This document shows positions 1 through 64,000 of a stretch of DNA of 64,000 nt, one piece after another. The notes beneath the pieces were generated by a model. It was given only the letters and a program-made list of their open reading frames with translations. It was not told where the DNA came from and searched no databases. This DNA is from Salegentibacter sp. 24 (GTDB lineage Bacteria; Bacteroidota; Bacteroidia; Flavobacteriales; Flavobacteriaceae): the NCBI RefSeq assembly GCF_004362395.1, contig NZ_SNWE01000015.1:1-64000 (forward strand), read 5' to 3'. How positions within the stretch are numbered: the first letter of the stretch is position 1; each line of letters begins with the position of its first letter. The translations under genes were made by a program, and so were the position numbers.

Positions 1-78
1 ATTCTTTCCAGGAAAAAAAACCAGCGATCAAATTTGAAACTCAAACAACCAATCAAATTGCACTGTTCTATTAAATCC

Positions 79-174
79 TTAGATCGAATTCAGGTCTATA
101 GGGTCCTGATCTAAACTACAGCTCATAAATATTCCACTCAGAGCTATAACAATTGTTTTGCTTATTTTTTTCAT
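79..174 (-). pseudogene. SusD-like lipoprotein, N-terminal fragment
   Basis: An ATG at 174 opens a 31-codon frame starting MKKISKTIV with a lipoprotein signal ending in FMSC, followed by SLDQDPIDLNS. A Cys at the end of a signal peptide followed by LDQDP-type residues is how SusD/RagB proteins begin, and the position, 27 bases after the SusC stop on the same strand, is where susD belongs. The frame ends at TAA (81..79), far too early for a 450-600 residue family. Another frame stays open to the window edge but does not look SusD-like. I read this as a broken susD start. It could also be a short independent lipoprotein, since only 78 bases lie beyond the stop. Confidence 0.45.
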
Positions 175-201
175 TTTAATTTCTTTTAATTAATATAACT
201 T

Positions 202-3200
202 TTATAAAGTAATATTTGCACCGAATAAAACGGTCAATGATTGAGGATAAGTCCCATAATCTATCAAGGCTGTAGATTCTGGATCAAGACCCGTATAATC
301 TGTTATAGTAAAAATGTTTTGTCCGGATACATATAGTCTCAAATTTTTAATTCCTAAATTCTTTTCCAAATTTAAACTATAACCTAATTCAACATTCTTA
401 AGCCTTAAATATGAAGCATCTTCAACATAGATATCGGAAATCCTGCTACTACCGTTGTCTGAAAAACTAACTCTAGGTATAGAATTAGTAGAACCTTCAC
501 CATCCCAGCTATTTAAAACCCGGGTTGTATAATTAAAAGGTCGGGTATCATAATCAATTATCTTCTTCAAATCGTTAAAACGGTCTACTCCGTTAACTCC
601 TTGAAAAAGAATATTGAAATCGAAAGCATTATAATTAAAACCCATATTAAGTCCATAGCTGAGCTTGGGGTTTGGATTACCAATAAAATCTCTATCATTA
701 TCATTTATTTTTCCATCTCCGTTCAAATCTTTAAATTTAATATCACCAGGCTGCTGTGGGGGATTCGCAGTTCCATTTAAATGTTCTAACACTTCTTCTT
801 CATTCTGATAAATACCTTCCTGAACAAATCCATAATAAGAATTTAAAGCTTCCCCTGGTTGGGTTCGGGTAACCATACCTGAGATATAAGGTAGATTTGG
901 ATGAAGGGAATTTACTTCATTTTTTAGTGATGAAACGTTTCCGCTTATTTTGTATTTGAATTCATTATCATAATTTCTATAGGTTAAGCCAAATTCAAAA
1001 CCGCTATTAGTTACTTCTCCTGCATTTAAAAAAGTAGGAGAAACATCTCCAACAAATTGAGGTAGGGAAATAGGCAATAAAATATCAGAAGTTTCCTTTT
1101 TAAAATAATCTAGAGAACCAAATAATCTGTTTTCCATTAATCCGAAATCTAAACCGACATTGGTTTGAGTTGTAGTTTCCCATTTCAAATCTGGATTCCC
1201 ATAACGGTTTATTAAATACCTATCAGCATCCCGACGGTATAAAGTCAAATATGCAAAATTTGGTATCTCCTGGTTTCCCAATTGTCCCCAACTTGCTCTT
1301 AATTTCAACTCTGATAACCAGTCTAAATCTTGAATAAACTCCTCTTCAGAAATCATCCAACCAGCAGACATTGATGGAAAGTATCCCCATTGATTTTCCT
1401 CTGCAAATCGGGAGGATGCATCCGCTCTTAAATTAGCAGTTAACATATATTTATACTTGTAACTATAAGTTGCCGAACCAAAAAAAGAGAACAACGACCA
1501 TTCCTCAGCAAGTCCACCATTCCAAATATCTTGTTCTGTATCACCAAAATCCATATATCTGAAATTTGGTTGAGTAAAGTCAAACCTGGTACGAGATGCG
1601 TTTAAATTTGAAAGACGGCTAGTGATAAATTCAGAACCTACTAAAGCATCAATAGTATGCTCTCCAATTTCCTTTTTATAGTTCAGACTATTATTCCAGG
1701 TTAAAGTTATATCCTCTCCCCTTACCTCACTTAAACTATTAGGCCTATTTTGTCTTCCTAGTCCACTGTCCTGGCCAGCGCCACCTCCATCATCATCACC
1801 AAAATTAACTCCGAAAGCCTTATTGTGAATAAAATTTATATCTGCTCCAAAATTCGTACGAAACTTTAAAGATTTATCACTTAAAATACTGTATTCTGCG
1901 AATAGATTTCCAAAAGTTTTAAATGTTCTGGAGGCATCATCAGTAAAATACGCAAGCGCTATTGGATTCTGAGAAAATTCGTATTTACTACTTTCGTAGC
2001 TGTCTGGACTTTCGAAAAATGGAAGATCTGTGAATGGATCAGCCTCAGTATATGTAGGATCGGAAGGATCTTTAAAAACCGGAATAATAGGAGGTCTTAA
2101 AAAGGCGTGCCTTATGATTCCTGGAGCATCTCCACTAGAAGATATTCTATCTTTATATTCATAAGATACCTGAATATTTGCCCCTACTCTTAAACGGTCA
2201 TTTAAATTAGAATTAATATTAGATCTAAAATTTATTCTTCTGTATTGATCATTATCATAGACTACAGGGCCATCCTGACCAAAATAACCAGCGGAGAGGA
2301 AATAATTTGTTTTTTCATTGCCTCCTGAAGCCGAAATACGAGCACTCTGGGTGATGCCCAACTCAAATAATTCATCCAAATAATCAACGTTTCCAAAATC
2401 AGCTCTTCCTTGGTCTTCAATATAGGGATTAACTCCTTCATAACCAGCATTATCCCACGCTCTCTCCACAGTTTGCATATACTGTTCTGCATTGAGTAAA
2501 GTAGGAAGGTTCTGTACTTTTTGAATTCCTCTAAAATAATTTACCTGAATACCACTTCTGTCACTACCTGTTTTAGTTTCAATAACTATTACTCCACCAG
2601 CTGCTCTAGAACCATAAATAGATGCCGCAGAGGCATCTTTTAGAACCGTCATTGATTTAATATCATTTGGGTTTAAAAAAGTTATTTCTCTTGTAGGAAT
2701 TCCATCCACTACATATAAGGGATTATTATTTCCAATAGTCCCATTCCCCCTTATTCTAACTTCTATCCCATCGCCTGGAGCTCCTGTACTCTGAGTAATA
2801 TTTACACCAGCAACCTGGCCTTGTAGTGCCTGAGAAACATTGGAAACTCTTCGTGATTCCAGATCCTCGACATTAACAGAACTTAAAGCACCCGTTATGG
2901 TTCGTTCTTTTTGAGAAGTATAACCAACAACTATTAAGTCATCCAATTGTGAAACCTCGCTTTCTAAAGTAACGTCAATGTTAGTTTGTCCATCGACTTC
3001 CACCTCTTTGGTTTTAAATCCTACATAAGAATAAACTAATATGGGATCCGGACCCGAAATTTCAATACTGTAATTTCCGTCAAAATCAGTCACAGCTCCG
3101 TTATTAGTCCCTTTTTCGACGATTGAAACCCCTGGAATAGGGCCTTCTGAATCGGTAACCACCCCAGTAACAGTTTGAGCAAAAGCAGTCCCAAAACTAA

Positions 3201-3249
3201 CACTGGCAATAATTAGTAGAAGGCTTAGAATTAAACTATTTTTTTTCAT
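202..3249 (-). CDS. SusC/RagA TonB-linked outer-membrane transporter
   Basis: The protein has 1015 residues, a normal SusC length. A signal peptide ends near residue 25 (GTAFAQ). A carboxypeptidase-regulatory-like beta domain follows (about 27-100), with the usual GxVTDxxGPIPGVS start. The plug domain spans about 110-230 and includes the ALQGQVAGVNI and YVVDGIPT signatures, and the rest is a TonB-dependent beta barrel. SusC proteins import oligomers across the outer membrane with a SusD lid. It has no N-terminal STN domain, so it is not expected to signal to a FecR. It lies 16 bases downstream of a glycosidase-like gene and under a LacI-type regulator, so a carbohydrate substrate is inferred. 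The substrate cannot be told from sequence. Confidence 0.95.
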   Translation of the reverse strand: MKKNSLILSLLLIIASVSFGTAFAQTVTGVVTDSEGPIPGVSIVEKGTNNGAVTDFDGNYSIEISGPDPILVYSYVGFKTKEVEVDGQTNIDVTLESEVSQLDDLIVVGYTSQKERTITGALSSVNVEDLESRRVSNVSQALQGQVAGVNITQSTGAPGDGIEVRIRGNGTIGNNNPLYVVDGIPTREITFLNPNDIKSMTVLKDASAASIYGSRAAGGVIVIETKTGSDRSGIQVNYFRGIQKVQNLPTLLNAEQYMQTVERAWDNAGYEGVNPYIEDQGRADFGNVDYLDELFELGITQSARISASGGNEKTNYFLSAGYFGQDGPVVYDNDQYRRINFRSNINSNLNDRLRVGANIQVSYEYKDRISSSGDAPGIIRHAFLRPPIIPVFKDPSDPTYTEADPFTDLPFFESPDSYESSKYEFSQNPIALAYFTDDASRTFKTFGNLFAEYSILSDKSLKFRTNFGADINFIHNKAFGVNFGDDDGGGAGQDSGLGRQNRPNSLSEVRGEDITLTWNNSLNYKKEIGEHTIDALVGSEFITSRLSNLNASRTRFDFTQPNFRYMDFGDTEQDIWNGGLAEEWSLFSFFGSATYSYKYKYMLTANLRADASSRFAEENQWGYFPSMSAGWMISEEEFIQDLDWLSELKLRASWGQLGNQEIPNFAYLTLYRRDADRYLINRYGNPDLKWETTTQTNVGLDFGLMENRLFGSLDYFKKETSDILLPISLPQFVGDVSPTFLNAGEVTNSGFEFGLTYRNYDNEFKYKISGNVSSLKNEVNSLHPNLPYISGMVTRTQPGEALNSYYGFVQEGIYQNEEEVLEHLNGTANPPQQPGDIKFKDLNGDGKINDNDRDFIGNPNPKLSYGLNMGFNYNAFDFNILFQGVNGVDRFNDLKKIIDYDTRPFNYTTRVLNSWDGEGSTNSIPRVSFSDNGSSRISDIYVEDASYLRLKNVELGYSLNLEKNLGIKNLRLYVSGQNIFTITDYTGLDPESTALIDYGTYPQSLTVLFGANITL

Positions 3250-3265
3250 AATTATTAATTTAAGA

Positions 3266-5752
3266 TTAGTAAGGTTGATATAAAGATGTTTCTTCTGTAT
3301 TTTTTCTGTAATCTGGATCCATATCTGGTGTTCTTTCTCCTATTAATTCATTTGCCATTAATACGAAAACATTCCAGCTCAATCCTCTAGTAGATGGCCA
3401 CCATTCTTCGAAAGATTTCCATTTTGTAGGGATGAATTCCTTGCTATATGGCCAATTAGGATTAAGGTTTTTTTCAGCCCATAATCGGTTTTGCATACGT
3501 TTTTTTGCTGGCTTCCATCCATGCAAATATCCAACTGAATAAGCCATATACTCTGCCCTAAGCCAGCTACCTCCATTATAATAATATCCATCCCGATTAT
3601 TATTTCCGTAATTATCATGACCAAATTGTCCAAAAGGTTGATATTCTCTATCCATATAAGTATAACCTTTTGAATCATCAGTGAGTCTCACAATTATGGG
3701 TGCTGTGGTCCCTAATTCAGGATAAGGAGAGTTCTCAACTTTGTTCAGCGCAGGGATCTGATTTAAATGGTTTTGTACCATTTCATCAGTCAGTAATGGT
3801 TCATCAAAGAGCCAAAGAGAAAGAAATTCCGGCACAAGATCAGTGAGACTTATTAGATCAGGATAATTAGAGTCAAAAAGCAAATGTTCTCTATTAATAT
3901 CATAAAAATTACGATATTCTTGTTCTGCTTTTTCAACATAATCTTCGTCTATTTCTAATCCTAATTCCTTAATTGTTTTTAGAGCAACAGCAAACATTCC
4001 CTGATTAGCTGCCATTCTTTCAGTTTTTGGGTGATATTCCATCACATCTACTTGACTCATTGAAAAATGAGAAGCACATTTTCCATCTCTATTCTCATCA
4101 AATTCATTTAGGATGTAATCAGCCGCACGTTTAATTTTATCTTTGGGAAGTTCTACACCAAATCGTCTTTTATTTAAAAGGCCCCAAATAAGCCACTCAA
4201 TAGTTGCTTCATTATCCTTGGCTTCTACAGATCCCATGTACGGAGTAATAATTGTTCCTATTGCTCCGTTTGAGTTCTGTGTTGCAGCCCATTGATTCCA
4301 AATAGATAAATTCAGGTATTTATTATATGTTGAAATTACCGACCAAAATGAATCCCGGTTATACATATCAGGAGAATAATTTAAGTTCGGGACATTGAAA
4401 GGCTTTTCATCATCTACTGATGTTATCCAGGTCATCATCTGAAAATTGGCATATAGCATTTTTTCAATTTCATTTCCTTGAAACCCCATACCTTCAGCCA
4501 GTTTGATCTGGGAGGCCACCTTAAAATCCTTGTGCCCTTCCCAGGGCTTTGAAAAAATATAAACCACCTTCTCAATAGTATCTCCCATGGACATCCTATT
4601 GTAATTTTCTATAAAAGGCCGATGCCGTTCTATTTTAAGGTTTTTCAGTGATATTGAACCTTTTAGGCCGTTTGTCCGGCCGATAAACATTTGAATACTA
4701 TCTCCCTGGATGTAAGGAACCATAACACTACCCGTAAATTCTTGCCAAGTATTTTTCTCTATGGTAAACCCATCTATATATTTTATTCCATGTTCAAGTT
4801 CAGCACCCTTTTCACCATTTTTAAAGCGGTAAAGCTTAATTGCCAGAGGCATGTCTCCTTTAGCCAAAAATGATATTGTATAGATTTTCTGAGACAGCAT
4901 TCCGGTTTCCACATTTAATCCAGCTGTTCCTTTATCGGAAAATTTCATTTTTATTAAGGAATCGTTTTGGCTTAAACTTACTTTCCCTTCAGGTTGATAA
5001 GGCTTTTTTAGTGTCATTTTAAAACTACTCCCCCTGTTTAGGTCAATAGCTTCACCGAAAGTATATTTAACGAAATGCTTGCCATCTCTTTGTTGATTTT
5101 CGTTAGCTACAGATAAAAGTCTAAGATCGGGAAGTATCCTCATTCCGATCATCCCTCCCCCTCTTCCGGAGAAACGCCTTCTAGTAGTTCTCGTAAAATT
5201 ATTCTTATATCCGGGATTGGTTAAAAATCCTAACACAAGCCCTTGTTTTGTAATAAAACCTGCAGAAGGATAGAGCTCATGGATCATACCTCCAGGGAAG
5301 TCTTTATGCTCAAATGTTACATACTTCTGGGGTGTTTTTGCAGGTTTACTACTTAAAATCAGGGAAAAATAAAAATTAGGAATAGAATTTTGACTTAACC
5401 TCACCGTTTTTTTTATTAAACCACGTTTTATCTTTTCATAGATAACTTCCGTACTAAGATTAGCATCAAATTGCTTTAAGTATAGATTTTTTTCAAGGAT
5501 AATACCTGATGATGTTCTTTTATAAGAGGATGCCTTCCATTCCTTAATATCCAATTGCACACTTGAATCTAAATTGGAGAGATCTAAATCAAATTCTCCT
5601 TGGCTTTTTAATAAAAGTTCGGAATTATTATAAATTTCCACATAGTATCCAGATTTTTCATCACCAACTACCTTTGGTTCCAAATATTGAGTATAGCCCA
5701 CTACTGATAGCAATGGAGTTAGAAACAAAGAAAAAATTGTCTTGAATTTCAT
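3266..5752 (-). CDS. Secreted six-hairpin glycosidase-like protein
   Basis: The protein has 828 residues and an N-terminal signal peptide (MKFKTIFSLFLTPLLSVVGY). Residues about 25-420 look like beta-rich accessory modules, including a carbohydrate-binding-like stretch around 260-375. From about residue 430 the sequence is helical and rich in Trp, Asn and Tyr (MYNRDSFW, NGAIGTIITPY, NGGSWLRAEYM, TRGLSWNVFVL), typical of (alpha/alpha)6 toroid glycosidases. I cannot assign a GH family or name catalytic acids with certainty. It is the first gene of the susC operon and is preceded by a LacI-type palindrome, so it probably cleaves or trims the sugar imported by the adjacent SusC. Confidence 0.7.
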   Translation of the reverse strand: MKFKTIFSLFLTPLLSVVGYTQYLEPKVVGDEKSGYYVEIYNNSELLLKSQGEFDLDLSNLDSSVQLDIKEWKASSYKRTSSGIILEKNLYLKQFDANLSTEVIYEKIKRGLIKKTVRLSQNSIPNFYFSLILSSKPAKTPQKYVTFEHKDFPGGMIHELYPSAGFITKQGLVLGFLTNPGYKNNFTRTTRRRFSGRGGGMIGMRILPDLRLLSVANENQQRDGKHFVKYTFGEAIDLNRGSSFKMTLKKPYQPEGKVSLSQNDSLIKMKFSDKGTAGLNVETGMLSQKIYTISFLAKGDMPLAIKLYRFKNGEKGAELEHGIKYIDGFTIEKNTWQEFTGSVMVPYIQGDSIQMFIGRTNGLKGSISLKNLKIERHRPFIENYNRMSMGDTIEKVVYIFSKPWEGHKDFKVASQIKLAEGMGFQGNEIEKMLYANFQMMTWITSVDDEKPFNVPNLNYSPDMYNRDSFWSVISTYNKYLNLSIWNQWAATQNSNGAIGTIITPYMGSVEAKDNEATIEWLIWGLLNKRRFGVELPKDKIKRAADYILNEFDENRDGKCASHFSMSQVDVMEYHPKTERMAANQGMFAVALKTIKELGLEIDEDYVEKAEQEYRNFYDINREHLLFDSNYPDLISLTDLVPEFLSLWLFDEPLLTDEMVQNHLNQIPALNKVENSPYPELGTTAPIIVRLTDDSKGYTYMDREYQPFGQFGHDNYGNNNRDGYYYNGGSWLRAEYMAYSVGYLHGWKPAKKRMQNRLWAEKNLNPNWPYSKEFIPTKWKSFEEWWPSTRGLSWNVFVLMANELIGERTPDMDPDYRKNTEETSLYQPY

Positions 5753-5793
5753 AACATCGAATTATTAACCAAAAAATATCCGAAAACGATCTA

Positions 5794-5807
5794 GTAAAAC
5801 GTTTTAC
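5794..5807. promoter_or_regulatory. Candidate LacI-family operator
   Basis: GTAAAACGTTTTAC is a perfect 14-bp palindrome with a central CG, the usual shape of LacI/GalR operators. It lies 42 bases upstream of the glycosidase-like gene and between that gene and the LacI-type regulator. Half of it (GTAAAAC, 6952..6958) recurs just upstream of the regulator's own start codon. Binding is inferred from shape and position. Confidence 0.65.
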
Positions 5808-5921
5808 CTTAAAGCGAATGTAACTATGATATTCTTTTCTACCAAATAAATTAAACAAAAGTGAAAATTTTTAAGAAATAAAGAAAGGCAGGAAATCACC
5901 CATATGTAAAGAAATAATAGA

Positions 5922-6944
5922 CTACTGAGATTTACGAATAATCAGTTTTCCTTTTAGAGCTTTTTGGTAAAATGCATCTTCCTTAAACGGTTTTGTTTTT
6001 AGCAACTTTAATGTGCCCTTAATTAATTGCTCTGCTAATTCCTGTACCGGTTGGGCTATTACACTAATTGGTGGGGTAAATAATTCAAAAACATCTCGGT
6101 CATCAAAAGAAATAATACCAAGATCCTCAGGTATTAATAAACCTTTATTCTTAATCACTCTGAGGCCACTTATAGCAAGATTATTCGTAGCGAATAAAAT
6201 CCCATCAATCTCTGGATGTTTTTCTAGAAAAAATTTAATATCATCTCGACCTTTTTCAGTTTTTATATTATCAAAAAGGATAAGTAAAGAATATTCTTTT
6301 AAATTATATTTTTTTATTGAATCCCTATAACCCTCTAATCGATTGGATAAAGGTGAAAGAACTGATTTAATTCCAATAAATGCAATATTTCTTTTTCCAG
6401 AATCATACAGAGATTTGGTCGCCTCCCTTGCTCCATTATAGTTTTCCAGTACTACATAATTATGTTTAAACCCATCAAAATGTCGATCGAATACCATTAC
6501 TACCTGATTTTCGCCATAAATTAAATTTTTTAATTCATCCTCAAATCCTTCCGGAGGCGTAATTATAAATGCATCTACTTGCCTGTCCTTAAAAAGATTA
6601 AGTAACTCCAAGGCTCTTTCTTTCTTGTTCTCTGTACTACAGTAAATAATTTTATATCCATTATTGAATGCAATTGTTTCCATTTCCTTAGCTATGGCGG
6701 AAAAAAATGGATCCGAAATATCCTCAGCCATGAAAACAATAGTTTTTGATTTCCCCGTTCTTAAGCTTTGGGCTGAGGAGTTAGGTTTATATCCTACCTT
6801 TTCGATATAATCTTTTACTTTTTTTATAACCTCTTTGCTAATTTTATTCTCAGCTTTGTTATTTATAATAAAAGAAATAGTAGTAATTGATATCCCCAGT
6901 TCTTTGGAGATATCTTTCATTGAAATTTTCTTGTTTTTCTTCAT
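5922..6944 (-). CDS. LacI/GalR-family transcriptional regulator
   Basis: The protein has 340 residues, standard for the family. The N-terminal helix-turn-helix (about 8-30, ISMKDISKELGISITTISFI) is followed by the hinge (KVGYKPNSSAQSLRTGKSKTI). A periplasmic-binding-protein-like sensor domain fills residues about 65-335 (VFMAEDISDPFFSAIAKEM; GIISFDDRDVFELFTPPIS). Such proteins usually repress sugar genes until a sugar ligand binds. It is encoded upstream of, and in the same direction as, the glycosidase-like/susC genes but 169 bases away, so it may form its own unit. A half-operator near its start codon suggests autoregulation. Confidence 0.93.
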   Translation of the reverse strand: MKKNKKISMKDISKELGISITTISFIINNKAENKISKEVIKKVKDYIEKVGYKPNSSAQSLRTGKSKTIVFMAEDISDPFFSAIAKEMETIAFNNGYKIIYCSTENKKERALELLNLFKDRQVDAFIITPPEGFEDELKNLIYGENQVVMVFDRHFDGFKHNYVVLENYNGAREATKSLYDSGKRNIAFIGIKSVLSPLSNRLEGYRDSIKKYNLKEYSLLILFDNIKTEKGRDDIKFFLEKHPEIDGILFATNNLAISGLRVIKNKGLLIPEDLGIISFDDRDVFELFTPPISVIAQPVQELAEQLIKGTLKLLKTKPFKEDAFYQKALKGKLIIRKSQ

Positions 6945-7461
6945 CGAATTGGTAAAACATTTAAATTATAAAATAGGAAAGAAATAAATTAACCGGATAA
7001 TTAAAACAAATGTATAAAAATGAATATAGCTTAATTTGCTTAACAAAATTTAGTTGAAATTAATGGAATTAAATTCTTTCAGCATATCTAATAAACAGCC
7101 TTTTGATTAAGATTATACTGACTGAGAAAAATTGATATAATTCTTTTACTACAAATTGTATAATTAGTAAGTGTAGAAATGAAAGTTTTCGCGAAAAGCT
7201 ATTTTACAATGCTTACCATTTTTTAAGATAAAAGTTAGGCAATGAAAAACTTAGTCAGTGTATAAAGAAAGCTTTAAACCATCGAAAATCGGAATTAACG
7301 AAATATAAGTTTTATAAAAACCACAGATCCTAAATATTAAGTAATTCGCTATAGGTATTAGAATATTCAAAGAAAAACCCAAAATTCTATAAGAGGCTCA
7401 ATTCCTTTATTAAAACTTTTTTTAGCATTAGTCTTTATTTTCTCTACTGCTCGTTCAAAAT
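6945..7461. other. Intergenic region, no gene seen
   Basis: About 520 bases with many stops in all frames. It holds the half-operator GTAAAAC (6952..6958) and a separate 12-bp perfect palindrome TTTTCGCGAAAA (7186..7197). The latter also has a central CG and could be a protein-binding site, but no start codon lies close to it. Nothing else was recognised. Confidence 0.5.
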
Positions 7462-7863
7462 TTACTCTTCTGCTTCGTCAGGGTTTATTTTCTTAAGAAC
7501 GATTACTTTTCCCTGAGATTTTGTCATCAAGGTAAAAAACCCTTTATAAAGGTTTATTGCTTCAATATAGGCACAGAATATATTTCCGTTTTTATTAATT
7601 TCTTTAAGAAAGAATTGTTGATCTTGAAGTTCTTCCCCACAACAAGTTTTAGTTATTTCATACCTATTAGTAGATTGTAATTCATCTCCAAAATATCTTT
7701 TTAGCATACCATTTTCTAAAAAATTCAATCTAGTCCGTGGATCATTTTCAAGATGCCAGGACCCCAAGATTTCATTTTCTAAATCAGCATATGATTGATG
7801 ATTTTGAGCGTAAATGGAATTTCCCGCTAATAAGAAAAAAAATGTTATTTTTAAATATTTCAT
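7462..7863 (-). CDS. Small secreted protein, lipocalin-like, unknown function
   Basis: The likely start is the ATG at 7863 (MKYLKITFFFLLAGNSIYAQ), which puts a clean signal peptide at the N-terminus. An in-frame ATG 27 bases upstream would add nine residues before the signal. The mature protein of about 113 residues has a pattern (LENEILGSWHLENDPRTRLNFLENG) resembling lipocalin-like or copper-resistance-type small beta barrels of Bacteroidota that begin with GxW. It contains one vicinal Cys pair (TKTCCGEEL). No neighbour indicates a role, so the function is unknown. Confidence 0.65.
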   Translation of the reverse strand: MKYLKITFFFLLAGNSIYAQNHQSYADLENEILGSWHLENDPRTRLNFLENGMLKRYFGDELQSTNRYEITKTCCGEELQDQQFFLKEINKNGNIFCAYIEAINLYKGFFTLMTKSQGKVIVLKKINPDEAEE

Positions 7864-8318
7864 AATATACAATTGAACCTGAATTTTCATTTCGGAACTG
7901 ATTTAAAATTTTGTTTTTACCTTTTTATCTTCCGCAATTTTCCTTATTTGCCAACTGTTCCATACTTTTGAAATACCTGTCGAGCCAATTTATACCTTAT
8001 AGGTTAACTCCTTATTGATTTCTGAAACCCCATGATCGGTGTACACCATTTCATTCCTATTACCTTTTCTGCTCATAGCGTAGATTCTTTATCAACCACA
8101 AATAAGGTCTTTTGGTAGTTTTAACCTAAAGATAAATATAAAAGAATCCCAGAATTCCTTATGTTTTTTGAGATAATTCTATAAAGTGTGGTGCAGGCAA
8201 ATCTTTATTCTGGCACAGTTGATGAATTATATTAAACAACAGACACCAAAAACTTGAGCAGTTTAAATTTGATAGGCAGTAAGATTAGTCTTCTGTTAAA
8301 ATAAAATCAGATAACACT
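7864..8318. other. Intergenic region with a candidate -7 promoter element
   Basis: About 450 bases without a convincing gene. TAAATTTG at 8264..8271 fits the Bacteroidota -7 consensus TAnnTTTG and lies 47 bases before the S41 peptidase start. No clear TTTG -33 element is at the expected distance. The rest holds no recognisable feature. Confidence 0.4.
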
Positions 8319-9803
8319 ATGAAAATCAATAAATTATTTGCAATACTGGCTTTATCGGCATTCTGTCTTACCTCATGTGAGAAGGATGATGAAGCACTAA
8401 ATGATACAGTCTCAGAAACTGAAAAAAATTCTAAAACAGAACAAGCAAGTGAATATGAAGTGGAACAATTCATACATAAGGGTATGAACGAATTGTATCT
8501 TTATAAATCAGAAGTGCCTGAGCTCGCCGACTCTTATTTTGTAAAAGATTCAGAGAGAAATGAGTTTCTGGCCAGTTTTGGATCTCCCAAAAAACTTTTT
8601 GATGCTATTCTTTTTTCACAGGATAGATTTAGCTTTATTACAGATGACTATATATCGCTTGAGGAAAGGTTTGAAGGAATCAGCAGTAGCACGGCAGGGA
8701 TGAAATATGGACTGGGACAAATCAGTGGAACTGACAATATTTTTGGATTTCTTCAATATATTATTCCAGGCACTTCAGCTCACGAGTCCGGCCTGACCAG
8801 GGGAACTGTCTTTACTGAAGTGGATGGAGTGAAATTGACTATGGATAATTTTTCAGCCTTACTTGATAAGAATTCGTTATCAATCAATCTTGGCGAAATT
8901 CAAAACGGGGCGATCGTAATGAGTGATAAAACTATTACCTTGCATCATTCCCAATATACAGCAAATCCGGTTCACATAGCTAAGACTCTTAATGTTGAAG
9001 GTCAAAAAGTAGGGTATTTAATGTACAATAGTTTTGTCGCCGATTTTGATGATGAACTCAATGCTGCTTTTGGTCAGTTCAAAGCTGAAGGTGTTACAGC
9101 CCTTATACTAGATCTGAGATATAATGGAGGAGGATCTGTGGAGTCAGCAGTGGATCTTGCCAGCATGATAACGGGCCAGTTCGAAGGAGAGGTCTTTATG
9201 AAAGAACATTGGAACAAAAACTATCAGGATCATTTTGAAAAGAATAATCCTGAAAGACTGGTTAACCGTTTCAATCCAGAGATTAGAACTACAGAGGCAA
9301 TTAATAGCCTTCATCTTTCCAGAGTTTATGTCCTTACTTCAGGAAAGACAGCCTCGGCCAGTAAGTTAGTGATCAACGGACTTGAACCCTATATTAATGT
9401 TATTCAGATTGGAGAGACAACTACTGGGAAATTTCAAGCTTCGGTAACACTTTATGATAGTCCAGATTTTTCCCGTAATGGTGCCAATGAAAATCATAAA
9501 TATGCGATTCAGCCGCTAGTTTTTAAATCTTCCAATGTAGAGGGAAAATCAGACTATGTTAATGGCTTGCCACCAGATGTAGTTTATGCAGAAAACCTTA
9601 ATGAACTGGGGGTTTTGGGAGAAACGTCAGAACCCCTTTTGAAGGCTGCTCTAAACCATCTGCTGGGGAAAGCCCAGGAAACAAAAACCGCCTCTGATAA
9701 GAGGACTTCCGAAAAATTCAAAACCATTGGTGAGAGTGGCATGAACAGTCCTATTTACCAAAAGATGTTTACAGACAAATTGCCACCGGCACTTCCGGAA
9801 TAA
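8319..9803 (+). CDS. S41-family C-terminal processing peptidase, lipoprotein
   Basis: The protein has 494 residues with a lipoprotein signal (LALSAFCLTSC, Cys about 20) and an acidic linker. A PDZ-like region lies around 125-180 (GIIP-like loop: LQYIIPGTSAHESGLTRGTVF). The S41 protease domain has the hallmark LILDLRYNGGG (about 265-275) and TSGKTASASKLVINGL, where the Ser of ASAS is the likely nucleophile. A downstream Lys in GETTTGKFQAS is a candidate general base. The usual Glu after the catalytic Ser (SASE) is replaced by Lys, which is uncommon. It is monocistronic and faces away from its left neighbour. A role in periplasmic protein turnover is inferred. Confidence 0.9.
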   Translation: MKINKLFAILALSAFCLTSCEKDDEALNDTVSETEKNSKTEQASEYEVEQFIHKGMNELYLYKSEVPELADSYFVKDSERNEFLASFGSPKKLFDAILFSQDRFSFITDDYISLEERFEGISSSTAGMKYGLGQISGTDNIFGFLQYIIPGTSAHESGLTRGTVFTEVDGVKLTMDNFSALLDKNSLSINLGEIQNGAIVMSDKTITLHHSQYTANPVHIAKTLNVEGQKVGYLMYNSFVADFDDELNAAFGQFKAEGVTALILDLRYNGGGSVESAVDLASMITGQFEGEVFMKEHWNKNYQDHFEKNNPERLVNRFNPEIRTTEAINSLHLSRVYVLTSGKTASASKLVINGLEPYINVIQIGETTTGKFQASVTLYDSPDFSRNGANENHKYAIQPLVFKSSNVEGKSDYVNGLPPDVVYAENLNELGVLGETSEPLLKAALNHLLGKAQETKTASDKRTSEKFKTIGESGMNSPIYQKMFTDKLPPALPE

Positions 9804-9829
9804 TTTTGCAGCAATATAAAAAGAACCTT

Positions 9830-9871
9830 CTCTTTTGGTCAAATGGCTCCTAGCCATTATTCCCAAAAGAG
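9830..9871. terminator. Two-tier hairpin after the S41 peptidase
   Basis: CTCTTTTGG (9830..9838) pairs with CCAAAAGAG (9863..9871). Inside, AATGGCT-CCT-AGCCATT (9842..9858) forms a second perfect stem. It begins 27 bases after the peptidase stop. No T-run follows, so it may be a factor-dependent terminator or an RNA-stabilising structure. Confidence 0.5.
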
Positions 9872-10265
9872 CATATCTCAGTAGGCAGATGTGTCAGTTT
9901 TCAATTCCCAGGAAGTTTGATTTATCTATTTGGATCATATAGCTGAAAGCTTCTATAGGTATGAGTTTTCTGAAGAATTACCAATAAACATGATTTAACT
10001 CTTGCTGCTAAAGAGGTTTCCTACCATTTACCTGATGGATTTCTACAAATATTATTTTTGGATTGGCTCTATTTAGTAGTAATTCGTAATGACCTTCAAA
10101 CAGGTTAGCTTTTTAACCAATTCAGGTTAATCTAATTCATAGAAGTGTTCCCTGCAAATATATTTTTGAATTTTTCTCTTTCTCAGGCATATAAAATTTA
10201 TAATCATGCGATCAGTTTCTTTAATTATCGTAAAACCTTAATTCTTTCAAGAAATTTAAATTATA
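9872..10265. other. Intergenic region upstream of nirB
   Basis: About 390 bases lie between the hairpin and the nirB control region. The frame of nirB is open back to 10145, but the extra 57 residues look like translated AT-rich noncoding DNA, not NirB. A weak GGTTA/TAACC hairpin lies near 10102. Nothing else was recognised. Confidence 0.5.
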
Positions 10266-10312
10266 TACGTATAAATACGTATTTATACTTAAATTTGAAT
10301 CAAACTTACGTA
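10266..10312 (+). promoter_or_regulatory. nirB promoter with NarL-type 7-2-7 palindrome
   Basis: TACGTAT-AA-ATACGTA (10266..10281) is a perfect inverted repeat of two heptamers separated by 2 bp, the layout known for NarL/NarP sites (TACYYMT and its complement). Further heptamer-like words follow: TACTTAA (10286..10292) and TTACGTA (10306..10312). TAAATTTG at 10290..10297 fits the Bacteroidota -7 box, and the palindrome lies where a -33 box would be. Regulation by the NarX/NarL-like pair encoded downstream is inferred. Confidence 0.65.
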
Positions 10313-10315
10313 GTT

Positions 10316-12826
10316 ATGAGGAAAATAGTTGTAGTAGGAAATGGAATGGTTGGTTATAAATTTTGTGAGAAATTAATCGCCCGTCCTGTTAGAGGAGACT
10401 TTCAAATACAGGTCTTCGGGGAAGAACCGAGTCCAGCTTATGACCGGGTGCACCTGAGTGAATATTTCTCAGAGAAAGGAAAAGATGAATTACTTATGGC
10501 TCCAAGAAGTTGGTACGAAGAAAACGGAATTCAACTACGTACTTCCTCCCTTATTGCAGAAATTAATACAGAAGAAAAGGAAGTTGTCACCTATAAAGGA
10601 GAAAAGCAAAGCTACGATTACCTGGTACTTGCCACAGGTTCTTCGGCTTTTATTCCACCTATAAAAGGTTCAGAAAAAACGGGAGTTTTTGTGTATCGTA
10701 CTACAGAAGATTTGGATGCTATAAAAACCTATGCGAAAAAACTTCGGAAGAAAAACAAATCAAAAACCACGGTGCTTGGAGGCGGACTTTTAGGACTGGA
10801 AGCAGCCAATGCTGCCAAAGAACTCGGCCTTGAAACCAGCGTGATAGAATTTGCGCCACGATTAATGCCCAGGCAATTAGATGATGCCGGTAGTAACACC
10901 CTTATTCGTAAAATAGAAAATTTAAATATAAAAATACTAACCAATAAAGCTACTTCAGAAATATGTGGGGAAGAAGAAATTGATGCACTTACCTTTACAG
11001 ATGGTTCCCGTTATGAAACTGATATGCTTATTATTTCTGCTGGAATCCGCCCACGCGATGAACTGGCAAAAACTGGCGGACTTAAAATTGGCGAACGTGG
11101 TGGGATATTGGTTAATAATAAGATGGAAACATCGGCAAAAGATGTTTACGCCATTGGAGAGGCTGCACTCTACAACAACGCTATCTACGGCCTTGTCGCC
11201 CCAGGATATAATATGGCCGAGGTTGCTGTCTCTCAAATTTGCGGTGGTGATAAAACGATGGCCGATCATATTGATATGTCCACCCAGTTAAAACTAATTG
11301 GCACCGATGTGGCCAGTTTTGGTAATCCGTTTATTGAAAATGATGAAGTATCTGCCATTACCTACGAAAATAAACGATGTGGGATTTATAAACGTATAAA
11401 CGTATCCCGCGATGGTAAAAAACTTCTCGGTGGAATTTTAGTAGGCGATGCTTCAGAGTATCAGAATTTATTCCAGATATATATCAACGGAATGAAACTC
11501 CCTGAAAACCCTGAGGATCTTATACTGGGAAGCCGGGGTGGGGAAAACACGGCCATGGGTTCAATGACCGATTTACCCGATACCGCACAAATTTGTTCCT
11601 GCGAGGCCATTTCAAAAGGAGATATCTGCAATCCACTGGAAACGGGGCAGTGCAGCTCAATGGACGATGTAGTGGCTAGAACCAAAGCCACAACAGGTTG
11701 TGGTGGCTGCAAACCTATGGTTACCGATCTTTTTAATGCTACTATGAAAACGCTGGGAAAGGAAGTAAAAGAGGTGATTTGCGAACATTTCGATTTTAAC
11801 CGACAGGAACTCCTGGATCTTATAAAAATTAATAAAGTCAAAGATTTTAATGAAGCACTAAATCTCTTCGGAAAAGGTCATGGTTGTGAAAAATGCAAAC
11901 CCGTTTTGGCTTCGATTTTTGCAAGTATTACTATGGAAACAGCCAATAAACAGGTAACCATCCAGGATAGTAACGACAAGTTTTTAGCCAATATTCAACG
12001 AAACGGGACTTATTCTATCGTTCCACGTATACCGGGCGGTGAAATTACCCCAGATAAATTAATGACTATAGGCGCCGTAGCCAAGAAATTTGACCTTTAC
12101 ACCAAAATTACCGGCGGACAACGTATTGATCTGTTTGGTGCTGAACTGCATCAACTTCCTGAAATATGGAAGGAATTAATCGATGCCGGATTTGAAAGCG
12201 GCCATGCCTATGGAAAATCTCTGCGAACGGTTAAAAGTTGTGTGGGTTCTACCTGGTGCCGTTTCGGAATGCATGAAAGTGTAAGTTTTGCCATTCAAAT
12301 CGAAGAACGCTATCGCGGTTTGCGCTCACCGCATAAATTAAAAGGAGGGGTTTCCGGTTGCATTAGAGAATGTGCTGAAGCGCGCGGAAAGGATTTTGGA
12401 ATCATTGCTGTTGAATCTGGCTGGAATTTATATGTATGCGGAAATGGAGGCGCCACCCCAAAACACGCCATTTTACTTGCTGAAGGTTTAGACGATGAAA
12501 CAACCATAAAATATCTTGATAGATTTCTGATGTATTACATCCATACGGCTGCACCATTAATGCGTACCGCTCCCTGGCTGGAAAAATTGGACGGAGGCAT
12601 TGAACACCTAAAAAAAGTAGTAATCGAAGATTCTTTAGGTATTGCCGAAGATCTAGAAAAAGAAATGGAGGGGCTAATTACCAATTACGAATGTGAATGG
12701 AAACAGGCTATAGAGGACCCGGAAATGATGAAGCGTTTTAAACATTTTGTCAATTCAGATGAAGGAGATGATAACATTAGTTATGTCCCCCTTCGTGACC
12801 AAAAAATGCCGAGAGCGTGGACCTAA
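10316..12826 (+). CDS. nirB: Assimilatory nitrite reductase [NAD(P)H], large subunit
   Basis: NirB reduces nitrite to ammonium in the cytoplasm with six electrons from NAD(P)H. The start at 10316 (MRKIVVVGNGMVGYKF) gives 836 residues, the family length, and puts the FAD-binding GxGMxG at the N-terminus. Order of domains: FAD/NAD oxidoreductase (1 to about 400, with GGGLLGLEAA for NAD), BFD-type [2Fe-2S] domain (CSCEAI...CGGC), a second degenerate BFD-like copy (CEKC), then the sulfite/nitrite reductase half-domains. C642-x5-C648 and C682-x3-C686 should hold the 4Fe-4S/siroheme centre. It is the first gene of the nirB-nirD-DUF4202-sensor group and has NarL-like boxes in front. Confidence 0.96.
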   Translation: MRKIVVVGNGMVGYKFCEKLIARPVRGDFQIQVFGEEPSPAYDRVHLSEYFSEKGKDELLMAPRSWYEENGIQLRTSSLIAEINTEEKEVVTYKGEKQSYDYLVLATGSSAFIPPIKGSEKTGVFVYRTTEDLDAIKTYAKKLRKKNKSKTTVLGGGLLGLEAANAAKELGLETSVIEFAPRLMPRQLDDAGSNTLIRKIENLNIKILTNKATSEICGEEEIDALTFTDGSRYETDMLIISAGIRPRDELAKTGGLKIGERGGILVNNKMETSAKDVYAIGEAALYNNAIYGLVAPGYNMAEVAVSQICGGDKTMADHIDMSTQLKLIGTDVASFGNPFIENDEVSAITYENKRCGIYKRINVSRDGKKLLGGILVGDASEYQNLFQIYINGMKLPENPEDLILGSRGGENTAMGSMTDLPDTAQICSCEAISKGDICNPLETGQCSSMDDVVARTKATTGCGGCKPMVTDLFNATMKTLGKEVKEVICEHFDFNRQELLDLIKINKVKDFNEALNLFGKGHGCEKCKPVLASIFASITMETANKQVTIQDSNDKFLANIQRNGTYSIVPRIPGGEITPDKLMTIGAVAKKFDLYTKITGGQRIDLFGAELHQLPEIWKELIDAGFESGHAYGKSLRTVKSCVGSTWCRFGMHESVSFAIQIEERYRGLRSPHKLKGGVSGCIRECAEARGKDFGIIAVESGWNLYVCGNGGATPKHAILLAEGLDDETTIKYLDRFLMYYIHTAAPLMRTAPWLEKLDGGIEHLKKVVIEDSLGIAEDLEKEMEGLITNYECEWKQAIEDPEMMKRFKHFVNSDEGDDNISYVPLRDQKMPRAWT

Positions 12827-12872
12827 GTTTAAAAGGCTTTCGAATCAATTCCTAATATCAAACTTTAAAACA

Positions 12873-13250
12873 ATGCAAGAATTATTAGCTCAATACCAAA
12901 GTGTAGCGTTACCAGAAGTAGTAAGATGGGTAAATGTAGGGAAAGCCGAAGAATTTCCTGAAAATGGTGGTGCCTGCATAAAATATAAAAATAAGCAAAT
13001 TGCGGTATTTAATTTTACCCGGGAATCATCATGGTATGCCTGCCAGAACCTTTGTCCGCATAAACTTGAAATGGTGCTATCTCGCGGGATGATCGGCGAT
13101 AAAGAAGGAATTCCAAAAGTAGCATGCCCTATGCATAAAAAAACCTTTTCCTTAAAAGACGGGAATAACCTTAATGGTGAGGATTATAAAATTGCCGTCT
13201 ATCCCGTTAAAATTGAATCAGAAAATGTCTATATTGGTTTTATAGATTAA
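12873..13250 (+). CDS. nirD: NirD-like Rieske subunit of nitrite reductase
   Basis: The start at 12873 (MQELLAQYQSVALPEVVRW) is preferred over an in-frame ATG inside nirB because it leaves a 46-base spacer and removes a non-homologous 42-residue leader. The 125-residue protein carries a complete Rieske motif: C61-P-H63 and C85-P-M-H88, the ligands of a [2Fe-2S] cluster. Many NirD proteins have lost these ligands, so this one belongs to the cluster-bearing type. It is expected to pair with NirB and help electron transfer or folding in nitrite reduction. Confidence 0.9.
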   Translation: MQELLAQYQSVALPEVVRWVNVGKAEEFPENGGACIKYKNKQIAVFNFTRESSWYACQNLCPHKLEMVLSRGMIGDKEGIPKVACPMHKKTFSLKDGNNLNGEDYKIAVYPVKIESENVYIGFID

Positions 13251-13261
13251 GAAACCTCCCA

Positions 13262-13840
13262 ATGAGTAAATTCCAGAAAGCCATACAGCATATAGACCAA
13301 AAAAATGCTGAAGACCCTAATTTAGAAAAAGCAAATGGAAAGGAATTTCCGAAAGAATTACTGTATTCAAAGCGTATGACGGATAAGTTGCTGGATTTTC
13401 ATCCGCAGGCTTCCCAAGAATTACAAATTGCCGTACGTGCCCAACATATTTGTCGTTGGAAAGTACCGCGCGACACCTACCCTATGAACCGGGTTGGATA
13501 CTTAAAATGGCGCGAAGAACTTAAAAAAACCCACGCTGAAATTACATATGAAATTTTGGATGATGTAGGTTATGATCAAGAATTTCTTGACCGGGTTTCT
13601 TTTTTGATTAAAAAAAAGCATATTAAAAAAGACGAAGAATCTCAAATTATGGAAGATGTAGTGTGCCTGGTTTTCCTTGAACATTATTTTGAAGATTTTG
13701 CAGCAAAACATAATGATGAAAAAATAATAGACATTGTAAAGAAAACCTGGGCTAAAATGTCGCCTGAAGGCCACGAAGCTGCCCTTAAACTCGCCCTTTC
13801 CAATCGCAGCGAAACTCTAATACAAGAAGCTTTAAAATAG
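13262..13840 (+). CDS. DUF4202-family protein
   Basis: The protein has 192 residues and no signal peptide or membrane segment. The conserved core RAQHICRWKVPRDTYP followed by NRVGYLKWREELKKTHAE is the signature of the DUF4202 family. Several His, Arg and Asp residues are spread through an all-helical protein, which recalls metal-dependent HD-type folds, but no activity is established. It starts 11 bases after nirD and ends 3 bases before the nitrate-sensor gene, so it is co-transcribed with nitrite reduction. A maintenance or regulatory role in nitrate/nitrite metabolism is inferred only from this position. Confidence 0.85.
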   Translation: MSKFQKAIQHIDQKNAEDPNLEKANGKEFPKELLYSKRMTDKLLDFHPQASQELQIAVRAQHICRWKVPRDTYPMNRVGYLKWREELKKTHAEITYEILDDVGYDQEFLDRVSFLIKKKHIKKDEESQIMEDVVCLVFLEHYFEDFAAKHNDEKIIDIVKKTWAKMSPEGHEAALKLALSNRSETLIQEALK

Positions 13841-13843
13841 ATA

Positions 13844-15661
13844 ATGGCATCGCATAGCTCTCTAGACCAACACACTTTTATTAAACTTAGAAAGCTATAT
13901 ATTCTGGCACTAACGGCTATTGCGCTTTCGGTAATCATTAGTCAATTATTCATAGGCAAGTTTCTAGAGGAACAGGAAGGAGATTCCAAACTTATCAATA
14001 TCTCCGGGCGCCAGCGAATGCTCAGCCAGAAACTCACCAAAGAAAGCCTTTTACTCCTTGAAACTGAAACTATAAACGAGCGCAATAACATTGTACAAAA
14101 CCTGGAAGAAAGCCTTACTCGTTGGGCGCATTCTCACGAAATTTTACAAAATGGCAGTGACAGTTTAAATATTGCTTCAGTACAGAGCGATGAAATTGAA
14201 GACAAATTCAATGACATTCAACCTTATTTTGAAGCTATTAGTGAAGCATCCCAGAATTTAATACTGAAAATAGAAGAAAACCCCGGCCGTCCTATAGAAG
14301 ATTTTTCAGCTGATATAGGAAAAATTCAAGAAAATGAAGCCGCTTTTCTTGAAATTATGGACGCTATAGTAAATCAGTATGACCAGGAAGCACATAGACG
14401 GGTGGAGCGACTACAAAACCTGGAATTATTTTTAACCATTTTTACGCTTTCAATTTTATTACTGGAATTTTTCTTCATCTTTTTACCCACGGCCAAAGGA
14501 GTTCAAAGCAATATTAAAAATCTCTTGCACGCCGAATCCCGGGCCGTTAAAATGGCCCGGGATGCTGACGCCGTAAGAGAGGCCCGGGAAAAATCGGTAA
14601 AAGAATTACGGGCGCTTGGGCAGGCAATGGATAAAATATTACTTTTTGCCCGAATTACCCCAAATGGTGATATTTTGCATATTGGCGACCGGTTTTCAAA
14701 GCTATTTCAGTATAAAAAATTTAATATGGAGACTAAATTCTCCGAAGTTTTATCACCTAAAGAAAACGAACAACTCAATATTGAAAAACTTATTTCAGCG
14801 CATAAAAGATCAGGCTGGCAGGGGGAAGTAAAAGCTTCGACAAAAGAAAAAAAAGATATTTGGCTTGAGCTTTCTATAGTTCCGTTTCAACCCGAAAAAG
14901 ATAAAACCGAACTTACCATAATTGGGGTAGATATCACGAAAAATAAAGAATCCCAATTAAAAATCGAGGAACTTACCCGCCAGAGTTACGAAGAAAAGAT
15001 GCGGCAACAGGGACTGATTGCGAAAAAAATTATTGAAAATCAGGAAAATGAACAAAACCGGATTGCTAAAGATATTCATGACGGAATTGGCCAAATGCTA
15101 ACCGGACTTAAATATAACCTGGAAAGTATAGACTTTAAGTACCCGGAAAAGGCAGAAAGTAAAATTGAAAATTTAAAGGAATTAAGTACAAGAATTATTC
15201 AGGGCGTGAGGGCTGCTACCTTCAATCTAACTCCTCCTGAACTTACTGATCACGGGATTGTACCGGCCCTTCAAAAACTTACCCAAGAGCTTTCAAAATT
15301 AACCGGAAAAAATATTATTTTATTCAATAAAACCGGGTTTTCACAGCGATTGGGAAATATTATTGAAATCAACCTTTACCGCATCACCCAGGAAGCTGTC
15401 AATAACGCTATTAAATATGCTGATTCCACCCATATTATTGTGAGTGTAAGCCACAGTAAAGAAATTTTAAGTATTAGCATTGAAGATAACGGCAAAGGAT
15501 TTGATCCCGAAAGTATTTCAGCAGAAGAAAGCGGTTATCGTGGAATGGGACTCACCTTTATGAAAGAGCGTGTGAAATTTATAGACAGTCGACTTTTCAT
15601 TAATTCCTCTCCTGGAGAAGGGACACGAGTAACGCTTAATCTTCCATTACAACAAGAGTAG
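13844..15661 (+). CDS. NarX-like nitrate/nitrite sensor histidine kinase
   Basis: The protein has 605 residues. One membrane helix lies at about 15-36 and another at about 190-212, enclosing a periplasmic helical domain. Just after the first helix, residues 52-65 read NISGRQRMLSQKLT, the P-box-like motif of NarX/PilJ-type sensors, where NarX binds nitrate. A PAS-like segment (about 260-370) is followed by a HisKA_3 dimerisation helix with His412 (KDIHDGIGQML) and a HATPase_c domain (NNAIKYA, DNGKGFD, GYRGMGLTFMKERV). It should sense nitrate or nitrite outside and phosphorylate the NarL-like regulator encoded 49 bases downstream. The short spacing after the DUF4202 gene shows it belongs to the nirB operon. 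Confidence 0.9.
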   Translation: MASHSSLDQHTFIKLRKLYILALTAIALSVIISQLFIGKFLEEQEGDSKLINISGRQRMLSQKLTKESLLLLETETINERNNIVQNLEESLTRWAHSHEILQNGSDSLNIASVQSDEIEDKFNDIQPYFEAISEASQNLILKIEENPGRPIEDFSADIGKIQENEAAFLEIMDAIVNQYDQEAHRRVERLQNLELFLTIFTLSILLLEFFFIFLPTAKGVQSNIKNLLHAESRAVKMARDADAVREAREKSVKELRALGQAMDKILLFARITPNGDILHIGDRFSKLFQYKKFNMETKFSEVLSPKENEQLNIEKLISAHKRSGWQGEVKASTKEKKDIWLELSIVPFQPEKDKTELTIIGVDITKNKESQLKIEELTRQSYEEKMRQQGLIAKKIIENQENEQNRIAKDIHDGIGQMLTGLKYNLESIDFKYPEKAESKIENLKELSTRIIQGVRAATFNLTPPELTDHGIVPALQKLTQELSKLTGKNIILFNKTGFSQRLGNIIEINLYRITQEAVNNAIKYADSTHIIVSVSHSKEILSISIEDNGKGFDPESISAEESGYRGMGLTFMKERVKFIDSRLFINSSPGEGTRVTLNLPLQQE

Positions 15662-15675
15662 ACTTATATTTAAAA

Positions 15676-15695
15676 ATGCGTATTTTCGTACGTAT
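15676..15695 (+). promoter_or_regulatory. NarL-like heptamers before the response regulator
   Basis: In the 49-base gap between kinase and regulator, ATGCGTA (15676..15682, complement TACGCAT) and TACGTAT (15689..15695) match the heptamer words found at nirB and moeA. Here they diverge with a 6-bp gap, so the geometry is not the 7-2-7 form. They could support autoregulation of the regulator gene. Confidence 0.4.
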
Positions 15696-15710
15696 AAAAT
15701 CAAAACGATT

Positions 15711-16379
15711 ATGGGGCAAACCAAAATTCTTTTAGCCGATGACCACGAATTAGTACGTGATGGCATTAATGCCCTATTGGAAAATGAGGAAAACCTAACT
15801 GTGGTAAATGAGGCGGCCAACGGAAAGGAAGCTCTTGAAATCATTGAAAAAGATACGCCTGATTTACTTATTGTAGATATTAGAATGCCAGAACTAAACG
15901 GCATTGAAGTAGTAAAAAAAGTAAAAAAGGATTTTCCAACTCTAAAAACTCTAGTTCTTTCTATGCACGATTCCACCGAATACGTAGTACAATGCGTAGA
16001 AGCAGGCGCAGATGGTTATTTATTAAAAGGATCCAGCAAGGAAGAATTCCTTAAAGCCATTAATAAGATTGCTGGCGGAGGGAAATATTTTAGTGGTGAT
16101 ATTTCTGCAATTATCGTGAACAATTTTGTGAATGGAGGTTCTGAAAAGCGTGTAGATGCAAGCGCTCAACAACAGGATCCTGCACTAAACATACTTACCA
16201 AAAGGGAGAAACAAATCCTGGAACTTATTTTGAAAGGAAAAAATAACCAGGAAATTGGCGATAAGCTTGAAATTAGTAAGCGAACTGCAGAAGCCCACCG
16301 ATTTAATTTGATGAAAAAACTAGAAGTAAAAAACCTTATGGAACTCACCCATAAATCCCGCGAGCTTAATTTAATTTAA
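15711..16379 (+). CDS. NarL/FixJ-type response regulator
   Basis: The protein has 222 residues. The receiver domain covers about 1-120, with the acidic pair in LLADDHELVRDG, the phospho-accepting Asp56 (LIVDIRMPELNG) and the conserved Lys in YLLKGSSKEEF. The C-terminal LuxR-type HTH (about 155-215) contains LTKREKQILELILKGKNNQEIG and the recognition helix SKRTAEAHRFNLMKKL. It is encoded directly after the NarX-like kinase and is its obvious partner. The heptamer palindromes upstream of nirB, narK and moeA have the layout bound by NarL proteins, so this is the best candidate for the regulator of the whole island. Confidence 0.92.
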   Translation: MGQTKILLADDHELVRDGINALLENEENLTVVNEAANGKEALEIIEKDTPDLLIVDIRMPELNGIEVVKKVKKDFPTLKTLVLSMHDSTEYVVQCVEAGADGYLLKGSSKEEFLKAINKIAGGGKYFSGDISAIIVNNFVNGGSEKRVDASAQQQDPALNILTKREKQILELILKGKNNQEIGDKLEISKRTAEAHRFNLMKKLEVKNLMELTHKSRELNLI

Positions 16380-16563
16380 CCATATGTCCCTATACCAAAA
16401 CAATCTGGGCACCTTTTGAACTCATTTTATTTTCAAGCTTACTGCTAAATACTATCTCTTACCCGAAAATTGATAATTTACCCCTTAAGTTTTTGAACAT
16501 TTATAATTCTAAAGCTTCCTTTTTCCAATTTTCGTATTAATTCATCTTTACTTATTTTTCTAA

Positions 16564-16600
16564 GTATTTATACTTATTTTTAAATACTTAAAACTAAGTA
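16564..16600 (+). promoter_or_regulatory. narK control region with NarL-type palindrome
   Basis: TACTTAA-AA-CTAAGTA (16585..16600) is an inverted heptamer pair with 2-bp spacing. Including flanks, the repeat AATACTTA-AAAC-TAAGTATT is perfect over 8-bp arms. Upstream lies TACTTAT (16571..16577), an exact fit to TACYYMT, and a reverse copy (AAGTA) starts near 16562. The palindrome ends 2 bases before the narK ATG, so it overlaps the ribosome-binding region. Confidence 0.55.
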
Positions 16601-16602
16601 TT

Positions 16603-18003
16603 ATGAAAGATGTGATCACTGGTAAAGCAACTAAATTAGATTTAAGAAATTTAAAAAGTATCCCAATAAGAACATTTTGGATTTCGGCCATAGCCTTTTT
16701 TATCTGCTTTTTTTCCTGGTTTGGAATTGTACCCTTTATGCCCCAGGTAGAAGAAGATTTAGGACTTAGTCCATCCCAAAAATGGAACGCTATTATCCTG
16801 GCTGTCTCGGGAACAGTATTTGCCCGTCTACTTATAGGCAAATTATGCGATAAGTACGGCCCTAGGATTTGTTACACCTGGTTACTGATGTTAGGAGCCA
16901 TTCCCACTATTCTATGCGGGCTGGTGCAAACCCCTCTGCAATTCCAGCTTTGTCGTTTATTTATGGGGTTCATCGGGGCCTCATTCGTAATAACACAGGT
17001 GCATACTTCACTGATGTTCGCGTCTAATGTAGTGGGCACGGCTAATGCAACTTCTGCCGGCTGGGGTAACCTGGGTGGTGGTGCAAATAGGTTGGGAATG
17101 CCATTAATTGCCGCCGGCCTCGTTGCTTTCGGAGTGGCGGAAGCCGAAGTCTGGCGTTATGCCATGGTAGTGGCCGGACTGGTATGTTTCATTATGGGTT
17201 TTGTTTATTATTTCTTTACCCAGGATACCCCGGAAGGAAATTTTTCAGACTTAAAAAAATCGGGAAAAAGAATTCCCATTAAAAAAGATCAAAACGGCTT
17301 CTTAACCGCTATCAAAGATTATCGCGTATGGATACTTTTTGTAGTTTACGGAGTTTGCTTCGGAATAGAACTTACCGTTTACGGGACCATGGACAGCTAC
17401 TTGCAAAACACTTTTAACCTGGAACGCGTAACAGCCGGAAACATTATTTTAGGCTTCGCACTAATGAACCTTTTTGCCAGGACCCTGGGCGGATACTTTG
17501 GTGATAAATCAGGAGAAAAAGGTGGGTTAAGGGGTCGTGTATTCTTTCTTACCCTAATTCTAATTGCCGAAGGTGTTATACTTTCGTTATTCTCCATGGC
17601 CGGAAGCCTTATTATAGCCATTGTACTCCTCACTGCATTCAGCCTAGCTGTACAAATGGCCGAAGGTGCCACATTTGCCGTGGTCCCGTTTATCAATAAA
17701 AAGGCCATCGGCTCTATCTCCGGAATTGTAGGTGCTGGCGGAAATGTTGGGGCGTTTTTAGCAGCATTATTCCTAAAAATTAAATCAGTTGCAGCCGAAG
17801 AAGCAGCAATTGCGGCTAACCAAGGACGTAGCAGTGAAATTGTTGAAGCAGCAAGAGCTTCGGCATCTTCAGCAGCAATTTCTGATGCTTTTCTATGGAT
17901 TGGTTTCAGCATTCTAGCCGCAGGACTCGTTAGCCTGGCAATTCGTTTCTCACACGAAGACGAAAAAAAGGCCGCAATAGAGTTACGTCATCAAAATGCC
18001 TAA
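16603..18003 (+). CDS. narK: NarK-type nitrate/nitrite MFS transporter
   Basis: The 466-residue protein has about 12 hydrophobic segments and the two nitrate signatures of the NarK/NNP family: AGWGNLGGGANRLGMP (about 146-161) and VGAGGNVGAFLAALF (about 380-394). Arg residues in the early helices (FARLLIGKLCDKYGPR) match the substrate-binding and MFS loop motifs. It sits in the inner membrane and brings nitrate in, or exchanges nitrate for nitrite, to feed the cytoplasmic reductase encoded next. It is placed between the regulator and the nitrate reductase gene, with its own NarL-like sites. Confidence 0.95.
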   Translation: MKDVITGKATKLDLRNLKSIPIRTFWISAIAFFICFFSWFGIVPFMPQVEEDLGLSPSQKWNAIILAVSGTVFARLLIGKLCDKYGPRICYTWLLMLGAIPTILCGLVQTPLQFQLCRLFMGFIGASFVITQVHTSLMFASNVVGTANATSAGWGNLGGGANRLGMPLIAAGLVAFGVAEAEVWRYAMVVAGLVCFIMGFVYYFFTQDTPEGNFSDLKKSGKRIPIKKDQNGFLTAIKDYRVWILFVVYGVCFGIELTVYGTMDSYLQNTFNLERVTAGNIILGFALMNLFARTLGGYFGDKSGEKGGLRGRVFFLTLILIAEGVILSLFSMAGSLIIAIVLLTAFSLAVQMAEGATFAVVPFINKKAIGSISGIVGAGGNVGAFLAALFLKIKSVAAEEAAIAANQGRSSEIVEAARASASSAAISDAFLWIGFSILAAGLVSLAIRFSHEDEKKAAIELRHQNA

Positions 18004-18071
18004 AAAGTCTTTAATAAACGCCCGAATTATATGAAGATTTAGCAGAAAAAACCCCTTCTTTTAATAAATTA

Positions 18072-18099
18072 TAAGCGCTTAATAACCAGCGTTTAAGTA
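18072..18099 (+). promoter_or_regulatory. Possible control sites upstream of nitrate reductase
   Basis: TAAGCGCTTA (18072..18081) is a perfect 10-bp palindrome, and TTAAGTA (18093..18099, complement TACTTAA) is one NarL-like heptamer of the type seen at narK. Only a single heptamer is present, so evidence of direct control is weak; read-through from narK (114 bases upstream) is the alternative. Confidence 0.3.
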
Positions 18100-18117
18100 T
18101 ATTTTGTCGCTGAGTTT

Positions 18118-21100
18118 ATGAAAAAAGTACTAAAAGAAAAAATAAAAACTACCTGCTCCTATTGCGGAGTGGGCTGTGGTATTGTAGCAGAAAAAGGTCC
18201 TGATAATAAAATCACGGTTAAAGGTGACCTAAACCATCCTGTAAACCGCGGAATGCTATGTTCTAAAGGGATGAACCTTGACTATGTAGCCAATGATTTA
18301 TCCGACAGGATACTGCATCCGGAAATGCGTTGGAGCAAATCCCATCCACGAGAACGTGTAAGCTGGGACCAGGGCCTGGATCGGGCCGCTCGGGTTTTTA
18401 AAACCCTAATTCAAAAATACGGCCCGGATAGCGTTGGTTTCTATGTGTCGGGACAATGCCTTACTGAAGAATATTACATCGCTAACAAACTCACCAAAGG
18501 ATTTCTTGGTACAAATAATATTGATACCAATTCCCGATTATGCATGAGCTCCGCGGTAGTAGCCTATAAAAAAACATTTGGTGAGGATTCGGTGCCGGTA
18601 TCCTATGATGATATTGAACTGGCTGATTGTTTTTTAATCGCCGGAGCCAACCCGGCCTGGTGCCACCCTATTCTGTTCCGAAGACTGGAAAAACATAAAG
18701 AGGAAAACCCGGAAGAGGTAAAAGTAATTGTGGTGGACCCACGTAAGACCGATTCTGCGCGCTTTGCCGATCTCCACCTGCAACTTATCCCAGGGACCGA
18801 TATTATTTTGTTTAACGCTATTGGTCGCCGCCTGATAGAAAGAGGCTATATCGACAAAAATTTTGTAAAGGAACACACTGAAAATTTTCAGGATTATAAA
18901 AAGCAAGCCTATTCACTTTCTCTCAAAAAAGCTGCTAAAGCATGTGGTGTGCCGATAGATGAAATTAAACAAGCCGCTGAATTGGTTGGTCGTTCCAAAG
19001 GTTTTATCAGTATGTGGGCTATGGGGCTTAATCAAAGTTCTGTGGGCACCGATAAAAATTTCGCATTACTTAACCTTTCCCTCATAACCGGGAGGGTAGG
19101 AAAACCCGGCAATGGGCCCTTTTCTCTAACGGGGCAGCCCAACGCCATGGGTGGACGGGAAGTTGGTGGAATGGCCAATTTACTCGCAGTTCATAAAAAT
19201 CTGAATAATCCGGAACACAGACAGGAAGTAGCTGATTTTTGGGGCGTAGATAAGATCTCAGAAAAACCGGGCTATACTGCAACAGAAATGTTTGATGCCC
19301 TAGAAAGCGGTAAATTAAAGGCGGTATGGATTGCCTGTACCAATCCGCTGGTGAGCCTGCCCGATGTTCGTAGAGCAGAAGCTGCACTTAAAAAAGCCAA
19401 ATTTGTAGTGGTTCAGGAAATCTCGCATAAATCTGACACCCTGGAATATGCCGATTTGGTATTACCTGCCGCCGGATGGATGGAAAAGGAAGGTACTATG
19501 ACCAATTCTGAAAGACGGATTTCATATTTACCTCAGGCACTCACGCCCCCCGGGGAAGCCCGTGCCGATGTAGAAATCTTTTGCGATTTTGCCCAAAGAA
19601 TGGGGTTCTCTGAATTTAACTATAACGCTACAGAGGAAATTTACGCGGAATACTGCCAAATGACTAGAGGCACTAATATTGATATTTCCCATCTAAATTA
19701 CGACCGTTTAAAAAACGAAGGAAGTATTCAATGGCCAGTACCGCAATATCGCCATCCCGGGACTAAAAGGCTATTTGAGGATCACCAGTTTTATACCCCC
19801 TCTAAAAAAGCGATTTTTAATATTCCTGCGTCAATTAATAACACATCTATTCAACCCGATGAAGAATTCCCATTAATCCTAACCACAGGGAGGGTTAGGG
19901 ACCAGTGGCACAGTATGACAAAAACGGGAAAGGTCTCGCGGCTACGCACCCATTATTCTTCACCGGTCTTAGAGATCAATCCTGTAGATGGTATTAAGAA
20001 TTTTATTAAGAACGGCGAGGTAGTTGAAGTAAAAAGCGAAAATGGAAATGTTAGAGTCCGAGCGAAAATTACCAAAGATGTAAGGCCGGGTGTACTATTT
20101 TTACCAATGCATTGGGGGAAACAACTTCGGAGTGATCTTAACCGGACAAATAATTTAACCTTTAACCGGGTTGATCCGCAATCAAAAGAACCCGATTTCA
20201 AATTTACCAGGGTTTCGGTTTCAAAATATCAAAAGCCGGTTGAAAAAATAATAATCATCGGTGCGGGAGCATCAGCATTTCGGTTTGTTCAAAATTATCG
20301 CGACCATAATAAGGATGATGAGTTGCATGTCTTTTCAGAAGAAGAGCATCCTTTTTATAACAGGGTTTTACTGCCCGAATATGTTACTGAAGAACTCAGC
20401 TGGGAAAAACTTTTAAAAATCAAGGAAGTTGAATTGGGAAAATTAAATCTTCAACTCCATAAAGGCCGTTCTATTTCCAAAATAGATGAAAAAGGAAAGT
20501 TGGTAACCGACCATTTGGGTGAAAACCATTATTTTGATAAATTGATTATTGCCACCGGTAGTCGGGCATTTGTACCAAAAGACGCCCAGCTTGGTTCTCC
20601 AGGAAGATTTACCATGCGAAGTAAGTCAGATGCCGATCAATTTAAAACCTACCTGCAAAATACCGGCCTACCCCCAGAAGAGCAGCACGTAGTGATTGTT
20701 GGCGGTGGCCTGCTTGGCTTAGAGCTTGCGGCAGCCTTGCAAAAAGAAAATGTGAATATCACCATAGTGCAACGCTCATCACGGCTTATGGAGCGCCAAC
20801 TGGATATCCTATCCAGTAAACTACTTGCCAGGGACGTCCAGGAACGGGGAATAAATATTTATTTCGATAACGAGGTGAGTACGGTTTTTGACGCTCAGGA
20901 TGATCCCGGGGAATTAAATATCACTTTAAAGAGTGGAAAAATCCTAAATGCACACGCAATTGCCTATGCTATCGGTACCCGTCCAAATATTGAAATTGCA
21001 AAAGAAAGCGGCCTTTTGTGTGGACGCGGTGTAAAAGTCAATGAACATTTACAAACCAGTAATCCCGATATTTTTGCTATTGGAGAAATTGCTGAATTCA

Positions 21101-21642
21101 AAAACCAGTTGTTTGGAATCACCTCCGCTGCGGAAGAACAGGCCGAAAGTCTTTCTAATTTCCTTGCCGGCGATGTAGGTAGTATTTACAAGGGGTCTGT
21201 ACTTATGAATATTTTAAAATTCAAAGATCTTGACCTGTGTAGTATAGGAGAAATCAATGTTCCTGAAAACGACCCATCCTATGAAGAAATTGTGTTTACT
21301 GATGTTAGCAAACGCTACTATAAAAAATGCATAGTAAAAAATGATCTGCTCGTTGGCGCCATTTTAATGGGTGATAAGAACGAGTTTGCTGAATTTAAAA
21401 CCCTTATTGAAAGTAAGATGGAACTAGCCGATAAACGAAATACATTGTTGCGGGGTTCATCAGGTAATAAACCGGTAAAAGGAAAGCTTGTTTGTTCCTG
21501 TTCCCAGGTTGGAATCGGAAACCTGAAAGATGCGATCAAAACTGGAAATAATGACTTTACGGCGCTTTGCAAGGAAACCGGTGCAGGGTTGGGTTGCGGA
21601 AGTTGTAAAACCGAAGTGAGGGAGATTTTATTAGCTGGATAG
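18118..21642 (+). CDS. nasA: Assimilatory nitrate reductase fused to its NAD(P)H-dependent flavoprotein subunit
   Basis: This 1174-residue fusion should reduce nitrate to nitrite in the cytoplasm using NAD(P)H directly. Residues 1 to about 700 are a NapA/NasA-type bis-MGD reductase: C13-x2-C16-x3-C20 and C48 hold a [4Fe-4S] cluster, and Cys142 (NSRLCMSS) is the probable Mo ligand. The molybdopterin-dinucleotide-binding domain lies around 580-690. From about 708 a NirB/NasC-like flavoprotein begins with the FAD motif GAGASAF (715) and an NAD motif GGGLLGLELA (862). The C-terminus is a BFD-type [2Fe-2S] module (C1126, C1128, C1160, C1163). In Klebsiella and Bacillus these are separate NasA and NasC/NasB proteins. 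There is no signal peptide, consistent with assimilation. Confidence 0.93.
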   Translation: MKKVLKEKIKTTCSYCGVGCGIVAEKGPDNKITVKGDLNHPVNRGMLCSKGMNLDYVANDLSDRILHPEMRWSKSHPRERVSWDQGLDRAARVFKTLIQKYGPDSVGFYVSGQCLTEEYYIANKLTKGFLGTNNIDTNSRLCMSSAVVAYKKTFGEDSVPVSYDDIELADCFLIAGANPAWCHPILFRRLEKHKEENPEEVKVIVVDPRKTDSARFADLHLQLIPGTDIILFNAIGRRLIERGYIDKNFVKEHTENFQDYKKQAYSLSLKKAAKACGVPIDEIKQAAELVGRSKGFISMWAMGLNQSSVGTDKNFALLNLSLITGRVGKPGNGPFSLTGQPNAMGGREVGGMANLLAVHKNLNNPEHRQEVADFWGVDKISEKPGYTATEMFDALESGKLKAVWIACTNPLVSLPDVRRAEAALKKAKFVVVQEISHKSDTLEYADLVLPAAGWMEKEGTMTNSERRISYLPQALTPPGEARADVEIFCDFAQRMGFSEFNYNATEEIYAEYCQMTRGTNIDISHLNYDRLKNEGSIQWPVPQYRHPGTKRLFEDHQFYTPSKKAIFNIPASINNTSIQPDEEFPLILTTGRVRDQWHSMTKTGKVSRLRTHYSSPVLEINPVDGIKNFIKNGEVVEVKSENGNVRVRAKITKDVRPGVLFLPMHWGKQLRSDLNRTNNLTFNRVDPQSKEPDFKFTRVSVSKYQKPVEKIIIIGAGASAFRFVQNYRDHNKDDELHVFSEEEHPFYNRVLLPEYVTEELSWEKLLKIKEVELGKLNLQLHKGRSISKIDEKGKLVTDHLGENHYFDKLIIATGSRAFVPKDAQLGSPGRFTMRSKSDADQFKTYLQNTGLPPEEQHVVIVGGGLLGLELAAALQKENVNITIVQRSSRLMERQLDILSSKLLARDVQERGINIYFDNEVSTVFDAQDDPGELNITLKSGKILNAHAIAYAIGTRPNIEIAKESGLLCGRGVKVNEHLQTSNPDIFAIGEIAEFKNQLFGITSAAEEQAESLSNFLAGDVGSIYKGSVLMNILKFKDLDLCSIGEINVPENDPSYEEIVFTDVSKRYYKKCIVKNDLLVGAILMGDKNEFAEFKTLIESKMELADKRNTLLRGSSGNKPVKGKLVCSCSQVGIGNLKDAIKTGNNDFTALCKETGAGLGCGSCKTEVREILLAG

Positions 21643-21717
21643 CAGGCTTATAGATTAAGATTGACCAGAAAGCCGAAGAATTAAAAAAAGTATTCAGGTC
21701 GGTTTAAATTAAATACT

Positions 21718-23166
21718 ATGGAAAAGACATTCTCAAGAATAATCATAAAAGGAGGGGTTTTATCTCCCGCGGAATTGAGAGAAATTGTGGAATTGGCCGA
21801 AGCTTGTGGTTCAAATTCAATATCGCTGGGATCACGTCAGGATGTTTTAATTACAAAAATTATTGATCCAGAAAATTTTTCCCAGGAAGATAAATATCAA
21901 ATTATTCAACCCAAAACCCTTGGAGCTGAAAATATTGTTTCTTCTTATGTAGCTGCAGATATTTTTCCGGCTACCCCTTGGCTTACTGGTGACCGTTATT
22001 TATACGTACTGGAGCAATTTAGAAATCCGCCCAATTTAAAAGTAAACATCACCGATCCTAAACAACGCCTGGTTCCTTTATTTACAGGCCATCTAAATTT
22101 TATCGCTTCAGCTCATCAGGATTATTGGTTCCTTTATATCAGATTACCACAATGGAAAAAAATGCAGGTGTATCCGGCGCTAATTTATACCTGGGATGTG
22201 GGCGAGGTTGTCTATGCAATCGAGGAACTACTAAAGGAAGAACCGGAAGAGGTAGATATGATCTTTAATATATTAAGCGATGCACTTGAAACAAACAATC
22301 GCACCATCGATAAACCTCTTGAAATCCCTTATAGGCCATTTCCATATTACGAGGGAATGAACAAAATTGGAATGGATAATTACTGGCTCGGGCTTTACTG
22401 GCGAAATAATAAATATTACACCAGCTTCTTAAAGGATATGTGTGATCTATGTGCAGCGTCTAAAATCGGTAAAATTTCCATTACCCCCTGGAAATCTTTA
22501 ATTATTAAAGGAATTCCGAACAATTCAAAATTAGAATGGGAAAAGTTTCTGGGGAAACGCGGAATTAATGTTCGCCACTCTATGCTGGAACTAAACTGGC
22601 ATATCCCGGTTGATAATGAAGATGCGCTGGAACTCAAGAAATACCTGGTTTCTAATTTTGATCAAAATGATATTAGTACCTATGGGCTTACCTTCGGGAT
22701 ATTTGATTCAGTAGTAAAGAGCAACTATTTTACAACTGTGGTGATAGAGAAAAATCAAGCACCTCAGGGATTAAAAGAAATCAAGATACGTGATACTTAT
22801 AATTTACTCTATGCGCAAAATTTCGATCCTAATAGTCGGGATTATATCATGCACGTACAGGATGTAGATAAGGTAGAACTACCCGGGTTACTTATAGAAT
22901 TGAGTAAAATGTATTTTGATCAGCTGGGGCAGGAAGAAGAAAAACCCGGAAACAAGTCTGAACCTGAACACAGGAAAGAAAACTTGAGTAAAGAAATCTG
23001 GCAATGTAAAGCTTGTCTCAGTATTTATGATGCAGAATACGGTGACATTACTAATGAAATCGCTCCGGGCAAAAGCTTCGAAAACCTACCTGAAACCTAT
23101 AGTTGCCCGCTCTGCGAGGCATCAAAATCAGAATTTTCAAAAAAAACAGAACAACAAGTTGGATGA
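21718..23166 (+). CDS. Sulfite/nitrite-reductase-like protein with C-terminal rubredoxin
   Basis: The protein has 482 residues. Its N-terminus (SRIIIKGGVLSPAELREIV, then ACGSNSISLGSRQDVLI) resembles the ferredoxin-like half domain of siroheme nitrite/sulfite reductases. The middle part continues that fold but has only one Cys pair (C242-x2-C245) and not the C-x5-C plus C-x3-C ligands of the siroheme/4Fe-4S site. The C-terminus is a rubredoxin with C430-x2-C433 and C463-x2-C466. It probably does not reduce nitrite itself. Lying directly after the nitrate reductase gene (75 bases), it is more likely an electron-transfer partner or assembly factor. That role is inference. Confidence 0.75.
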   Translation: MEKTFSRIIIKGGVLSPAELREIVELAEACGSNSISLGSRQDVLITKIIDPENFSQEDKYQIIQPKTLGAENIVSSYVAADIFPATPWLTGDRYLYVLEQFRNPPNLKVNITDPKQRLVPLFTGHLNFIASAHQDYWFLYIRLPQWKKMQVYPALIYTWDVGEVVYAIEELLKEEPEEVDMIFNILSDALETNNRTIDKPLEIPYRPFPYYEGMNKIGMDNYWLGLYWRNNKYYTSFLKDMCDLCAASKIGKISITPWKSLIIKGIPNNSKLEWEKFLGKRGINVRHSMLELNWHIPVDNEDALELKKYLVSNFDQNDISTYGLTFGIFDSVVKSNYFTTVVIEKNQAPQGLKEIKIRDTYNLLYAQNFDPNSRDYIMHVQDVDKVELPGLLIELSKMYFDQLGQEEEKPGNKSEPEHRKENLSKEIWQCKACLSIYDAEYGDITNEIAPGKSFENLPETYSCPLCEASKSEFSKKTEQQVG

Positions 23167-23292
23167 TCTATGATTACAACCACTGCGAAATTGAAAGAAA
23201 AAATGTGCAAATTGATTTATGGCTTTTCTCCAGGAATGATTAATTAAATTTAGTCCGGAGCAATATTAATACGCCCAAAAGTAATCTATCAC

Positions 23293-24300
23293 TTATCCTC
23301 CAATAGTAATCATACTACGGTTATTACTGTGTTTTTCTGGGTTTTGAAGTTTTTTAAAACTGTCCATTCCCGCACGTTTAGCTTTCTTTTTAAACATTCG
23401 GTTTTCTATTAATGGCTCAATATTTTCTCCATCTCTAAAAGCACCGAGCAAGTCGGTTTCTTTGTTAGAAAACAAACAATTCTTGATTTTTCCGTTAGCG
23501 GTTAAGCGAATGCGGTTACAGCCATCACAAAAAGGATTGGTTACCGAACTGATTATTCCGAAGTTTCCCTGAAATCCATTTATTTTAAAATCGCGGGAAG
23601 TAAAATTCGGTTCATTATCTAGATCGAGGACATTTTCAATCCCGAAAAAAGAGATTATTTTCGCCATAATTTCTTCCTGGGAAACCAGTTTATCCTTGCT
23701 CCACTTATTTCCATCAAAAGGCATAAATTCGATAAACCGAACGCTTATTGGCCGATTTCGGGTAAAAAGCACAAAATCGTTGATTTCATCTTCATTAAAA
23801 TACTTCATCAAGACCGCGTTAATTTTCACATTAAAACCTTGATCAATTAGCAATAGCATATTATCATAGGCTTTCTGAAACTGATCGCGCCGTGTAATTA
23901 CCCTAAATTTCCCTTCATCTAAAGTGTCCAGGCTCAAATTGATTTTTTTGAGTCCGTATTTTTTAAAATCGGCTATAAACCTATCAGCCAAAATTGCGTT
24001 TGTGGTGATTCCAAGTTCTACATCCAGGGTGGAAAGTTTTTTAAGAATTTCCGTAAAATCTTTTCTAACCAAAGGCTCTCCTCCGGTTAACCTTATCTTA
24101 TCAACCCCGTTTTTCACAAAAACCTTTGCGATTTGGTAAATTTCTTCAGCCGTCATCAACTCGCTTCTGGGCGTGAGCGGCACCCCGTTTTCAGGCATAC
24201 AATAATTGCAGCGCAAATTGCATTTTTCCGATAAGGAAATACGCAAATAATTATGATTTCGACCAAATTTATCGGTAAGCACTGCGGTTGTCTTAGACAT
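23293..24300 (-). CDS. moaA: GTP 3',8-cyclase (molybdenum cofactor step 1)
   Basis: The 335-residue radical-SAM enzyme starts the molybdopterin pathway by rearranging GTP to 3',8-cH2GTP. C27-x3-C31-x2-C34 is the SAM-cluster motif. The second cluster ligands are in PFCDGCNRIRLTANGKIKNC, and the chain ends with the functional GG tail (ITIGG). It is the last gene of the minus-strand cofactor operon and its first 8 bases overlap the end of moaCB, implying translational coupling. Confidence 0.97.
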   Translation of the reverse strand: MSKTTAVLTDKFGRNHNYLRISLSEKCNLRCNYCMPENGVPLTPRSELMTAEEIYQIAKVFVKNGVDKIRLTGGEPLVRKDFTEILKKLSTLDVELGITTNAILADRFIADFKKYGLKKINLSLDTLDEGKFRVITRRDQFQKAYDNMLLLIDQGFNVKINAVLMKYFNEDEINDFVLFTRNRPISVRFIEFMPFDGNKWSKDKLVSQEEIMAKIISFFGIENVLDLDNEPNFTSRDFKINGFQGNFGIISSVTNPFCDGCNRIRLTANGKIKNCLFSNKETDLLGAFRDGENIEPLIENRMFKKKAKRAGMDSFKKLQNPEKHSNNRSMITIGG

Positions 24301-25210
24301 TTTCAGGATGTTTTGCTCCCCTTAAAATTTTAAAAACGTGAAGCAGATGGGGGAAAACTGCTTCCATAGATTCGCGAGCACCACTTGTTGAACCTGGCAA
24401 TGCAAGGACCAAACAATTGCCGATAGTTCCCGCCAGGCTTCGTGAAAGCATTGCATACGGCATACGCTCCTGCCCGTAATTTCGAATGGCCTCTTCAATT
24501 CCGGGAATTCGCCTTTCGATAATCGGCTCCAAAGCTTCGGGAGTTACGTCTCGAAAAGAAAGTCCCGTTCCTCCAGTATAAATCACCAAATCATTTTCCC
24601 CTGAATAGGTTAATGCTTTATTTCGAATAATTTCGGCTTCATCGGGAATCACCTCGTAAGAAGCGATTTCAACGCCGCTTTCTTCCAGTTTTTCAATAAT
24701 TGCCTTTCCGGCGTGGTCTTCTTTTTTTCCTTCCGAGATGCTATCGGAACAAACCACAACGCAAGCCTTTAATTTTCGTCGGCTATTTTGCTGAAAACTG
24801 CTTTTCCCGCCCGATTTTTTTACCAGGGAAATATTTCTGATTTCAATATTTTTATCCAGAGGTTTCAGCATATCGTACATCGTTAGAGCCACAATTGATG
24901 CGCCGTGCATCGCCTCTACCTCTACCCCGGTTTTATAAACGGTTTTTACGGTGACATTTATGGTTACTTCCAAGCCCTCAATTTCATAATCTACTGCTGT
25001 AAATTCCACCGGAAGCGGGTGACAGTCGGGAATACTCTGACTCGTATTTTTTACCGCAAACAATCCCGCGGTTTTTGCCATTTCAAAAACATCGCCTTTG
25101 GGAACTTTATTCTCCAAAAGGGCTTTTTTTGTGGCTTGGTCACCCAGTTTCACCACGGCTTTTGCCGTGGCGGTGCGCAGGGTTTTTATTTTGTGTGTGA
25201 TATCTACCAT
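24293..25210 (-). CDS. moaCB: Bifunctional MoaC-MoaB molybdopterin protein
   Basis: The 305-residue protein joins two pathway steps. Residues 1 to about 150 are MoaC, cyclic pyranopterin monophosphate synthase, with CHPLPV, VEAMHGASIVALTMYDM and the Lys of LVKKSGGKS. Residues about 155-305 are MoaB/MogA, which adenylylates molybdopterin, with SDSISEG, TGGTGLSFRDVTPE and ALPGSTSGARE. This fusion is found in several Bacteroidota and other phyla. It lies between moaE (3-base gap) and moaA (8-base overlap). Confidence 0.95.
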   Translation of the reverse strand: MVDITHKIKTLRTATAKAVVKLGDQATKKALLENKVPKGDVFEMAKTAGLFAVKNTSQSIPDCHPLPVEFTAVDYEIEGLEVTINVTVKTVYKTGVEVEAMHGASIVALTMYDMLKPLDKNIEIRNISLVKKSGGKSSFQQNSRRKLKACVVVCSDSISEGKKEDHAGKAIIEKLEESGVEIASYEVIPDEAEIIRNKALTYSGENDLVIYTGGTGLSFRDVTPEALEPIIERRIPGIEEAIRNYGQERMPYAMLSRSLAGTIGNCLVLALPGSTSGARESMEAVFPHLLHVFKILRGAKHPENV

Positions 25211-25213
25211 AAT

Positions 25214-25642
25214 TTATGTATTGACTTTCCATTGAAATTCTTTTGAAGCGAAAACCTCTTTTCCAAAAATCGGGACTTCGCTTTTCACCCGGTTTACCAG
25301 GTATTCTGTGGCTTCATAAACTTCTTTTCTTCTTTTTGAAGAGACAAAAACGAAAAAACATACTTCCCCCGCTTTAATTTCACCCAGGCTATGATAAATA
25401 TGCATGCACGTAAGATTAAACTTTGTAAAAGCATCTTCCCGAATCTCGTGCATCTTCTCCCTGGCCATTTCTTCATAAGCCGAATAGGTTATGGCGGTGA
25501 CTTCTTTCCCGTCAACCTCATCGGCTCGAATTTGACCAAGGAAAATATTATGAGCACCTATATTTTTCTTGCTTTGATGTTTCGCAATGGCCTGGGCAAC
25601 AAATCCGGGTTGAATAGCTCCTTCTATAAATACTTTTTTCAT
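25214..25642 (-). CDS. moaE: Molybdopterin synthase catalytic subunit
   Basis: The 142-residue protein transfers sulfur from MoaD thiocarboxylate to cyclic pyranopterin monophosphate. Family marks include GAHNIFLGQIRADEVDGK, LEYEAY-like TYSAYEEMAREKM, IYHSLGEIKAGE, and RVKSEVPIFGKEVF with the active-site Lys. It is separated from moeB upstream by a 228-base gap with repeat-like sequence, unlike the tight spacing elsewhere in the operon. Confidence 0.95.
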   Translation of the reverse strand: MKKVFIEGAIQPGFVAQAIAKHQSKKNIGAHNIFLGQIRADEVDGKEVTAITYSAYEEMAREKMHEIREDAFTKFNLTCMHIYHSLGEIKAGEVCFFVFVSSKRRKEVYEATEYLVNRVKSEVPIFGKEVFASKEFQWKVNT

Positions 25643-25791
25643 TTTTTAAAATTTAATAATTATTGAATCAGCGACATTTATTTATTTCAGAATATAATGA
25701 CCTAATTTGCAATTGTTTTGCAGATTTCGCTTTTTAGGATATTTATTTAAGAGATTGCTTTAGTCGTGCCCTTGTCAAGGAGAGGTTCTTT

Positions 25792-25867
25792 CGTCATTGC
25801 GAGCTACGCCAAAAATGCGGTAGCCTGTAGTTTGCCATACCATAGACCCTGAATCAAATTCAGAGTC
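25792..25867. repeat. Degenerate dispersed intergenic repeat with hairpins
   Basis: The gap between moeB and moaE contains CGTCATTGCGAG (25792..25803), a word typical of dispersed REP-like repeats in bacterial genomes, followed by GCTAC/GTAGC arms. An inverted repeat GACCCTGAAT-CAA-ATTCAGAGTC (25845..25867, one mismatch) follows and ends 3 bases before the moeB stop codon. It resembles the GTCACCCTGAA-type intergenic repeats seen in Bacteroidota. Copies elsewhere cannot be checked within this window. Confidence 0.5.
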
Positions 25868-25870
25868 ACC

Positions 25871-26917
25871 TTAAGTTGTTTCGACCACTTCATTCAATTT
25901 ATGCAGAGCGATCACCCCTCCTGAAATACTTTTCACATTTTTAAAATTATAAGCCTTCAAAATTTTTACGGCGGCCAGGCTGCGTTTTCCACTTTGGCAA
26001 ATCACTTGAATTTCTTCTTCAGGATTTAGGAGGCAAAGCTCATTTTCCAGGTTTCGAAGCGGAATTTCAAGCATTCTCGGAAAAGCTATCTTTGGCTGTT
26101 CGTAGCCTTCTCTTACATCCAAAAAAATGGCATTTTCATTTATTTCTTCCGCGGAAATTTCTTCGGAAAAAGGTTGAATATATTGCCTATTATAGAAATC
26201 ATTATCGATTTTTAAGTCCTCAATTTTGCTGAACTCAAAAATATCCTGCCGGTTAAAAAGCGTGTTGTACATCAAAAGTTTTCCTGAAAGCACTTCCCCG
26301 GCATCCATTATGATTTTTAGTATTTCGGTAGCCTGAAACATTCCCGACAGGCCAACGGTGGTACCCAAAACCCCTGCGTCTTCGCAATTCTGTACTTCGG
26401 CTTTTTCATCTGGAAACAAACAGCGGTAAGTCGGCCCGCTTTTAAAATTAAAAACCGAAACCTGAAATTCAAATTTATAAACCGAAGCATAAACAAAGGC
26501 TTTCCCGCTCAAAACACAGGCATCGTTAATCAGGTAGCGAACAGCAAGGCTATCGGTGCAATCCACTACTAAATCGTAGTTTTTAATCAATTGCAGCGCA
26601 TTTTCTCCATTTAGAAATTCCTGGTAATTTTCAATTTTCACTTCAGAATTCAATGCTAAAAGCTGTTTCCGGGCTTCGGTTACTTTAAACTTCCCAACCG
26701 TTTTTTCCCGAAACAATACCTGTCTTTGCAAATTGCTCTCATCAACCCGGTCGCCATCGACAAGACCCAATTTTCCAATGCCGGCCGCTGCGAGATAGGG
26801 TAAAACAGCGCAGCCCAGGCCGCCCACTCCTATTACAAGGACCTTGCTGTTTTTTAATTTTTCCTGACCATTTTCGCCAACTTGTGGCAGGCCGATTTGT
26901 TTCTTATATCGCTGCAT
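25871..26917 (-). CDS. moeB: MoeB-type sulfur-carrier adenylyltransferase with rhodanese domain
   Basis: The 348-residue protein activates the C-terminus of MoaD. The N-terminal ThiF/E1 domain (1 to about 240) has the ATP-binding VLVIGVGGLGCAVLPYLAAAG and ESNLQRQVLF, and the loop YRCLFPDEKAEVQNCEDAGVL. The C-terminal rhodanese domain (about 250-345) has an active-site CQSGKRS loop for sulfur delivery. The first CxxC pair of zinc-binding MoeB proteins is not evident, so the structural zinc site may be missing. It begins 2 bases after moaD. Confidence 0.93.
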   Translation of the reverse strand: MQRYKKQIGLPQVGENGQEKLKNSKVLVIGVGGLGCAVLPYLAAAGIGKLGLVDGDRVDESNLQRQVLFREKTVGKFKVTEARKQLLALNSEVKIENYQEFLNGENALQLIKNYDLVVDCTDSLAVRYLINDACVLSGKAFVYASVYKFEFQVSVFNFKSGPTYRCLFPDEKAEVQNCEDAGVLGTTVGLSGMFQATEILKIIMDAGEVLSGKLLMYNTLFNRQDIFEFSKIEDLKIDNDFYNRQYIQPFSEEISAEEINENAIFLDVREGYEQPKIAFPRMLEIPLRNLENELCLLNPEEEIQVICQSGKRSLAAVKILKAYNFKNVKSISGGVIALHKLNEVVETT

Positions 26918-26919
26918 AA

Positions 26920-27156
26920 TTAGCCTCCTGAAAATGGCGGTAAAACCGCTATTTCATCGTTATCCTTTAACCTGAAATTCTCGCATTGTTTTCTAATTTT
27001 TCGATTTACGGCTACCTGAACCGCTAGCTTCTGTATATTATACTTTTCGTGCAAGACCAAAATTAAGTTTGAAAAATTAGTTTCATTTAAGGCCAATCTC
27101 TCTTCATCACATCCTGCGACTTCGGCCATCATTCCAAAATACTTTATTGTTAACAT
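26920..27156 (-). CDS. moaD: Molybdopterin synthase sulfur-carrier subunit
   Basis: A 78-residue ubiquitin-like protein that ends in the required double glycine (VLPPFSGG). The terminal Gly is adenylated by MoeB and converted to a thiocarboxylate that MoaE uses. The start overlaps the end of the SUMT gene by 7 bases, and moeB follows after 2 bases, so the three are translated from one message. Confidence 0.95.
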   Translation of the reverse strand: MLTIKYFGMMAEVAGCDEERLALNETNFSNLILVLHEKYNIQKLAVQVAVNRKIRKQCENFRLKDNDEIAVLPPFSGG

Positions 27157-27971
27157 AATTCAGCTGATTTTGGGATATGCAAATACCCCAGATTCTGAAG
27201 AAGAAATTCATCGACTTCTGTAGTGCTGAGCTGCTTTTTATAAGCTTCACATTCTTTAACCACTTCCCCTATAATGATGATTGCCGGGGTCCCTAATTCA
27301 TATTCTTTGGCAAGGTTTTCAATATTCCCAATACTCCCGGCAATAAGCTTTTGTTCCTTTAAAGTGCCATTTTGGATAATTGCAACCGGCATTTCATCTT
27401 TGGCTTCATTTTTATATAAAGCAGCTATTTCAGCGAGTTTTCCCATTCCCATTACAATTACCACCGTTGCCGAGCTTTTAGCAGCCAGGCTCACATCTTT
27501 AGAAAGCTTATGCCCTGAAGTTGTTCCGGTAATCACCCAAAAACTCTCGGCAATATGGCGCTGTGTTACTGGAATTCCAACCGAAGAAGGTACCGCAACA
27601 GCCGAAGAAATTCCTGAAATCACCTCAACTTCTACTCCGTGCGCCTGAGCATAATTTTTTTCTTCACTCCCCCTACCGAAAACAAACGGGTCACCGCCTT
27701 TTAAGCGAACCACTGCACCTTTTTCCTTTGCAAATTTTACGATAAGCTCATTGATTTGTTCCTGGGCATAGGCGTGGCATCCTTTCCTCTTTCCCACAAA
27801 GATTTTTTCAGCGCGGGGGGCATGCTCCAGCATTTCAGGATTCACCAGGGCGTCGTAAAGTACAACGGCTGCATTACTGAGCGATTTCACCGCTTTTAAA
27901 GTCAACAGATCCGGGTCTCCCGGGCCTGCGCCCACTATCGTACATTTAGGTATTTGGGTTAAAGTTTTCAT
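27150..27971 (-). CDS. cobA: Uroporphyrinogen-III C-methyltransferase (SUMT)
   Basis: The 273-residue SAM-dependent enzyme makes precorrin-2, the precursor of siroheme. Motifs are VGAGPGDPDLLTLKA near the N-terminus and VVRLKGGDPFVFGRGSEE around 80-97, both diagnostic for the family. It sits among molybdenum cofactor genes, which makes sense because the island needs siroheme for NirB as well as MGD for the nitrate reductase. The dehydrogenase/ferrochelatase that finishes siroheme is not in this window. Confidence 0.95.
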   Translation of the reverse strand: MKTLTQIPKCTIVGAGPGDPDLLTLKAVKSLSNAAVVLYDALVNPEMLEHAPRAEKIFVGKRKGCHAYAQEQINELIVKFAKEKGAVVRLKGGDPFVFGRGSEEKNYAQAHGVEVEVISGISSAVAVPSSVGIPVTQRHIAESFWVITGTTSGHKLSKDVSLAAKSSATVVIVMGMGKLAEIAALYKNEAKDEMPVAIIQNGTLKEQKLIAGSIGNIENLAKEYELGTPAIIIIGEVVKECEAYKKQLSTTEVDEFLLQNLGYLHIPKSAELC

Positions 27972-27982
27972 TTGTTTTCAGA

Positions 27983-28549
27983 TTAATTTAAACTCGCTAA
28001 TTGTTGCTGTGTATTGATATTTTTTAACAAATTAGCTTCTTCGGCATCCACAATTATTTTTCTGGAATATCGACTTTTCACAAATTGTTGTACTCGTAAT
28101 TCATTATACTGAAGGCTGAATTCTAAAGCTTTGGTCAATTTTTTTTCATAGACACCGATAAGCGGAAATTCATTTTCGGAATCGGCCAGGTAACTGATTT
28201 CAGCATATTTTTGGGCCGTTATTTTTAGTAGTCTTTCAATGATTTCGGTACTAATAAGCGGAATATCACAACTTAGAATTAAGTTCTTTTCTGCTGAAGA
28301 GTGATGTAAAGCAGTGTAAATCCCGCCCAGCGGACCTTTTTCAGGAAAAATATCTTTAACCAGTTCTAATCCGAACTTTTCATAATCCCTGTTTGAGGTG
28401 ACCAGACAAATGTTTTCTGATATTGGTTTTACCGCATTTAAAATGCAGCTCATAAAAGTATTTCCGCGGAAATAAACCAGGCCTTTTTCAGTTCTCATCC
28501 GCGAACTTTTTCCGCCGCACAAAATATAGGTGTTTATTTGGTTTTTCAT
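27983..28549 (-). CDS. mobA: Molybdenum cofactor guanylyltransferase
   Basis: The 188-residue nucleotidyltransferase joins GMP to molybdopterin to give the MGD form used by NapA/NasA-type enzymes. The N-terminal LCGGKSSRMRTEKGLVYF is the GTP-binding signature, and LSCDIPLISTEIIERL contains the metal-binding Asp. It overlaps the TSUP gene by 4 bases and is followed by SUMT after 11 bases. Confidence 0.94.
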   Translation of the reverse strand: MKNQINTYILCGGKSSRMRTEKGLVYFRGNTFMSCILNAVKPISENICLVTSNRDYEKFGLELVKDIFPEKGPLGGIYTALHHSSAEKNLILSCDIPLISTEIIERLLKITAQKYAEISYLADSENEFPLIGVYEKKLTKALEFSLQYNELRVQQFVKSRYSRKIIVDAEEANLLKNINTQQQLASLN

Positions 28550-29283
28550 AATATCACCAGTTTTAGACAGGCTAAAGCCAAAACCCCAGAAAGAATATAT
28601 CGCAGGCTCAATGCCGAAATCCTTTGACTTCCGAAATACGCGCCCAGGCTTCCGCCAAGTAAAACGGCTGGCAACAACCAGAAGCTTTCAGCAGGAATAA
28701 ATCCGCCCTGAACAAAAAAACCTGTGAGACCGGCTAAAGAATTAACCAATATAAACAAGGCTGAAATCGCCGCAGCCTCTTTCATTGTTCCCCATCCTAA
28801 AATCACAATTAAGGGACTCAAAATAATTCCACCACCAATTCCTATCATACCTGACAATAATCCGATAATCATACCAGCAATGATGACTATAAGTAATTTT
28901 GGCTGAACAATCCTGCTTTTTTCCTTTCCGAAGAAACCTGAAATCCGGAGTGCACCTATTAGTAAAAATCCACCAAGAATTAGTTTAAAATACTGAGCAG
29001 GAATACTTAAATATCCACCTAAAAAAGCAGCGGGTATTGAGCCCAGCACCAGCCATAAAAACAACCGGCGATTAAAATTTCCTTTTCTGAAAAATAAAAA
29101 TGCTACTGCCGAAACCACCACATTAAGTACGAGCGCTGTGGGTTTCATAAAACTTACCGGAAATGCACAAATGGCCATAAGTGCCAAATAACCGCTAGCC
29201 CCGCCGTGTCCCACAACCGCATACATGAATGAAACCATAACAAGAATAAATAAAAATACTATGTTGAGTTCGGGGTACAGCAT
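28546..29283 (-). CDS. TSUP (TauE/SafE) family membrane permease
   Basis: The 245-residue protein has about 7-8 hydrophobic helices and the two family repeats with glycine-rich cores (VGHGGASGYLALMAI near the start, and GLLSGMIGIGGGIILSPLIV in the middle). TSUP proteins move small anions, mostly sulfur oxyanions or sulfoacetate, but substrates vary. It overlaps moeA by 1 base and mobA by 4, so it is firmly part of the cofactor operon. Nitrate, nitrite, sulfite or molybdate are possible substrates; none can be chosen from sequence. Confidence 0.88.
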   Translation of the reverse strand: MLYPELNIVFLFILVMVSFMYAVVGHGGASGYLALMAICAFPVSFMKPTALVLNVVVSAVAFLFFRKGNFNRRLFLWLVLGSIPAAFLGGYLSIPAQYFKLILGGFLLIGALRISGFFGKEKSRIVQPKLLIVIIAGMIIGLLSGMIGIGGGIILSPLIVILGWGTMKEAAAISALFILVNSLAGLTGFFVQGGFIPAESFWLLPAVLLGGSLGAYFGSQRISALSLRYILSGVLALACLKLVIL

Positions 29284-30455
29284 TACAGGTCCAATTCAAA
29301 ATATTCAACTTCCCCGTTCTCCGGGATTTCTTCAACATTTTCAGGGATACAAGCCAGGGCGTTGCTTACAGCAAATGAATGTAACATGGAAGACGACTGA
29401 CCCTTTAGGATGCTTAATTTACCATCTTCAACTTTGGCTTTTTGAAAGAAGGTTTTTCCTGCTGGTTTAAATATTCTCTCCGCTGAAATTGCCGTCTTGA
29501 GATTGGCCCTAAATTTTTTTCCGGTCATTTTCCGTATTGCAGGAAGGACATATACATAAAAACAGCTTAAACTCGAAGCCGGATTTCCGGGCAGGGCAAA
29601 GACTATCTTTTTGTCTTTTTTACCAAACCATAGCGGTTTTCCGGGTTTTTGTTTTACCATATAGAACACCTCATTGATATGGTTGGCCAGCAGTGCTTTT
29701 TTTACAAAATCGTAATCGCCCACTGAAATTCCACCGGAAATAAGCAACAGATCATTCTGATCCAGAGCTTTTTCAATGGCCTGCTTAGTCCTTAGAAAAT
29801 CATCTTTGACCCGATATTTTGTGATTTGATCGACTCCAGCCTTTTTTAATGCCAGTTCGAGCATTATAGAATTACTTTCATAAATACAACCGGGTTTCAA
29901 GGTTTTGCCAGGTTGCTGTAATTCATTTCCGGTTACCAGTATTCCTACTTTTGGAGTTGCATAAACCTCAACCTTAGCAATTCCGAGTCCGGCTAACAAG
30001 CCTATAGAGGCTTCATTTAATACCAACCCACTTTTAAACACCAGTTCCCCGGATTTTAACTGCTCACCTTCACTACGTATATTTGCGTATTTTTTTGGTT
30101 TTTTTATAAATTTTACGGTATTCCCGTCTAGCTGCGCCCATTCTTGAATAATTACAGTATCGGCATTTTCTGGTACTGCAGCCCCGGTAAATACCCGAGT
30201 GGCCTCTCCCGCCTTTAACCGAATTTTAGCAGAATCGCCGGCTTTTAATTCCTGGTTCAACGTGTAAGAATTACAACTATTGAGCATTACCGCATAACCA
30301 TCCATTGCGGAATTTCTGAAGCTAGGTAGGTTTATCGGTGAATAGGTATCAAAAGCCAAGGTCATTCCTTGAACCTCCGCAAGAGGAAGCATTACTGGCT
30401 CCATCTTAAATATGCTGGATGCTATTAATTCCAATGCTTTATCTACCTGAATCAT
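29283..30455 (-). CDS. moeA: Molybdopterin molybdenumtransferase
   Basis: MoeA inserts molybdate into adenylylated molybdopterin. I chose the start at 30455 (MIQVDKALELIASSIFKM), giving 390 residues, because the 14 upstream in-frame residues are not family-like and the alternative would leave no room for a leader. Motifs include NLPSFRNSAMDGYAV (about 45-60), TGAAVPENADTVI, GGISVGDYDFVKKAL (the catalytic Asp loop) and ALPGNPASSLSCF. It is the first gene of the nine-gene cofactor operon and carries a NarL-like palindrome 45 bases upstream. Confidence 0.95.
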   Translation of the reverse strand: MIQVDKALELIASSIFKMEPVMLPLAEVQGMTLAFDTYSPINLPSFRNSAMDGYAVMLNSCNSYTLNQELKAGDSAKIRLKAGEATRVFTGAAVPENADTVIIQEWAQLDGNTVKFIKKPKKYANIRSEGEQLKSGELVFKSGLVLNEASIGLLAGLGIAKVEVYATPKVGILVTGNELQQPGKTLKPGCIYESNSIMLELALKKAGVDQITKYRVKDDFLRTKQAIEKALDQNDLLLISGGISVGDYDFVKKALLANHINEVFYMVKQKPGKPLWFGKKDKKIVFALPGNPASSLSCFYVYVLPAIRKMTGKKFRANLKTAISAERIFKPAGKTFFQKAKVEDGKLSILKGQSSSMLHSFAVSNALACIPENVEEIPENGEVEYFELDL

Positions 30456-30499
30456 GGTGTTCCAATTATTATTGCAAGATAATAACTGAAAAAACAAAT

Positions 30500-30515
30500 T
30501 ACGTATTTTTACGTA
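30500..30515 (-). promoter_or_regulatory. NarL-type 7-2-7 palindrome before moeA
   Basis: TACGTAT-TT-TTACGTA is a nearly perfect inverted heptamer pair with 2-bp spacing, the same design as the nirB site (TACGTAT-AA-ATACGTA). Centred about 52 bases upstream of the moeA start, it would place the whole cofactor operon under the same regulator as nitrate and nitrite reduction. Confidence 0.6.
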
Positions 30516-30756
30516 ATTAAATACATAGAAATGCTTCTTTTTATGACTTTAGTAATTTTCCAGGTATTTAATTATACGATATAATTTTAATCACGATTTT
30601 TTTAAGAAACTCTAACTATCTAGAGGTTCATAATTCTTGAATTGCTTAAAGGAAGTGAGCCGGACAGTTTCTTCAACGATAAAAAACCGAGCCATTAAAA
30701 CAATGTTTATTTCTTTCATATGAGCTTAACAATTGAAGTGTATTGAGAAAGGATCT
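30516..30756. other. Intergenic region between moeA and the phosphodiesterase gene
   Basis: About 240 AT-rich bases beyond the moeA palindrome. I see no gene, no T-tailed hairpin and no recognisable repeat in it. Confidence 0.4.
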
Positions 30757-31698
30757 TTAACGATTAATTTCAGATTCTAAAAATTGAAGCACCCTTTCTG
30801 GGTAATCGGTTATAATCCCATCTACCTCTAATTCTATCATTTTCTTAATGGCCTCCGGTTCGTTTACAGTCCAGGGAATTAATTTCATATCCATATCTTT
30901 AATGGAATCCACAAACGCAGAATCTTTAACTAAACCATAATTGGGGCTATAAATTTCCGGCTGAAAATTAAGTAAATCAAGGTTTCTTTGAATGCCTTCG
31001 ATGTAAACCAGATAAGCGGTTTCAACTTCAGGATAACTTGCATGGATTTCATTGAGAATATTCACATCAAAAGATTGCAAATTCATTTTATTCTCAAGTC
31101 CTTTTTCTTCAATAACCTGCATCACTAATGCTACAAATTCCTTTGGGTTCGGCTGAAAAATTCCATATTCGTTTTCAGAAGATTTCAATTCAATATTATA
31201 TTTCACCGGCTCCAGCTTATTTTTCAAAATAAAATTTTCTACCGAATCTATAGCCTCGGCAAGTAATGGTTTGTAGGTCTTTTGTTTCTGCTGATCAGGA
31301 AACAAGCTATTTCCTTTTGAACCCACATCAAACCTCCTGATGCTATCATAAGTCATTTCGTAGAGATTAAAGTTCTCCTGATTTTCCTCTGAAATCGTAT
31401 CTCCTGAAGGGGTCGACACATACAGTGAGTGCATAAAGGGCTCGTGAGAAACCACTACTTTATTATCTTTGGAAATCACCACGTCCAATTCTATCACATC
31501 GGCATCTTTTTTTACTGCACTAAGAAATGCAGGAATACTATTTTCCGGGAAATTCCCCCTATCTCCCCGATGTCCCTGTACCTGAATCGAAAGTCTTTCT
31601 GATTTGATTTCCTGGAGCTCTTTGTCCTGTTCCTTTTTGTTCTTACAACCAATAGCAACAAGCAAAAGTGATAGCCATATGACTTTTATAAATTTCAT
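30757..31698 (-). CDS. Glycerophosphodiester phosphodiesterase, lipoprotein
   Basis: The 313-residue protein has a lipoprotein signal with Cys18 (LLLVAIGC), so it is anchored in the cell envelope. The GDPD domain starts at about 40 with GHRGDRGNFPENS (catalytic His43-Arg44), then VIELDVVISKDN (metal-binding Glu/Asp) and VVSHEP (second catalytic His). It ends with IPWTVNEPEAIKKMIELEVDGIITDYP. It should split glycerophosphodiesters from phospholipid headgroups into glycerol-3-phosphate and alcohol. Last gene of the SusCD phosphoesterase locus. Confidence 0.93.
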   Translation of the reverse strand: MKFIKVIWLSLLLVAIGCKNKKEQDKELQEIKSERLSIQVQGHRGDRGNFPENSIPAFLSAVKKDADVIELDVVISKDNKVVVSHEPFMHSLYVSTPSGDTISEENQENFNLYEMTYDSIRRFDVGSKGNSLFPDQQKQKTYKPLLAEAIDSVENFILKNKLEPVKYNIELKSSENEYGIFQPNPKEFVALVMQVIEEKGLENKMNLQSFDVNILNEIHASYPEVETAYLVYIEGIQRNLDLLNFQPEIYSPNYGLVKDSAFVDSIKDMDMKLIPWTVNEPEAIKKMIELEVDGIITDYPERVLQFLESEINR

Positions 31699-31710
31699 TT
31701 TCTTAAATTT

Positions 31711-31756
31711 TAAAATAAAGGCCCACCCGAAAAATAGAGAACTGTGGGCAGGCCTT
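31711..31756 (-). terminator. Rho-independent-type terminator between the two phosphoesterase genes
   Basis: Read on the minus strand, AAGGCCTGCCCAC (31756..31744) pairs with GTGGGCCTT (31726..31718) around a loop of about 17 bases with a small bulge, followed by TATTTTA. It lies after the metallophosphoesterase stop and would lower or end transcription before the GDPD gene. Confidence 0.6.
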
Positions 31757-31778
31757 GCAAACTAACACAAAATTTAAA

Positions 31779-33356
31779 CTATTCGATGGGTTCTGCCAAC
31801 CTATAATTGCTTTTGGCTGTATGGACTTGTCCAAACATATCGGTGGCTTTTATTTCTATTGTATGTTCCCCAGTTTTCAGCTTAGTTGGAATATTACCGC
31901 GCCATAGATGCTCACTTTTTATAGGGTTGGATGACCTTCTACCTGCCATTAATTCTTCCGTTAAGTCCCATTCATAAACCATCTCTACATAAGAAGGATC
32001 ATATTCTTCCAAATACTGCATTTCTTTCCACGGCTCATCGTCTATTCTGTACAATACCTCATCACCCTGGGTACCCATAAAGAAATTAACATAAATTCCA
32101 GCGCTGGTCCCTCTTCCCTGCGCCACAACCTTAGGCGCGAAAATTTCCATTTGATAAGCTGCAGGTTTTCCAGCAACTTTATAATCTATACTGTATTTAT
32201 TTCCCTGGAATGTTATAAATGCATAGCCTTTTGGAGTTCCATCCCGCATAGTGGAAATCGGAATATTATTTTCATCTAATTTACCGGAATACCAATCTCC
32301 CGAAGTCGTTCCCACATTATAATGATGGTGCGGTTTATCCTGCTGCCAGCCCTCTTCTTTTCCAAAGAAATCCTGGCGCTGGATATGGGTATGCGCTGAA
32401 AGCGAAAGGGTGTTTGGATACTTTTTTAAAAGTTGAAAAAGCCTCTCCCTGTCCTGATCCCGAAAAGTATCCCTTCCATCTGGTTCACTAAGCGGGATAT
32501 GCATTGCAATAACAATTAAATGATCTTTAGGAACGTGTTTTAGATCATTTTCTATAAACTCAAGTTGATCTTCCCTACAGCCTCCCCAATAACCTTTTCC
32601 ATCTCTGGGATCTGGATATAAAACATCATCTAAAACCAAAAAGTGAACTTTCCCATAATTAAACGCGTAATTAGCCGGGCCAAAATGAGCTTCAAAAGTT
32701 TCATCGGAGATCGTGTCGGATTCCACATCAAAATTGAGATCGTGATTACCCAATAAATTATACCAAGGGATTCCTATATTTTTGACTGCTTTAATATAGG
32801 GGTTGAATAGATCCAGATCGTCACCTACCAGATCTCCAAGACTTAAGCCAAATGAAACATTTTCTACACCTTCTACTTCTGCGACAATTCCATCAGCAAA
32901 ATAATCTACCTGTTGTGGAGTATAAGGCTGTGGATCTCCGAAAATAAGGGAGGTGAATTCTTCATTTTCCTGGGAAGGAATTAAAGCAAAATTTACCTGC
33001 TTTGGTAATTCACCTGTTGGTTCTACTCCGGTAAATTTTAAATCTGGTGATCCCTGCGGTTTATGATTATAAAAAAACTGTGGCAGATTGTTTTCATTTT
33101 TTATCAGCTTGTAACCTGCAGGTTTTATGATGGAAATGATATTATTTTTTCCAACCGGCAAATTATATTTCCCCTCTCTATCGGTAAGGACAACATTCCT
33201 TCCATTGGTAACGGCTACCTCAGCTATTGCTTTTTCCCGTCGGTCTTTTCTTCCGTTTTGATTGCTGTCTTCAAAAACATAACCCGAAGCAGTTTCCTGT
33301 GAACTCAGGCTCAAATTGAAAAAGCCGAAAATTAAAAGTGCAAGTATTTTTTTCAT
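31779..33356 (-). CDS. Secreted calcineurin-like phosphoesterase
   Basis: The 525-residue protein has a signal peptide (MKKILALLIFGFFNLSLSSQ). An N-terminal beta domain (about 22-100) resembles SdrD/Cna-B-like modules (YVFEDSNQNGRKDRRE). The metallophosphoesterase core (about 130-370) has FGDPQP, SLGDLVGDD, GNHD (203-206), AMHIPLS and SAHTHIQR, which supply the two-metal site. The C-terminal beta domain (about 380-520) matches the calcineurin-like phosphoesterase C-terminal family. It follows susD by 21 bases. With the GDPD it probably strips phosphate or alcohol groups from phosphodiester substrates captured by the SusCD pair. Confidence 0.9.
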   Translation of the reverse strand: MKKILALLIFGFFNLSLSSQETASGYVFEDSNQNGRKDRREKAIAEVAVTNGRNVVLTDREGKYNLPVGKNNIISIIKPAGYKLIKNENNLPQFFYNHKPQGSPDLKFTGVEPTGELPKQVNFALIPSQENEEFTSLIFGDPQPYTPQQVDYFADGIVAEVEGVENVSFGLSLGDLVGDDLDLFNPYIKAVKNIGIPWYNLLGNHDLNFDVESDTISDETFEAHFGPANYAFNYGKVHFLVLDDVLYPDPRDGKGYWGGCREDQLEFIENDLKHVPKDHLIVIAMHIPLSEPDGRDTFRDQDRERLFQLLKKYPNTLSLSAHTHIQRQDFFGKEEGWQQDKPHHHYNVGTTSGDWYSGKLDENNIPISTMRDGTPKGYAFITFQGNKYSIDYKVAGKPAAYQMEIFAPKVVAQGRGTSAGIYVNFFMGTQGDEVLYRIDDEPWKEMQYLEEYDPSYVEMVYEWDLTEELMAGRRSSNPIKSEHLWRGNIPTKLKTGEHTIEIKATDMFGQVHTAKSNYRLAEPIE

Positions 33357-33377
33357 TATTTAAATGTTTTTCGATTA

Positions 33378-34817
33378 TTAATTATCCCACCAAACCTTTA
33401 CATTGATGTCATCATTGCCTCCAAGCATTTCAACGGCCTCTAAATAATTCTCCCTATTATTTACCTGAATATCCTGAGGATAAGGAAATCTCACCGGCAT
33501 CACTGCATCGTTCAGCATTGCTTCTGTCTTTGGAAGCTGCGGAAAACCTGTTCTTCTATATTCAAACCACTGCTGATAATCGGTAAAATAAAGTGCATAA
33601 TATTTTTGAAGCATTATTCGCTCTAAAGTTCCATCATACTTTATCATTTCATTTTCAAAATAATTCTCAGGTACTTCGGTCTCCATCTGTTTAATAGCAG
33701 CCTTCACCCCGTTTAGATAATGGGTCTGGGCATCTCCGACAAAACCTCTTTGTGCCACTTCAGCTTTTATGAATTCAACCTCGGCATAAGTCAGCAAAAA
33801 TATCTGCATCGGGTTTTCTACCTGTTCAATATTGAAGGTGGAAGGATTAAATTCAAATTGAGATTCCGGTCCCTCATAAGCGCTGGGAATTCCTTTGTAA
33901 CCGATTGGATTATTATCTAGATCCGTAGCCATTGTTGCGATAACAGGACGTCTGGGATCCTCTAACTCGTTTAAATTATCTATAAAGAATTCTGATAAGC
34001 TCACACTTAATCTAAAATCCTGCGGCCTTCCCCAGGGGGAAACATTTGGAGTCACTCCCGTAACCTGTAAGATGGCCGATTCCTCAGTATTCTCGAAAAC
34101 CGGATAGATTGTAGGATTATTGATCATAGTGGATAATTGCTGAAAAGCGTTCATTTCTTCCCGGCCTGAAACTCGCAACAATAATCGCATACGTAAAGAA
34201 TTGGTGAATTTTTGCCATTTGTTTACGTCATTTTGAAATAAGATATCCTCGGCATAAACCATGGTGGCTTCGGTATCATAAAGCTGATTGGCGCGTTCTA
34301 AATCAGCAAGTATGGTTTCATAAATAAAAGACTGGGAATCGAAAGCAGGATAAAGATTTCCTTCCTCTCCTTTGACCGCCTCTGTCATGGGTACCGGACC
34401 AAAAATATCGGTAAGATTGGAATATACCCAGGCGTTTAAAGTAAGGGCAATAGCTTCATAATTAACATCCCCTGCATCTACAGCAGCGGTTCTCATTTCA
34501 CTGATATTATTCAGCCATTTGTAGTAATTGTACCAGGAGGAATTCCCGATATTGGGGCTAACATCATAGCGGTGCAAACCTCCAGAAACACTGGGGAAGG
34601 GTAGGGAAACCTGCATAAGGTCAAAAGTGATACTGGCACTTCTGTTTGCATTATGTGTGGCCAGGCCATAAATAATGGGATTGATAAGGGTCCCCGGGCT
34701 TATTTCTGCTATTCGATTGGGATCTTCGTTTATTTCTTCGAAATTGGAGGTACAGGCAACTAGCGATAAACTTGCTATCACCACGATACTAAAGAATTTT
34801 ATACTTTTCATCTTCAT
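33378..34817 (-). CDS. SusD/RagB-family substrate-binding lipoprotein
   Basis: The 479-residue protein has a lipoprotein signal (IASLSLVACTSNFEEINEDP, Cys22), then an alpha-helical TPR-like body with the family's KAEVAQRGF and RRTGFPQLP segments (a SusD-like_2 type). It forms the extracellular lid over its SusC partner, whose gene ends 4 bases upstream. The neighbouring phosphoesterases suggest a phosphate- or glycerol-containing ligand. This is inferred from neighbours only. Confidence 0.93.
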   Translation of the reverse strand: MKMKSIKFFSIVVIASLSLVACTSNFEEINEDPNRIAEISPGTLINPIIYGLATHNANRSASITFDLMQVSLPFPSVSGGLHRYDVSPNIGNSSWYNYYKWLNNISEMRTAAVDAGDVNYEAIALTLNAWVYSNLTDIFGPVPMTEAVKGEEGNLYPAFDSQSFIYETILADLERANQLYDTEATMVYAEDILFQNDVNKWQKFTNSLRMRLLLRVSGREEMNAFQQLSTMINNPTIYPVFENTEESAILQVTGVTPNVSPWGRPQDFRLSVSLSEFFIDNLNELEDPRRPVIATMATDLDNNPIGYKGIPSAYEGPESQFEFNPSTFNIEQVENPMQIFLLTYAEVEFIKAEVAQRGFVGDAQTHYLNGVKAAIKQMETEVPENYFENEMIKYDGTLERIMLQKYYALYFTDYQQWFEYRRTGFPQLPKTEAMLNDAVMPVRFPYPQDIQVNNRENYLEAVEMLGGNDDINVKVWWDN

Positions 34818-34821
34818 TTTT

Positions 34822-37800
34822 TTATAAATTCACTTGTAAATTAAAGCCATAGGTGGCAGGAGAAGGCATCTGGCCCATCTCTACACCCGGTAAAATTGTA
34901 TCCCCGTTTAATGCCGCTGTTTCCGGATCATAAATCGGAAAATCTGATATGACCGCCAGGTTTCTCCCAAATATGGAAAGATTTATATCCTGGATAGTAC
35001 TCTTTGCAAACCACTGTTTTGGGAAATTATATTGCAAACTAATTTCGCGAAGCTTTAGGTAGGATGCATCGAAGGAATTAGACTCTACATTGGCCCTTCG
35101 ATAATAACGGTTGTACCAGTCCGGCGTAATGGCTTGGGTAGTATTGGGGGAATAGGTCCCATCTTCATTTAAAACCACGCCTTCCCCTATAATCACTCCT
35201 TCTTCTCTTCCTCTAAATGTAGATTTCAATTTTCCCTGTTGAACCATTTTGTGATGGGTTTGTGAATAAATAATCCCACCATATTGACCATCAAGCAAGA
35301 GATTGAGTCCAAAATTCCCATATCTGAAATTATTTTGTAATCCAGCACGCCAATCAGGGCTGGCATCACCTATATACATAATATCATCGGGATAGGCCGG
35401 TAAACCAGCATTGTCATAAACTATATCTCCTTCGGGGGAACGAACAAATCCAGCTCCGTAGATGGAAGTAGTGGTGCCCCCTACTTTGGCAATAATTCTC
35501 GCCTGCCCTCCTGTGCCAATTTCTTGCTGACCGTCTATACCATCAGCTAGTGCGAGCACCTCGTTCCAGTTTCTCGCCCATGTTAGATTCGTGGTCCATT
35601 TAAATTTATCCGTATAAAAAACTTTAGCATTTAAGGTAAGTTCTATACCCCTATTCCTAACCTCGCCCGAGTTCAATACTCCAGAGCTGTAACCTGTGGT
35701 AATATCTAAAGGCACAGAAATAATCTGGTTTTTGGTAGAGGTTTGGTATACTGTAGCATCCAGGTAGATCCTGTTCTTTAAAATCCTGGCTTCTATACCA
35801 GTTTCATAACTGGTAGTAATTTCAGGTTTAAAATTGGCATTGTAAAGGTTTGTAGGTGCTACTGCTGAACTAGGAAACGCATTTTGGCTGTAATATTTGC
35901 TGGTTTTGTAAGGATCGGTATCGTTACCTACTTGTGCAAAAGAGAACCGGTATTTTAAATAGTCGACGGGACCTGAAAAATCAAAGATGTCAGAAAGGAT
36001 AATACTGGTGTTTGCTGAAGGATAAAAGAACGAATTGTTTTGCACGGGAAGCGTACTGGACCAATCATTTCGCCCGGTTACATCCAAGAAGACCATGTCT
36101 TTAAATGAAAAAGAAGCCAGGCCGTATAAACTGTTTATCTTCTTGTTACGATCGTAAGTATTTACAATGGGATTATTAATTCCATTGGCCAGTTTATAAA
36201 CGTTAGGTACAACTAAACCATCTATATAGGCATCAGTACGGCGATATTTGTAATCCATCGCATTTCCTCCGGCTGATACGGAAAATGAAATGTCCTTGCT
36301 AATTTTATCTTCATAGGTCAGTAAAAAATCAGCGTTTACTTCCTGCTTCCATATATCCTGTGTTTTAAAATATCCGCGGGCATATCGGTTAATACTGTAA
36401 GGACGCTTTTGCTCCCTGTCCTGGTAATAAGTATTTAGGGATGTCCTTAATAACAAATTCAATTTAGGTGAAAACCGCACATTGGTAAAGATGTTGCCAA
36501 TTAGCTGATTACTTGCCAGCGCATTTGTGGCCTCGTAAGCGATTAAAAATGGATTATCTATATAAGAGCTAAAAGGTTGAATCTGCTCAAGGTTCTCCTG
36601 CCCTTCCTGCCAAATGGGTCTTAGCCAGTCTAAATCAACATTTGGATTTTGAAAGATCATAAAATAAGCGATAGAGCCATTATTGTAACCAGTTCCTGGA
36701 AGGTTATCACTACTCCTATTGTTATAATTTAAAGTTGATCCAACTTCAATGGCTTGTGAAACCTTGTATTTGGCATTCACTGAAGCGGTGATGCGCTCAA
36801 AACCGGTATTTGGCATAATCCATTGGTTTAACTGATGACCTACCGAAGCTCGCATGGAACCATTTTCATCACCTCCCTGAAGGGTAATATTATTGTTAGT
36901 GGTAAAACCAGTGCGCCAAAAGTCTTTACGATTATCTTTGTAAGGACGCCAAAGCTGGCGCTGTTGAGACTGACCGCCTATTTCTGGATCGTATTGATAA
37001 TAATATTGTCCATCAAATCGTGGTCCCCAGGCACTACTGGTTCCACCAGTACTATTGCCGTCTTCTGACCCTCCGTAAGAATAGTAAGGCTCCCCGGCGT
37101 CATTAAAGGATTTCCCGGTACCCTGCCCATATTCATATTGAAAATCCGGCCAGCGCTGGATTACATCAAAGGTAGTACTGGTATTATAAGAAACTCCAAG
37201 GCCTTTTTGATTGGCCCCTGATTTCGTGGTGATAATTAAGGCTCCATTTGCAGCGCGGCTTCCATACAAAGCAGTAGCTCCGGGGCCTTTTAAAACGGAA
37301 ACACTTTCTATATCTTCCAGGTTAATATCTGAAATACCATTTCCGAAATCTACAGGAGAATCCCCTCCCATATATGCACTGGAAGATCCAGAAGTTGTCA
37401 TTTCTGTATTAATAGGTACACCATCAACTATGATAAGGGCATAATTTCCATTGGGATTAAGCGAATTATTACCGCGTAAGGTGATTTGCTGAGAATTAAT
37501 AGGCCCAGATCCCGTGGAAACTATATTCAAACCAGAAACTTTTCCCTTTAATCCAGCAGACCAGTTATTGGGAACAGTTTGAGAAAGATTTTCCGCCTCT
37601 ACTGTTTCCTGGGAAAACCCTAACCTTTTCTCCTCCCTTTTTATACCTAAAGCTGTTACTACGACTTCGTTAAGTGCATTGGCATTCTCATCAAGCCTTA
37701 CCTGAATGGGCTCTGAATTCTCAACGCTGAGCTGATACGTATTAAAACCTATGAAGGAAATTTCCAGATTAACCGGGAATTCAGACACATTTAATGTGAA

Positions 37801-38265
37801 ATTACCATCAAAATCAGTGGTAGTCCCGTTGAAGGTTCCAACTTCTAATACAGTGGCACCCGGGAGGGGAAGCCCATCGGAATCAAGGACTTTTCCATTA
37901 ACACTAAGTTGGGCCCTATCGGGACTTACCACGCTGATAGTGTGATTTATTCTCTTAAATTCTAAACCTGTCTTAGCAGTTATTCGCTTAAAAATACTCG
38001 CTAATTCTGCATTGCTGACCTGGAAAGTAAAACTATGCTTTACCTGGCTTATACGATTGTCAAAGACAAAGGTGAATCCGGTTTTAGCTTCAATTGCTGA
38101 AAGAACTTCTCTTATTGAAGCATTTTCAACTTCCATACTTATCTGTAAATCGTTATTTGATGCTGCCCAAGCTTTGGGCCCGGTTGAGAAAATGAGCATT
38201 CCCAACACTAAAAGCAGTAGGGTTTTAGTTAAATAATTTAGAAAAAATTGTAGTTTAGTATTCAT
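34822..38265 (-). CDS. SusC/RagA TonB-linked transporter with STN signalling domain
   Basis: The 1147-residue protein begins with a signal peptide ending near residue 34 (GPKAWAAS). An STN (secretin/TonB short N-terminal) domain follows at about 38-110 (SIREVLSAIEAKTGFTFVFD), then a carboxypeptidase-like beta domain (about 115-205), the plug (GLKGKVSGLNIVS, ALIIVDGVPINTE, GPGATALYGSRAANGAL) and the barrel. The STN domain is how such transporters pass a signal to FecR anti-sigma factors, and a FecR and an ECF sigma factor are encoded just upstream. It is thus both importer and sensor of the locus. Confidence 0.95.
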   Translation of the reverse strand: MNTKLQFFLNYLTKTLLLLVLGMLIFSTGPKAWAASNNDLQISMEVENASIREVLSAIEAKTGFTFVFDNRISQVKHSFTFQVSNAELASIFKRITAKTGLEFKRINHTISVVSPDRAQLSVNGKVLDSDGLPLPGATVLEVGTFNGTTTDFDGNFTLNVSEFPVNLEISFIGFNTYQLSVENSEPIQVRLDENANALNEVVVTALGIKREEKRLGFSQETVEAENLSQTVPNNWSAGLKGKVSGLNIVSTGSGPINSQQITLRGNNSLNPNGNYALIIVDGVPINTEMTTSGSSSAYMGGDSPVDFGNGISDINLEDIESVSVLKGPGATALYGSRAANGALIITTKSGANQKGLGVSYNTSTTFDVIQRWPDFQYEYGQGTGKSFNDAGEPYYSYGGSEDGNSTGGTSSAWGPRFDGQYYYQYDPEIGGQSQQRQLWRPYKDNRKDFWRTGFTTNNNITLQGGDENGSMRASVGHQLNQWIMPNTGFERITASVNAKYKVSQAIEVGSTLNYNNRSSDNLPGTGYNNGSIAYFMIFQNPNVDLDWLRPIWQEGQENLEQIQPFSSYIDNPFLIAYEATNALASNQLIGNIFTNVRFSPKLNLLLRTSLNTYYQDREQKRPYSINRYARGYFKTQDIWKQEVNADFLLTYEDKISKDISFSVSAGGNAMDYKYRRTDAYIDGLVVPNVYKLANGINNPIVNTYDRNKKINSLYGLASFSFKDMVFLDVTGRNDWSSTLPVQNNSFFYPSANTSIILSDIFDFSGPVDYLKYRFSFAQVGNDTDPYKTSKYYSQNAFPSSAVAPTNLYNANFKPEITTSYETGIEARILKNRIYLDATVYQTSTKNQIISVPLDITTGYSSGVLNSGEVRNRGIELTLNAKVFYTDKFKWTTNLTWARNWNEVLALADGIDGQQEIGTGGQARIIAKVGGTTTSIYGAGFVRSPEGDIVYDNAGLPAYPDDIMYIGDASPDWRAGLQNNFRYGNFGLNLLLDGQYGGIIYSQTHHKMVQQGKLKSTFRGREEGVIIGEGVVLNEDGTYSPNTTQAITPDWYNRYYRRANVESNSFDASYLKLREISLQYNFPKQWFAKSTIQDINLSIFGRNLAVISDFPIYDPETAALNGDTILPGVEMGQMPSPATYGFNLQVNL

Positions 38266-38310
38266 TACAATTTGGCTATAGGTTAATATTTGTAGTCTGA
38301 TTATTTATAG

Positions 38311-38336
38311 CCCGTTTCTGTTGCAGCAGAAACGGG
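38311..38336. terminator. Strong hairpin between FecR and SusC genes
   Basis: CCCGTTTCTG-TTGCAG-CAGAAACGGG is a perfect 10-bp stem with a 6-base loop. On the plus strand it is followed by TTTGTTTTTC, like an intrinsic terminator, but the flanking genes run on the minus strand, where no T-run follows. It may separate the sigma/anti-sigma message from the highly expressed susCD message. Confidence 0.5.
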
Positions 38337-38355
38337 TTTGTTTTTCTTGGCTAAT

Positions 38356-39297
38356 TCAATTACTTCTTTCCGTCTGTTCTCTTATAACTATTTTTTTAGG
38401 GTTTATATAATCAATATGTAAATCTTTGATAAGCGCGATGCTCTGGAGTATTGTCGGGAGTTTTTCATTATTAAACTTTCCCGAGATCGTGAGTTTTCTC
38501 AGAACAGGATTAGAAAATTCAATGGTTACATCAAACCAGTTTTCAAGAATTTTTTCGGTTTCCCCTAGGCTCGTATTATTTAGAACAATAATATTTTTGG
38601 TCCAGGCATTGAAGTTGGCACTATTGTCTTGCGTAATTAAGGGTTTAGCGTCGCCGCGAAAACCAGCCTGCATATCTTTGGTAAGCTTGATTTTTTTAGA
38701 AAGATCATTGCCGTATGCAACTTCAACAACACCGGTATTAACACTTATTTTTTCCCTTCCTCTAGTGTATGCGTTAATATTAAATGAGGTACCTAAAACT
38801 TTGGTTTGTGTCGTGCCTGCTAAAATTCGGAAGGGCTTTTTTGGATTGGGAACGACCTCAAAGAAGGCCTCCCCCTCCAGGGATATTCTGCGGTCTTCTT
38901 TAAAGTTTTCGGGATAGCTGATTTTAGAACCAGAATTCAGAAAAACCCTGCTCCCATCCTTGAGTATAATTTCCCTCTTCTCCCCTTTAGCAGCAATTTG
39001 GGTAAGATTATTCTCCTGAAGTAAAGTAAGCAGAACGCTTGCCATTAACAGCAAGAGAACTGCAGCAGAGGCCAGTATTCTTTGCCAGTGCTTTTTTCGG
39101 GAATTAGCCTTGAACTGAATTTTATTCTCTATGCGACCAAAGATTTTATCACGCATTTCCTGGTTCAGGCTCACCAGGGGGTAAGCTTCCTTTTCCTGCA
39201 CTTTTTTGAAGAAAATATCTACCGCCAGCTTTTCCTGGGAATTCGCTTTTCGGGCTGCATATTTTTCTGCTAGATATATAAGTTCGTGTTTATCCAA
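38356..39297 (-). CDS. FecR-family anti-sigma factor
   Basis: The 313-residue protein has a cytoplasmic N-terminus, one membrane helix (about 88-108, ASAAVLLLLMASVLLTLL) and a periplasmic FecR domain (about 115-210, EIILKDGSRVFLNSGSKISYP and GEAFFEVVPNPKKPF). A C-terminal DUF4974-type domain (about 235-308) ends in SGKFNNEKLPTILQSIA. It holds the ECF sigma factor inactive until the STN-bearing SusC signals ligand uptake. It lies between the sigma gene and susC on the same strand. Confidence 0.94.
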   Translation of the reverse strand: MDKHELIYLAEKYAARKANSQEKLAVDIFFKKVQEKEAYPLVSLNQEMRDKIFGRIENKIQFKANSRKKHWQRILASAAVLLLLMASVLLTLLQENNLTQIAAKGEKREIILKDGSRVFLNSGSKISYPENFKEDRRISLEGEAFFEVVPNPKKPFRILAGTTQTKVLGTSFNINAYTRGREKISVNTGVVEVAYGNDLSKKIKLTKDMQAGFRGDAKPLITQDNSANFNAWTKNIIVLNNTSLGETEKILENWFDVTIEFSNPVLRKLTISGKFNNEKLPTILQSIALIKDLHIDYINPKKIVIREQTERSN

Positions 39298-39388
39298 AAC
39301 CTGCTTTTAACTATAAGTCACATTTTTCCAGGGGAACACGTACTAAAAAATCACATCTTAAAAGAGTCTTAATATTAAGCCGGGCTAG

Positions 39389-39973
39389 TTAACATTGGAG
39401 CAACATTGCGGTAATAATTCCCGCAAAATGGGAACTATCTAAATTAGCTTTAAGGTAAGAAAGGGCATTACTTATTTGCTTTTCCACGGTACGAATAGAA
39501 ATATCCAGTTTCTGGGCAATCTCTGAATTGCTGTAATTATCAAAACGACTAAGGATAAAAATTTCCCGGCATCTGGGCGGCAGCTTTTTTACTTTGGCCA
39601 GCACCTCTTTTTCGAAATCCTGGTACTCCAGGTTAAGAATTGAGTTGGAAGGATATGGAATACTTTCAAGAATTTCTTCCTGGCTATCGGAGAATTTAAG
39701 ACTTCTTATATGATTAGCCACCCTGTATTTGACCGATCTTAATAAGTAGGCCTCAAGGTTCAGTATTTGGGACGCTGCGGCCTTCTCCCAAAGACTAATA
39801 AAAATCTCCTGAACGATATCTTCACAAACCTTATCGTCACGATAGATTTTAAAGGCATAGGAATAGAGCCTTTTCCAATACCGGTCAAAAATTAAAGGAA
39901 AAACAGTTTCATTGCCATTCCTTAAATCTAGTAATAACTGTTGGTCGGATAGAATAGTTTCTTTGGTTTCCAT
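39389..39973 (-). CDS. ECF RNA polymerase sigma factor
   Basis: The 194-residue protein has sigma region 2 (about 25-90, including CEDIVQEIFISLWEK) and region 4 (about 130-185, LPPRCREIFILSRFDNYSNSEIAQKLDISIRTVEKQI). This is the type paired with FecR in Bacteroidota polysaccharide loci. It should direct transcription of the downstream susCD-phosphoesterase genes. It is the first gene of the locus. Confidence 0.95.
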   Translation of the reverse strand: METKETILSDQQLLLDLRNGNETVFPLIFDRYWKRLYSYAFKIYRDDKVCEDIVQEIFISLWEKAAASQILNLEAYLLRSVKYRVANHIRSLKFSDSQEEILESIPYPSNSILNLEYQDFEKEVLAKVKKLPPRCREIFILSRFDNYSNSEIAQKLDISIRTVEKQISNALSYLKANLDSSHFAGIITAMLLQC

Positions 39974-40075
39974 TAAAATTTGGGCTTATCCAAAAGAAAG
40001 CTTTTAAATCAATTCTACCGTTTTCTAAATTTTAAGCTTAGGTTATGAAAAATTTAAACCACCTAGGGCTATAGT

Positions 40076-40453
40076 TCAAATAACCTTCTGCGCCAGATAT
40101 CTCTGAACGGCATAAATATCAATACTTTGATTAAAGCGTTTGCTGACACTTGGTTCATTTTCGCTGGATATCCAGATCTTTAACTCTGCATCTAAATCGA
40201 AGGTGCCGGCGGTTTCCAGGGAAAATCGCGAGATATGTCGGTAAGGAAGCGATAAGTATTCCTGTTTTTTACCCGTAAGCCCCTGTACATCGATTAAAAT
40301 AAGTCGCTTACTGGTAAACATAAAAACATCTCTTAATAAAGAAAACCCAAGTTCAATTTCTTCGGTTTCGGTCAATAAACGACCATATTTCTCAACCAGA
40401 TCTTCCTTAGAAATACTGGATGAATTACCCATTAATTTACTTAATAAACTCAT
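40076..40453 (-). CDS. Bacterial PH-domain protein
   Basis: A 125-residue soluble protein matching the bacterial pleckstrin-homology family (bPH_1 type): EIELGFSLLRDVFMFTSKRLILIDVQGLTGKKQEYLSLPYRHI is the usual core, here split by loops. No signal peptide. Such proteins have no fixed role and are often implicated in membrane or stress responses. The pentapeptide-repeat gene follows on the same strand after an AT-rich spacer. Confidence 0.85.
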   Translation of the reverse strand: MSLLSKLMGNSSSISKEDLVEKYGRLLTETEEIELGFSLLRDVFMFTSKRLILIDVQGLTGKKQEYLSLPYRHISRFSLETAGTFDLDAELKIWISSENEPSVSKRFNQSIDIYAVQRYLAQKVI

Positions 40454-40499
40454 AATTATTATTTTTATAAAACTTATTGATTAGCCATTTATGTTATTA

Positions 40500-41066
40500 T
40501 TATTCAATTGTAATATTATATTTATCAAGCAACCCACTGATCTGCAACAGGCTAAATTTAGCTCCTTTCAATATATTATTTTCAGGATCTAAACTGTAAT
40601 TATCAGCATTTCGAAAATCGGCTTTGGCAAGAATCGTATTTTGAAAAATAGCACCGGAGAGATCAGCGTTTAAAAATATTGAATTTGACAAATCCGCATC
40701 GGAAAAATCTACCTCTTTTAATTTTGAGTTTTGAAAATTTGTTTTTGGCAACGTCATACCGAAAAAAGATGAATGGTTTAAGATGCATTCATTTAAGGAA
40801 ATAGAAAAGGCGAATGGTTCACAATTATTAAAAAGCAGCCCTATCATTTTACAATCTGTAAAATTGCAATTCTGAAAAGAAGTATGACTCAGGTTGGCAT
40901 TGCTCAGGTCGCATTCCTTAAACTCACAATCAATAAAAAGTATTCCTTTTAAATTAGCATTAGAAAAATTAGAATTTTTAAAATGACAGGATTCATAGCT
41001 TTTAGCAAAAGTATGGTTAAGAACATTTATATTATTAAAATCCTGCTCTTCAATTTGTTGCTCCAT
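40500..41066 (-). CDS. Pentapeptide-repeat protein
   Basis: The start at 41066 (MEQQIEEQDFNNINVLNHTF) gives 188 residues; an in-frame start 33 bases upstream adds an unlike leader. From about residue 25 nearly the whole chain follows the A(D/N)LXX pattern (SNFSNANLKGILF, CDLSNANLSHTSF, DADLSNSIFLNADLSGAIF), which folds as a right-handed quadrilateral beta helix. Relatives range from gyrase-protecting proteins (Qnr) to proteins of unknown role. The sequence does not show which, so no resistance function is claimed. Confidence 0.87.
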   Translation of the reverse strand: MEQQIEEQDFNNINVLNHTFAKSYESCHFKNSNFSNANLKGILFIDCEFKECDLSNANLSHTSFQNCNFTDCKMIGLLFNNCEPFAFSISLNECILNHSSFFGMTLPKTNFQNSKLKEVDFSDADLSNSIFLNADLSGAIFQNTILAKADFRNADNYSLDPENNILKGAKFSLLQISGLLDKYNITIE

Positions 41067-41185
41067 AAGTTTAAAAATACATCTTTGTTGGTTTTTCAAG
41101 GCCTCACCTTATAGTATCAATGACGCAAATACTTTATAGTAATTTACTGAAATGAAATCCCTGATTCCCGAATGACAGGCATAAA

Positions 41186-42448
41186 TTACTGTCTGATCTT
41201 TTTTATTAAGTAAGGTCTGAATATAAATATCAATAAAGATATTGTAATTAATGCAATTATTACATAGGGCATTTTTTGAATGTGGACCCAAATTGCGGCA
41301 ATAATTGCCAGGCCGCAACAGATGGCCCCCACCAAAGAAAGCCAGTTACGTTTTACCTCCTGCTGATATGCAATTAAATTAACAACGCCGAAAGTGAATA
41401 GAAAAATAATACTTGCAGCATCAACCAGTTTGGACAAACTACCAATCATCGCCAGCAAAGCAGCCACAGCTGCTATAAATAATACCGCATAAAAAGGAAT
41501 CTTATGTTGATTCTCCTTGGTAAACAAATGCGGTAAATCTTTTTTCTCAGCCACACTTTCCATTAATCTTGCTGTAGAAAAAAGGGTGGCATTAATGGCG
41601 GAACCCGTAGAAAAGGCAGCGGCTATGGTAACAATTATTAAACCCGTGGTACCTAATATTTCTTTTCCTGCTATTGATAATGCTATTTCCTTATGTTCAA
41701 TTAATTTTTTTGCGCCCACAATCATGGTTGCACCAAAGCTTACTAAAATGTATATGACAATTACAGCCAGTACAGCCCAGATAGTTGCTTTGGGTAATGT
41801 TTTATCTGGTTTTTTTAAATCCTTATAGTCATAGGATAATAATTGGAAACCTTCATATGCCATAAAAATAGTACCAGCCCCAATAATGGCCATATGCCAA
41901 GGCTTAGGACTAATGCCCTGGGTGAGTTGCTGCGGATTCCATTCCACAAGACCATAAGCGGCTAATCCAATTAAGACAAAAACTTTACCGTAAACAGTTA
42001 TGACTTCAAGTCTGGAAGCATCGCCAACACCCCTTAAATTTATTCCGGCAAGAACGGCAATGATCAGCAATGCCAGAACACGGGGCAGCCAGTTCCCCAT
42101 ATTAAAAACGTATGCTACATAGTGGCCAAAGGTGAATGCATATACAGCCATGGTTAAAATATAACCAAGGATCAGAATCCAGGAAAGGCTCCCTGCAAAT
42201 CCACCGTGGTTAATTTCTCTCAAAAAAGTAAATGCGCCACCCCCTTCGCTATATTTAGTAGATAATTGGCTATAGCTATGGGCAGAAATTAAAGATATGA
42301 CACCTGCAATAAGAAAACTCAACCAGGCCCACTGGCCAGCTGTCTCGATAATCACACCTAATACAGAAAAGATACCGCCGCCAACCATTCCGCCAACCGC
42401 CATAGACCAGGTTGCTCTGAAATTCATTTTCTCTCCAGTCATTTTCAA
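41186..42448 (-). CDS. APC-family amino-acid permease
   Basis: The 420-residue integral membrane protein has about 12 hydrophobic helices. The start (FRATWSMAVGGMVGGGIFSVLG) carries the glycine-rich GGGIF substrate-binding turn of the APC superfamily, and ISAHSYSQLSTKYSEGGGAFTFL follows. The next gene upstream on the same strand encodes a PLP enzyme of the Cys/Met type, so uptake of an amino acid for that enzyme is plausible. Substrate unknown. Confidence 0.9.
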   Translation of the reverse strand: MKMTGEKMNFRATWSMAVGGMVGGGIFSVLGVIIETAGQWAWLSFLIAGVISLISAHSYSQLSTKYSEGGGAFTFLREINHGGFAGSLSWILILGYILTMAVYAFTFGHYVAYVFNMGNWLPRVLALLIIAVLAGINLRGVGDASRLEVITVYGKVFVLIGLAAYGLVEWNPQQLTQGISPKPWHMAIIGAGTIFMAYEGFQLLSYDYKDLKKPDKTLPKATIWAVLAVIVIYILVSFGATMIVGAKKLIEHKEIALSIAGKEILGTTGLIIVTIAAAFSTGSAINATLFSTARLMESVAEKKDLPHLFTKENQHKIPFYAVLFIAAVAALLAMIGSLSKLVDAASIIFLFTFGVVNLIAYQQEVKRNWLSLVGAICCGLAIIAAIWVHIQKMPYVIIALITISLLIFIFRPYLIKKIRQ

Positions 42449-42611
42449 AAGTTTTATAAAGGTTTGGCCAAAAGCATCATCTAAATCCCTTTAGCTTTTG
42501 TCTTATTCTTTTTCCCCTGAATGCAGTGCTTCAAAATTTAGCCGGTTTTATCAAACTAGCAATTTTGCCAGGCACATTATAAACTAAAATTCCTAAACCA
42601 ATTTCCTAAAG

Positions 42612-44453
42612 TTAGATTTGTTTCACAAAATCTGCAAAGACTTTTTTATGTAATGCCAGGTCTAAATTTGGAGATACTGATACCCGCGCAATATAATCCT
42701 TATCGTCCTCTTTGGTTGTGCCCTGGGTAGAGGTTGCCGGTATGGTCCAGTAGCAACCCTTTAATTGTCCATAGCTTACACAGTATTTACTTTCATTTGG
42801 TATTTCACTGATCATCATTTCAATCAGTTTTTGATTTAATGCACGCTTATATACCTCTCTTTCCTGATCTGTATTCCCTTTGGTTGGAAGATCTAAAGAA
42901 AATACGGAGGGGGTAAATCCTTCCTGTGCCAATTCCTCAGAAACAAAATTGATTTTGGCCGCAGGTAAAGTCTCTTCGATAAAGCTTACGAATTCACGTG
43001 TATTTTTATAAGCCTCTTGGATCCTTTGATTCATTGATGGTAATTGCTCGGCTAATATGGCAACCTGGAGATCCGTGGCTTGGTTATCGCACAGTACCAG
43101 ATGTTTTTCAATTTTATCCATTAAAGCTTCCGCCTTTTTATTGGCTACACAATAGCCTGCGGTACATTTCCCTCCACTAGGAAATTTGGAACCACTAACA
43201 TATGAAATGGTCCTGATATTGGATAATATCCCGTCTTCTCTTAAAAACTGTACATTAGGACAAAATGTTTGATCTAAAATAAAAACTGGACTGATAGCGG
43301 CTTCCCCATTAGCAGTTTTGCGCGTTTTATTTAAAACCTCTCTCAATTTGTCCAGATCAGGAACCTCAACTCTGGGGTTGGTTGGTATTTCCGCGATGAT
43401 GTAAGGCACTGCATCCTGTTTAGCAACTTGATCCAAAACCAAATCTGTACTTTTAACCATATCATTGACACCATCCACGGGTAAATCTACTACTTCAACA
43501 TTTTCCAGGCACGCAGCCACACGTCTTGCCTGGTCATTTGTTCCACCATAGCAGTTCGGAGGCACAACTATTTTAATGGCTTTCCCTTTATGCTTTACCA
43601 GGGCATCATCAATGAGCCCCATCATAATCGCATATTGAATAGACAAACCACAGGATCCAATAAGGGGTTTTGTAGCTGTTCCTGTTATCTTTTTAATCGA
43701 ATCTTCTGCACTTTCTTTGTCGGTTTCTGTATTGGTTTTATTGGCAGAAGAAGACTTTCCCGTAAGCCTCTGCAATAAAGAAAAACAATCGGCGGGTGTC
43801 ATCGCGATGGTCTCCCTCCTTCTCACATGTTGAATTTCCGAGATGTAACTTTCATTTTTTTGCCCATTGATCACTAAAACGCTCCCAAGATCACCTTGAA
43901 AGCTGATATAAAAATCAATATTTGGACTAAAGGTGAGCTTGCTTAATTCATCTTGTTGTGCTATAAAAATTGTACTGCCATCAAAATCAGCAACCTTGGT
44001 TATGTCCTCTACCTGTTTTAATTCGAGATTATATCCGTAAACCTGTTTTAGGACATCAACTTTAAGAAATTTGGGTAGTTGTCCGGTATACATGATCCGG
44101 GTTTTCTTTTTACTGAATAAGTTTTTTCGCAGAACCGCTAAAACAGGAAGCGACCTTGATGAAAAACTAATTACATTTTCCGGTTTTGTATTATTTAAAT
44201 TAGCAATTCCCCATTCCAGTACAGAAGATAGTGGATGACCCAAACGGATATAATCAAAAGCTGTGGGTAATTCACGAAGTGCGGAAGGCTTGGAATTATT
44301 TGCTGCGTATAAGTTTTCGAATTTTGTTAAGAATTCCGTTTTCGCCAATTTTTCATTATAAATATCCAGTCTATGGGTTGTAAGCTTCAACCAGTCAGAT
44401 GGCATATGTTCTAACACATCCTTAATATATTTAAGTATTTTAATGGCTTCCAT
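42612..44453 (-). CDS. Long PLP-dependent Cys/Met-metabolism-type enzyme
   Basis: I chose the ATG at 44453 (MEAIKILKYIKDVLEHMPSDW), giving 613 residues. The C-terminal half (about 260-613) is a type-I PLP fold: GSCGLSIQYAIMMGLI, the PNCYGGTNDQARR loop, PTNPRVEVPDL, and Lys423 in VSGSKFPSGGKCTAGYCV as the probable Schiff-base lysine. Ordinary cystathionine synthases and lyases have about 400 residues, so this one has a non-standard N-terminal part of over 200 residues. A role in sulfur amino acid or related amino acid breakdown is inferred. It precedes the APC permease gene by about 160 bases. Confidence 0.8.
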   Translation of the reverse strand: MEAIKILKYIKDVLEHMPSDWLKLTTHRLDIYNEKLAKTEFLTKFENLYAANNSKPSALRELPTAFDYIRLGHPLSSVLEWGIANLNNTKPENVISFSSRSLPVLAVLRKNLFSKKKTRIMYTGQLPKFLKVDVLKQVYGYNLELKQVEDITKVADFDGSTIFIAQQDELSKLTFSPNIDFYISFQGDLGSVLVINGQKNESYISEIQHVRRRETIAMTPADCFSLLQRLTGKSSSANKTNTETDKESAEDSIKKITGTATKPLIGSCGLSIQYAIMMGLIDDALVKHKGKAIKIVVPPNCYGGTNDQARRVAACLENVEVVDLPVDGVNDMVKSTDLVLDQVAKQDAVPYIIAEIPTNPRVEVPDLDKLREVLNKTRKTANGEAAISPVFILDQTFCPNVQFLREDGILSNIRTISYVSGSKFPSGGKCTAGYCVANKKAEALMDKIEKHLVLCDNQATDLQVAILAEQLPSMNQRIQEAYKNTREFVSFIEETLPAAKINFVSEELAQEGFTPSVFSLDLPTKGNTDQEREVYKRALNQKLIEMMISEIPNESKYCVSYGQLKGCYWTIPATSTQGTTKEDDKDYIARVSVSPNLDLALHKKVFADFVKQI

Positions 44454-44868
44454 AATCGTTACTTTTAGATAGGTTGGCAATATAGATTGCTTAATTTTAT
44501 TTTAAAAGCCTTACAGGATATTTATGAGATGATATCTATTGATAATCCCGAATCCATTTACTATTACAAGTTATTCAGATAAAAAAATTTAACCAGAGAA
44601 ATTCTAAAATAGAAGCTTTTAAACTTAGTCTTGGTAAGTATTGTTTCCTGGAGACCAGTTCTTAAAAGATAATCCTCAATTTTACCGAATTTTTTATTAA
44701 ATTAGAATCTTGAAATCTTTCATTATCAAGTGTTTTTGAAAGAGATTGTACCCACCCCCTAAATTTTATAATGCCCTCCCGATTTTCTTAACCTATAGTA
44801 TGCTATTATCCAAATGAGATATATAGGCTCATACTATTGTTTTGAATATTGTAAACCACCTGTGCTAA
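44454..44868. other. Divergent intergenic region
   Basis: About 415 bases separate the PLP-enzyme gene (minus strand) from the LytTR regulator gene (plus strand), so promoters for both should be here. I found no clear palindrome, TAnnTTTG element or small gene that I could defend. Confidence 0.4.
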
Positions 44869-45615
44869 ATGATCCATCCAATCCATATATTAATAGTCGA
44901 GGATGAAATGATTATTGCTGCAAACATTTCCCTGCAACTTAGCGAAATGGGCTACGAAGTTTCAGGCATAATTCCCAGGGGTGATGATGCCTTGAATCAT
45001 GTAAAGAGTAATCCTCCGGATATCGTATTAATCGATATCCAACTTAAAGGAGAACTCGATGGGATTGAAACTGCTCAGAAAATGCAGAAATTCCATAGTA
45101 ATCTGGCCATTATTTATCTTACTGCAAATGCCGACGAAGCCAATTTCAACAGGGCTAAGGAGACACATCCTTATGCTTTTATTTCAAAACCATTTAAGAG
45201 GTTGGATTTACAAAGAAGCATTGAGCTAACCATTAATCAGTTAAAATGTAATATTACCACTGCTGCAAATGGATCGAAATTTCAAAACTCTACTTTCGTT
45301 TTAAAAGAATGTTTATTTATACGGCATCAGGAAACGATGGTCAAGGTTGATATTAAGGCCATACGTTATATAGAGGCCGATCGCAACTACTGCAGAATAT
45401 TTTCTAACGAAAAAGAATATTTAATGGTAACCACACTTAAAGATATGGACAGAAAACTGCCTCAAAGACATTTTTTCAGAATCCATAGGTCTTATATAAT
45501 TAACCTTTCCAAAATAGACGAGATAGCTGGGACACACGTGGTAATTGCTAAAAAAGCAATTCCCATGTCTAAAGGTTTGCGACCCGAGCTTCTAAAAAGG
45601 CTGCAAACCATTTAA
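44869..45615 (+). CDS. LytTR-type response regulator
   Basis: The 248-residue protein has a receiver domain (1 to about 125) with EDEMI acidic residues, Asp56 (IVLIDIQLKGELDG) and Lys in FISKPFKRLD, and a LytTR DNA-binding domain (about 145-245: IRYIEADRNYCRIF, FFRIHRSYIINLSKID). No kinase lies beside it. A HisKA_2-type sensor kinase at 50742..52703 closes the same gene block and is a candidate partner. The run of secreted-protein genes begins 117 bases downstream, so control of that operon is likely. Confidence 0.92.
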   Translation: MIHPIHILIVEDEMIIAANISLQLSEMGYEVSGIIPRGDDALNHVKSNPPDIVLIDIQLKGELDGIETAQKMQKFHSNLAIIYLTANADEANFNRAKETHPYAFISKPFKRLDLQRSIELTINQLKCNITTAANGSKFQNSTFVLKECLFIRHQETMVKVDIKAIRYIEADRNYCRIFSNEKEYLMVTTLKDMDRKLPQRHFFRIHRSYIINLSKIDEIAGTHVVIAKKAIPMSKGLRPELLKRLQTI

Positions 45616-45732
45616 GCCTTTGATAAAAATAATGTCCATTAGGACAGTATTTCAGTCTGTTCATCCTAAACCATTTGTTTTCAGTTATTTCCAAAAGTAA
45701 ATTGTCTTATAATTATTTAAAACCAGGAAATT

Positions 45733-46509
45733 ATGAAAACTGTAAAATTTAATGTCTTGCTTTTTGCAATTGTAGCATTGCAAACCACCAACCTCTTTTC
45801 TCAAAATACTAATCAAGCCTTTTGGGTACACGAAGACCAGGTAAAACCTGCTATGCAAAAAGAGTATGAAGCCGTTACCAAAGATTTTATTGCTGCCTGC
45901 AAAGAGCATAATCTTAAAGATGCAGACTGGGCTACGGCAAGTATTGATGATGGAAAATATTTAAGTATATCACCCATTGATAATATGGCCGATTTTGATA
46001 AAAACCCTATGGCACCATTGGTTGAAAAAATGGGAGAAGAAAACTTCAGAGCCATATTTGATCGTTTTAATGAATGTTATGATACCCACCGTGATTATAT
46101 GGTGTATTTAATAGACGAACTCTCTTATATGCCTAACGGGCTTACCACGAATACCGTGGGGGAGGATTACCGAAAATGGCACTTTTTTCACGTGGCACCA
46201 AAAAATGTGGCCAAGCTTAGAGATAAGATGAAAGAAATCAAATCCTTATATGAAACCAAAGGTGCTAAACAACATTATAGAATCTACCGCAGTGGGTTTG
46301 GAAGTAATGGCGATTATTATCTCGCGGTAATTTCAGCAAAAGATGCGCAATCTTACGCAAAAACTTCTGCAGAAACAGATGAACTTCTTGGTGAAGAAGG
46401 TGAAAAGGTATTTGATGAAATGATGCAGTACGTTCATAAATACGAAACTAAAACAGGCCGTATGCGTCCCGATTTAGCTTACTCCGCAATTACTGACTTT
46501 AAAGATTGA
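45733..46509 (+). CDS. Secreted protein with two ABM-like repeats, unknown function
   Basis: The 258-residue protein has a signal peptide (MKTVKFNVLLFAIVALQTTNLFSQ). The mature chain holds two similar units, about 27-120 (AFWVHEDQVKPAMQKEYEAV, then KYLSISPIDNMADFDK) and about 145-240 (WHFFHVAPKNVAKLRDKMKE, then DYYLAVISAKDAQSYAK). Each has the beta-alpha-beta pattern of dimeric alpha/beta-barrel (ABM, NIPSNAP-like) folds. No catalytic residues are recognised. First gene of the secreted-protein operon, 4 bases before the next gene. Confidence 0.7.
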   Translation: MKTVKFNVLLFAIVALQTTNLFSQNTNQAFWVHEDQVKPAMQKEYEAVTKDFIAACKEHNLKDADWATASIDDGKYLSISPIDNMADFDKNPMAPLVEKMGEENFRAIFDRFNECYDTHRDYMVYLIDELSYMPNGLTTNTVGEDYRKWHFFHVAPKNVAKLRDKMKEIKSLYETKGAKQHYRIYRSGFGSNGDYYLAVISAKDAQSYAKTSAETDELLGEEGEKVFDEMMQYVHKYETKTGRMRPDLAYSAITDFKD

Positions 46510-46512
46510 ACG

Positions 46513-46923
46513 ATGAAAACATTACCGCTATATTTTTTCTCTTTGCTAACTGTATTGCTTTGGTCAAACTACTTGCAGGGACAAAACAATGAAATTGTTG
46601 TTAAACAGGTATATGAAGTTTTACAAAATAACAAGGCAACTTCAAATGAGATTTCAGCAATAGCAAACGGAATAAATTGGGATGAAGTAAAAAGCGAAAA
46701 AAGAATCAAAGGCAGGTACAACATTTCCCTTAGTTCAATAATGGAAAATGAATGGGAAAGCATATTGTTTAAAATCCTCAAATTTCAAATACCTCAGAAG
46801 AATAAGGTAATGGTAAGCGGAACAGTAAATGGTCGCAAACTCACAGAATGTGAATTTATCTCTACCCAGTTTAAACATTATTGGTCTTTAAAAGATGGTA
46901 AAATCGTCCATTTCTTAGAATAA
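46513..46923 (+). CDS. Secreted NTF2/SnoaL-like protein
   Basis: The 136-residue protein has a signal peptide (MKTLPLYFFSLLTVLLWSNYLQG). The mature part has the SnoaL/NTF2 layout: VKQVYEVLQNN helix, INWDEV strand, and the C-terminal KHYWSLKDGKIVHFLE. It matches the pattern of the C-terminal half of the cupin-SnoaL gene at 49833. Such folds serve as cyclases, isomerases or binding proteins. It starts 3 bases after the previous stop, so co-translated. Confidence 0.65.
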   Translation: MKTLPLYFFSLLTVLLWSNYLQGQNNEIVVKQVYEVLQNNKATSNEISAIANGINWDEVKSEKRIKGRYNISLSSIMENEWESILFKILKFQIPQKNKVMVSGTVNGRKLTECEFISTQFKHYWSLKDGKIVHFLE

Positions 46924-46939
46924 CTAAAAAACACGAATC

Positions 46940-47434
46940 ATGAAAAACTTAGTATCATTTGCTCTTGCAACAATCATATTCATAGCCTTTAATCCACAGG
47001 AGAAACGCTATACACAGCAATCAGCAGAAATAGACACTTATAAGAAAGTTCTGGAAGCTTATGAGGAAAGGGATTGGGAATCCATGGCTTTACATTATGC
47101 TGATACGGCTAAAATAATGAACAACGTGGAGGAAAAACATGCACAAAACCTCTCGCAGTTCTTAGCCCAAACCAAAGAAGATGCAATCCAGTTTTCAAAC
47201 TGGAAGTTTGTAGATACTGAATCCGAATACGAAATGGTAGTAACCGATAAAGGAGAAACCTGGGTGAACTTTTGGGGCCTTTGGCAGGGTACTTTTAAAG
47301 CTAATAATAAAGTATATAAAATTCCCACCCATATTACCGCTGAATTTGTAAACGGAAAAATAGTGAGGGAAGCCGGTTACTGGGATGTTTCAAAAATATT
47401 ATTGGACATCCAGCAGCTCCAGACAGAGGAATAA
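46940..47434 (+). CDS. Secreted NTF2/SnoaL-like protein
   Basis: The 164-residue protein starts with a short hydrophobic leader (MKNLVSFALATIIFIAF). It then follows an NTF2 pattern: IDTYKKVLEAYEERDWESMALHYAD, a central strand region, and THITAEFVNGKIVREAGYWDVSKIL at the end. It is the second NTF2-type protein in this operon and differs clearly from the one before. Activity unknown. Confidence 0.7.
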   Translation: MKNLVSFALATIIFIAFNPQEKRYTQQSAEIDTYKKVLEAYEERDWESMALHYADTAKIMNNVEEKHAQNLSQFLAQTKEDAIQFSNWKFVDTESEYEMVVTDKGETWVNFWGLWQGTFKANNKVYKIPTHITAEFVNGKIVREAGYWDVSKILLDIQQLQTEE

Positions 47435-47503
47435 GATTTATCGGAAAAAAACATAGGGAATTAAGTTGCTCTTAAAAAGATATATAATTCAAAATTTGAT
47501 GAA

Positions 47504-48445
47504 ATGATGAAGACGGTTGGAATAATAGGAGGTTCAGGCTTTATTGGGAGCTACATCACCAGAAAATTTTTGAAAGAAGGCTTCCAGGTAAAAGTCTCGG
47601 TTACTGATATCAATAAAAGTGAAAAGTATCAGCACCTTTTTGATCTTAAAAATTCAGAAAACCTCAATATACGGGGATTTAGATTAGAGAATTTAGATAT
47701 TTTAAAGGAGTTCATAAAGGATTGTGACATCATAATTCACAGCGGCACCCCATTCCAACTCGCTGTGAAAAATCCGCAAACTGAACTTTTTGACCCCACT
47801 ATAAAAGGAACCCAGAATTTCCTTGAAGCCATAAGCCAATATCCACAGCTTGAAAAAGTTATTTTTATCGCTTCCGTTGCAGCCTGGAATACAAATTTCC
47901 CAATGCCCGCAGAAGGCAAGAGCTATAACGATACTTTTGATGAAAATCACATCAGGTTTAGTAGTGAACAAAGTCATCCGTATGCCCAGGCTAAATTTAT
48001 GGCCAACCAGGTAGTGATAGAATTCATCAACCATAATCCAGACCCTCCCTTTGAAATTTGTTCGGTTTCTCCGGTAATGGTTATGGGTAAATCTTTATCC
48101 TCCAGAGAAGATTCTACCTCCACCGGCTTACAATTCCTTATTAAGAATAAAATTGCTCCAGATGATTTTATTCAGAGCATTTATGACAACAACATACCCT
48201 TTGCGGTTGTAGATGTGGAAGATGTGGCACATGCAACTTACAGTGCCGCCACAAGAAAAGGTTTGCATGGAAAAGACTACCTCTTAACTAGTGAGACCTA
48301 TAAAGTGTGGGATATTCACCTGATGCTAAATAAAAAGGAACCCAAAGAAAAAGCGAAAATCGTCTATAAAAACGATCTGGCAAAAACTGATCTGGGTATT
48401 CAATTCCGGCCCGTAAAAGAAACATTACACAACTATTCAAGCTAA
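47504..48445 (+). CDS. NAD(P)-dependent epimerase/dehydratase (extended SDR)
   Basis: The 313-residue cytoplasmic protein has the Rossmann nucleotide motif GIIGGSGFIGSYITRKFL and the catalytic YAQAK (YxxxK) near residue 163, with a dihydroflavonol-reductase-like substrate region (SVSPVMVMGKSL). It reduces or epimerises a carbonyl or sugar-like substrate. Two adjacent ATGs are possible starts. It lies between genes for secreted proteins, so a link between a cytosolic and an extracellular reaction is possible. Confidence 0.88.
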   Translation: MMKTVGIIGGSGFIGSYITRKFLKEGFQVKVSVTDINKSEKYQHLFDLKNSENLNIRGFRLENLDILKEFIKDCDIIIHSGTPFQLAVKNPQTELFDPTIKGTQNFLEAISQYPQLEKVIFIASVAAWNTNFPMPAEGKSYNDTFDENHIRFSSEQSHPYAQAKFMANQVVIEFINHNPDPPFEICSVSPVMVMGKSLSSREDSTSTGLQFLIKNKIAPDDFIQSIYDNNIPFAVVDVEDVAHATYSAATRKGLHGKDYLLTSETYKVWDIHLMLNKKEPKEKAKIVYKNDLAKTDLGIQFRPVKETLHNYSS

Positions 48446-48471
48446 AAAAACTAATTTAAAAATCCTCACTT

Positions 48472-49254
48472 ATGAAAAAATTATTAATGCTAAGCCTACT
48501 CTTTCTGATTGGCTATCCTAGTATTGCTCAGGATAAACTTTATTTAATTTTTGAGTTTATGAAAGTGGATAATGAACTGGAACAGGCCTATATGGAAACG
48601 GAATTATTCTGGGAAGGAATTCACAAGCAACGGGTTGAAAATGGAGATATTTTGGGATGGGACCTATGGAGTTTACAACCTGGAGGAGAAAATCAGGGAT
48701 ACCAATACCTTACGGTAAGCCTATACAATGATCCCGTAAAAATGATGAGTGGTACAGGGAATTTTCAGGCAGCTTTAGAAGCAGCTTACCCGGTCATGTC
48801 CGAAGAAGATCGCATTGCAAAATTTTATAATACTGCAAAATCAAGAGCCCTGGAGGTAAGGGTATATCTTGAACAAATAGCTGTCACTGAAGACGATTTT
48901 GAAATGCCCTTAGGGACTATTGCCGGAATTAATTTAATGAAAGCAACAGGTGGAGATTCTGAAAAATACGAAAGATTTGAAACAGAAATTTTCCAGCCTA
49001 TACATCAGAAAGAAATTGAGGAGGGAAAAATGGAAAACTGGAGTTTGATGCGATATATGCTACCGGTTGGAAGTGATGTTTACGCCTCACATATTACCGT
49101 GGATATGTATAGAGATTACCACCAGTTATTTAAAGGATGGACTCAGCCCGGACCATCTATGTCTGAGGACCTACTACAAAAAATCCAGGAAGGTTTAAGC
49201 TCAAGAGATTTGAAATATAAATACATGGCTACGCTTATAAGAAAAGTGAGATAA
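48472..49254 (+). CDS. Secreted protein, ABM-like, unknown function
   Basis: The 260-residue protein has a signal peptide (MKKLLMLSLLFLIGYPSIAQ) and is similar in length and layout to the product of 45733..46509, with a first unit around 22-110 (YLIFEFMKVDNELEQAYME, YQYLTVSLYNDPVKMMS) and a second around 145-255 (GINLMKATGGDSEKYERFE, YASHITVDMYRDYHQLFK). It may be a diverged paralogue. Function not recognised. Confidence 0.65.
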   Translation: MKKLLMLSLLFLIGYPSIAQDKLYLIFEFMKVDNELEQAYMETELFWEGIHKQRVENGDILGWDLWSLQPGGENQGYQYLTVSLYNDPVKMMSGTGNFQAALEAAYPVMSEEDRIAKFYNTAKSRALEVRVYLEQIAVTEDDFEMPLGTIAGINLMKATGGDSEKYERFETEIFQPIHQKEIEEGKMENWSLMRYMLPVGSDVYASHITVDMYRDYHQLFKGWTQPGPSMSEDLLQKIQEGLSSRDLKYKYMATLIRKVR

Positions 49255-49409
49255 TAATTAGAAGAAGTAGCGACAAGACCATTTCAAAACTGAAAACACT
49301 TCATCAACTTTAAAGAACCGCGCCGCTTTTGATTAACCTGAATATTCACAAGCTGATTCGGCTTTTCAGTAGAAATGAAAGAATAGATTATTTAATGAAA
49401 TTTTTAATT

Positions 49410-49814
49410 ATGAAAAAGTTAAACCAAAAACCTGAATATTTTAAACTTCGCCCGGAAGTCGAAGAAACATATGGCTATTCCCATGCCGTAAAAATTGGCA
49501 ACAGTATAAAAATTTCCGGTGCCGTAAGCATGGACGATCAAGGCAATCCGACTGCCGTAGGTGATTTTGAACAACAAATGAAAAACTGCTATTGTGATCT
49601 TGAAAAAATACTGAAACACTTCAACTGCACTTTTGATGATGTGGTCAAGGAAGATGTGTTTACCACCAACATGCCAGGGTTTCTTGAAGTGGCGGGTTAC
49701 AGAACTGAAATTTATAAAAACCACTTCCCTACCGGCTCCTGGCTTGGTGTAAAGGAATTGGCCTTACCGGAACTTTTGATTGAAATAGAACTGGAGGTGC
49801 ATAAACCTGAATAA
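49410..49814 (+). CDS. RidA/YjgF-family protein
   Basis: The start at 49410 (MKKLNQKPEYFKLRPEVEET) gives 134 residues, the family size; the longer frame back to 49329 adds an unlike leader. Motifs are GYSHAVKIGNSIKISGAVSMDDQGN, DVVKEDVFTTNM and GSWLGVKELALPELLIEIE, where the usual R-x-x-V-x-V-x-x-L-P part is reshaped (no catalytic Arg is evident; GVKELALP). RidA proteins hydrolyse reactive enamines/imines; this divergent member may do something else. Confidence 0.85.
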   Translation: MKKLNQKPEYFKLRPEVEETYGYSHAVKIGNSIKISGAVSMDDQGNPTAVGDFEQQMKNCYCDLEKILKHFNCTFDDVVKEDVFTTNMPGFLEVAGYRTEIYKNHFPTGSWLGVKELALPELLIEIELEVHKPE

Positions 49815-49832
49815 AATTTTAAAAAAACCAAC

Positions 49833-50693
49833 ATGAAAACAATTAAAAATTATCTCGTTTTACTAGTCTTCCTAATAGCAACAGTAGCCGTTTTCGGACA
49901 GGAAAACAAGGCACATCAAAAAATAGATTATAAAACAGGTGATCCTGCTACCTGGCCTGCAGAACTGGATGCCGTTAGAGCTGCTCCAAAGAATCATAAA
50001 ATTTTAATGGAAAATGACCAGGTCCGGGTACTCGAAGTTTCCCTGGCTCCTGATGAAAAAGAACCACTTCACTACCACAAATGGCCGAGTGTTTTATATA
50101 TACAGGAAGCTGGAGATTTTATTGATTATGACAGTGAAGGCAAAGTAATTTTTGACACCCGGAAACTGCCCGAACCCTTAAGCCTTCCGCTAACCATGCA
50201 AAAGGAACCGGAAGCACCGCATGCTGTTGTGAACCTGAGCAAGACAAAACCTATACGGCTCATTCGGGTGGAGCTGAAACCGCAAAGTTCAAATAAAAAT
50301 ACAACCATAATTGACGGTCTCTATAAGGCCTTTTCTGCCGGCGATATTCCCGCGGTTCTGGGCGCAATGGATGCAAACATTCTCTGGAATGAAGCCGAAG
50401 GAAATCGTTACGCTGACGGCAATCCATATACGGGCCCGGATGCTGTCCTTAATGGTGTTTTCTCACGTATAGGAGCAGATCACGAATATTTCAAACTTGA
50501 ATATATTGAGCTCCATGAAATGAGCAACAATAAGGTATTAGCTACCCTACGCTATAATGCTAAAGTCAAAGAAACCGGCAAAACTTATAATGCACAGGCG
50601 GCGCACCTTTGGACCTTAAAAAATGGAAAAGTTAGTGCCTTTCAACAGTATGTGGATACTAAAAAGTTGTATGATGCCATGGGAAATCAATAA
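49833..50693 (+). CDS. Secreted cupin-SnoaL fusion protein
   Basis: The 286-residue protein has a signal peptide (MKTIKNYLVLLVFLIATVAVFG). Residues about 55-155 form a cupin-like unit (MENDQVRVLEVSLAPDEKEP, LHYHKWPSVLYIQ with a possible metal-binding His pair, and PHAVVNLSKTKPIRLIRVE). Residues about 160-286 form a SnoaL/NTF2 domain (IIDGLYKAFSAGDIPAVLGAMD, AHLWTLKNGKVSAFQQYVDTKKL). It is the last gene of the operon and its C-terminal half resembles the protein at 46513. Function unknown. Confidence 0.75.
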   Translation: MKTIKNYLVLLVFLIATVAVFGQENKAHQKIDYKTGDPATWPAELDAVRAAPKNHKILMENDQVRVLEVSLAPDEKEPLHYHKWPSVLYIQEAGDFIDYDSEGKVIFDTRKLPEPLSLPLTMQKEPEAPHAVVNLSKTKPIRLIRVELKPQSSNKNTTIIDGLYKAFSAGDIPAVLGAMDANILWNEAEGNRYADGNPYTGPDAVLNGVFSRIGADHEYFKLEYIELHEMSNNKVLATLRYNAKVKETGKTYNAQAAHLWTLKNGKVSAFQQYVDTKKLYDAMGNQ

Positions 50694-50741
50694 ATGAATG
50701 GCGATGAACAAATCGTATTAAGCACCTATATTTACTTAAAA

Positions 50742-52703
50742 TCAAGGAAGTCTGTGTACCTTAAAATTAAATAAATATTGAGTACCGGAAGTATAAATCA
50801 CCTTCATGGTCCCATCTAATTGCTTGGTAAGCAGATCGATTAGTTTTTTCCCAAAGCCCGTTCCTTTAACGGGTTCATCTTGTGTTTGACCAATCCCATT
50901 ATCTTTAACTAAAAGTTGAATTTCGTGAGGCGATTTTTTATCTAAAACTATAGTAATTTCTCCCTTGTATTTATTAGGAAAAGCGTATTTAAGACTATTT
51001 GTTAATAATTCATTGACTATCAACCCCAGTGGGACTGCAGTGTCTACATCTAGGTGCAACTCCGACATTTTATAATTTATATTAATATGTTTCTCTTGAC
51101 CAAAAGAATCCAGAACATGGCTGCCAAGATTCACGAAATAATCCTTCATCTCGATGGAGGAAAGATGATTGTTTTGATATAAGCGCTGATGAATTATGCT
51201 CATAGAATACACCCTGTTTTGGCTTTCCTTCATAGCACTCACAATATTGGGATCTTTAATTTGTGCGGTTTGCAGGGCCAAAAGACTGGAAACTACCTCG
51301 AGATTGTTTTTAACTCTATGGTGAATTTCTTTGAGCAGAAATCCCTTTTCTACATTTTGTTTTCGTAAAAGTCTATTTTTCTTTCTGTTATTGCTAAAAC
51401 TGACAAATAAAACCAGTAACATCAGAAATAATAAGCCGGCGATAAGACTGGTAAGATTTTGACTTGTTCGTTGTTGCAGCAGTTTTGTTTCCTGAAGTTG
51501 AATAGTATTCTCCTTTTGTGCTACTTCAAATTCAGTTTGAAGCTGAGCGATTCTTTGATCTGCTTCTGCTGTAAAAACAATACTATTCAGGGAGTCAAAT
51601 TTAGCAAAGGCCGCATAAGCTTCTTTATACTGCTCATTTTGAGCATAAGCTCTTCCCAGGCTTTTATAGGCTTTACTGAGAAAAAAACCATCGCCAAAAT
51701 TCGGAGTAGCTACTTCAATAGATTTTTGAATGTTTTCTATGGCGGCAGGATAGTTGTTGGTCTGGATCTGTAATTCACCAACAGAAAGATAGGAACGCAT
51801 TAGCATAAAAGCATTATCTAAAAGATAGGCATATTTTATGGCATTTTCACCAGCTGCCTCAGCCCTTTCAAATTGATTTAAAAAGGCATAAAGCTCTACC
51901 AGAGAAATATAGACATCGCTTAAATTATTATAAAAACCATAGCGTTCCCCAATGTCTATGGAACGCCTATAGTATTCCATAGCCTTCTTATATTGTTTAA
52001 GGCTTAAGTAATTATTACCAACTACATAAAGTGTAAAATCATAATCAAGATCAACTACATTACGTTCTTCAAAAAAAGAAAGGGCTTTTAAGCCATACTC
52101 CAGACCTTCCTTGTACTTTTCCTGTTTCCAGAACAAATTACTGAGATCACTATAGGCAAGCCCGATTGCTTTTTTATCATTCAACTTTTCTCCTAAACGT
52201 AAAGATTCGAGGGCAAAATCGGCAGCTCTCCCTAATTGCCCTCGGCGTTCATATACGTAGCCCAGCTGGGTATTGAGAAAGGCCAGATCACTTTCTTCAA
52301 CTTTTGCTTTAGCTTCAATAAGGATTTCTTCGGCAGCATCTAGTTTTTCCTGCCGCAACAAAATAGCGGCCTGGGTAACCTGAAATCTCCCGTTCCAAAG
52401 TGGGTTACTTTTTTTGGAAGAAAGCTTCAATCCATTTTCAGTGAATTTTAGTGCAGTATTTAGATTTCTGGTGTGCCAATAATAAGCCAGATCGTTTAAT
52501 ACCTCAAACTTAAGGGTATCAGCCTGAATTTTACTAAGCGAAGCTTCCAGCTCTTCTAAATATGAAAACCCAAAATTATCGGTTTCTACAAATACTTTCT
52601 GGTAGGGGTCAACTTTAGCAGAATCAAAGATCTGCCCATAGCTCAATGGACGGAAAAACACCGAAAAGAAAAGCAATAGTATTATTTTCCTCTTTATAAT
52701 CAA
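50742..52703 (-). CDS. TPR-containing sensor histidine kinase (HisKA_2/HWE type)
   Basis: The 653-residue protein starts with TTG at 52703 (IIKRKIILLLFFSVFFRPLSYG); no in-frame ATG lies between the upstream stop and this signal-like leader. Residues about 35-400 contain TPR repeats (KKAMEYYRRSIDIGERYGFY, AAIENIQKSIEVA). A coiled linker and membrane helix (about 415-440) precede the HisKA_2 motif EIHHRVKNNLEVV with His462 as likely phosphosite, then HATPase_c (GLIVNELLTNSLKYAFP, DNGIG, GTGFGKKLIDLL). It has no adjacent response regulator, but a LytTR regulator is encoded at the other end of the same block. Confidence 0.9.
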   Translation of the reverse strand: MIIKRKIILLLFFSVFFRPLSYGQIFDSAKVDPYQKVFVETDNFGFSYLEELEASLSKIQADTLKFEVLNDLAYYWHTRNLNTALKFTENGLKLSSKKSNPLWNGRFQVTQAAILLRQEKLDAAEEILIEAKAKVEESDLAFLNTQLGYVYERRGQLGRAADFALESLRLGEKLNDKKAIGLAYSDLSNLFWKQEKYKEGLEYGLKALSFFEERNVVDLDYDFTLYVVGNNYLSLKQYKKAMEYYRRSIDIGERYGFYNNLSDVYISLVELYAFLNQFERAEAAGENAIKYAYLLDNAFMLMRSYLSVGELQIQTNNYPAAIENIQKSIEVATPNFGDGFFLSKAYKSLGRAYAQNEQYKEAYAAFAKFDSLNSIVFTAEADQRIAQLQTEFEVAQKENTIQLQETKLLQQRTSQNLTSLIAGLLFLMLLVLFVSFSNNRKKNRLLRKQNVEKGFLLKEIHHRVKNNLEVVSSLLALQTAQIKDPNIVSAMKESQNRVYSMSIIHQRLYQNNHLSSIEMKDYFVNLGSHVLDSFGQEKHININYKMSELHLDVDTAVPLGLIVNELLTNSLKYAFPNKYKGEITIVLDKKSPHEIQLLVKDNGIGQTQDEPVKGTGFGKKLIDLLTKQLDGTMKVIYTSGTQYLFNFKVHRLP

Positions 52704-53003
52704 GGATTGAAATGTTAAGACAACAACATAAATATACCACTAAATAACTGTAATTAAACATGTTATTAAATTAAAGACATAAAGATAATCCCTGAAATTA
52801 TGAAGAATATTTTTTTGAGATTTTATCCTCTAGAATACATGACATACTTTTTTAAAGCAACATTTTGGAAAAAAGAAAGACCATACTTTTAGAAAACAGG
52901 TCATTGCTGTCCCATTAAAGTTTAAAATAGTTCTTTGAAATGTTTGAAATATAGTTAGTTACAGAGGTTTTATAAGCGAACGGACTTGAAAGACATAGTT
53001 TTG

Positions 53004-53021
53004 TATCAGATGTATCTGATA
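53004..53021. promoter_or_regulatory. Palindrome at the transposase start
   Basis: TATCAGAT-GT-ATCTGATA is a perfect inverted repeat with 8-bp arms that ends 5 bases before the transposase ATG. As RNA it would fold over the ribosome-binding region, as in other IS elements that keep transposase translation low. As DNA it could bind a regulator. Confidence 0.5.
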
Positions 53022-53026
53022 TTCAT

Positions 53027-54190
53027 ATGTTCCAAGATAAATACGTTTTCGCTCAGTTGGTCTCGTTTCTTAATCGAAGTAAATTCAATCGTATTGTCGC
53101 CAAATATGAAGGAGACAAATATGTAAAGCATTTTAGCTGTTGGAATCAACTGCTTGCTTTGATGTTCGGCCAGCTTTCTAATCGTGAAAGTTTAAGAGGT
53201 TTGATTGTTGCTCTGGACGCTCATCACTCCAAAACTTACCATCTAGGGATGGGTAAAAATGTCTCAAAATCATCTTTGGCAAGAGCCAATCAGGATAGGG
53301 ACTATCATATCTTTGAAGAGTATGCTTACTACTTGGTAAATCAAGCAAGAGAGAAGCGTACCACCAATATTTTTAATCTCGGTGGTAACGTCTACGCTTT
53401 CGATTCAACGACAATTGACTTATGCCTTTCCGTATTTTGGTGGGCAAAGTTCCGTAAGAAAAAAGGCGGTATCAAAGTGCATACATTGTACGATATAGAA
53501 ACACAGATTCCGACATTTTTTCATATTACAGAAGCTTCTGTGCACGATTCAAAGGCTATGAAAGAGATCCCTTATGAGCCAGACTCTTTCTATATATTTG
53601 ACCGAGCTTACAATAGCTTTAAGATGTTGTACAAGATTCATCAGATAGGAGCCTACTTCGTTGTCAGGGCAAAGAAAAACCTTCAATACAAAACCATCAA
53701 ATGGAAACGCAGGTTACCCAGGAATGTACTTTCTGATGTGACAATTGATTTAATAGGCTTTTATCCGAAAAAGTACTATCCAGGATCGCTTCGCATGGTT
53801 AGATACTGGGATGAGGAACAAAAACGTGAATTTGTCTTCTTGACAAATGCCACCCACATCTCAGCGCTGCAGGTTGCAGAACTTTATAAGAACCGCTAGC
53901 AGGTGGAACTGTTCTTCAAATGGCTAAAGCAGCACCTTAAAATCAAGAAGTTCTGGGGTACTACCCAGAATGCCGTTCGAATCCAGATATATGCCGCTCT
54001 ATGCACCTACTGCCTGGTGGCAATCGTACAACACGATATGAAACTGGATAGAAGCACATATGAAGTACTCCAAATATTAAGTATATCCTTGACAGATAAA
54101 ACGAATCTTCGAGAACTCTTTAGCAAAACTAAATTTCAAAATGACAAAGAACGAACTAGGCTTAATGGGCCAAATTTATTTGATTTTTAA
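53027..54190 (+). pseudogene. IS4-family transposase, interrupted by a stop codon
   Basis: Two pieces (53027..53899, 290 residues; and 53903..54190) are in the same frame and are split by TAG at 53897..53899. Together they make a full 387-residue IS4-type DDE transposase: YAFDSTTIDL (first Asp), FDRAYNSFKMLYKI (second Asp region), and YKNR-stop-QVELFFKWLKQHLKIKKF, the Y-x2-R-x3-E-x6-K signature with its Glu. The stop takes the place of the Trp normally found after the Arg (RW.vE), so a single G-to-A change (TGG to TAG) explains it. The copy is probably inactive unless the stop is read through. Confidence 0.85.
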
Positions 54191-54227
54191 AATGTCCCAA
54201 TTTTAATGGGACACTAGTGAAAACAGG

Positions 54228-54524
54228 TTAAAAACTGGTCAATTCTTCCCAGGCTTTTGTTTTCTGCTTTGCGATAGAATCTATTTTGGAAGAGCTATTC
54301 TTAATTATGGAATCATATTCCTTAATCTGTTGGGTTCCTGATCGTACAACGGAATCTAAAGATTCTACCTTTTCAAGACCTTTATCTATCTCGCTGTTGA
54401 TATCGTCCGCCTGTTGGCTAAACTCATTAAATTTTTTAGTTGCTCTTTCCCTGGATTCTTCACAAGAGCTTAGAAAAGCTAATGTTAAAACGGAAAAAAT
54501 GCTGTATCTAATTAGCTGTTTCAT
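54228..54524 (-). CDS. Small coiled-coil lipoprotein
   Basis: The start at 54524 (MKQLIRYSIFSVLTLAFLSSC) gives 98 residues with a lipoprotein Cys at 21. The mature part is charged and heptad-like (FNEFSQQADDINSEIDKGLEKVESL), suggesting a coiled coil. The longer in-frame start adds an odd 27-residue leader. The insertion-sequence target duplication abuts the stop codon but leaves it intact. Function unknown. Confidence 0.7.
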   Translation of the reverse strand: MKQLIRYSIFSVLTLAFLSSCEESRERATKKFNEFSQQADDINSEIDKGLEKVESLDSVVRSGTQQIKEYDSIIKNSSSKIDSIAKQKTKAWEELTSF

Positions 54525-54770
54525 TGTTGTTAATAGCTTTATATTAATACCACAAAGATACAGTATATAAAATTGAAGAGGTATTTTAAAAAGACTTAGT
54601 TCCACTTCATTACCAAAGACTTAACAAAATAAAAGACCTCATTAATCAGCAAATTAAATTTTAATGATTCTTGTCATATTTTTTCTAAAGATTGAGATGT
54701 AAATTACACCTGCCTATGGAATTATAAATTCTTAGATCATTTAATAACCAACCTTTTAAACAGTACTTCA

Positions 54771-55235
54771 ATGAAAGCCTTGACCTTAAATGAAAGTATG
54801 CAGCTCCTTGCTGAGAATTACATTGGCCGACTTGGGTATATCTCCAAAGAAAGGTCCCAAATCGTTCCAATCACCTATTATTATGATCCTGACCTTAAAA
54901 GTATTTTGAGCTATTCGGGGCCGGGAAGTAAAATAGATGCCATGAGAAAAAATTCTTTGGTATGCTTTCAGGTAGATGAGATTACAAACCTAGAAAATTG
55001 GAAATCAGTTTTAATGTATGGCCGGTTCGAAGAAATGGAAAGAATCGATGCTAAATATATGTTGCATTTATTTTCTCAGGGTGTAAAGCGGGTGATAGAA
55101 AATAAAGAAAAAATATTCCCGGATTTTATTCACAATTTCTCCAGTAAAACCAATGATCTTAAAACCCCTATAGTATACCGCATTCATATTGAGGAAATCA
55201 AAGGACGTCAAAGAAATTCCAATTCAGGCGATTAA
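54771..55235 (+). CDS. Pyridoxamine-5'-phosphate-oxidase-family flavoprotein
   Basis: The 154-residue protein has the PNPOx-like split-barrel pattern: MQLLAENYIGRLGYISKERSQIVPITYYYD, SYSGPGSKIDAMRKNSLVCFQVDEI and WKSVLMYGRFEEME. This subgroup resembles Nim-type nitroimidazole-resistance and other FMN-binding proteins of unknown substrate. It lies 123 bases before the GH130 gene on the same strand. Confidence 0.85.
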   Translation: MKALTLNESMQLLAENYIGRLGYISKERSQIVPITYYYDPDLKSILSYSGPGSKIDAMRKNSLVCFQVDEITNLENWKSVLMYGRFEEMERIDAKYMLHLFSQGVKRVIENKEKIFPDFIHNFSSKTNDLKTPIVYRIHIEEIKGRQRNSNSGD

Positions 55236-55358
55236 AAAATTTAATAGTACTTCTGGGTTACCATCTTTTATCAAAAAAGAAATAAAGATTTAAAAATCCT
55301 TTTATTCTTTTCTTATACGCTATCTTTAAAGGAGTTCCCATTTTATAAAATTTGCGCT

Positions 55359-56822
55359 ATGAGGGTTTCTGTAGAACGAAAGGACATCAGGTTTATGCCA
55401 GACTCCAGTAGGGTTTTGGTGAGATTTTTTATGAATGGTGATCAGAGAACTCAAGACCTGGTTACCCGTATTATGGCCATGAGTGATTTTCAGGTAGCTC
55501 AAACCTTAGAACAGACTTTAAGAGAATTTTCCAGACGGCATCGTAATATTTCCCAGGTATTTATCAAGCATTGTTCAAAAATTCGCAGCATCATAGAAGG
55601 CATGCAGTTGAACTATTCGCAACTTTCTGAAGATCGTAAATTACTTATTGGTTCTTATTGTACGATGGAATTTTCTCTTGAGTCCGCTGCTTTTTTTAAT
55701 CCTTCTATGATAGAGGATTTTGATCAGACCTATTTGGAAGAAGGAGAAAAAAGAGTGATTATTTCATTTAGAGCCACCGGAGAGGGACATATTTCTTCGC
55801 TGGTATTTAGAAGAGCTATTCTCGATAAGAATAATGATTTACAGTTAATGAAAATCGGCAATCATATAGATAAAGCAGAGATTTCTCACAAAAAATTATA
55901 TGATAAAAAGCGGTTTATAGAGCGGCTTGAGCAAATGGATATTCCTACCAAATTCTCAAGGGCAATTATGGACAGGCTGCCCGAGAGGTTTGAGTACTAC
56001 GCCCTGAAACGTGAGGTTAGCGAAATATTAAAGGATACTAATATGATTTCAGAGCGAAGAATGGCGCTCGAAGAAATGACCTGGCTGGTCGACTCTTTTT
56101 ATGATGTCCAATTTAAACACGATGCTGATATTTCTGCCCGTGTAATTTTTCCAATTTCAGAATCAGAAAGTAGAGGGATAGAAGACGCACGTTTTGTAAG
56201 GTTTATTGATGACGATGGAGAAATAAAAATTTATGCTACCTACACGGCATATAACGGGCATACCATCCTGCCAAAGCTTCTTTCTACGGATGATTTTTAT
56301 ACCTTCCGTATAATGCCCTTACACGGTGCAGGCGCACAAAACAAGAATTTAGCGCTTTTCCCAACAAAGATAAAAGGTAAATATGCTATGTTGGCCAGAA
56401 TTGATGGCGTAAATAATTACATCATGTTTTCTGATAGAAACACCTTATGGAAAAATCCTATCCTTCTTCAAAAACCAAGATACCCCTGGGAATTCACGCA
56501 AATTGGCAACTGTGGTTCACCATTGTATACTACCGAGGGTTGGTTAATTATCACCCATGGCGTGGGCCCAATGCGACGCTATTGTATCGGAGCTTCCCTT
56601 TTTGACCTGGAGGATCCTACAAAGGAAATAGGCAGGCTGGCTGAACCTTTAATTACACCACTAGAACACGAAAGGGAAGGTTATGTCCCTAATGTAGTAT
56701 ATTCCTGCGGAGCTTTAATTCATAACAACAGTCTTATTTTGCCATATGCCGTTTCAGATTATTCTTCCACATATGCCGTAGTGAAGCTGGAGGAGTTATT
56801 TAGGGCCTTAAAACGAAGATAG
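55359..56822 (+). CDS. GH130-family glycoside phosphorylase/hydrolase
   Basis: The 487-residue cytosolic protein is a GH130-type five-bladed propeller with an N-terminal helical extension of about 170 residues. Marks include ESRGIEDARFVRFIDDDGEIKIYATYTAY (about 270-298), and THGVGPMRRYCIGASLFDLEDPTK (about 400-423) with the family's catalytic Asp neighbourhood. GH130 enzymes phosphorolyse or hydrolyse beta-mannosides, often beta-1,2-mannobiose. No signal peptide, so it acts on an internal oligosaccharide. Convergent with the GT4 genes. Confidence 0.88.
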   Translation: MRVSVERKDIRFMPDSSRVLVRFFMNGDQRTQDLVTRIMAMSDFQVAQTLEQTLREFSRRHRNISQVFIKHCSKIRSIIEGMQLNYSQLSEDRKLLIGSYCTMEFSLESAAFFNPSMIEDFDQTYLEEGEKRVIISFRATGEGHISSLVFRRAILDKNNDLQLMKIGNHIDKAEISHKKLYDKKRFIERLEQMDIPTKFSRAIMDRLPERFEYYALKREVSEILKDTNMISERRMALEEMTWLVDSFYDVQFKHDADISARVIFPISESESRGIEDARFVRFIDDDGEIKIYATYTAYNGHTILPKLLSTDDFYTFRIMPLHGAGAQNKNLALFPTKIKGKYAMLARIDGVNNYIMFSDRNTLWKNPILLQKPRYPWEFTQIGNCGSPLYTTEGWLIITHGVGPMRRYCIGASLFDLEDPTKEIGRLAEPLITPLEHEREGYVPNVVYSCGALIHNNSLILPYAVSDYSSTYAVVKLEELFRALKRR

Positions 56823-56832
56823 TTTTTCTCAG

Positions 56833-57855
56833 TTAACTTTTATTATTCTGGCCTATTACTGTATGATAGGCTTTGATATAAGCGCTCACCATGGTATCCA
56901 GGCTGAAGTATTTTACGGCATGAGCTCTACAAATACTGGGGTCCAGTCTGGCTAAAGCTTTTACAGCTAGAACAGCCTCGGAAATAGTATTGGGTAAAAA
57001 TCCGGTTTTTCCAGGTACAATAAGTTCTGGCATGCTCCCCCTTTTAAAAGCGATCACCGGGGTACCGCAAAACATGGCCTCCAGGACACTCAACCCAAAG
57101 GGCTCTTGAAAAAATATGGGATGAAGCAAGGCCTTCGCGCCTCCCAGTAATTTGTCCCGAACTTCTGGTCCGACATTCCCTAAATACTGTACATTTTTAT
57201 TATCTATAAAAGGTTTTATTTCGGAATTAAAATAGGCTTCATCCTGGATAAGTCCGGCTATTTTTAGCGCAAAACCTGATTTTTTTGCAATTTCAATAGC
57301 CGCATGAGTTCCTTTATGCGGGTGAATTCTGCCCAGGAAAAGTAAATAATCCTCTTTTTCCTTTTTAAAAGTGAATTTTTCCGGATCAAGGCCATGATAA
57401 ATCGTTGCCAGGTAATCCAGATCTTTATTTCTATCGGAATCAGAAATTGAAACATAAGCAGCCGTTTTATTGTACTTTTTATAAACCGGCAAAATCTTAG
57501 GAGAGGAAAATCCGTGAATTGTAGTTATCATGGGTGTCTTAATAAGACCTGAATAGCTCAGAGGCAGAAAATCGAAATGATTATGAATAATATCAAAACG
57601 CTGAGCTTGTTCCATCAAATGACTAATATGTAGGCACTCCAATACCTTAGGGTCGTTTTCCTTATCTTCTTCATAAGGCAACTTACAAACCCAATTCAAT
57701 TCAGCTTTAGTCAGGGAATTGCCGGTTGCAAAAAGACTAACCTTGTGGCCCTTATCCACTAATCCTTCGGTAAGATTGGAAGCCACCTGTTCCCAGGGTC
57801 CGTATTTTTCGGGGGGTGTACGCCAGGCTATGGATGATAAAATGGCGATCCTCAT
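56833..57855 (-). CDS. Family-4 glycosyltransferase
   Basis: The 340-residue GT-B protein starts MRIAILSSIAWRTPPEKYGPWEQVASNL and has the donor site FQEPFGLSVLEAMFCGTPVIAF (E-x7-E, about 235-256) and LLFLGRIHPHKGTHAAIE. Donor and acceptor unknown. It overlaps the next gene of the operon by 4 bases, indicating coupled translation with the 760-residue fusion protein. Confidence 0.9.
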   Translation of the reverse strand: MRIAILSSIAWRTPPEKYGPWEQVASNLTEGLVDKGHKVSLFATGNSLTKAELNWVCKLPYEEDKENDPKVLECLHISHLMEQAQRFDIIHNHFDFLPLSYSGLIKTPMITTIHGFSSPKILPVYKKYNKTAAYVSISDSDRNKDLDYLATIYHGLDPEKFTFKKEKEDYLLFLGRIHPHKGTHAAIEIAKKSGFALKIAGLIQDEAYFNSEIKPFIDNKNVQYLGNVGPEVRDKLLGGAKALLHPIFFQEPFGLSVLEAMFCGTPVIAFKRGSMPELIVPGKTGFLPNTISEAVLAVKALARLDPSICRAHAVKYFSLDTMVSAYIKAYHTVIGQNNKS

Positions 57856-60134
57856 GGCTTATTCCCCTTTAGATCCGAATCTTGTGTAGGCTTCGATTCT
57901 TTGGATTGGTATAGTTCCTGGTATGCTTGTAACACCGTAAGATGAGAGATTAAATAAGCCAAGGAGCTCTCCGCCCCCTGATTTCTGTTAACCCCATAAT
58001 TTTCCAGTCCATCGCAACAACCCTTTGTATCAAAATCATAAAGGCTCATTCGTAAATCGTTTTCGCCTAAAAACCACATAAATGACAGGAATAATTTATT
58101 TAAAAACTCTTTATCTTTGGTAACTAAATATCCCTGGTAATACAATAAAACCATAGCCAGAGCATCTACCGGTTGCTGGGCGAACAGGGATCTTTCTTTT
58201 CCTTTTACATACCAGTTTTTATTACCTATTATTGAAAGATATCCATTCTTGAAAGTTTGCTGGGTAAGGAAATTCATGGTTTTTATGCCGACCGATTGAA
58301 TAGCGTCATCATTTAAAACCTGAGCGGCGTGCAGCAAGGATAAGGGTAGAATGGCATTATCATAGGCCAATAAATTCTCAAACCAGGGCCATTCTTTAGA
58401 ACTATTCTTTTCAAACTGCAAAATCAATTTTGAACATAGGCCCTTTAAACGAATGATCATATCCTCATCGGAGGGATTGCTTTTTAAATAATAGCATATC
58501 CCGATGATCGTATTGGCAATACTTCTAATAGATTTTAGCTTGTCAAAAATTGGAACAGCGTTGAAAAACACCAGTTTCCCATTTTGATAATAGGCGTCAT
58601 TAGGCGCATTCCCCATTAAATAACCCAGGGCCCAGATGGTCCTTCCAAAGGAATCTTCAGAACCCATTTTATCCAGAAAATTACGATTAAAGCTTAGAAA
58701 ATTTCTAAAGCTACCATCTTCATTTTGCATATAATGAATATAACTAAGGTATATGGGCATTAACCTCAATGCTAATGGATTTTTTTTCTGATTAAATGTC
58801 ATCAATGACATCAGTAAGGCTCGAGCGTTATCGTCCAGACAATAACCTTCCTTAAGATTAGGTATTCCGAATTTAGCATGTTGGATTATGCCCGTATCAT
58901 CGGTTAATCTTTTGATATGTGCGAGTGAAAATGGCGGAAGAATTAAAGGATCTATGATTGTTCCTTCTTTCTTTGAGATTTCTTTTTTTGGCGATTTTAG
59001 AATAGTGGTAGCAAGGTGCAAATATTTTTCCCCTATTTTGGGCCACTTAATTTCTTTCCCGTACCTATAGGCCTTCTCTTGGATCGCATGGAGTTTCTCC
59101 GGCTTATCCAGTAATGTATTAAGTGTAGAGGCAAGATCATCCGGATCATTAAAATTAAAAAGACAGCCCTTTCCATCCTGAAGTAATTCGGCTGCATGCC
59201 AATAGGGTGTGGAAACCACGGCGCAACCTGATCCCATAGCATACGAAAGAGTTCCACTGGTGATTTGGGCTTCATTGAGATAAGGGGTGATGTAAATATC
59301 ACAGGCAGAGAGATATCGAAACAATTCCGTTTCATCAATAAATTCATTCAACAAAATTATATGATCCTGAAGCTTTAAATTTTTTATCAGTAACTGAAGA
59401 TAGTTCCGGTATTCCTCGCCTGAATTCCGCAAGACGTTTGGGTGAGTCTTTCCCAGAACCATATATAACACTTCCGGGTGAGATTTTATAATTTGAGGTA
59501 AAGCTTTTATAACTGTTTCAATACCCTTATTTCTTCCAATAAAACCGAAAGTCATTAATACTTTTTTCTTTTTCAGTTTTAATTCCTTTTTGGACTGCTT
59601 CTTATCAAACTCAATATTGGGCACCCCATGTTCTATAAAAGCAATTTTATCCTTGGGAACATCGTAAATGGAGGTTAAAAAACTAATGGCCATTTGGCTC
59701 ATCACAACAACTTTATCAGCCATTTTGCAGATCTCCTTTAAAATAGCCTTTTCCGTATAAGAAGGAACTTCCAGAATTGTATGAAGAGTTACGATAATAG
59801 GTATTTTAACGTGGTGTAATAGAGGTAGGATATAAACCCCTCCATTACCACCAAAAATTCCAAATTCATGTTCAAGGATGCAGACATCAACCCCGTTGGA
59901 ATTTATAAAGTTTGCCGCTTTTAAATAATCGGTTTGTTGCTCCTGACCAATAGTTAATTTTACTTCCGGTGGATAAACATGGGTTTCATCATAGTCATTA
60001 ATGGCAATTACAAGGCGCTTATGATTTTTTTCCCCATGATGTTCTTTTAATGTCATAGCAAGGGCCAGGTTTTGAGTAAAGGTCCCAATTCCGCATTCCC
60101 GTGGTGGATATGTTCCTATAAATGCAATTTTCAT
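57852..60134 (-). CDS. GT4 glycosyltransferase fused to helical toroid domain
   Basis: The 760-residue protein has an N-terminal GT4 transferase (1 to about 385: PRECGIGTFTQNLALAM, LMTFGFIGRNKGIETVI, AMGSGCAVVSTPYWHAAELL). A C-terminal domain (about 405-745) is predicted to be an (alpha/alpha)6 toroid (EGYCLDDNARALLMSLMTF, DSFGRTIWALGYLMG, WPWFENLLAYDNAILPLSLL). The toroid has acidic residues typical of glycosidases but its catalysis is unproven. A transferase and hydrolase-like domain in one chain suggests building and trimming of the same sugar polymer, or a binding platform. Confidence 0.85.
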   Translation of the reverse strand: MKIAFIGTYPPRECGIGTFTQNLALAMTLKEHHGEKNHKRLVIAINDYDETHVYPPEVKLTIGQEQQTDYLKAANFINSNGVDVCILEHEFGIFGGNGGVYILPLLHHVKIPIIVTLHTILEVPSYTEKAILKEICKMADKVVVMSQMAISFLTSIYDVPKDKIAFIEHGVPNIEFDKKQSKKELKLKKKKVLMTFGFIGRNKGIETVIKALPQIIKSHPEVLYMVLGKTHPNVLRNSGEEYRNYLQLLIKNLKLQDHIILLNEFIDETELFRYLSACDIYITPYLNEAQITSGTLSYAMGSGCAVVSTPYWHAAELLQDGKGCLFNFNDPDDLASTLNTLLDKPEKLHAIQEKAYRYGKEIKWPKIGEKYLHLATTILKSPKKEISKKEGTIIDPLILPPFSLAHIKRLTDDTGIIQHAKFGIPNLKEGYCLDDNARALLMSLMTFNQKKNPLALRLMPIYLSYIHYMQNEDGSFRNFLSFNRNFLDKMGSEDSFGRTIWALGYLMGNAPNDAYYQNGKLVFFNAVPIFDKLKSIRSIANTIIGICYYLKSNPSDEDMIIRLKGLCSKLILQFEKNSSKEWPWFENLLAYDNAILPLSLLHAAQVLNDDAIQSVGIKTMNFLTQQTFKNGYLSIIGNKNWYVKGKERSLFAQQPVDALAMVLLYYQGYLVTKDKEFLNKLFLSFMWFLGENDLRMSLYDFDTKGCCDGLENYGVNRNQGAESSLAYLISHLTVLQAYQELYQSKESKPTQDSDLKGNKP

Positions 60135-60408
60135 TTTAAATGAATTTCTGATGGTTTATGTCGACATTTTGTCATTAATAGTCAACTAAATCGTCTTCTA
60201 TGAATGTTACGATTAATTGTTCTGAATAAAATTTGAGGCAATTTTACCCGGTTCTTTTTATTCCAAGTAGGAATGCATATTTCTACCTAAAAAACCAGGA
60301 TTAGGAAATCAAATCGGAAGCGTCTTTAAAGATAAGTTTATTTCTCTTAAGCTTTGAAATTACAGCTGTTAACTTTTACCAAAAATTAGATCATTTAGAA
60401 TAAAAAAA

Positions 60409-61599
60409 TTAACTATTCCCCCTAAATGAAGCTTCTCTTATCTCGTCAAAAAAAAGGGTTCTTTTCTCCTCAACACATTTCACGGCGTAAAGATAAATTG
60501 CGGCACTCCAGGTTTGCCAATCCTGCCCCATGGGCTGGCCGGTTTGTGATTTAAACCATTCATTAAATCCGAACTCCAGGTCTTTTGTTTTGGGAGCTTT
60601 TATAAGTTTAGTTAGCTCCAAAAGTTTTATTTCAGCTAATTCATACTTTTCTGCAGCAACAAGAGATGCTACATAAAGTCCACATATAAAAGGCCATACC
60701 CCTCCATTATGGTAGTTCCCCGGTAAATTGTAATCGGCATAGCGCTTATGCCAATCCGGATCCTCTGGATTGATAAACGGATAAAAGTTTGGCGGTAAAT
60801 CAACAGCAAGTATTCCTCGGGCTTTCATTTTTGTACATTCATTCTCCACCCACTCAATAATGGCATCTGCTGTTTTAGAAGAGGCCATTCCTGAAAGAAT
60901 TGCAAGACTATTTCCAAGCAAATCGAATCTTTCACTTTTAAAATTCTTATAAGTCCAAAAAGCATAATAAGGTTTATCTCTTGTGACCAGATCCTCTTGT
61001 AACGGGCGATCCTTGGTATCCCTGATAAGGATAAATTCCTCCATTTCCTGATGCATTTGCCTGGCACGCTTATGGAAACCCATTAATTGTAAATAACTAT
61101 ATACCAGTGTATTTACATAAAGCCCGTAACCAAGTACCCATTGTTCATCCCGCCAATCGCTGGTAGGTTGTTGGGCGACGAGACAGCGATCCTTGGGACT
61201 CTGATATTCCATCCACAGTAAAGATTTTTTGACAGCCTTATCTAGAAAGTCAGGTTCTTTTACAGTTTTTCTAAAAATTTCCGTGGCCAGTAAAAATAGA
61301 GGTGTTGTATCACTTGCCCCCCTATTTTCACTATCATGAACCAATGAAGGAATATGCCCTTTTTCAGTCTGAGTTTTAGCCAGGGTGTCTAAAACTTGAC
61401 GGATACTGGTTAAAAGTTCGGCATTGCCTGAAACTACGATCCCCAGTACAGAAAACATTAAATCTCGGGTATAAGGCTCTGGATATCCCCACCCAGCTGT
61501 ACGAGGTAAACCTTGAAAGGGACCTTTCGAATTATGCAGAAGAACAGCAATAGCTGCCTGCTTTGCCAAACCAATTGCTAATAAATTATCTGATGTCAT
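60409..61599 (-). CDS. Six-hairpin glycosidase related to GH100 invertases
   Basis: The 396-residue soluble protein has PYTRDLMFSVLGIVVSG, TSDWRDEQWVLGYGLYVN and NYHNGGVWPFICGLYVA; then QDWQTWSAAIYLYAV at the end. These resemble neutral/alkaline invertases (GH100) and amylo-alpha-1,6-glucosidase-like proteins, both (alpha/alpha)6 folds. Asp residues in TRD and DWRDE are candidates for catalysis. It lies within the GT4 gene group, so it probably acts on sucrose-like or alpha-linked intracellular sugars. Confidence 0.78.
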   Translation of the reverse strand: MTSDNLLAIGLAKQAAIAVLLHNSKGPFQGLPRTAGWGYPEPYTRDLMFSVLGIVVSGNAELLTSIRQVLDTLAKTQTEKGHIPSLVHDSENRGASDTTPLFLLATEIFRKTVKEPDFLDKAVKKSLLWMEYQSPKDRCLVAQQPTSDWRDEQWVLGYGLYVNTLVYSYLQLMGFHKRARQMHQEMEEFILIRDTKDRPLQEDLVTRDKPYYAFWTYKNFKSERFDLLGNSLAILSGMASSKTADAIIEWVENECTKMKARGILAVDLPPNFYPFINPEDPDWHKRYADYNLPGNYHNGGVWPFICGLYVASLVAAEKYELAEIKLLELTKLIKAPKTKDLEFGFNEWFKSQTGQPMGQDWQTWSAAIYLYAVKCVEEKRTLFFDEIREASFRGNS

Positions 61600-61608
61600 T
61601 ATTTTTTT

Positions 61609-62751
61609 TTAAACCAACCCCAATTTATCCTCCAGAATTTGTAAAAACCTTCTGGCAACTACTCTGTAATCAAAGTTTTCAATCACCCGTGCTCTAGCGT
61701 TTTGACCCATCTTTTCCCGAAGGGTCTTATCCTGCATTAAACTTAATAGGTGCTTTGCTATATCCTGAACATCTGCACGATAATCTACCGTACGCGGGGT
61801 ATCAAATACTATTTTATGGTTGCTCTCAAATCCAGATTCTTCGCCCAGAATAACTTCCTTGGTTACAATCTTTTGAGCCACCCCAGCAAGTAAGGCTGTT
61901 TCATTATGCACCAGCGTATCCAACATTCCCATGGCACTAATGCCGATTACCGGTTTACCACATGCACCAGCCTCAATCTGGGGCATCCCAAAGCCTTCAA
62001 GCCGTGAAGGAGCTGCATAAATATCACAAGCACCTATTAAATAAGGAATAAAGTTTCTGGAAATGGTATTGGTTGCATAGATGATTTTTTCATCCAGACC
62101 AAGCTTACGTGCCAGTTCTCGATCCAATAAATTTTGCGCTTTTGTTCTGGGTTGCGGCCAGACTTTACATATGTATTTCCAATTTGGGGAATTCTCATCT
62201 ATTATAGCTAGAGCCTCCATTACTTCTCTGGCCCCTTTGGAAGCCGCATCACCCCCAATGGTTAGAATCATTAATTGATCTTTTGAAATACCCAGGGCCT
62301 CCCGAACTGCAATTATTTTGGGATCATTCTTTTCAAAAGGAATAAATGCATCAGTATTGCAACCCACAGGCAATACTTCAATATTATCTGGGTTTATGCC
62401 ATCTCGCACATACATTTCCTTTACCCAATTGGAGGTGACCAAAATAAGAGGTAATTCGTTCAAAACCTTTTGATAATTGGCAATGTATCCATCGGCCACC
62501 AACCAGGGCACTGGCAAAACCCCTTGTGTTTGGGGGTGAAGAATCAAATCTGGAGTATGTCCCCAGTAGCCTACTCCCACGACAACATCAGGCTTGAACC
62601 AGCGGTAATACCATTCTTTTTCCTGGGCTGATTCAAAATGTACAGCCTGGGCATTTACCCCGAGCTCTAATAATCCTTTGTATAGCAAATCTCCTTGTGT
62701 AGCCAGGCCTCCGGGAGATGGAGGATAATCATAAAGCATTAATATTTTCAT
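61609..62751 (-). CDS. Family-4 glycosyltransferase
   Basis: The 380-residue GT-B protein begins MKILMLYDYPPSPGGLATQGD. It carries LEGFGMPQIEAGACGKPVIG (E-x7-E-like donor site, about 258-277). It does not carry the BshA signature start and is more like sugar-polymer or lipid-linked transferases. Nine bases separate it from the GH100-like gene and 11 from the PIG-L gene, so it is in the same operon. Confidence 0.9.
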   Translation of the reverse strand: MKILMLYDYPPSPGGLATQGDLLYKGLLELGVNAQAVHFESAQEKEWYYRWFKPDVVVGVGYWGHTPDLILHPQTQGVLPVPWLVADGYIANYQKVLNELPLILVTSNWVKEMYVRDGINPDNIEVLPVGCNTDAFIPFEKNDPKIIAVREALGISKDQLMILTIGGDAASKGAREVMEALAIIDENSPNWKYICKVWPQPRTKAQNLLDRELARKLGLDEKIIYATNTISRNFIPYLIGACDIYAAPSRLEGFGMPQIEAGACGKPVIGISAMGMLDTLVHNETALLAGVAQKIVTKEVILGEESGFESNHKIVFDTPRTVDYRADVQDIAKHLLSLMQDKTLREKMGQNARARVIENFDYRVVARRFLQILEDKLGLV

Positions 62752-62762
62752 CTTATTATCCT

Positions 62763-63419
62763 TTAGTTTGCTGTTAATTTACCACCTTGTTGCAACCATT
62801 GATATACTTCTTGTGGATTATTAAATTTCCAGAAAGCCTCAATCCTAGGAGTGGTTGTAGCTTCAAAACCCTCTGGAGGGAATCCATAGGTCTGAGTGAT
62901 GAGGGTGTATTTTTGCTTCCAGATTTTTTCAGATAAAGGAAATTGCCAGGCCATTTTTTCTGCCCTGGGTAAATATTCTTTATTCCCGTCTTCATAGGCA
63001 AAAGTCCAAAGTTCATTTGCCGAAATTTTATGCTGATACCATGACTCGATTACGGCCCGGCTAACTTCCTCGTGTCTTCGATGTCGGGTATATTCTCCAG
63101 AAGGATTATGGGTTATTACTAAATCAAAAGGCTCATCTGGTAATAAATCCAGCAGCACATCTTTCACTATTTTATTTTTCAAAGGAGTTTGAGCCGGCCC
63201 ATCGTCTAAATCTCCCATGATACCTTTAGCCTTTAAAATTTTAAGGCACTGGTAAAACTTCGGAGCTCTTTCCGCATCCTTTCCCCTACAAAGAGAAACC
63301 ACAAACCAGTTACATTCGGGATGTGTCAGGATCATACCCCCACACCATAGTGTTTCATCATCCGGATGCGCTATGATAACGATGGCATTTTTTGCGATAA
63401 AATTATTCTCAGTCCCCAC
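62763..63419 (-). CDS. PIG-L-family deacetylase (LmbE-like)
   Basis: The 218-residue protein starts with GTG at 63419 and has the zinc-binding AHPDDE motif (about 18-23) and the later His in HNPSGEYTRHRRHEEV. PIG-L enzymes remove N-acetyl groups from GlcNAc-type sugars. It is the first gene of the GT4-glycosidase operon on this strand. It resembles BshB/MshB partners in fold, but the adjacent transferase is not BshA-like, so a distinct glycoconjugate is more likely. Confidence 0.88.
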   Translation of the reverse strand: MGTENNFIAKNAIVIIAHPDDETLWCGGMILTHPECNWFVVSLCRGKDAERAPKFYQCLKILKAKGIMGDLDDGPAQTPLKNKIVKDVLLDLLPDEPFDLVITHNPSGEYTRHRRHEEVSRAVIESWYQHKISANELWTFAYEDGNKEYLPRAEKMAWQFPLSEKIWKQKYTLITQTYGFPPEGFEATTTPRIEAFWKFNNPQEVYQWLQQGGKLTAN

Positions 63420-63555
63420 TTATATAGATGATTTATTATAATTTCTATCGATTTTGAAGCCATCTAAAGTTAGTTCTTTTTACCTTTATAATGGGCTGAA
63501 ATAATTATACAATTCACATTTTTAATAATTTACAATTCTTTAGTAGGATTTAATT

Positions 63556-63590
63556 ATAGATTTTACCTAATGACAATAGGTTTTTAGTAT
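63556..63590 (+). promoter_or_regulatory. OxyR-like half-site series upstream of katG
   Basis: ATAG-N7-CTAA (63556..63570) and ATAG-N7-GTAT (63576..63590) echo the OxyR pattern ATAG-N7-CTAT repeated, but the gap between the halves is 5 instead of 7 bases and two quartets have a mismatch. It lies 71 bases before the katG start. Tentative. Confidence 0.25.
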
Positions 63591-63639
63591 GGAAAATGAA
63601 ATTCTATAAGAAAAAATTATAGTATTTTTAGAGTATTAA

Positions 63640-64000
<361 letters not shown>

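Follow-up and report, generated by a model that had tools for sequence, protein, structure and literature searches.

Palindromic sites at the promoters of nitrate-assimilation genes and the Moco operon in Salegentibacter sp. 24 are probably operators of NarRR, the NarL-like response regulator of the same cluster, which would control nitrate assimilation and Moco synthesis. The core site for NarRR would be TA(A/C)GTA-N4-TAC(T/G)TA (TAMGTA-N4-TACKTA) with an A/T-rich spacer and AA/TT flanks. This reading draws on direct observations of the site, its register with the promoter, the helical phasing of additional half-sites, its conservation in related genomes and its co-occurrence with NarRR.

The nitrate cluster and its palindromic sites

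The window analysed here is a stretch of 64,000 nucleotides containing a nitrate cluster. On the forward strand, nirB (NADH nitrite reductase large subunit, 10316–12826) is followed by genes for a nirD-like Rieske protein (12747–13250 as the longest open reading frame, the true start being uncertain), a DUF4202 protein adjoining the two-component system (13262–13840), the sensor kinase NarHK (13844–15661) and the response regulator NarRR (receiver plus LuxR/GerE helix-turn-helix, 15711–16379), the proposed binder. Further downstream are a narK-type nitrate/nitrite transporter (16603–18003; 297 bits against a NarK-family cut-off of 312), a nasA-type assimilatory nitrate reductase fused to an NADH-dependent reductase and a BFD domain (18118–21642), and a protein with a nitrite/sulfite-reductase ferredoxin-like half domain and rubredoxin (21718–23166). 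The Moco operon (moaA, a moaC-mog fusion, moaE, moeB, cobA, mobA, tauE/safE and moeA) lies on the reverse strand at 23293–30455. Its moeA start is most likely the ATG at 30455 on that strand; an alternative TTG start at 30497 falls within the promoter. With an NADH-linked NasA fusion and NirBD, the enzymes look assimilatory rather than like a respiratory Nar system.

Exact core sites occur four times in the 4.15-Mb genome, at 10266, 10276, 16561 and 30500, all in the nitrate cluster. The upstream nirB palindrome TACGTATAAATACGTA (10266–10281, forward strand) shares a half-site with the putative conserved nirB operator TACGTATTTATACTTA (10276–10291, forward), which has the register of 46 of the 57 nirB-proximal sites in related loci. 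These two palindromes overlap, and it is the second (10276–10291) that stands in the conserved register with the -7 box. The putative -7 box TAAATTTG (TAnnTTTG; 10290–10297, forward) has its TA in common with the operator, and a further half-site, TACGTA (10307–10312, forward), is found 9 nt 5' of the nirB ATG. The narK array, also on the forward strand, comprises a half-site TACTTA (16549–16554), the putative conserved operator TAAGTATTTATACTTA (16561–16576) followed by TATTTTTA, a weak -7 box, and the half-sites TACTTA and TAAGTA (16585–16600), the second 8 nt before the narK ATG. The putative Moco-operon operator TACGTAAAAATACGTA (30500–30515, reverse strand) has TTTG one base downstream. 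The weak box at narK and the Moco site, one base out of register, are exceptions within the window. Single half-sites are present at narRR (TACGTA, 15689–15694, forward), where many relatives have a full site, and upstream of nasA (TAAGTA, 18094).

The initial annotation had placed the nirB, narK and Moco promoters in one palindrome family, with members at 10266, 16585 and 30500. All three sequences are present and the link between the promoters holds, but the narK member is the site at 16561–16576 and not the one at 16585.

The number of sites is not unusual, since backward controls exceed it in the genome-wide mismatch and annotated-pattern scans. Allowing one mismatch, the core has 29 places in the genome against 70 for its backward control. 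The pattern first proposed, TACNTA-N4-TANGTA, has four exact genomic places against seven for its control; three of the four places are the annotated palindromes. Exact core sites number four against three for the control, and four against none with an A/T spacer. The signal is the clustering and position of the sites, not their number. Dinucleotide shuffling of the window (200 shuffles) gave a mean of 0.005 core sites against the four observed. With one mismatch, TACNTA-N4-TANGTA matches the window eight times where 1.72 would be expected, and none of 100 shuffles reached eight.

Conservation and promoter register in related loci

The site is conserved at orthologous promoters, as the initial annotation had anticipated. 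Across 80 related nas loci, the conserved form is TAAGTA-N4-TACTTA with a TACGTA variant. TAMGTA-N4-TACKTA has 230 sites in these loci versus none or one in each of five dinucleotide-shuffled sets, and this 16-bp form dominates the spacing counts. Half-site orientation is nearly invariant, with 108 occurrences of TAAGTA-N4-TACTTA versus one of TACTTA-N4-TAAGTA, the arrangement seen at 16585. TACNTA-N4-TANGTA was rejected as the family motif, having 23 matches to the 230 of the revised core.

Sites are concentrated at promoters and hold a fixed position within them. Hexamers occur at 4.2 per 130 bp before nirB and narK versus 0.17 elsewhere in the 80 loci. The site abuts a TAnnTTTG box at 46/57 nirB, 32/51 narK and 10/20 nasA sites. 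At narRR, 35 of 37 sites are instead located about one helical turn upstream of the -7 box. Extra half-sites are helically phased, and in 47 of 57 nirB promoters a hexamer begins no more than 16 nt from the start codon (43 at exactly -9). No TTG peak is seen at position -33. A site is present at only 7 of the 11 scorable moeA starts. In relatives, further sites are found at narRR, at the gene for an FNR-like regulator, and at genes similar to nrtA and to those of an outer-membrane porin and a globin.

Co-occurrence with NarRR and competing binders

Among 199 family genomes, a site with a -7 box is found in 43 of 46 genomes with NarRR and 6 of 153 without it (Fisher 2e-33, which overstates the significance, given the non-independence of related genomes and the overlap between the 80 loci and the 199 genomes). 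The motif tracks the cluster-encoded NarL-like regulator, as first suggested. The backward control of the boxed site occurs in seven of the 199 genomes (three with NarRR, four without), and the exact boxed pattern was not found in G318, G369 and G295. Class-wide, the boxed pattern and its control are each found in 8 of 295 genomes. We examined 104 boxed sites and dropped 10 from negative genomes; by our own tally, 78 of the remaining 94 lie upstream of one of four gene types: nirB, narK (narK-like genes included), nasA and the FNR-like gene.

A relaxed N4 spacer was spoiled as a genome-wide test by another palindrome, TACGTAGTTCTACGTA, in regulator-negative genomes, and an A/T spacer was therefore used. 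Without the box, A/T-spacer sites occur in all 46 NarRR-positive genomes (one to nine per genome) versus 38 of 153 negative ones; a hand count of the backward control gave 26/46 and 38/153. G435 has four such sites and four controls. Two regulator-negative genomes, G327 and G448, have five and four A/T-spacer sites at scattered, unrelated genes, with no coherent targets found among them (L221–L229). In NarRR-positive genomes, the sites away from mapped promoters fall in 11 mixed regions (L230–L240): some precede nrtA-like or transporter genes and others are at unrelated genes, and the L238 site resembles a terminator hairpin.

On genomic evidence, the site appears to go with the regulator and not the sensor. 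In G471, narRR, narHK and the DUF4202 gene are on a different contig from nirB and nasA, and those two keep their sites; no PilJ domain was found in the kinases of G471 and G376. G325, of the same genus, was found without NarRR, NasA and the site.

The main competitor to NarRR, although an improbable one, is a regulator of the Crp/FNR family that has a cysteine cluster near its N-terminus and is encoded in or near many nas clusters. Its close relatives (E<1e-70) are present in 34 of the 46 NarRR-positive genomes and none of the others, and the site is frequent at its own promoter (13 sites). FNR/CRP sites have a G five bases from the dyad, and the expected Crp/FNR geometry would fit the palindromes; for this reason the 16-bp, 7-2-7 span alone does not name the binder. 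A site of 5-4-5 form, GTAAC-N4-GTTAC, is described for the Crp/FNR-family protein HcpR2 in Bacteroides (PMC1274295). As far as that source describes it, HcpR2 resembles the present case in its 4-bp-centred palindrome, nitrogen-oxide genes and occurrence in Bacteroides, and differs in half-site, target genes and regulator family. Against the FNR-like protein, 12 of the 46 genomes, including Salegentibacter sp. 24, lack a close relative. Of these 12, 10 nonetheless have the boxed site, and the A/T-spacer site is present in every one. A weaker Crp-family match (E 1e-31 to 1e-38) is found in eight of them, as in many NarRR-negative genomes; at 1e-30, no match is seen in Salegentibacter sp. 24, G324, G435 or G468. 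The FNR-like gene is therefore not needed for the site, and we downgraded this candidate, a judgement that concerns this nas-cluster protein alone.

Less probable still is an unlinked, family-wide transcription factor, with NarRR acting elsewhere. NarRR and NasA (at least 63% identity) have an identical distribution, each being present in the same set of 46 genomes, so that co-occurrence cannot statistically separate regulator from pathway. In genomes without the cluster, however, the boxed site is at control level (6/153 versus 4/153), and such a factor would need to serve only these genes.

NarRR has the domains of a NarL-type response regulator (Pfam PF00072, 4.5e-31, then PF00196, 6.5e-20), and its best PDB match is NarL (1a04). 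It scores below the NCBIfam equivalog cut-offs for NarL (151 bits versus 250) and NarP (132 versus 343); its best NCBIfam match, MctR, is also sub-threshold (187 versus 300). The kinase is likewise below the cut-offs for NarQ (84 bits versus 553) and NarX (73.5 versus 578), with MctS (128 bits) its best sub-threshold match, ahead of NarQ, and a structure-match search with it found no NarX or NarQ structure. Nitrate sensing is thus argued from the PilJ domain and gene context. The kinase matches only PilJ, PAS_9, HisKA_3 and two HATPase models in Pfam, with no HAMP or GAF match, and the segment GRQRMLSQKL is kept in 14 of 15 aligned sensors (lost in L083). Its domains are those of the Bacteroidetes narHK class, PAS-containing, HAMP-less and GAF-less nitrate-sensor kinases beside a regulator in nitrate clusters, and the window pair shares the narHK/narRR layout described in 2021, in an account that, in the portions consulted, gives no operator, regulon or promoter architecture (PMC8199190).

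The system resembles NarX-NarL/NarQ-NarP of Proteobacteria in its PilJ/NarX-type sensor region and HisKA_3 kinase, its NarL-type regulator, its nitrate-gene targets and a 16-bp inverted repeat of 7-2-7 length. It differs in the PAS-containing kinase, the sub-threshold protein scores, the assimilatory targets and a site that abuts the Bacteroidota -7 box. The proposed NarL-type geometry of inverted heptamers with a 2-bp gap is present, but the bases do not match: no exact TACYYMT-N2-AKRRGTA is present in either the window or the 80 loci, the loci give 20 matches when one mismatch is allowed, and the five window palindromes differ from it at two to four positions. A reading of TACGTAT as a minor variant of the NarL site is not supported; the consensus heptamer is TAAGTAT, which departs from TACYYMT at its third and fourth positions, and TACGTAT is the minority form. 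The recognition helix SxRTxExHRFNLMKK is present in all 68 regulators of the 80 loci, and its positions differ from NarL at residues that presumably touch DNA there. It is thus very unlikely that these are canonical NarL sites carrying a small base change, despite the shared span, the outer TA..TA and the NarL-type regulator.

Mode of action and significance

In the NarRR reading, NarHK would phosphorylate NarRR, probably in response to nitrate, and a NarRR dimer would occupy the core site, aided by extra half-sites on the same helix face. Predicted targets are nirB with its downstream genes, narK, nasA and the Moco operon. Phosphorylated NarRR would most probably act as an activator of an intrinsically weak promoter, a reading we favour slightly over repression because at structural genes the palindrome generally terminates at the TA of the -7 box and no -33 TTG peak is seen. 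Overlap with the -7 box would be equally natural for a repressor's site. The location of the narRR site one turn upstream suggests a different autoregulatory mode. More tentatively, NarRR might activate from the promoter itself, with the palindrome sharing -7 box bases and replacing the -33 element, phased half-sites extending from the upstream region across the pre-ATG leader, and the one-turn shift setting its own promoter to a different mode.

A literature search of titles and abstract openings, with full texts limited to openly licensed PMC papers, found no paper describing this operator. To our knowledge, few Bacteroidota regulators have a known operator. Both the promoters and the primary sigma factor of Bacteroidota are described as unusual, and the TAnnTTTG consensus and position of the -7 box are taken from the same source (PMC9723704). 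As judged from sequence, many marine Bacteroidota have a mirror-image site where their nitrate-use genes begin, and this site differs in sequence and placement from the proteobacterial nitrate switch. Regulon members predicted by the motif include the FNR-like regulator, Moco genes, and genes for a porin and a globin. A candidate operator in a fixed -7 box register, paired with one regulator across many genera, would make both nitrate-use switching and the action of regulators on TAnnTTTG promoters testable with ordinary tools.

Probable assimilatory nitrate cluster and its two-component pair

The window encodes nirB, nirD, a DUF4202 gene, a sensor kinase (narHK, 13844-15661), a NarL-type response regulator (narRR, 15711-16379), narK and a nasA fusion, a gene set that we read as an assimilatory nitrate cluster. 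NasA is fused to an NADH-dependent reductase domain, with the NirB-like NADH reductase and a BFD module in one 1174-aa protein (18118-21642). A rubredoxin protein, nitrite/sulfite-reductase-like, is also encoded in the window. The molybdenum cofactor (Moco) operon lies on the opposite strand and contains a TauE/SafE-family gene (28546-29283), as it does in a number of relatives. A NasA scan of named genomes yielded 351 relatives, of which the best 80 loci were kept; Salegentibacter loci are closest (91 and 93% NasA identity), and gene order matches the window in many of the best 80.

The kinase has a PilJ-type sensor, PAS, HisKA_3 and HATPase domains. The pair differs from NarL, NarP, NarX and NarQ in that neither protein reaches those family cut-offs. 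In NCBIfam, MctR and MctS outscore NarL and NarQ, all below cut-off, and a structure search with the kinase gave no hit to NarX or NarQ. The recognition helix, SxRTxExHRFNLMKK, is present in 68/68 regulators from the best 80 of 351 loci and is slightly altered in more distant ones (HRFSLMKK in G207, HRFNMMKK in G407). In the alignment, NarL K188, V189 and K192, which we take to be DNA contacts, correspond in NarRR to E, to either a small or a branched residue, and to F, respectively.

The sensor is more variable. A profile of its N-terminus gave no match at 1e-20 in three genomes with NarRR (G296, G376 and G471), and the kinases of G376 and G471 are present with no PilJ domain match. In G471, narRR, the DUF4202 gene and the kinase share one contig, apart from nirB and nasA on another. 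Judging by these kinases and the split contigs, the site is kept along with the regulator even as the sensor changes; narHK relatives without PilJ whose regulator and operator are kept occur at L214:7364-8797, L138:12812-14179 and L083:7135-8922. The DUF4202 gene (window 13262-13840; L214:6785-7360) adjoins narHK in most of the loci in which both genes were detected and travels with narHK and narRR in G471, and it therefore looks like a member of the signalling module. A literature search found no paper naming DUF4202.

Putative operator and promoter architecture

The palindromes reported in the initial annotation before nirB (10266), narK (16585) and moeA (30500) are all present at exactly these positions. 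Their assignment as NarL-type sites is not supported: the NarL site is TACYYMT (PMC4886647), with a preference for inverted pairs 2 bp apart (PMC4549865), and palindromes in the window and loci do not match this consensus exactly. The pattern drawn from the three, TACNTA-N4-TANGTA, occurs at 4 places in the 4.15-Mb genome, 3 of them the reported palindromes, against 7 for its backward control; since the control outnumbers the pattern, the signal lies in the clustering.

The idea of a motif family held in part, with palindromes conserved at nirB and narK promoters but sharing a different core. When all pairs of TACTTA, TAAGTA and TACGTA were counted in the best 80 of 351 loci, a start-to-start distance of 10 was commonest (238 pairs), and TAAGTA-N4-TACTTA occurred 108 times versus once in the opposite orientation. 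The core TAMGTA-N4-TACKTA gives 230 sites per 1.81 Mb in these loci and 1, 0, 0, 1 and 1 in five dinucleotide-shuffled sets. An AA/TT flank preference persists without an adjacent -7 box (about 71% A at two positions, 122 sites). The exact core occurs at four places in the window's genome, all within the nitrate cluster (10266, 10276, 16561 and 30500), and its backward control at three; with one mismatch allowed, the counts are 29 versus 70.

The flavobacterial -7 box, TAnnTTTG, is placed at -12 to -5 in the excerpt of PMC9723704. TTTG lies exactly two bases 3' of 112/230 sites, with lesser peaks 11-13, 23-25 and 33-34 bases downstream. The box starts on the final TA of the site at 46/57 nirB, 32/51 narK and 10/20 nasA sites, and is absent in exact form downstream of 18 narK and 9 nasA sites. 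Before narRR (37 core sites; best 80 of 351 loci plus the window) it starts 8-12 bases later in 35/37, about one helical turn. No TTG peak was seen at the expected -33 position (7/112 at offsets 20-21). The exact boxed site (core plus -7 box) occurs in 42/57 nirB and 24/39 narK promoters; the window's own narK and Moco sites are in imperfect register.

Half-site hexamers number 4.2 per 130 bp before nirB and narK versus 0.17 elsewhere, with at least two per 130 bp in 57/57 nirB promoters examined, and their spacings outside the core peak near a 10.5-11.5 bp period (R 0.46-0.48, 463 pairs). A hexamer starts no more than 16 nt from the start codon in 47/57 nirB promoters, 43 of these at -9, the position of the window's copy (10307-10312), where it possibly has an added role in translation initiation.

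Co-occurrence of the site with NarRR

NarRR is encoded in 46/199 family genomes. The boxed site occurs in 43/46 genomes with NarRR (missing from G318, G369 and G295) versus 6/153 without it, and its backward control in 3 and 4, respectively. Without the box condition, the core with an A/T-only spacer occurs in 46/46 (1 to 9 per genome) and 38/153 (1 to 5); this form has real background, since its control, counted by hand, matches 26/46 and 38/153. Two NarRR-negative genomes carry 4 and 5 such sites at unrelated genes. Among 295 genomes sampled across the class, the boxed site occurs in 4/6 whose kinase match is strong (E below 1e-70) versus 4/289 others, the pattern and its control each matching 8 genomes. 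G207 and G267 have a strong kinase match and no exact boxed form, yet carry unboxed sites in narRR/nas regions. The set of 199 genomes partly coincides with the 80 loci, and kinship among genomes inflates co-occurrence p-values.

NasA at 63% identity or more is found in exactly the same 46 genomes (a 47th, G361, has only a 43% relative), so co-occurrence cannot tell NarRR from the pathway. G325, from the same genus as the window, is without NarRR, NasA and site. Many nas clusters also encode a Crp/FNR-like regulator whose N-terminus carries a group of Cys residues (L143:13246-13998, L137:1746-2450, L139:7462-8175); it is the strongest rival binder, though one we consider improbable. At E below 1e-70, 34/199 genomes have a close relative of it, every one with NarRR, but the other 12 NarRR genomes, the window's included, have the boxed site in 10/12 and the A/T-spacer site in 12/12. 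Weaker Crp-family matches turn up in eight of these 12 and in many genomes without NarRR; at 1e-30 no Crp-family match was found in the window's genome, G324, G435 or G468. NarRR is the most probable binder.

A distinct palindrome, TACGTAGTTCTACGTA, and close forms with G/C bases in the spacer recur in some NarRR-negative family genomes without a nas cluster, with 9 relaxed-pattern places in G401 and 19 in G423.

Predicted target genes

Selected stretches, which take in part of the boxed sites counted above, contain 104 distinct ones, of which 10 were dropped as coming from kinase- or regulator-negative genomes. Among the 94 left, 78 precede nirB (38), narK or narK-like genes (19), FNR-like genes (13) or nasA (8); 8 precede an unassigned gene, and 8 have no start within 260 nt. 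TTTG lies 16-21 nt upstream of the start codon in 23/38 nirB and 15/19 narK cases. Some unassigned target starts resemble NMT1_2 (nrtA-like) and Alginate_exp proteins. A site precedes 7/11 scorable moeA starts (best 80 of 351 loci) and a globin gene in L216.

A Bacteroidetes kinase/regulator pair is described in the excerpt of PMC8199190, and a literature search by titles and abstract starts found no description of the putative operator. The frequent presence of the FNR-like gene itself among the predicted targets suggests that NarRR may head a regulatory cascade in which the FNR-like regulator is a regulon member.
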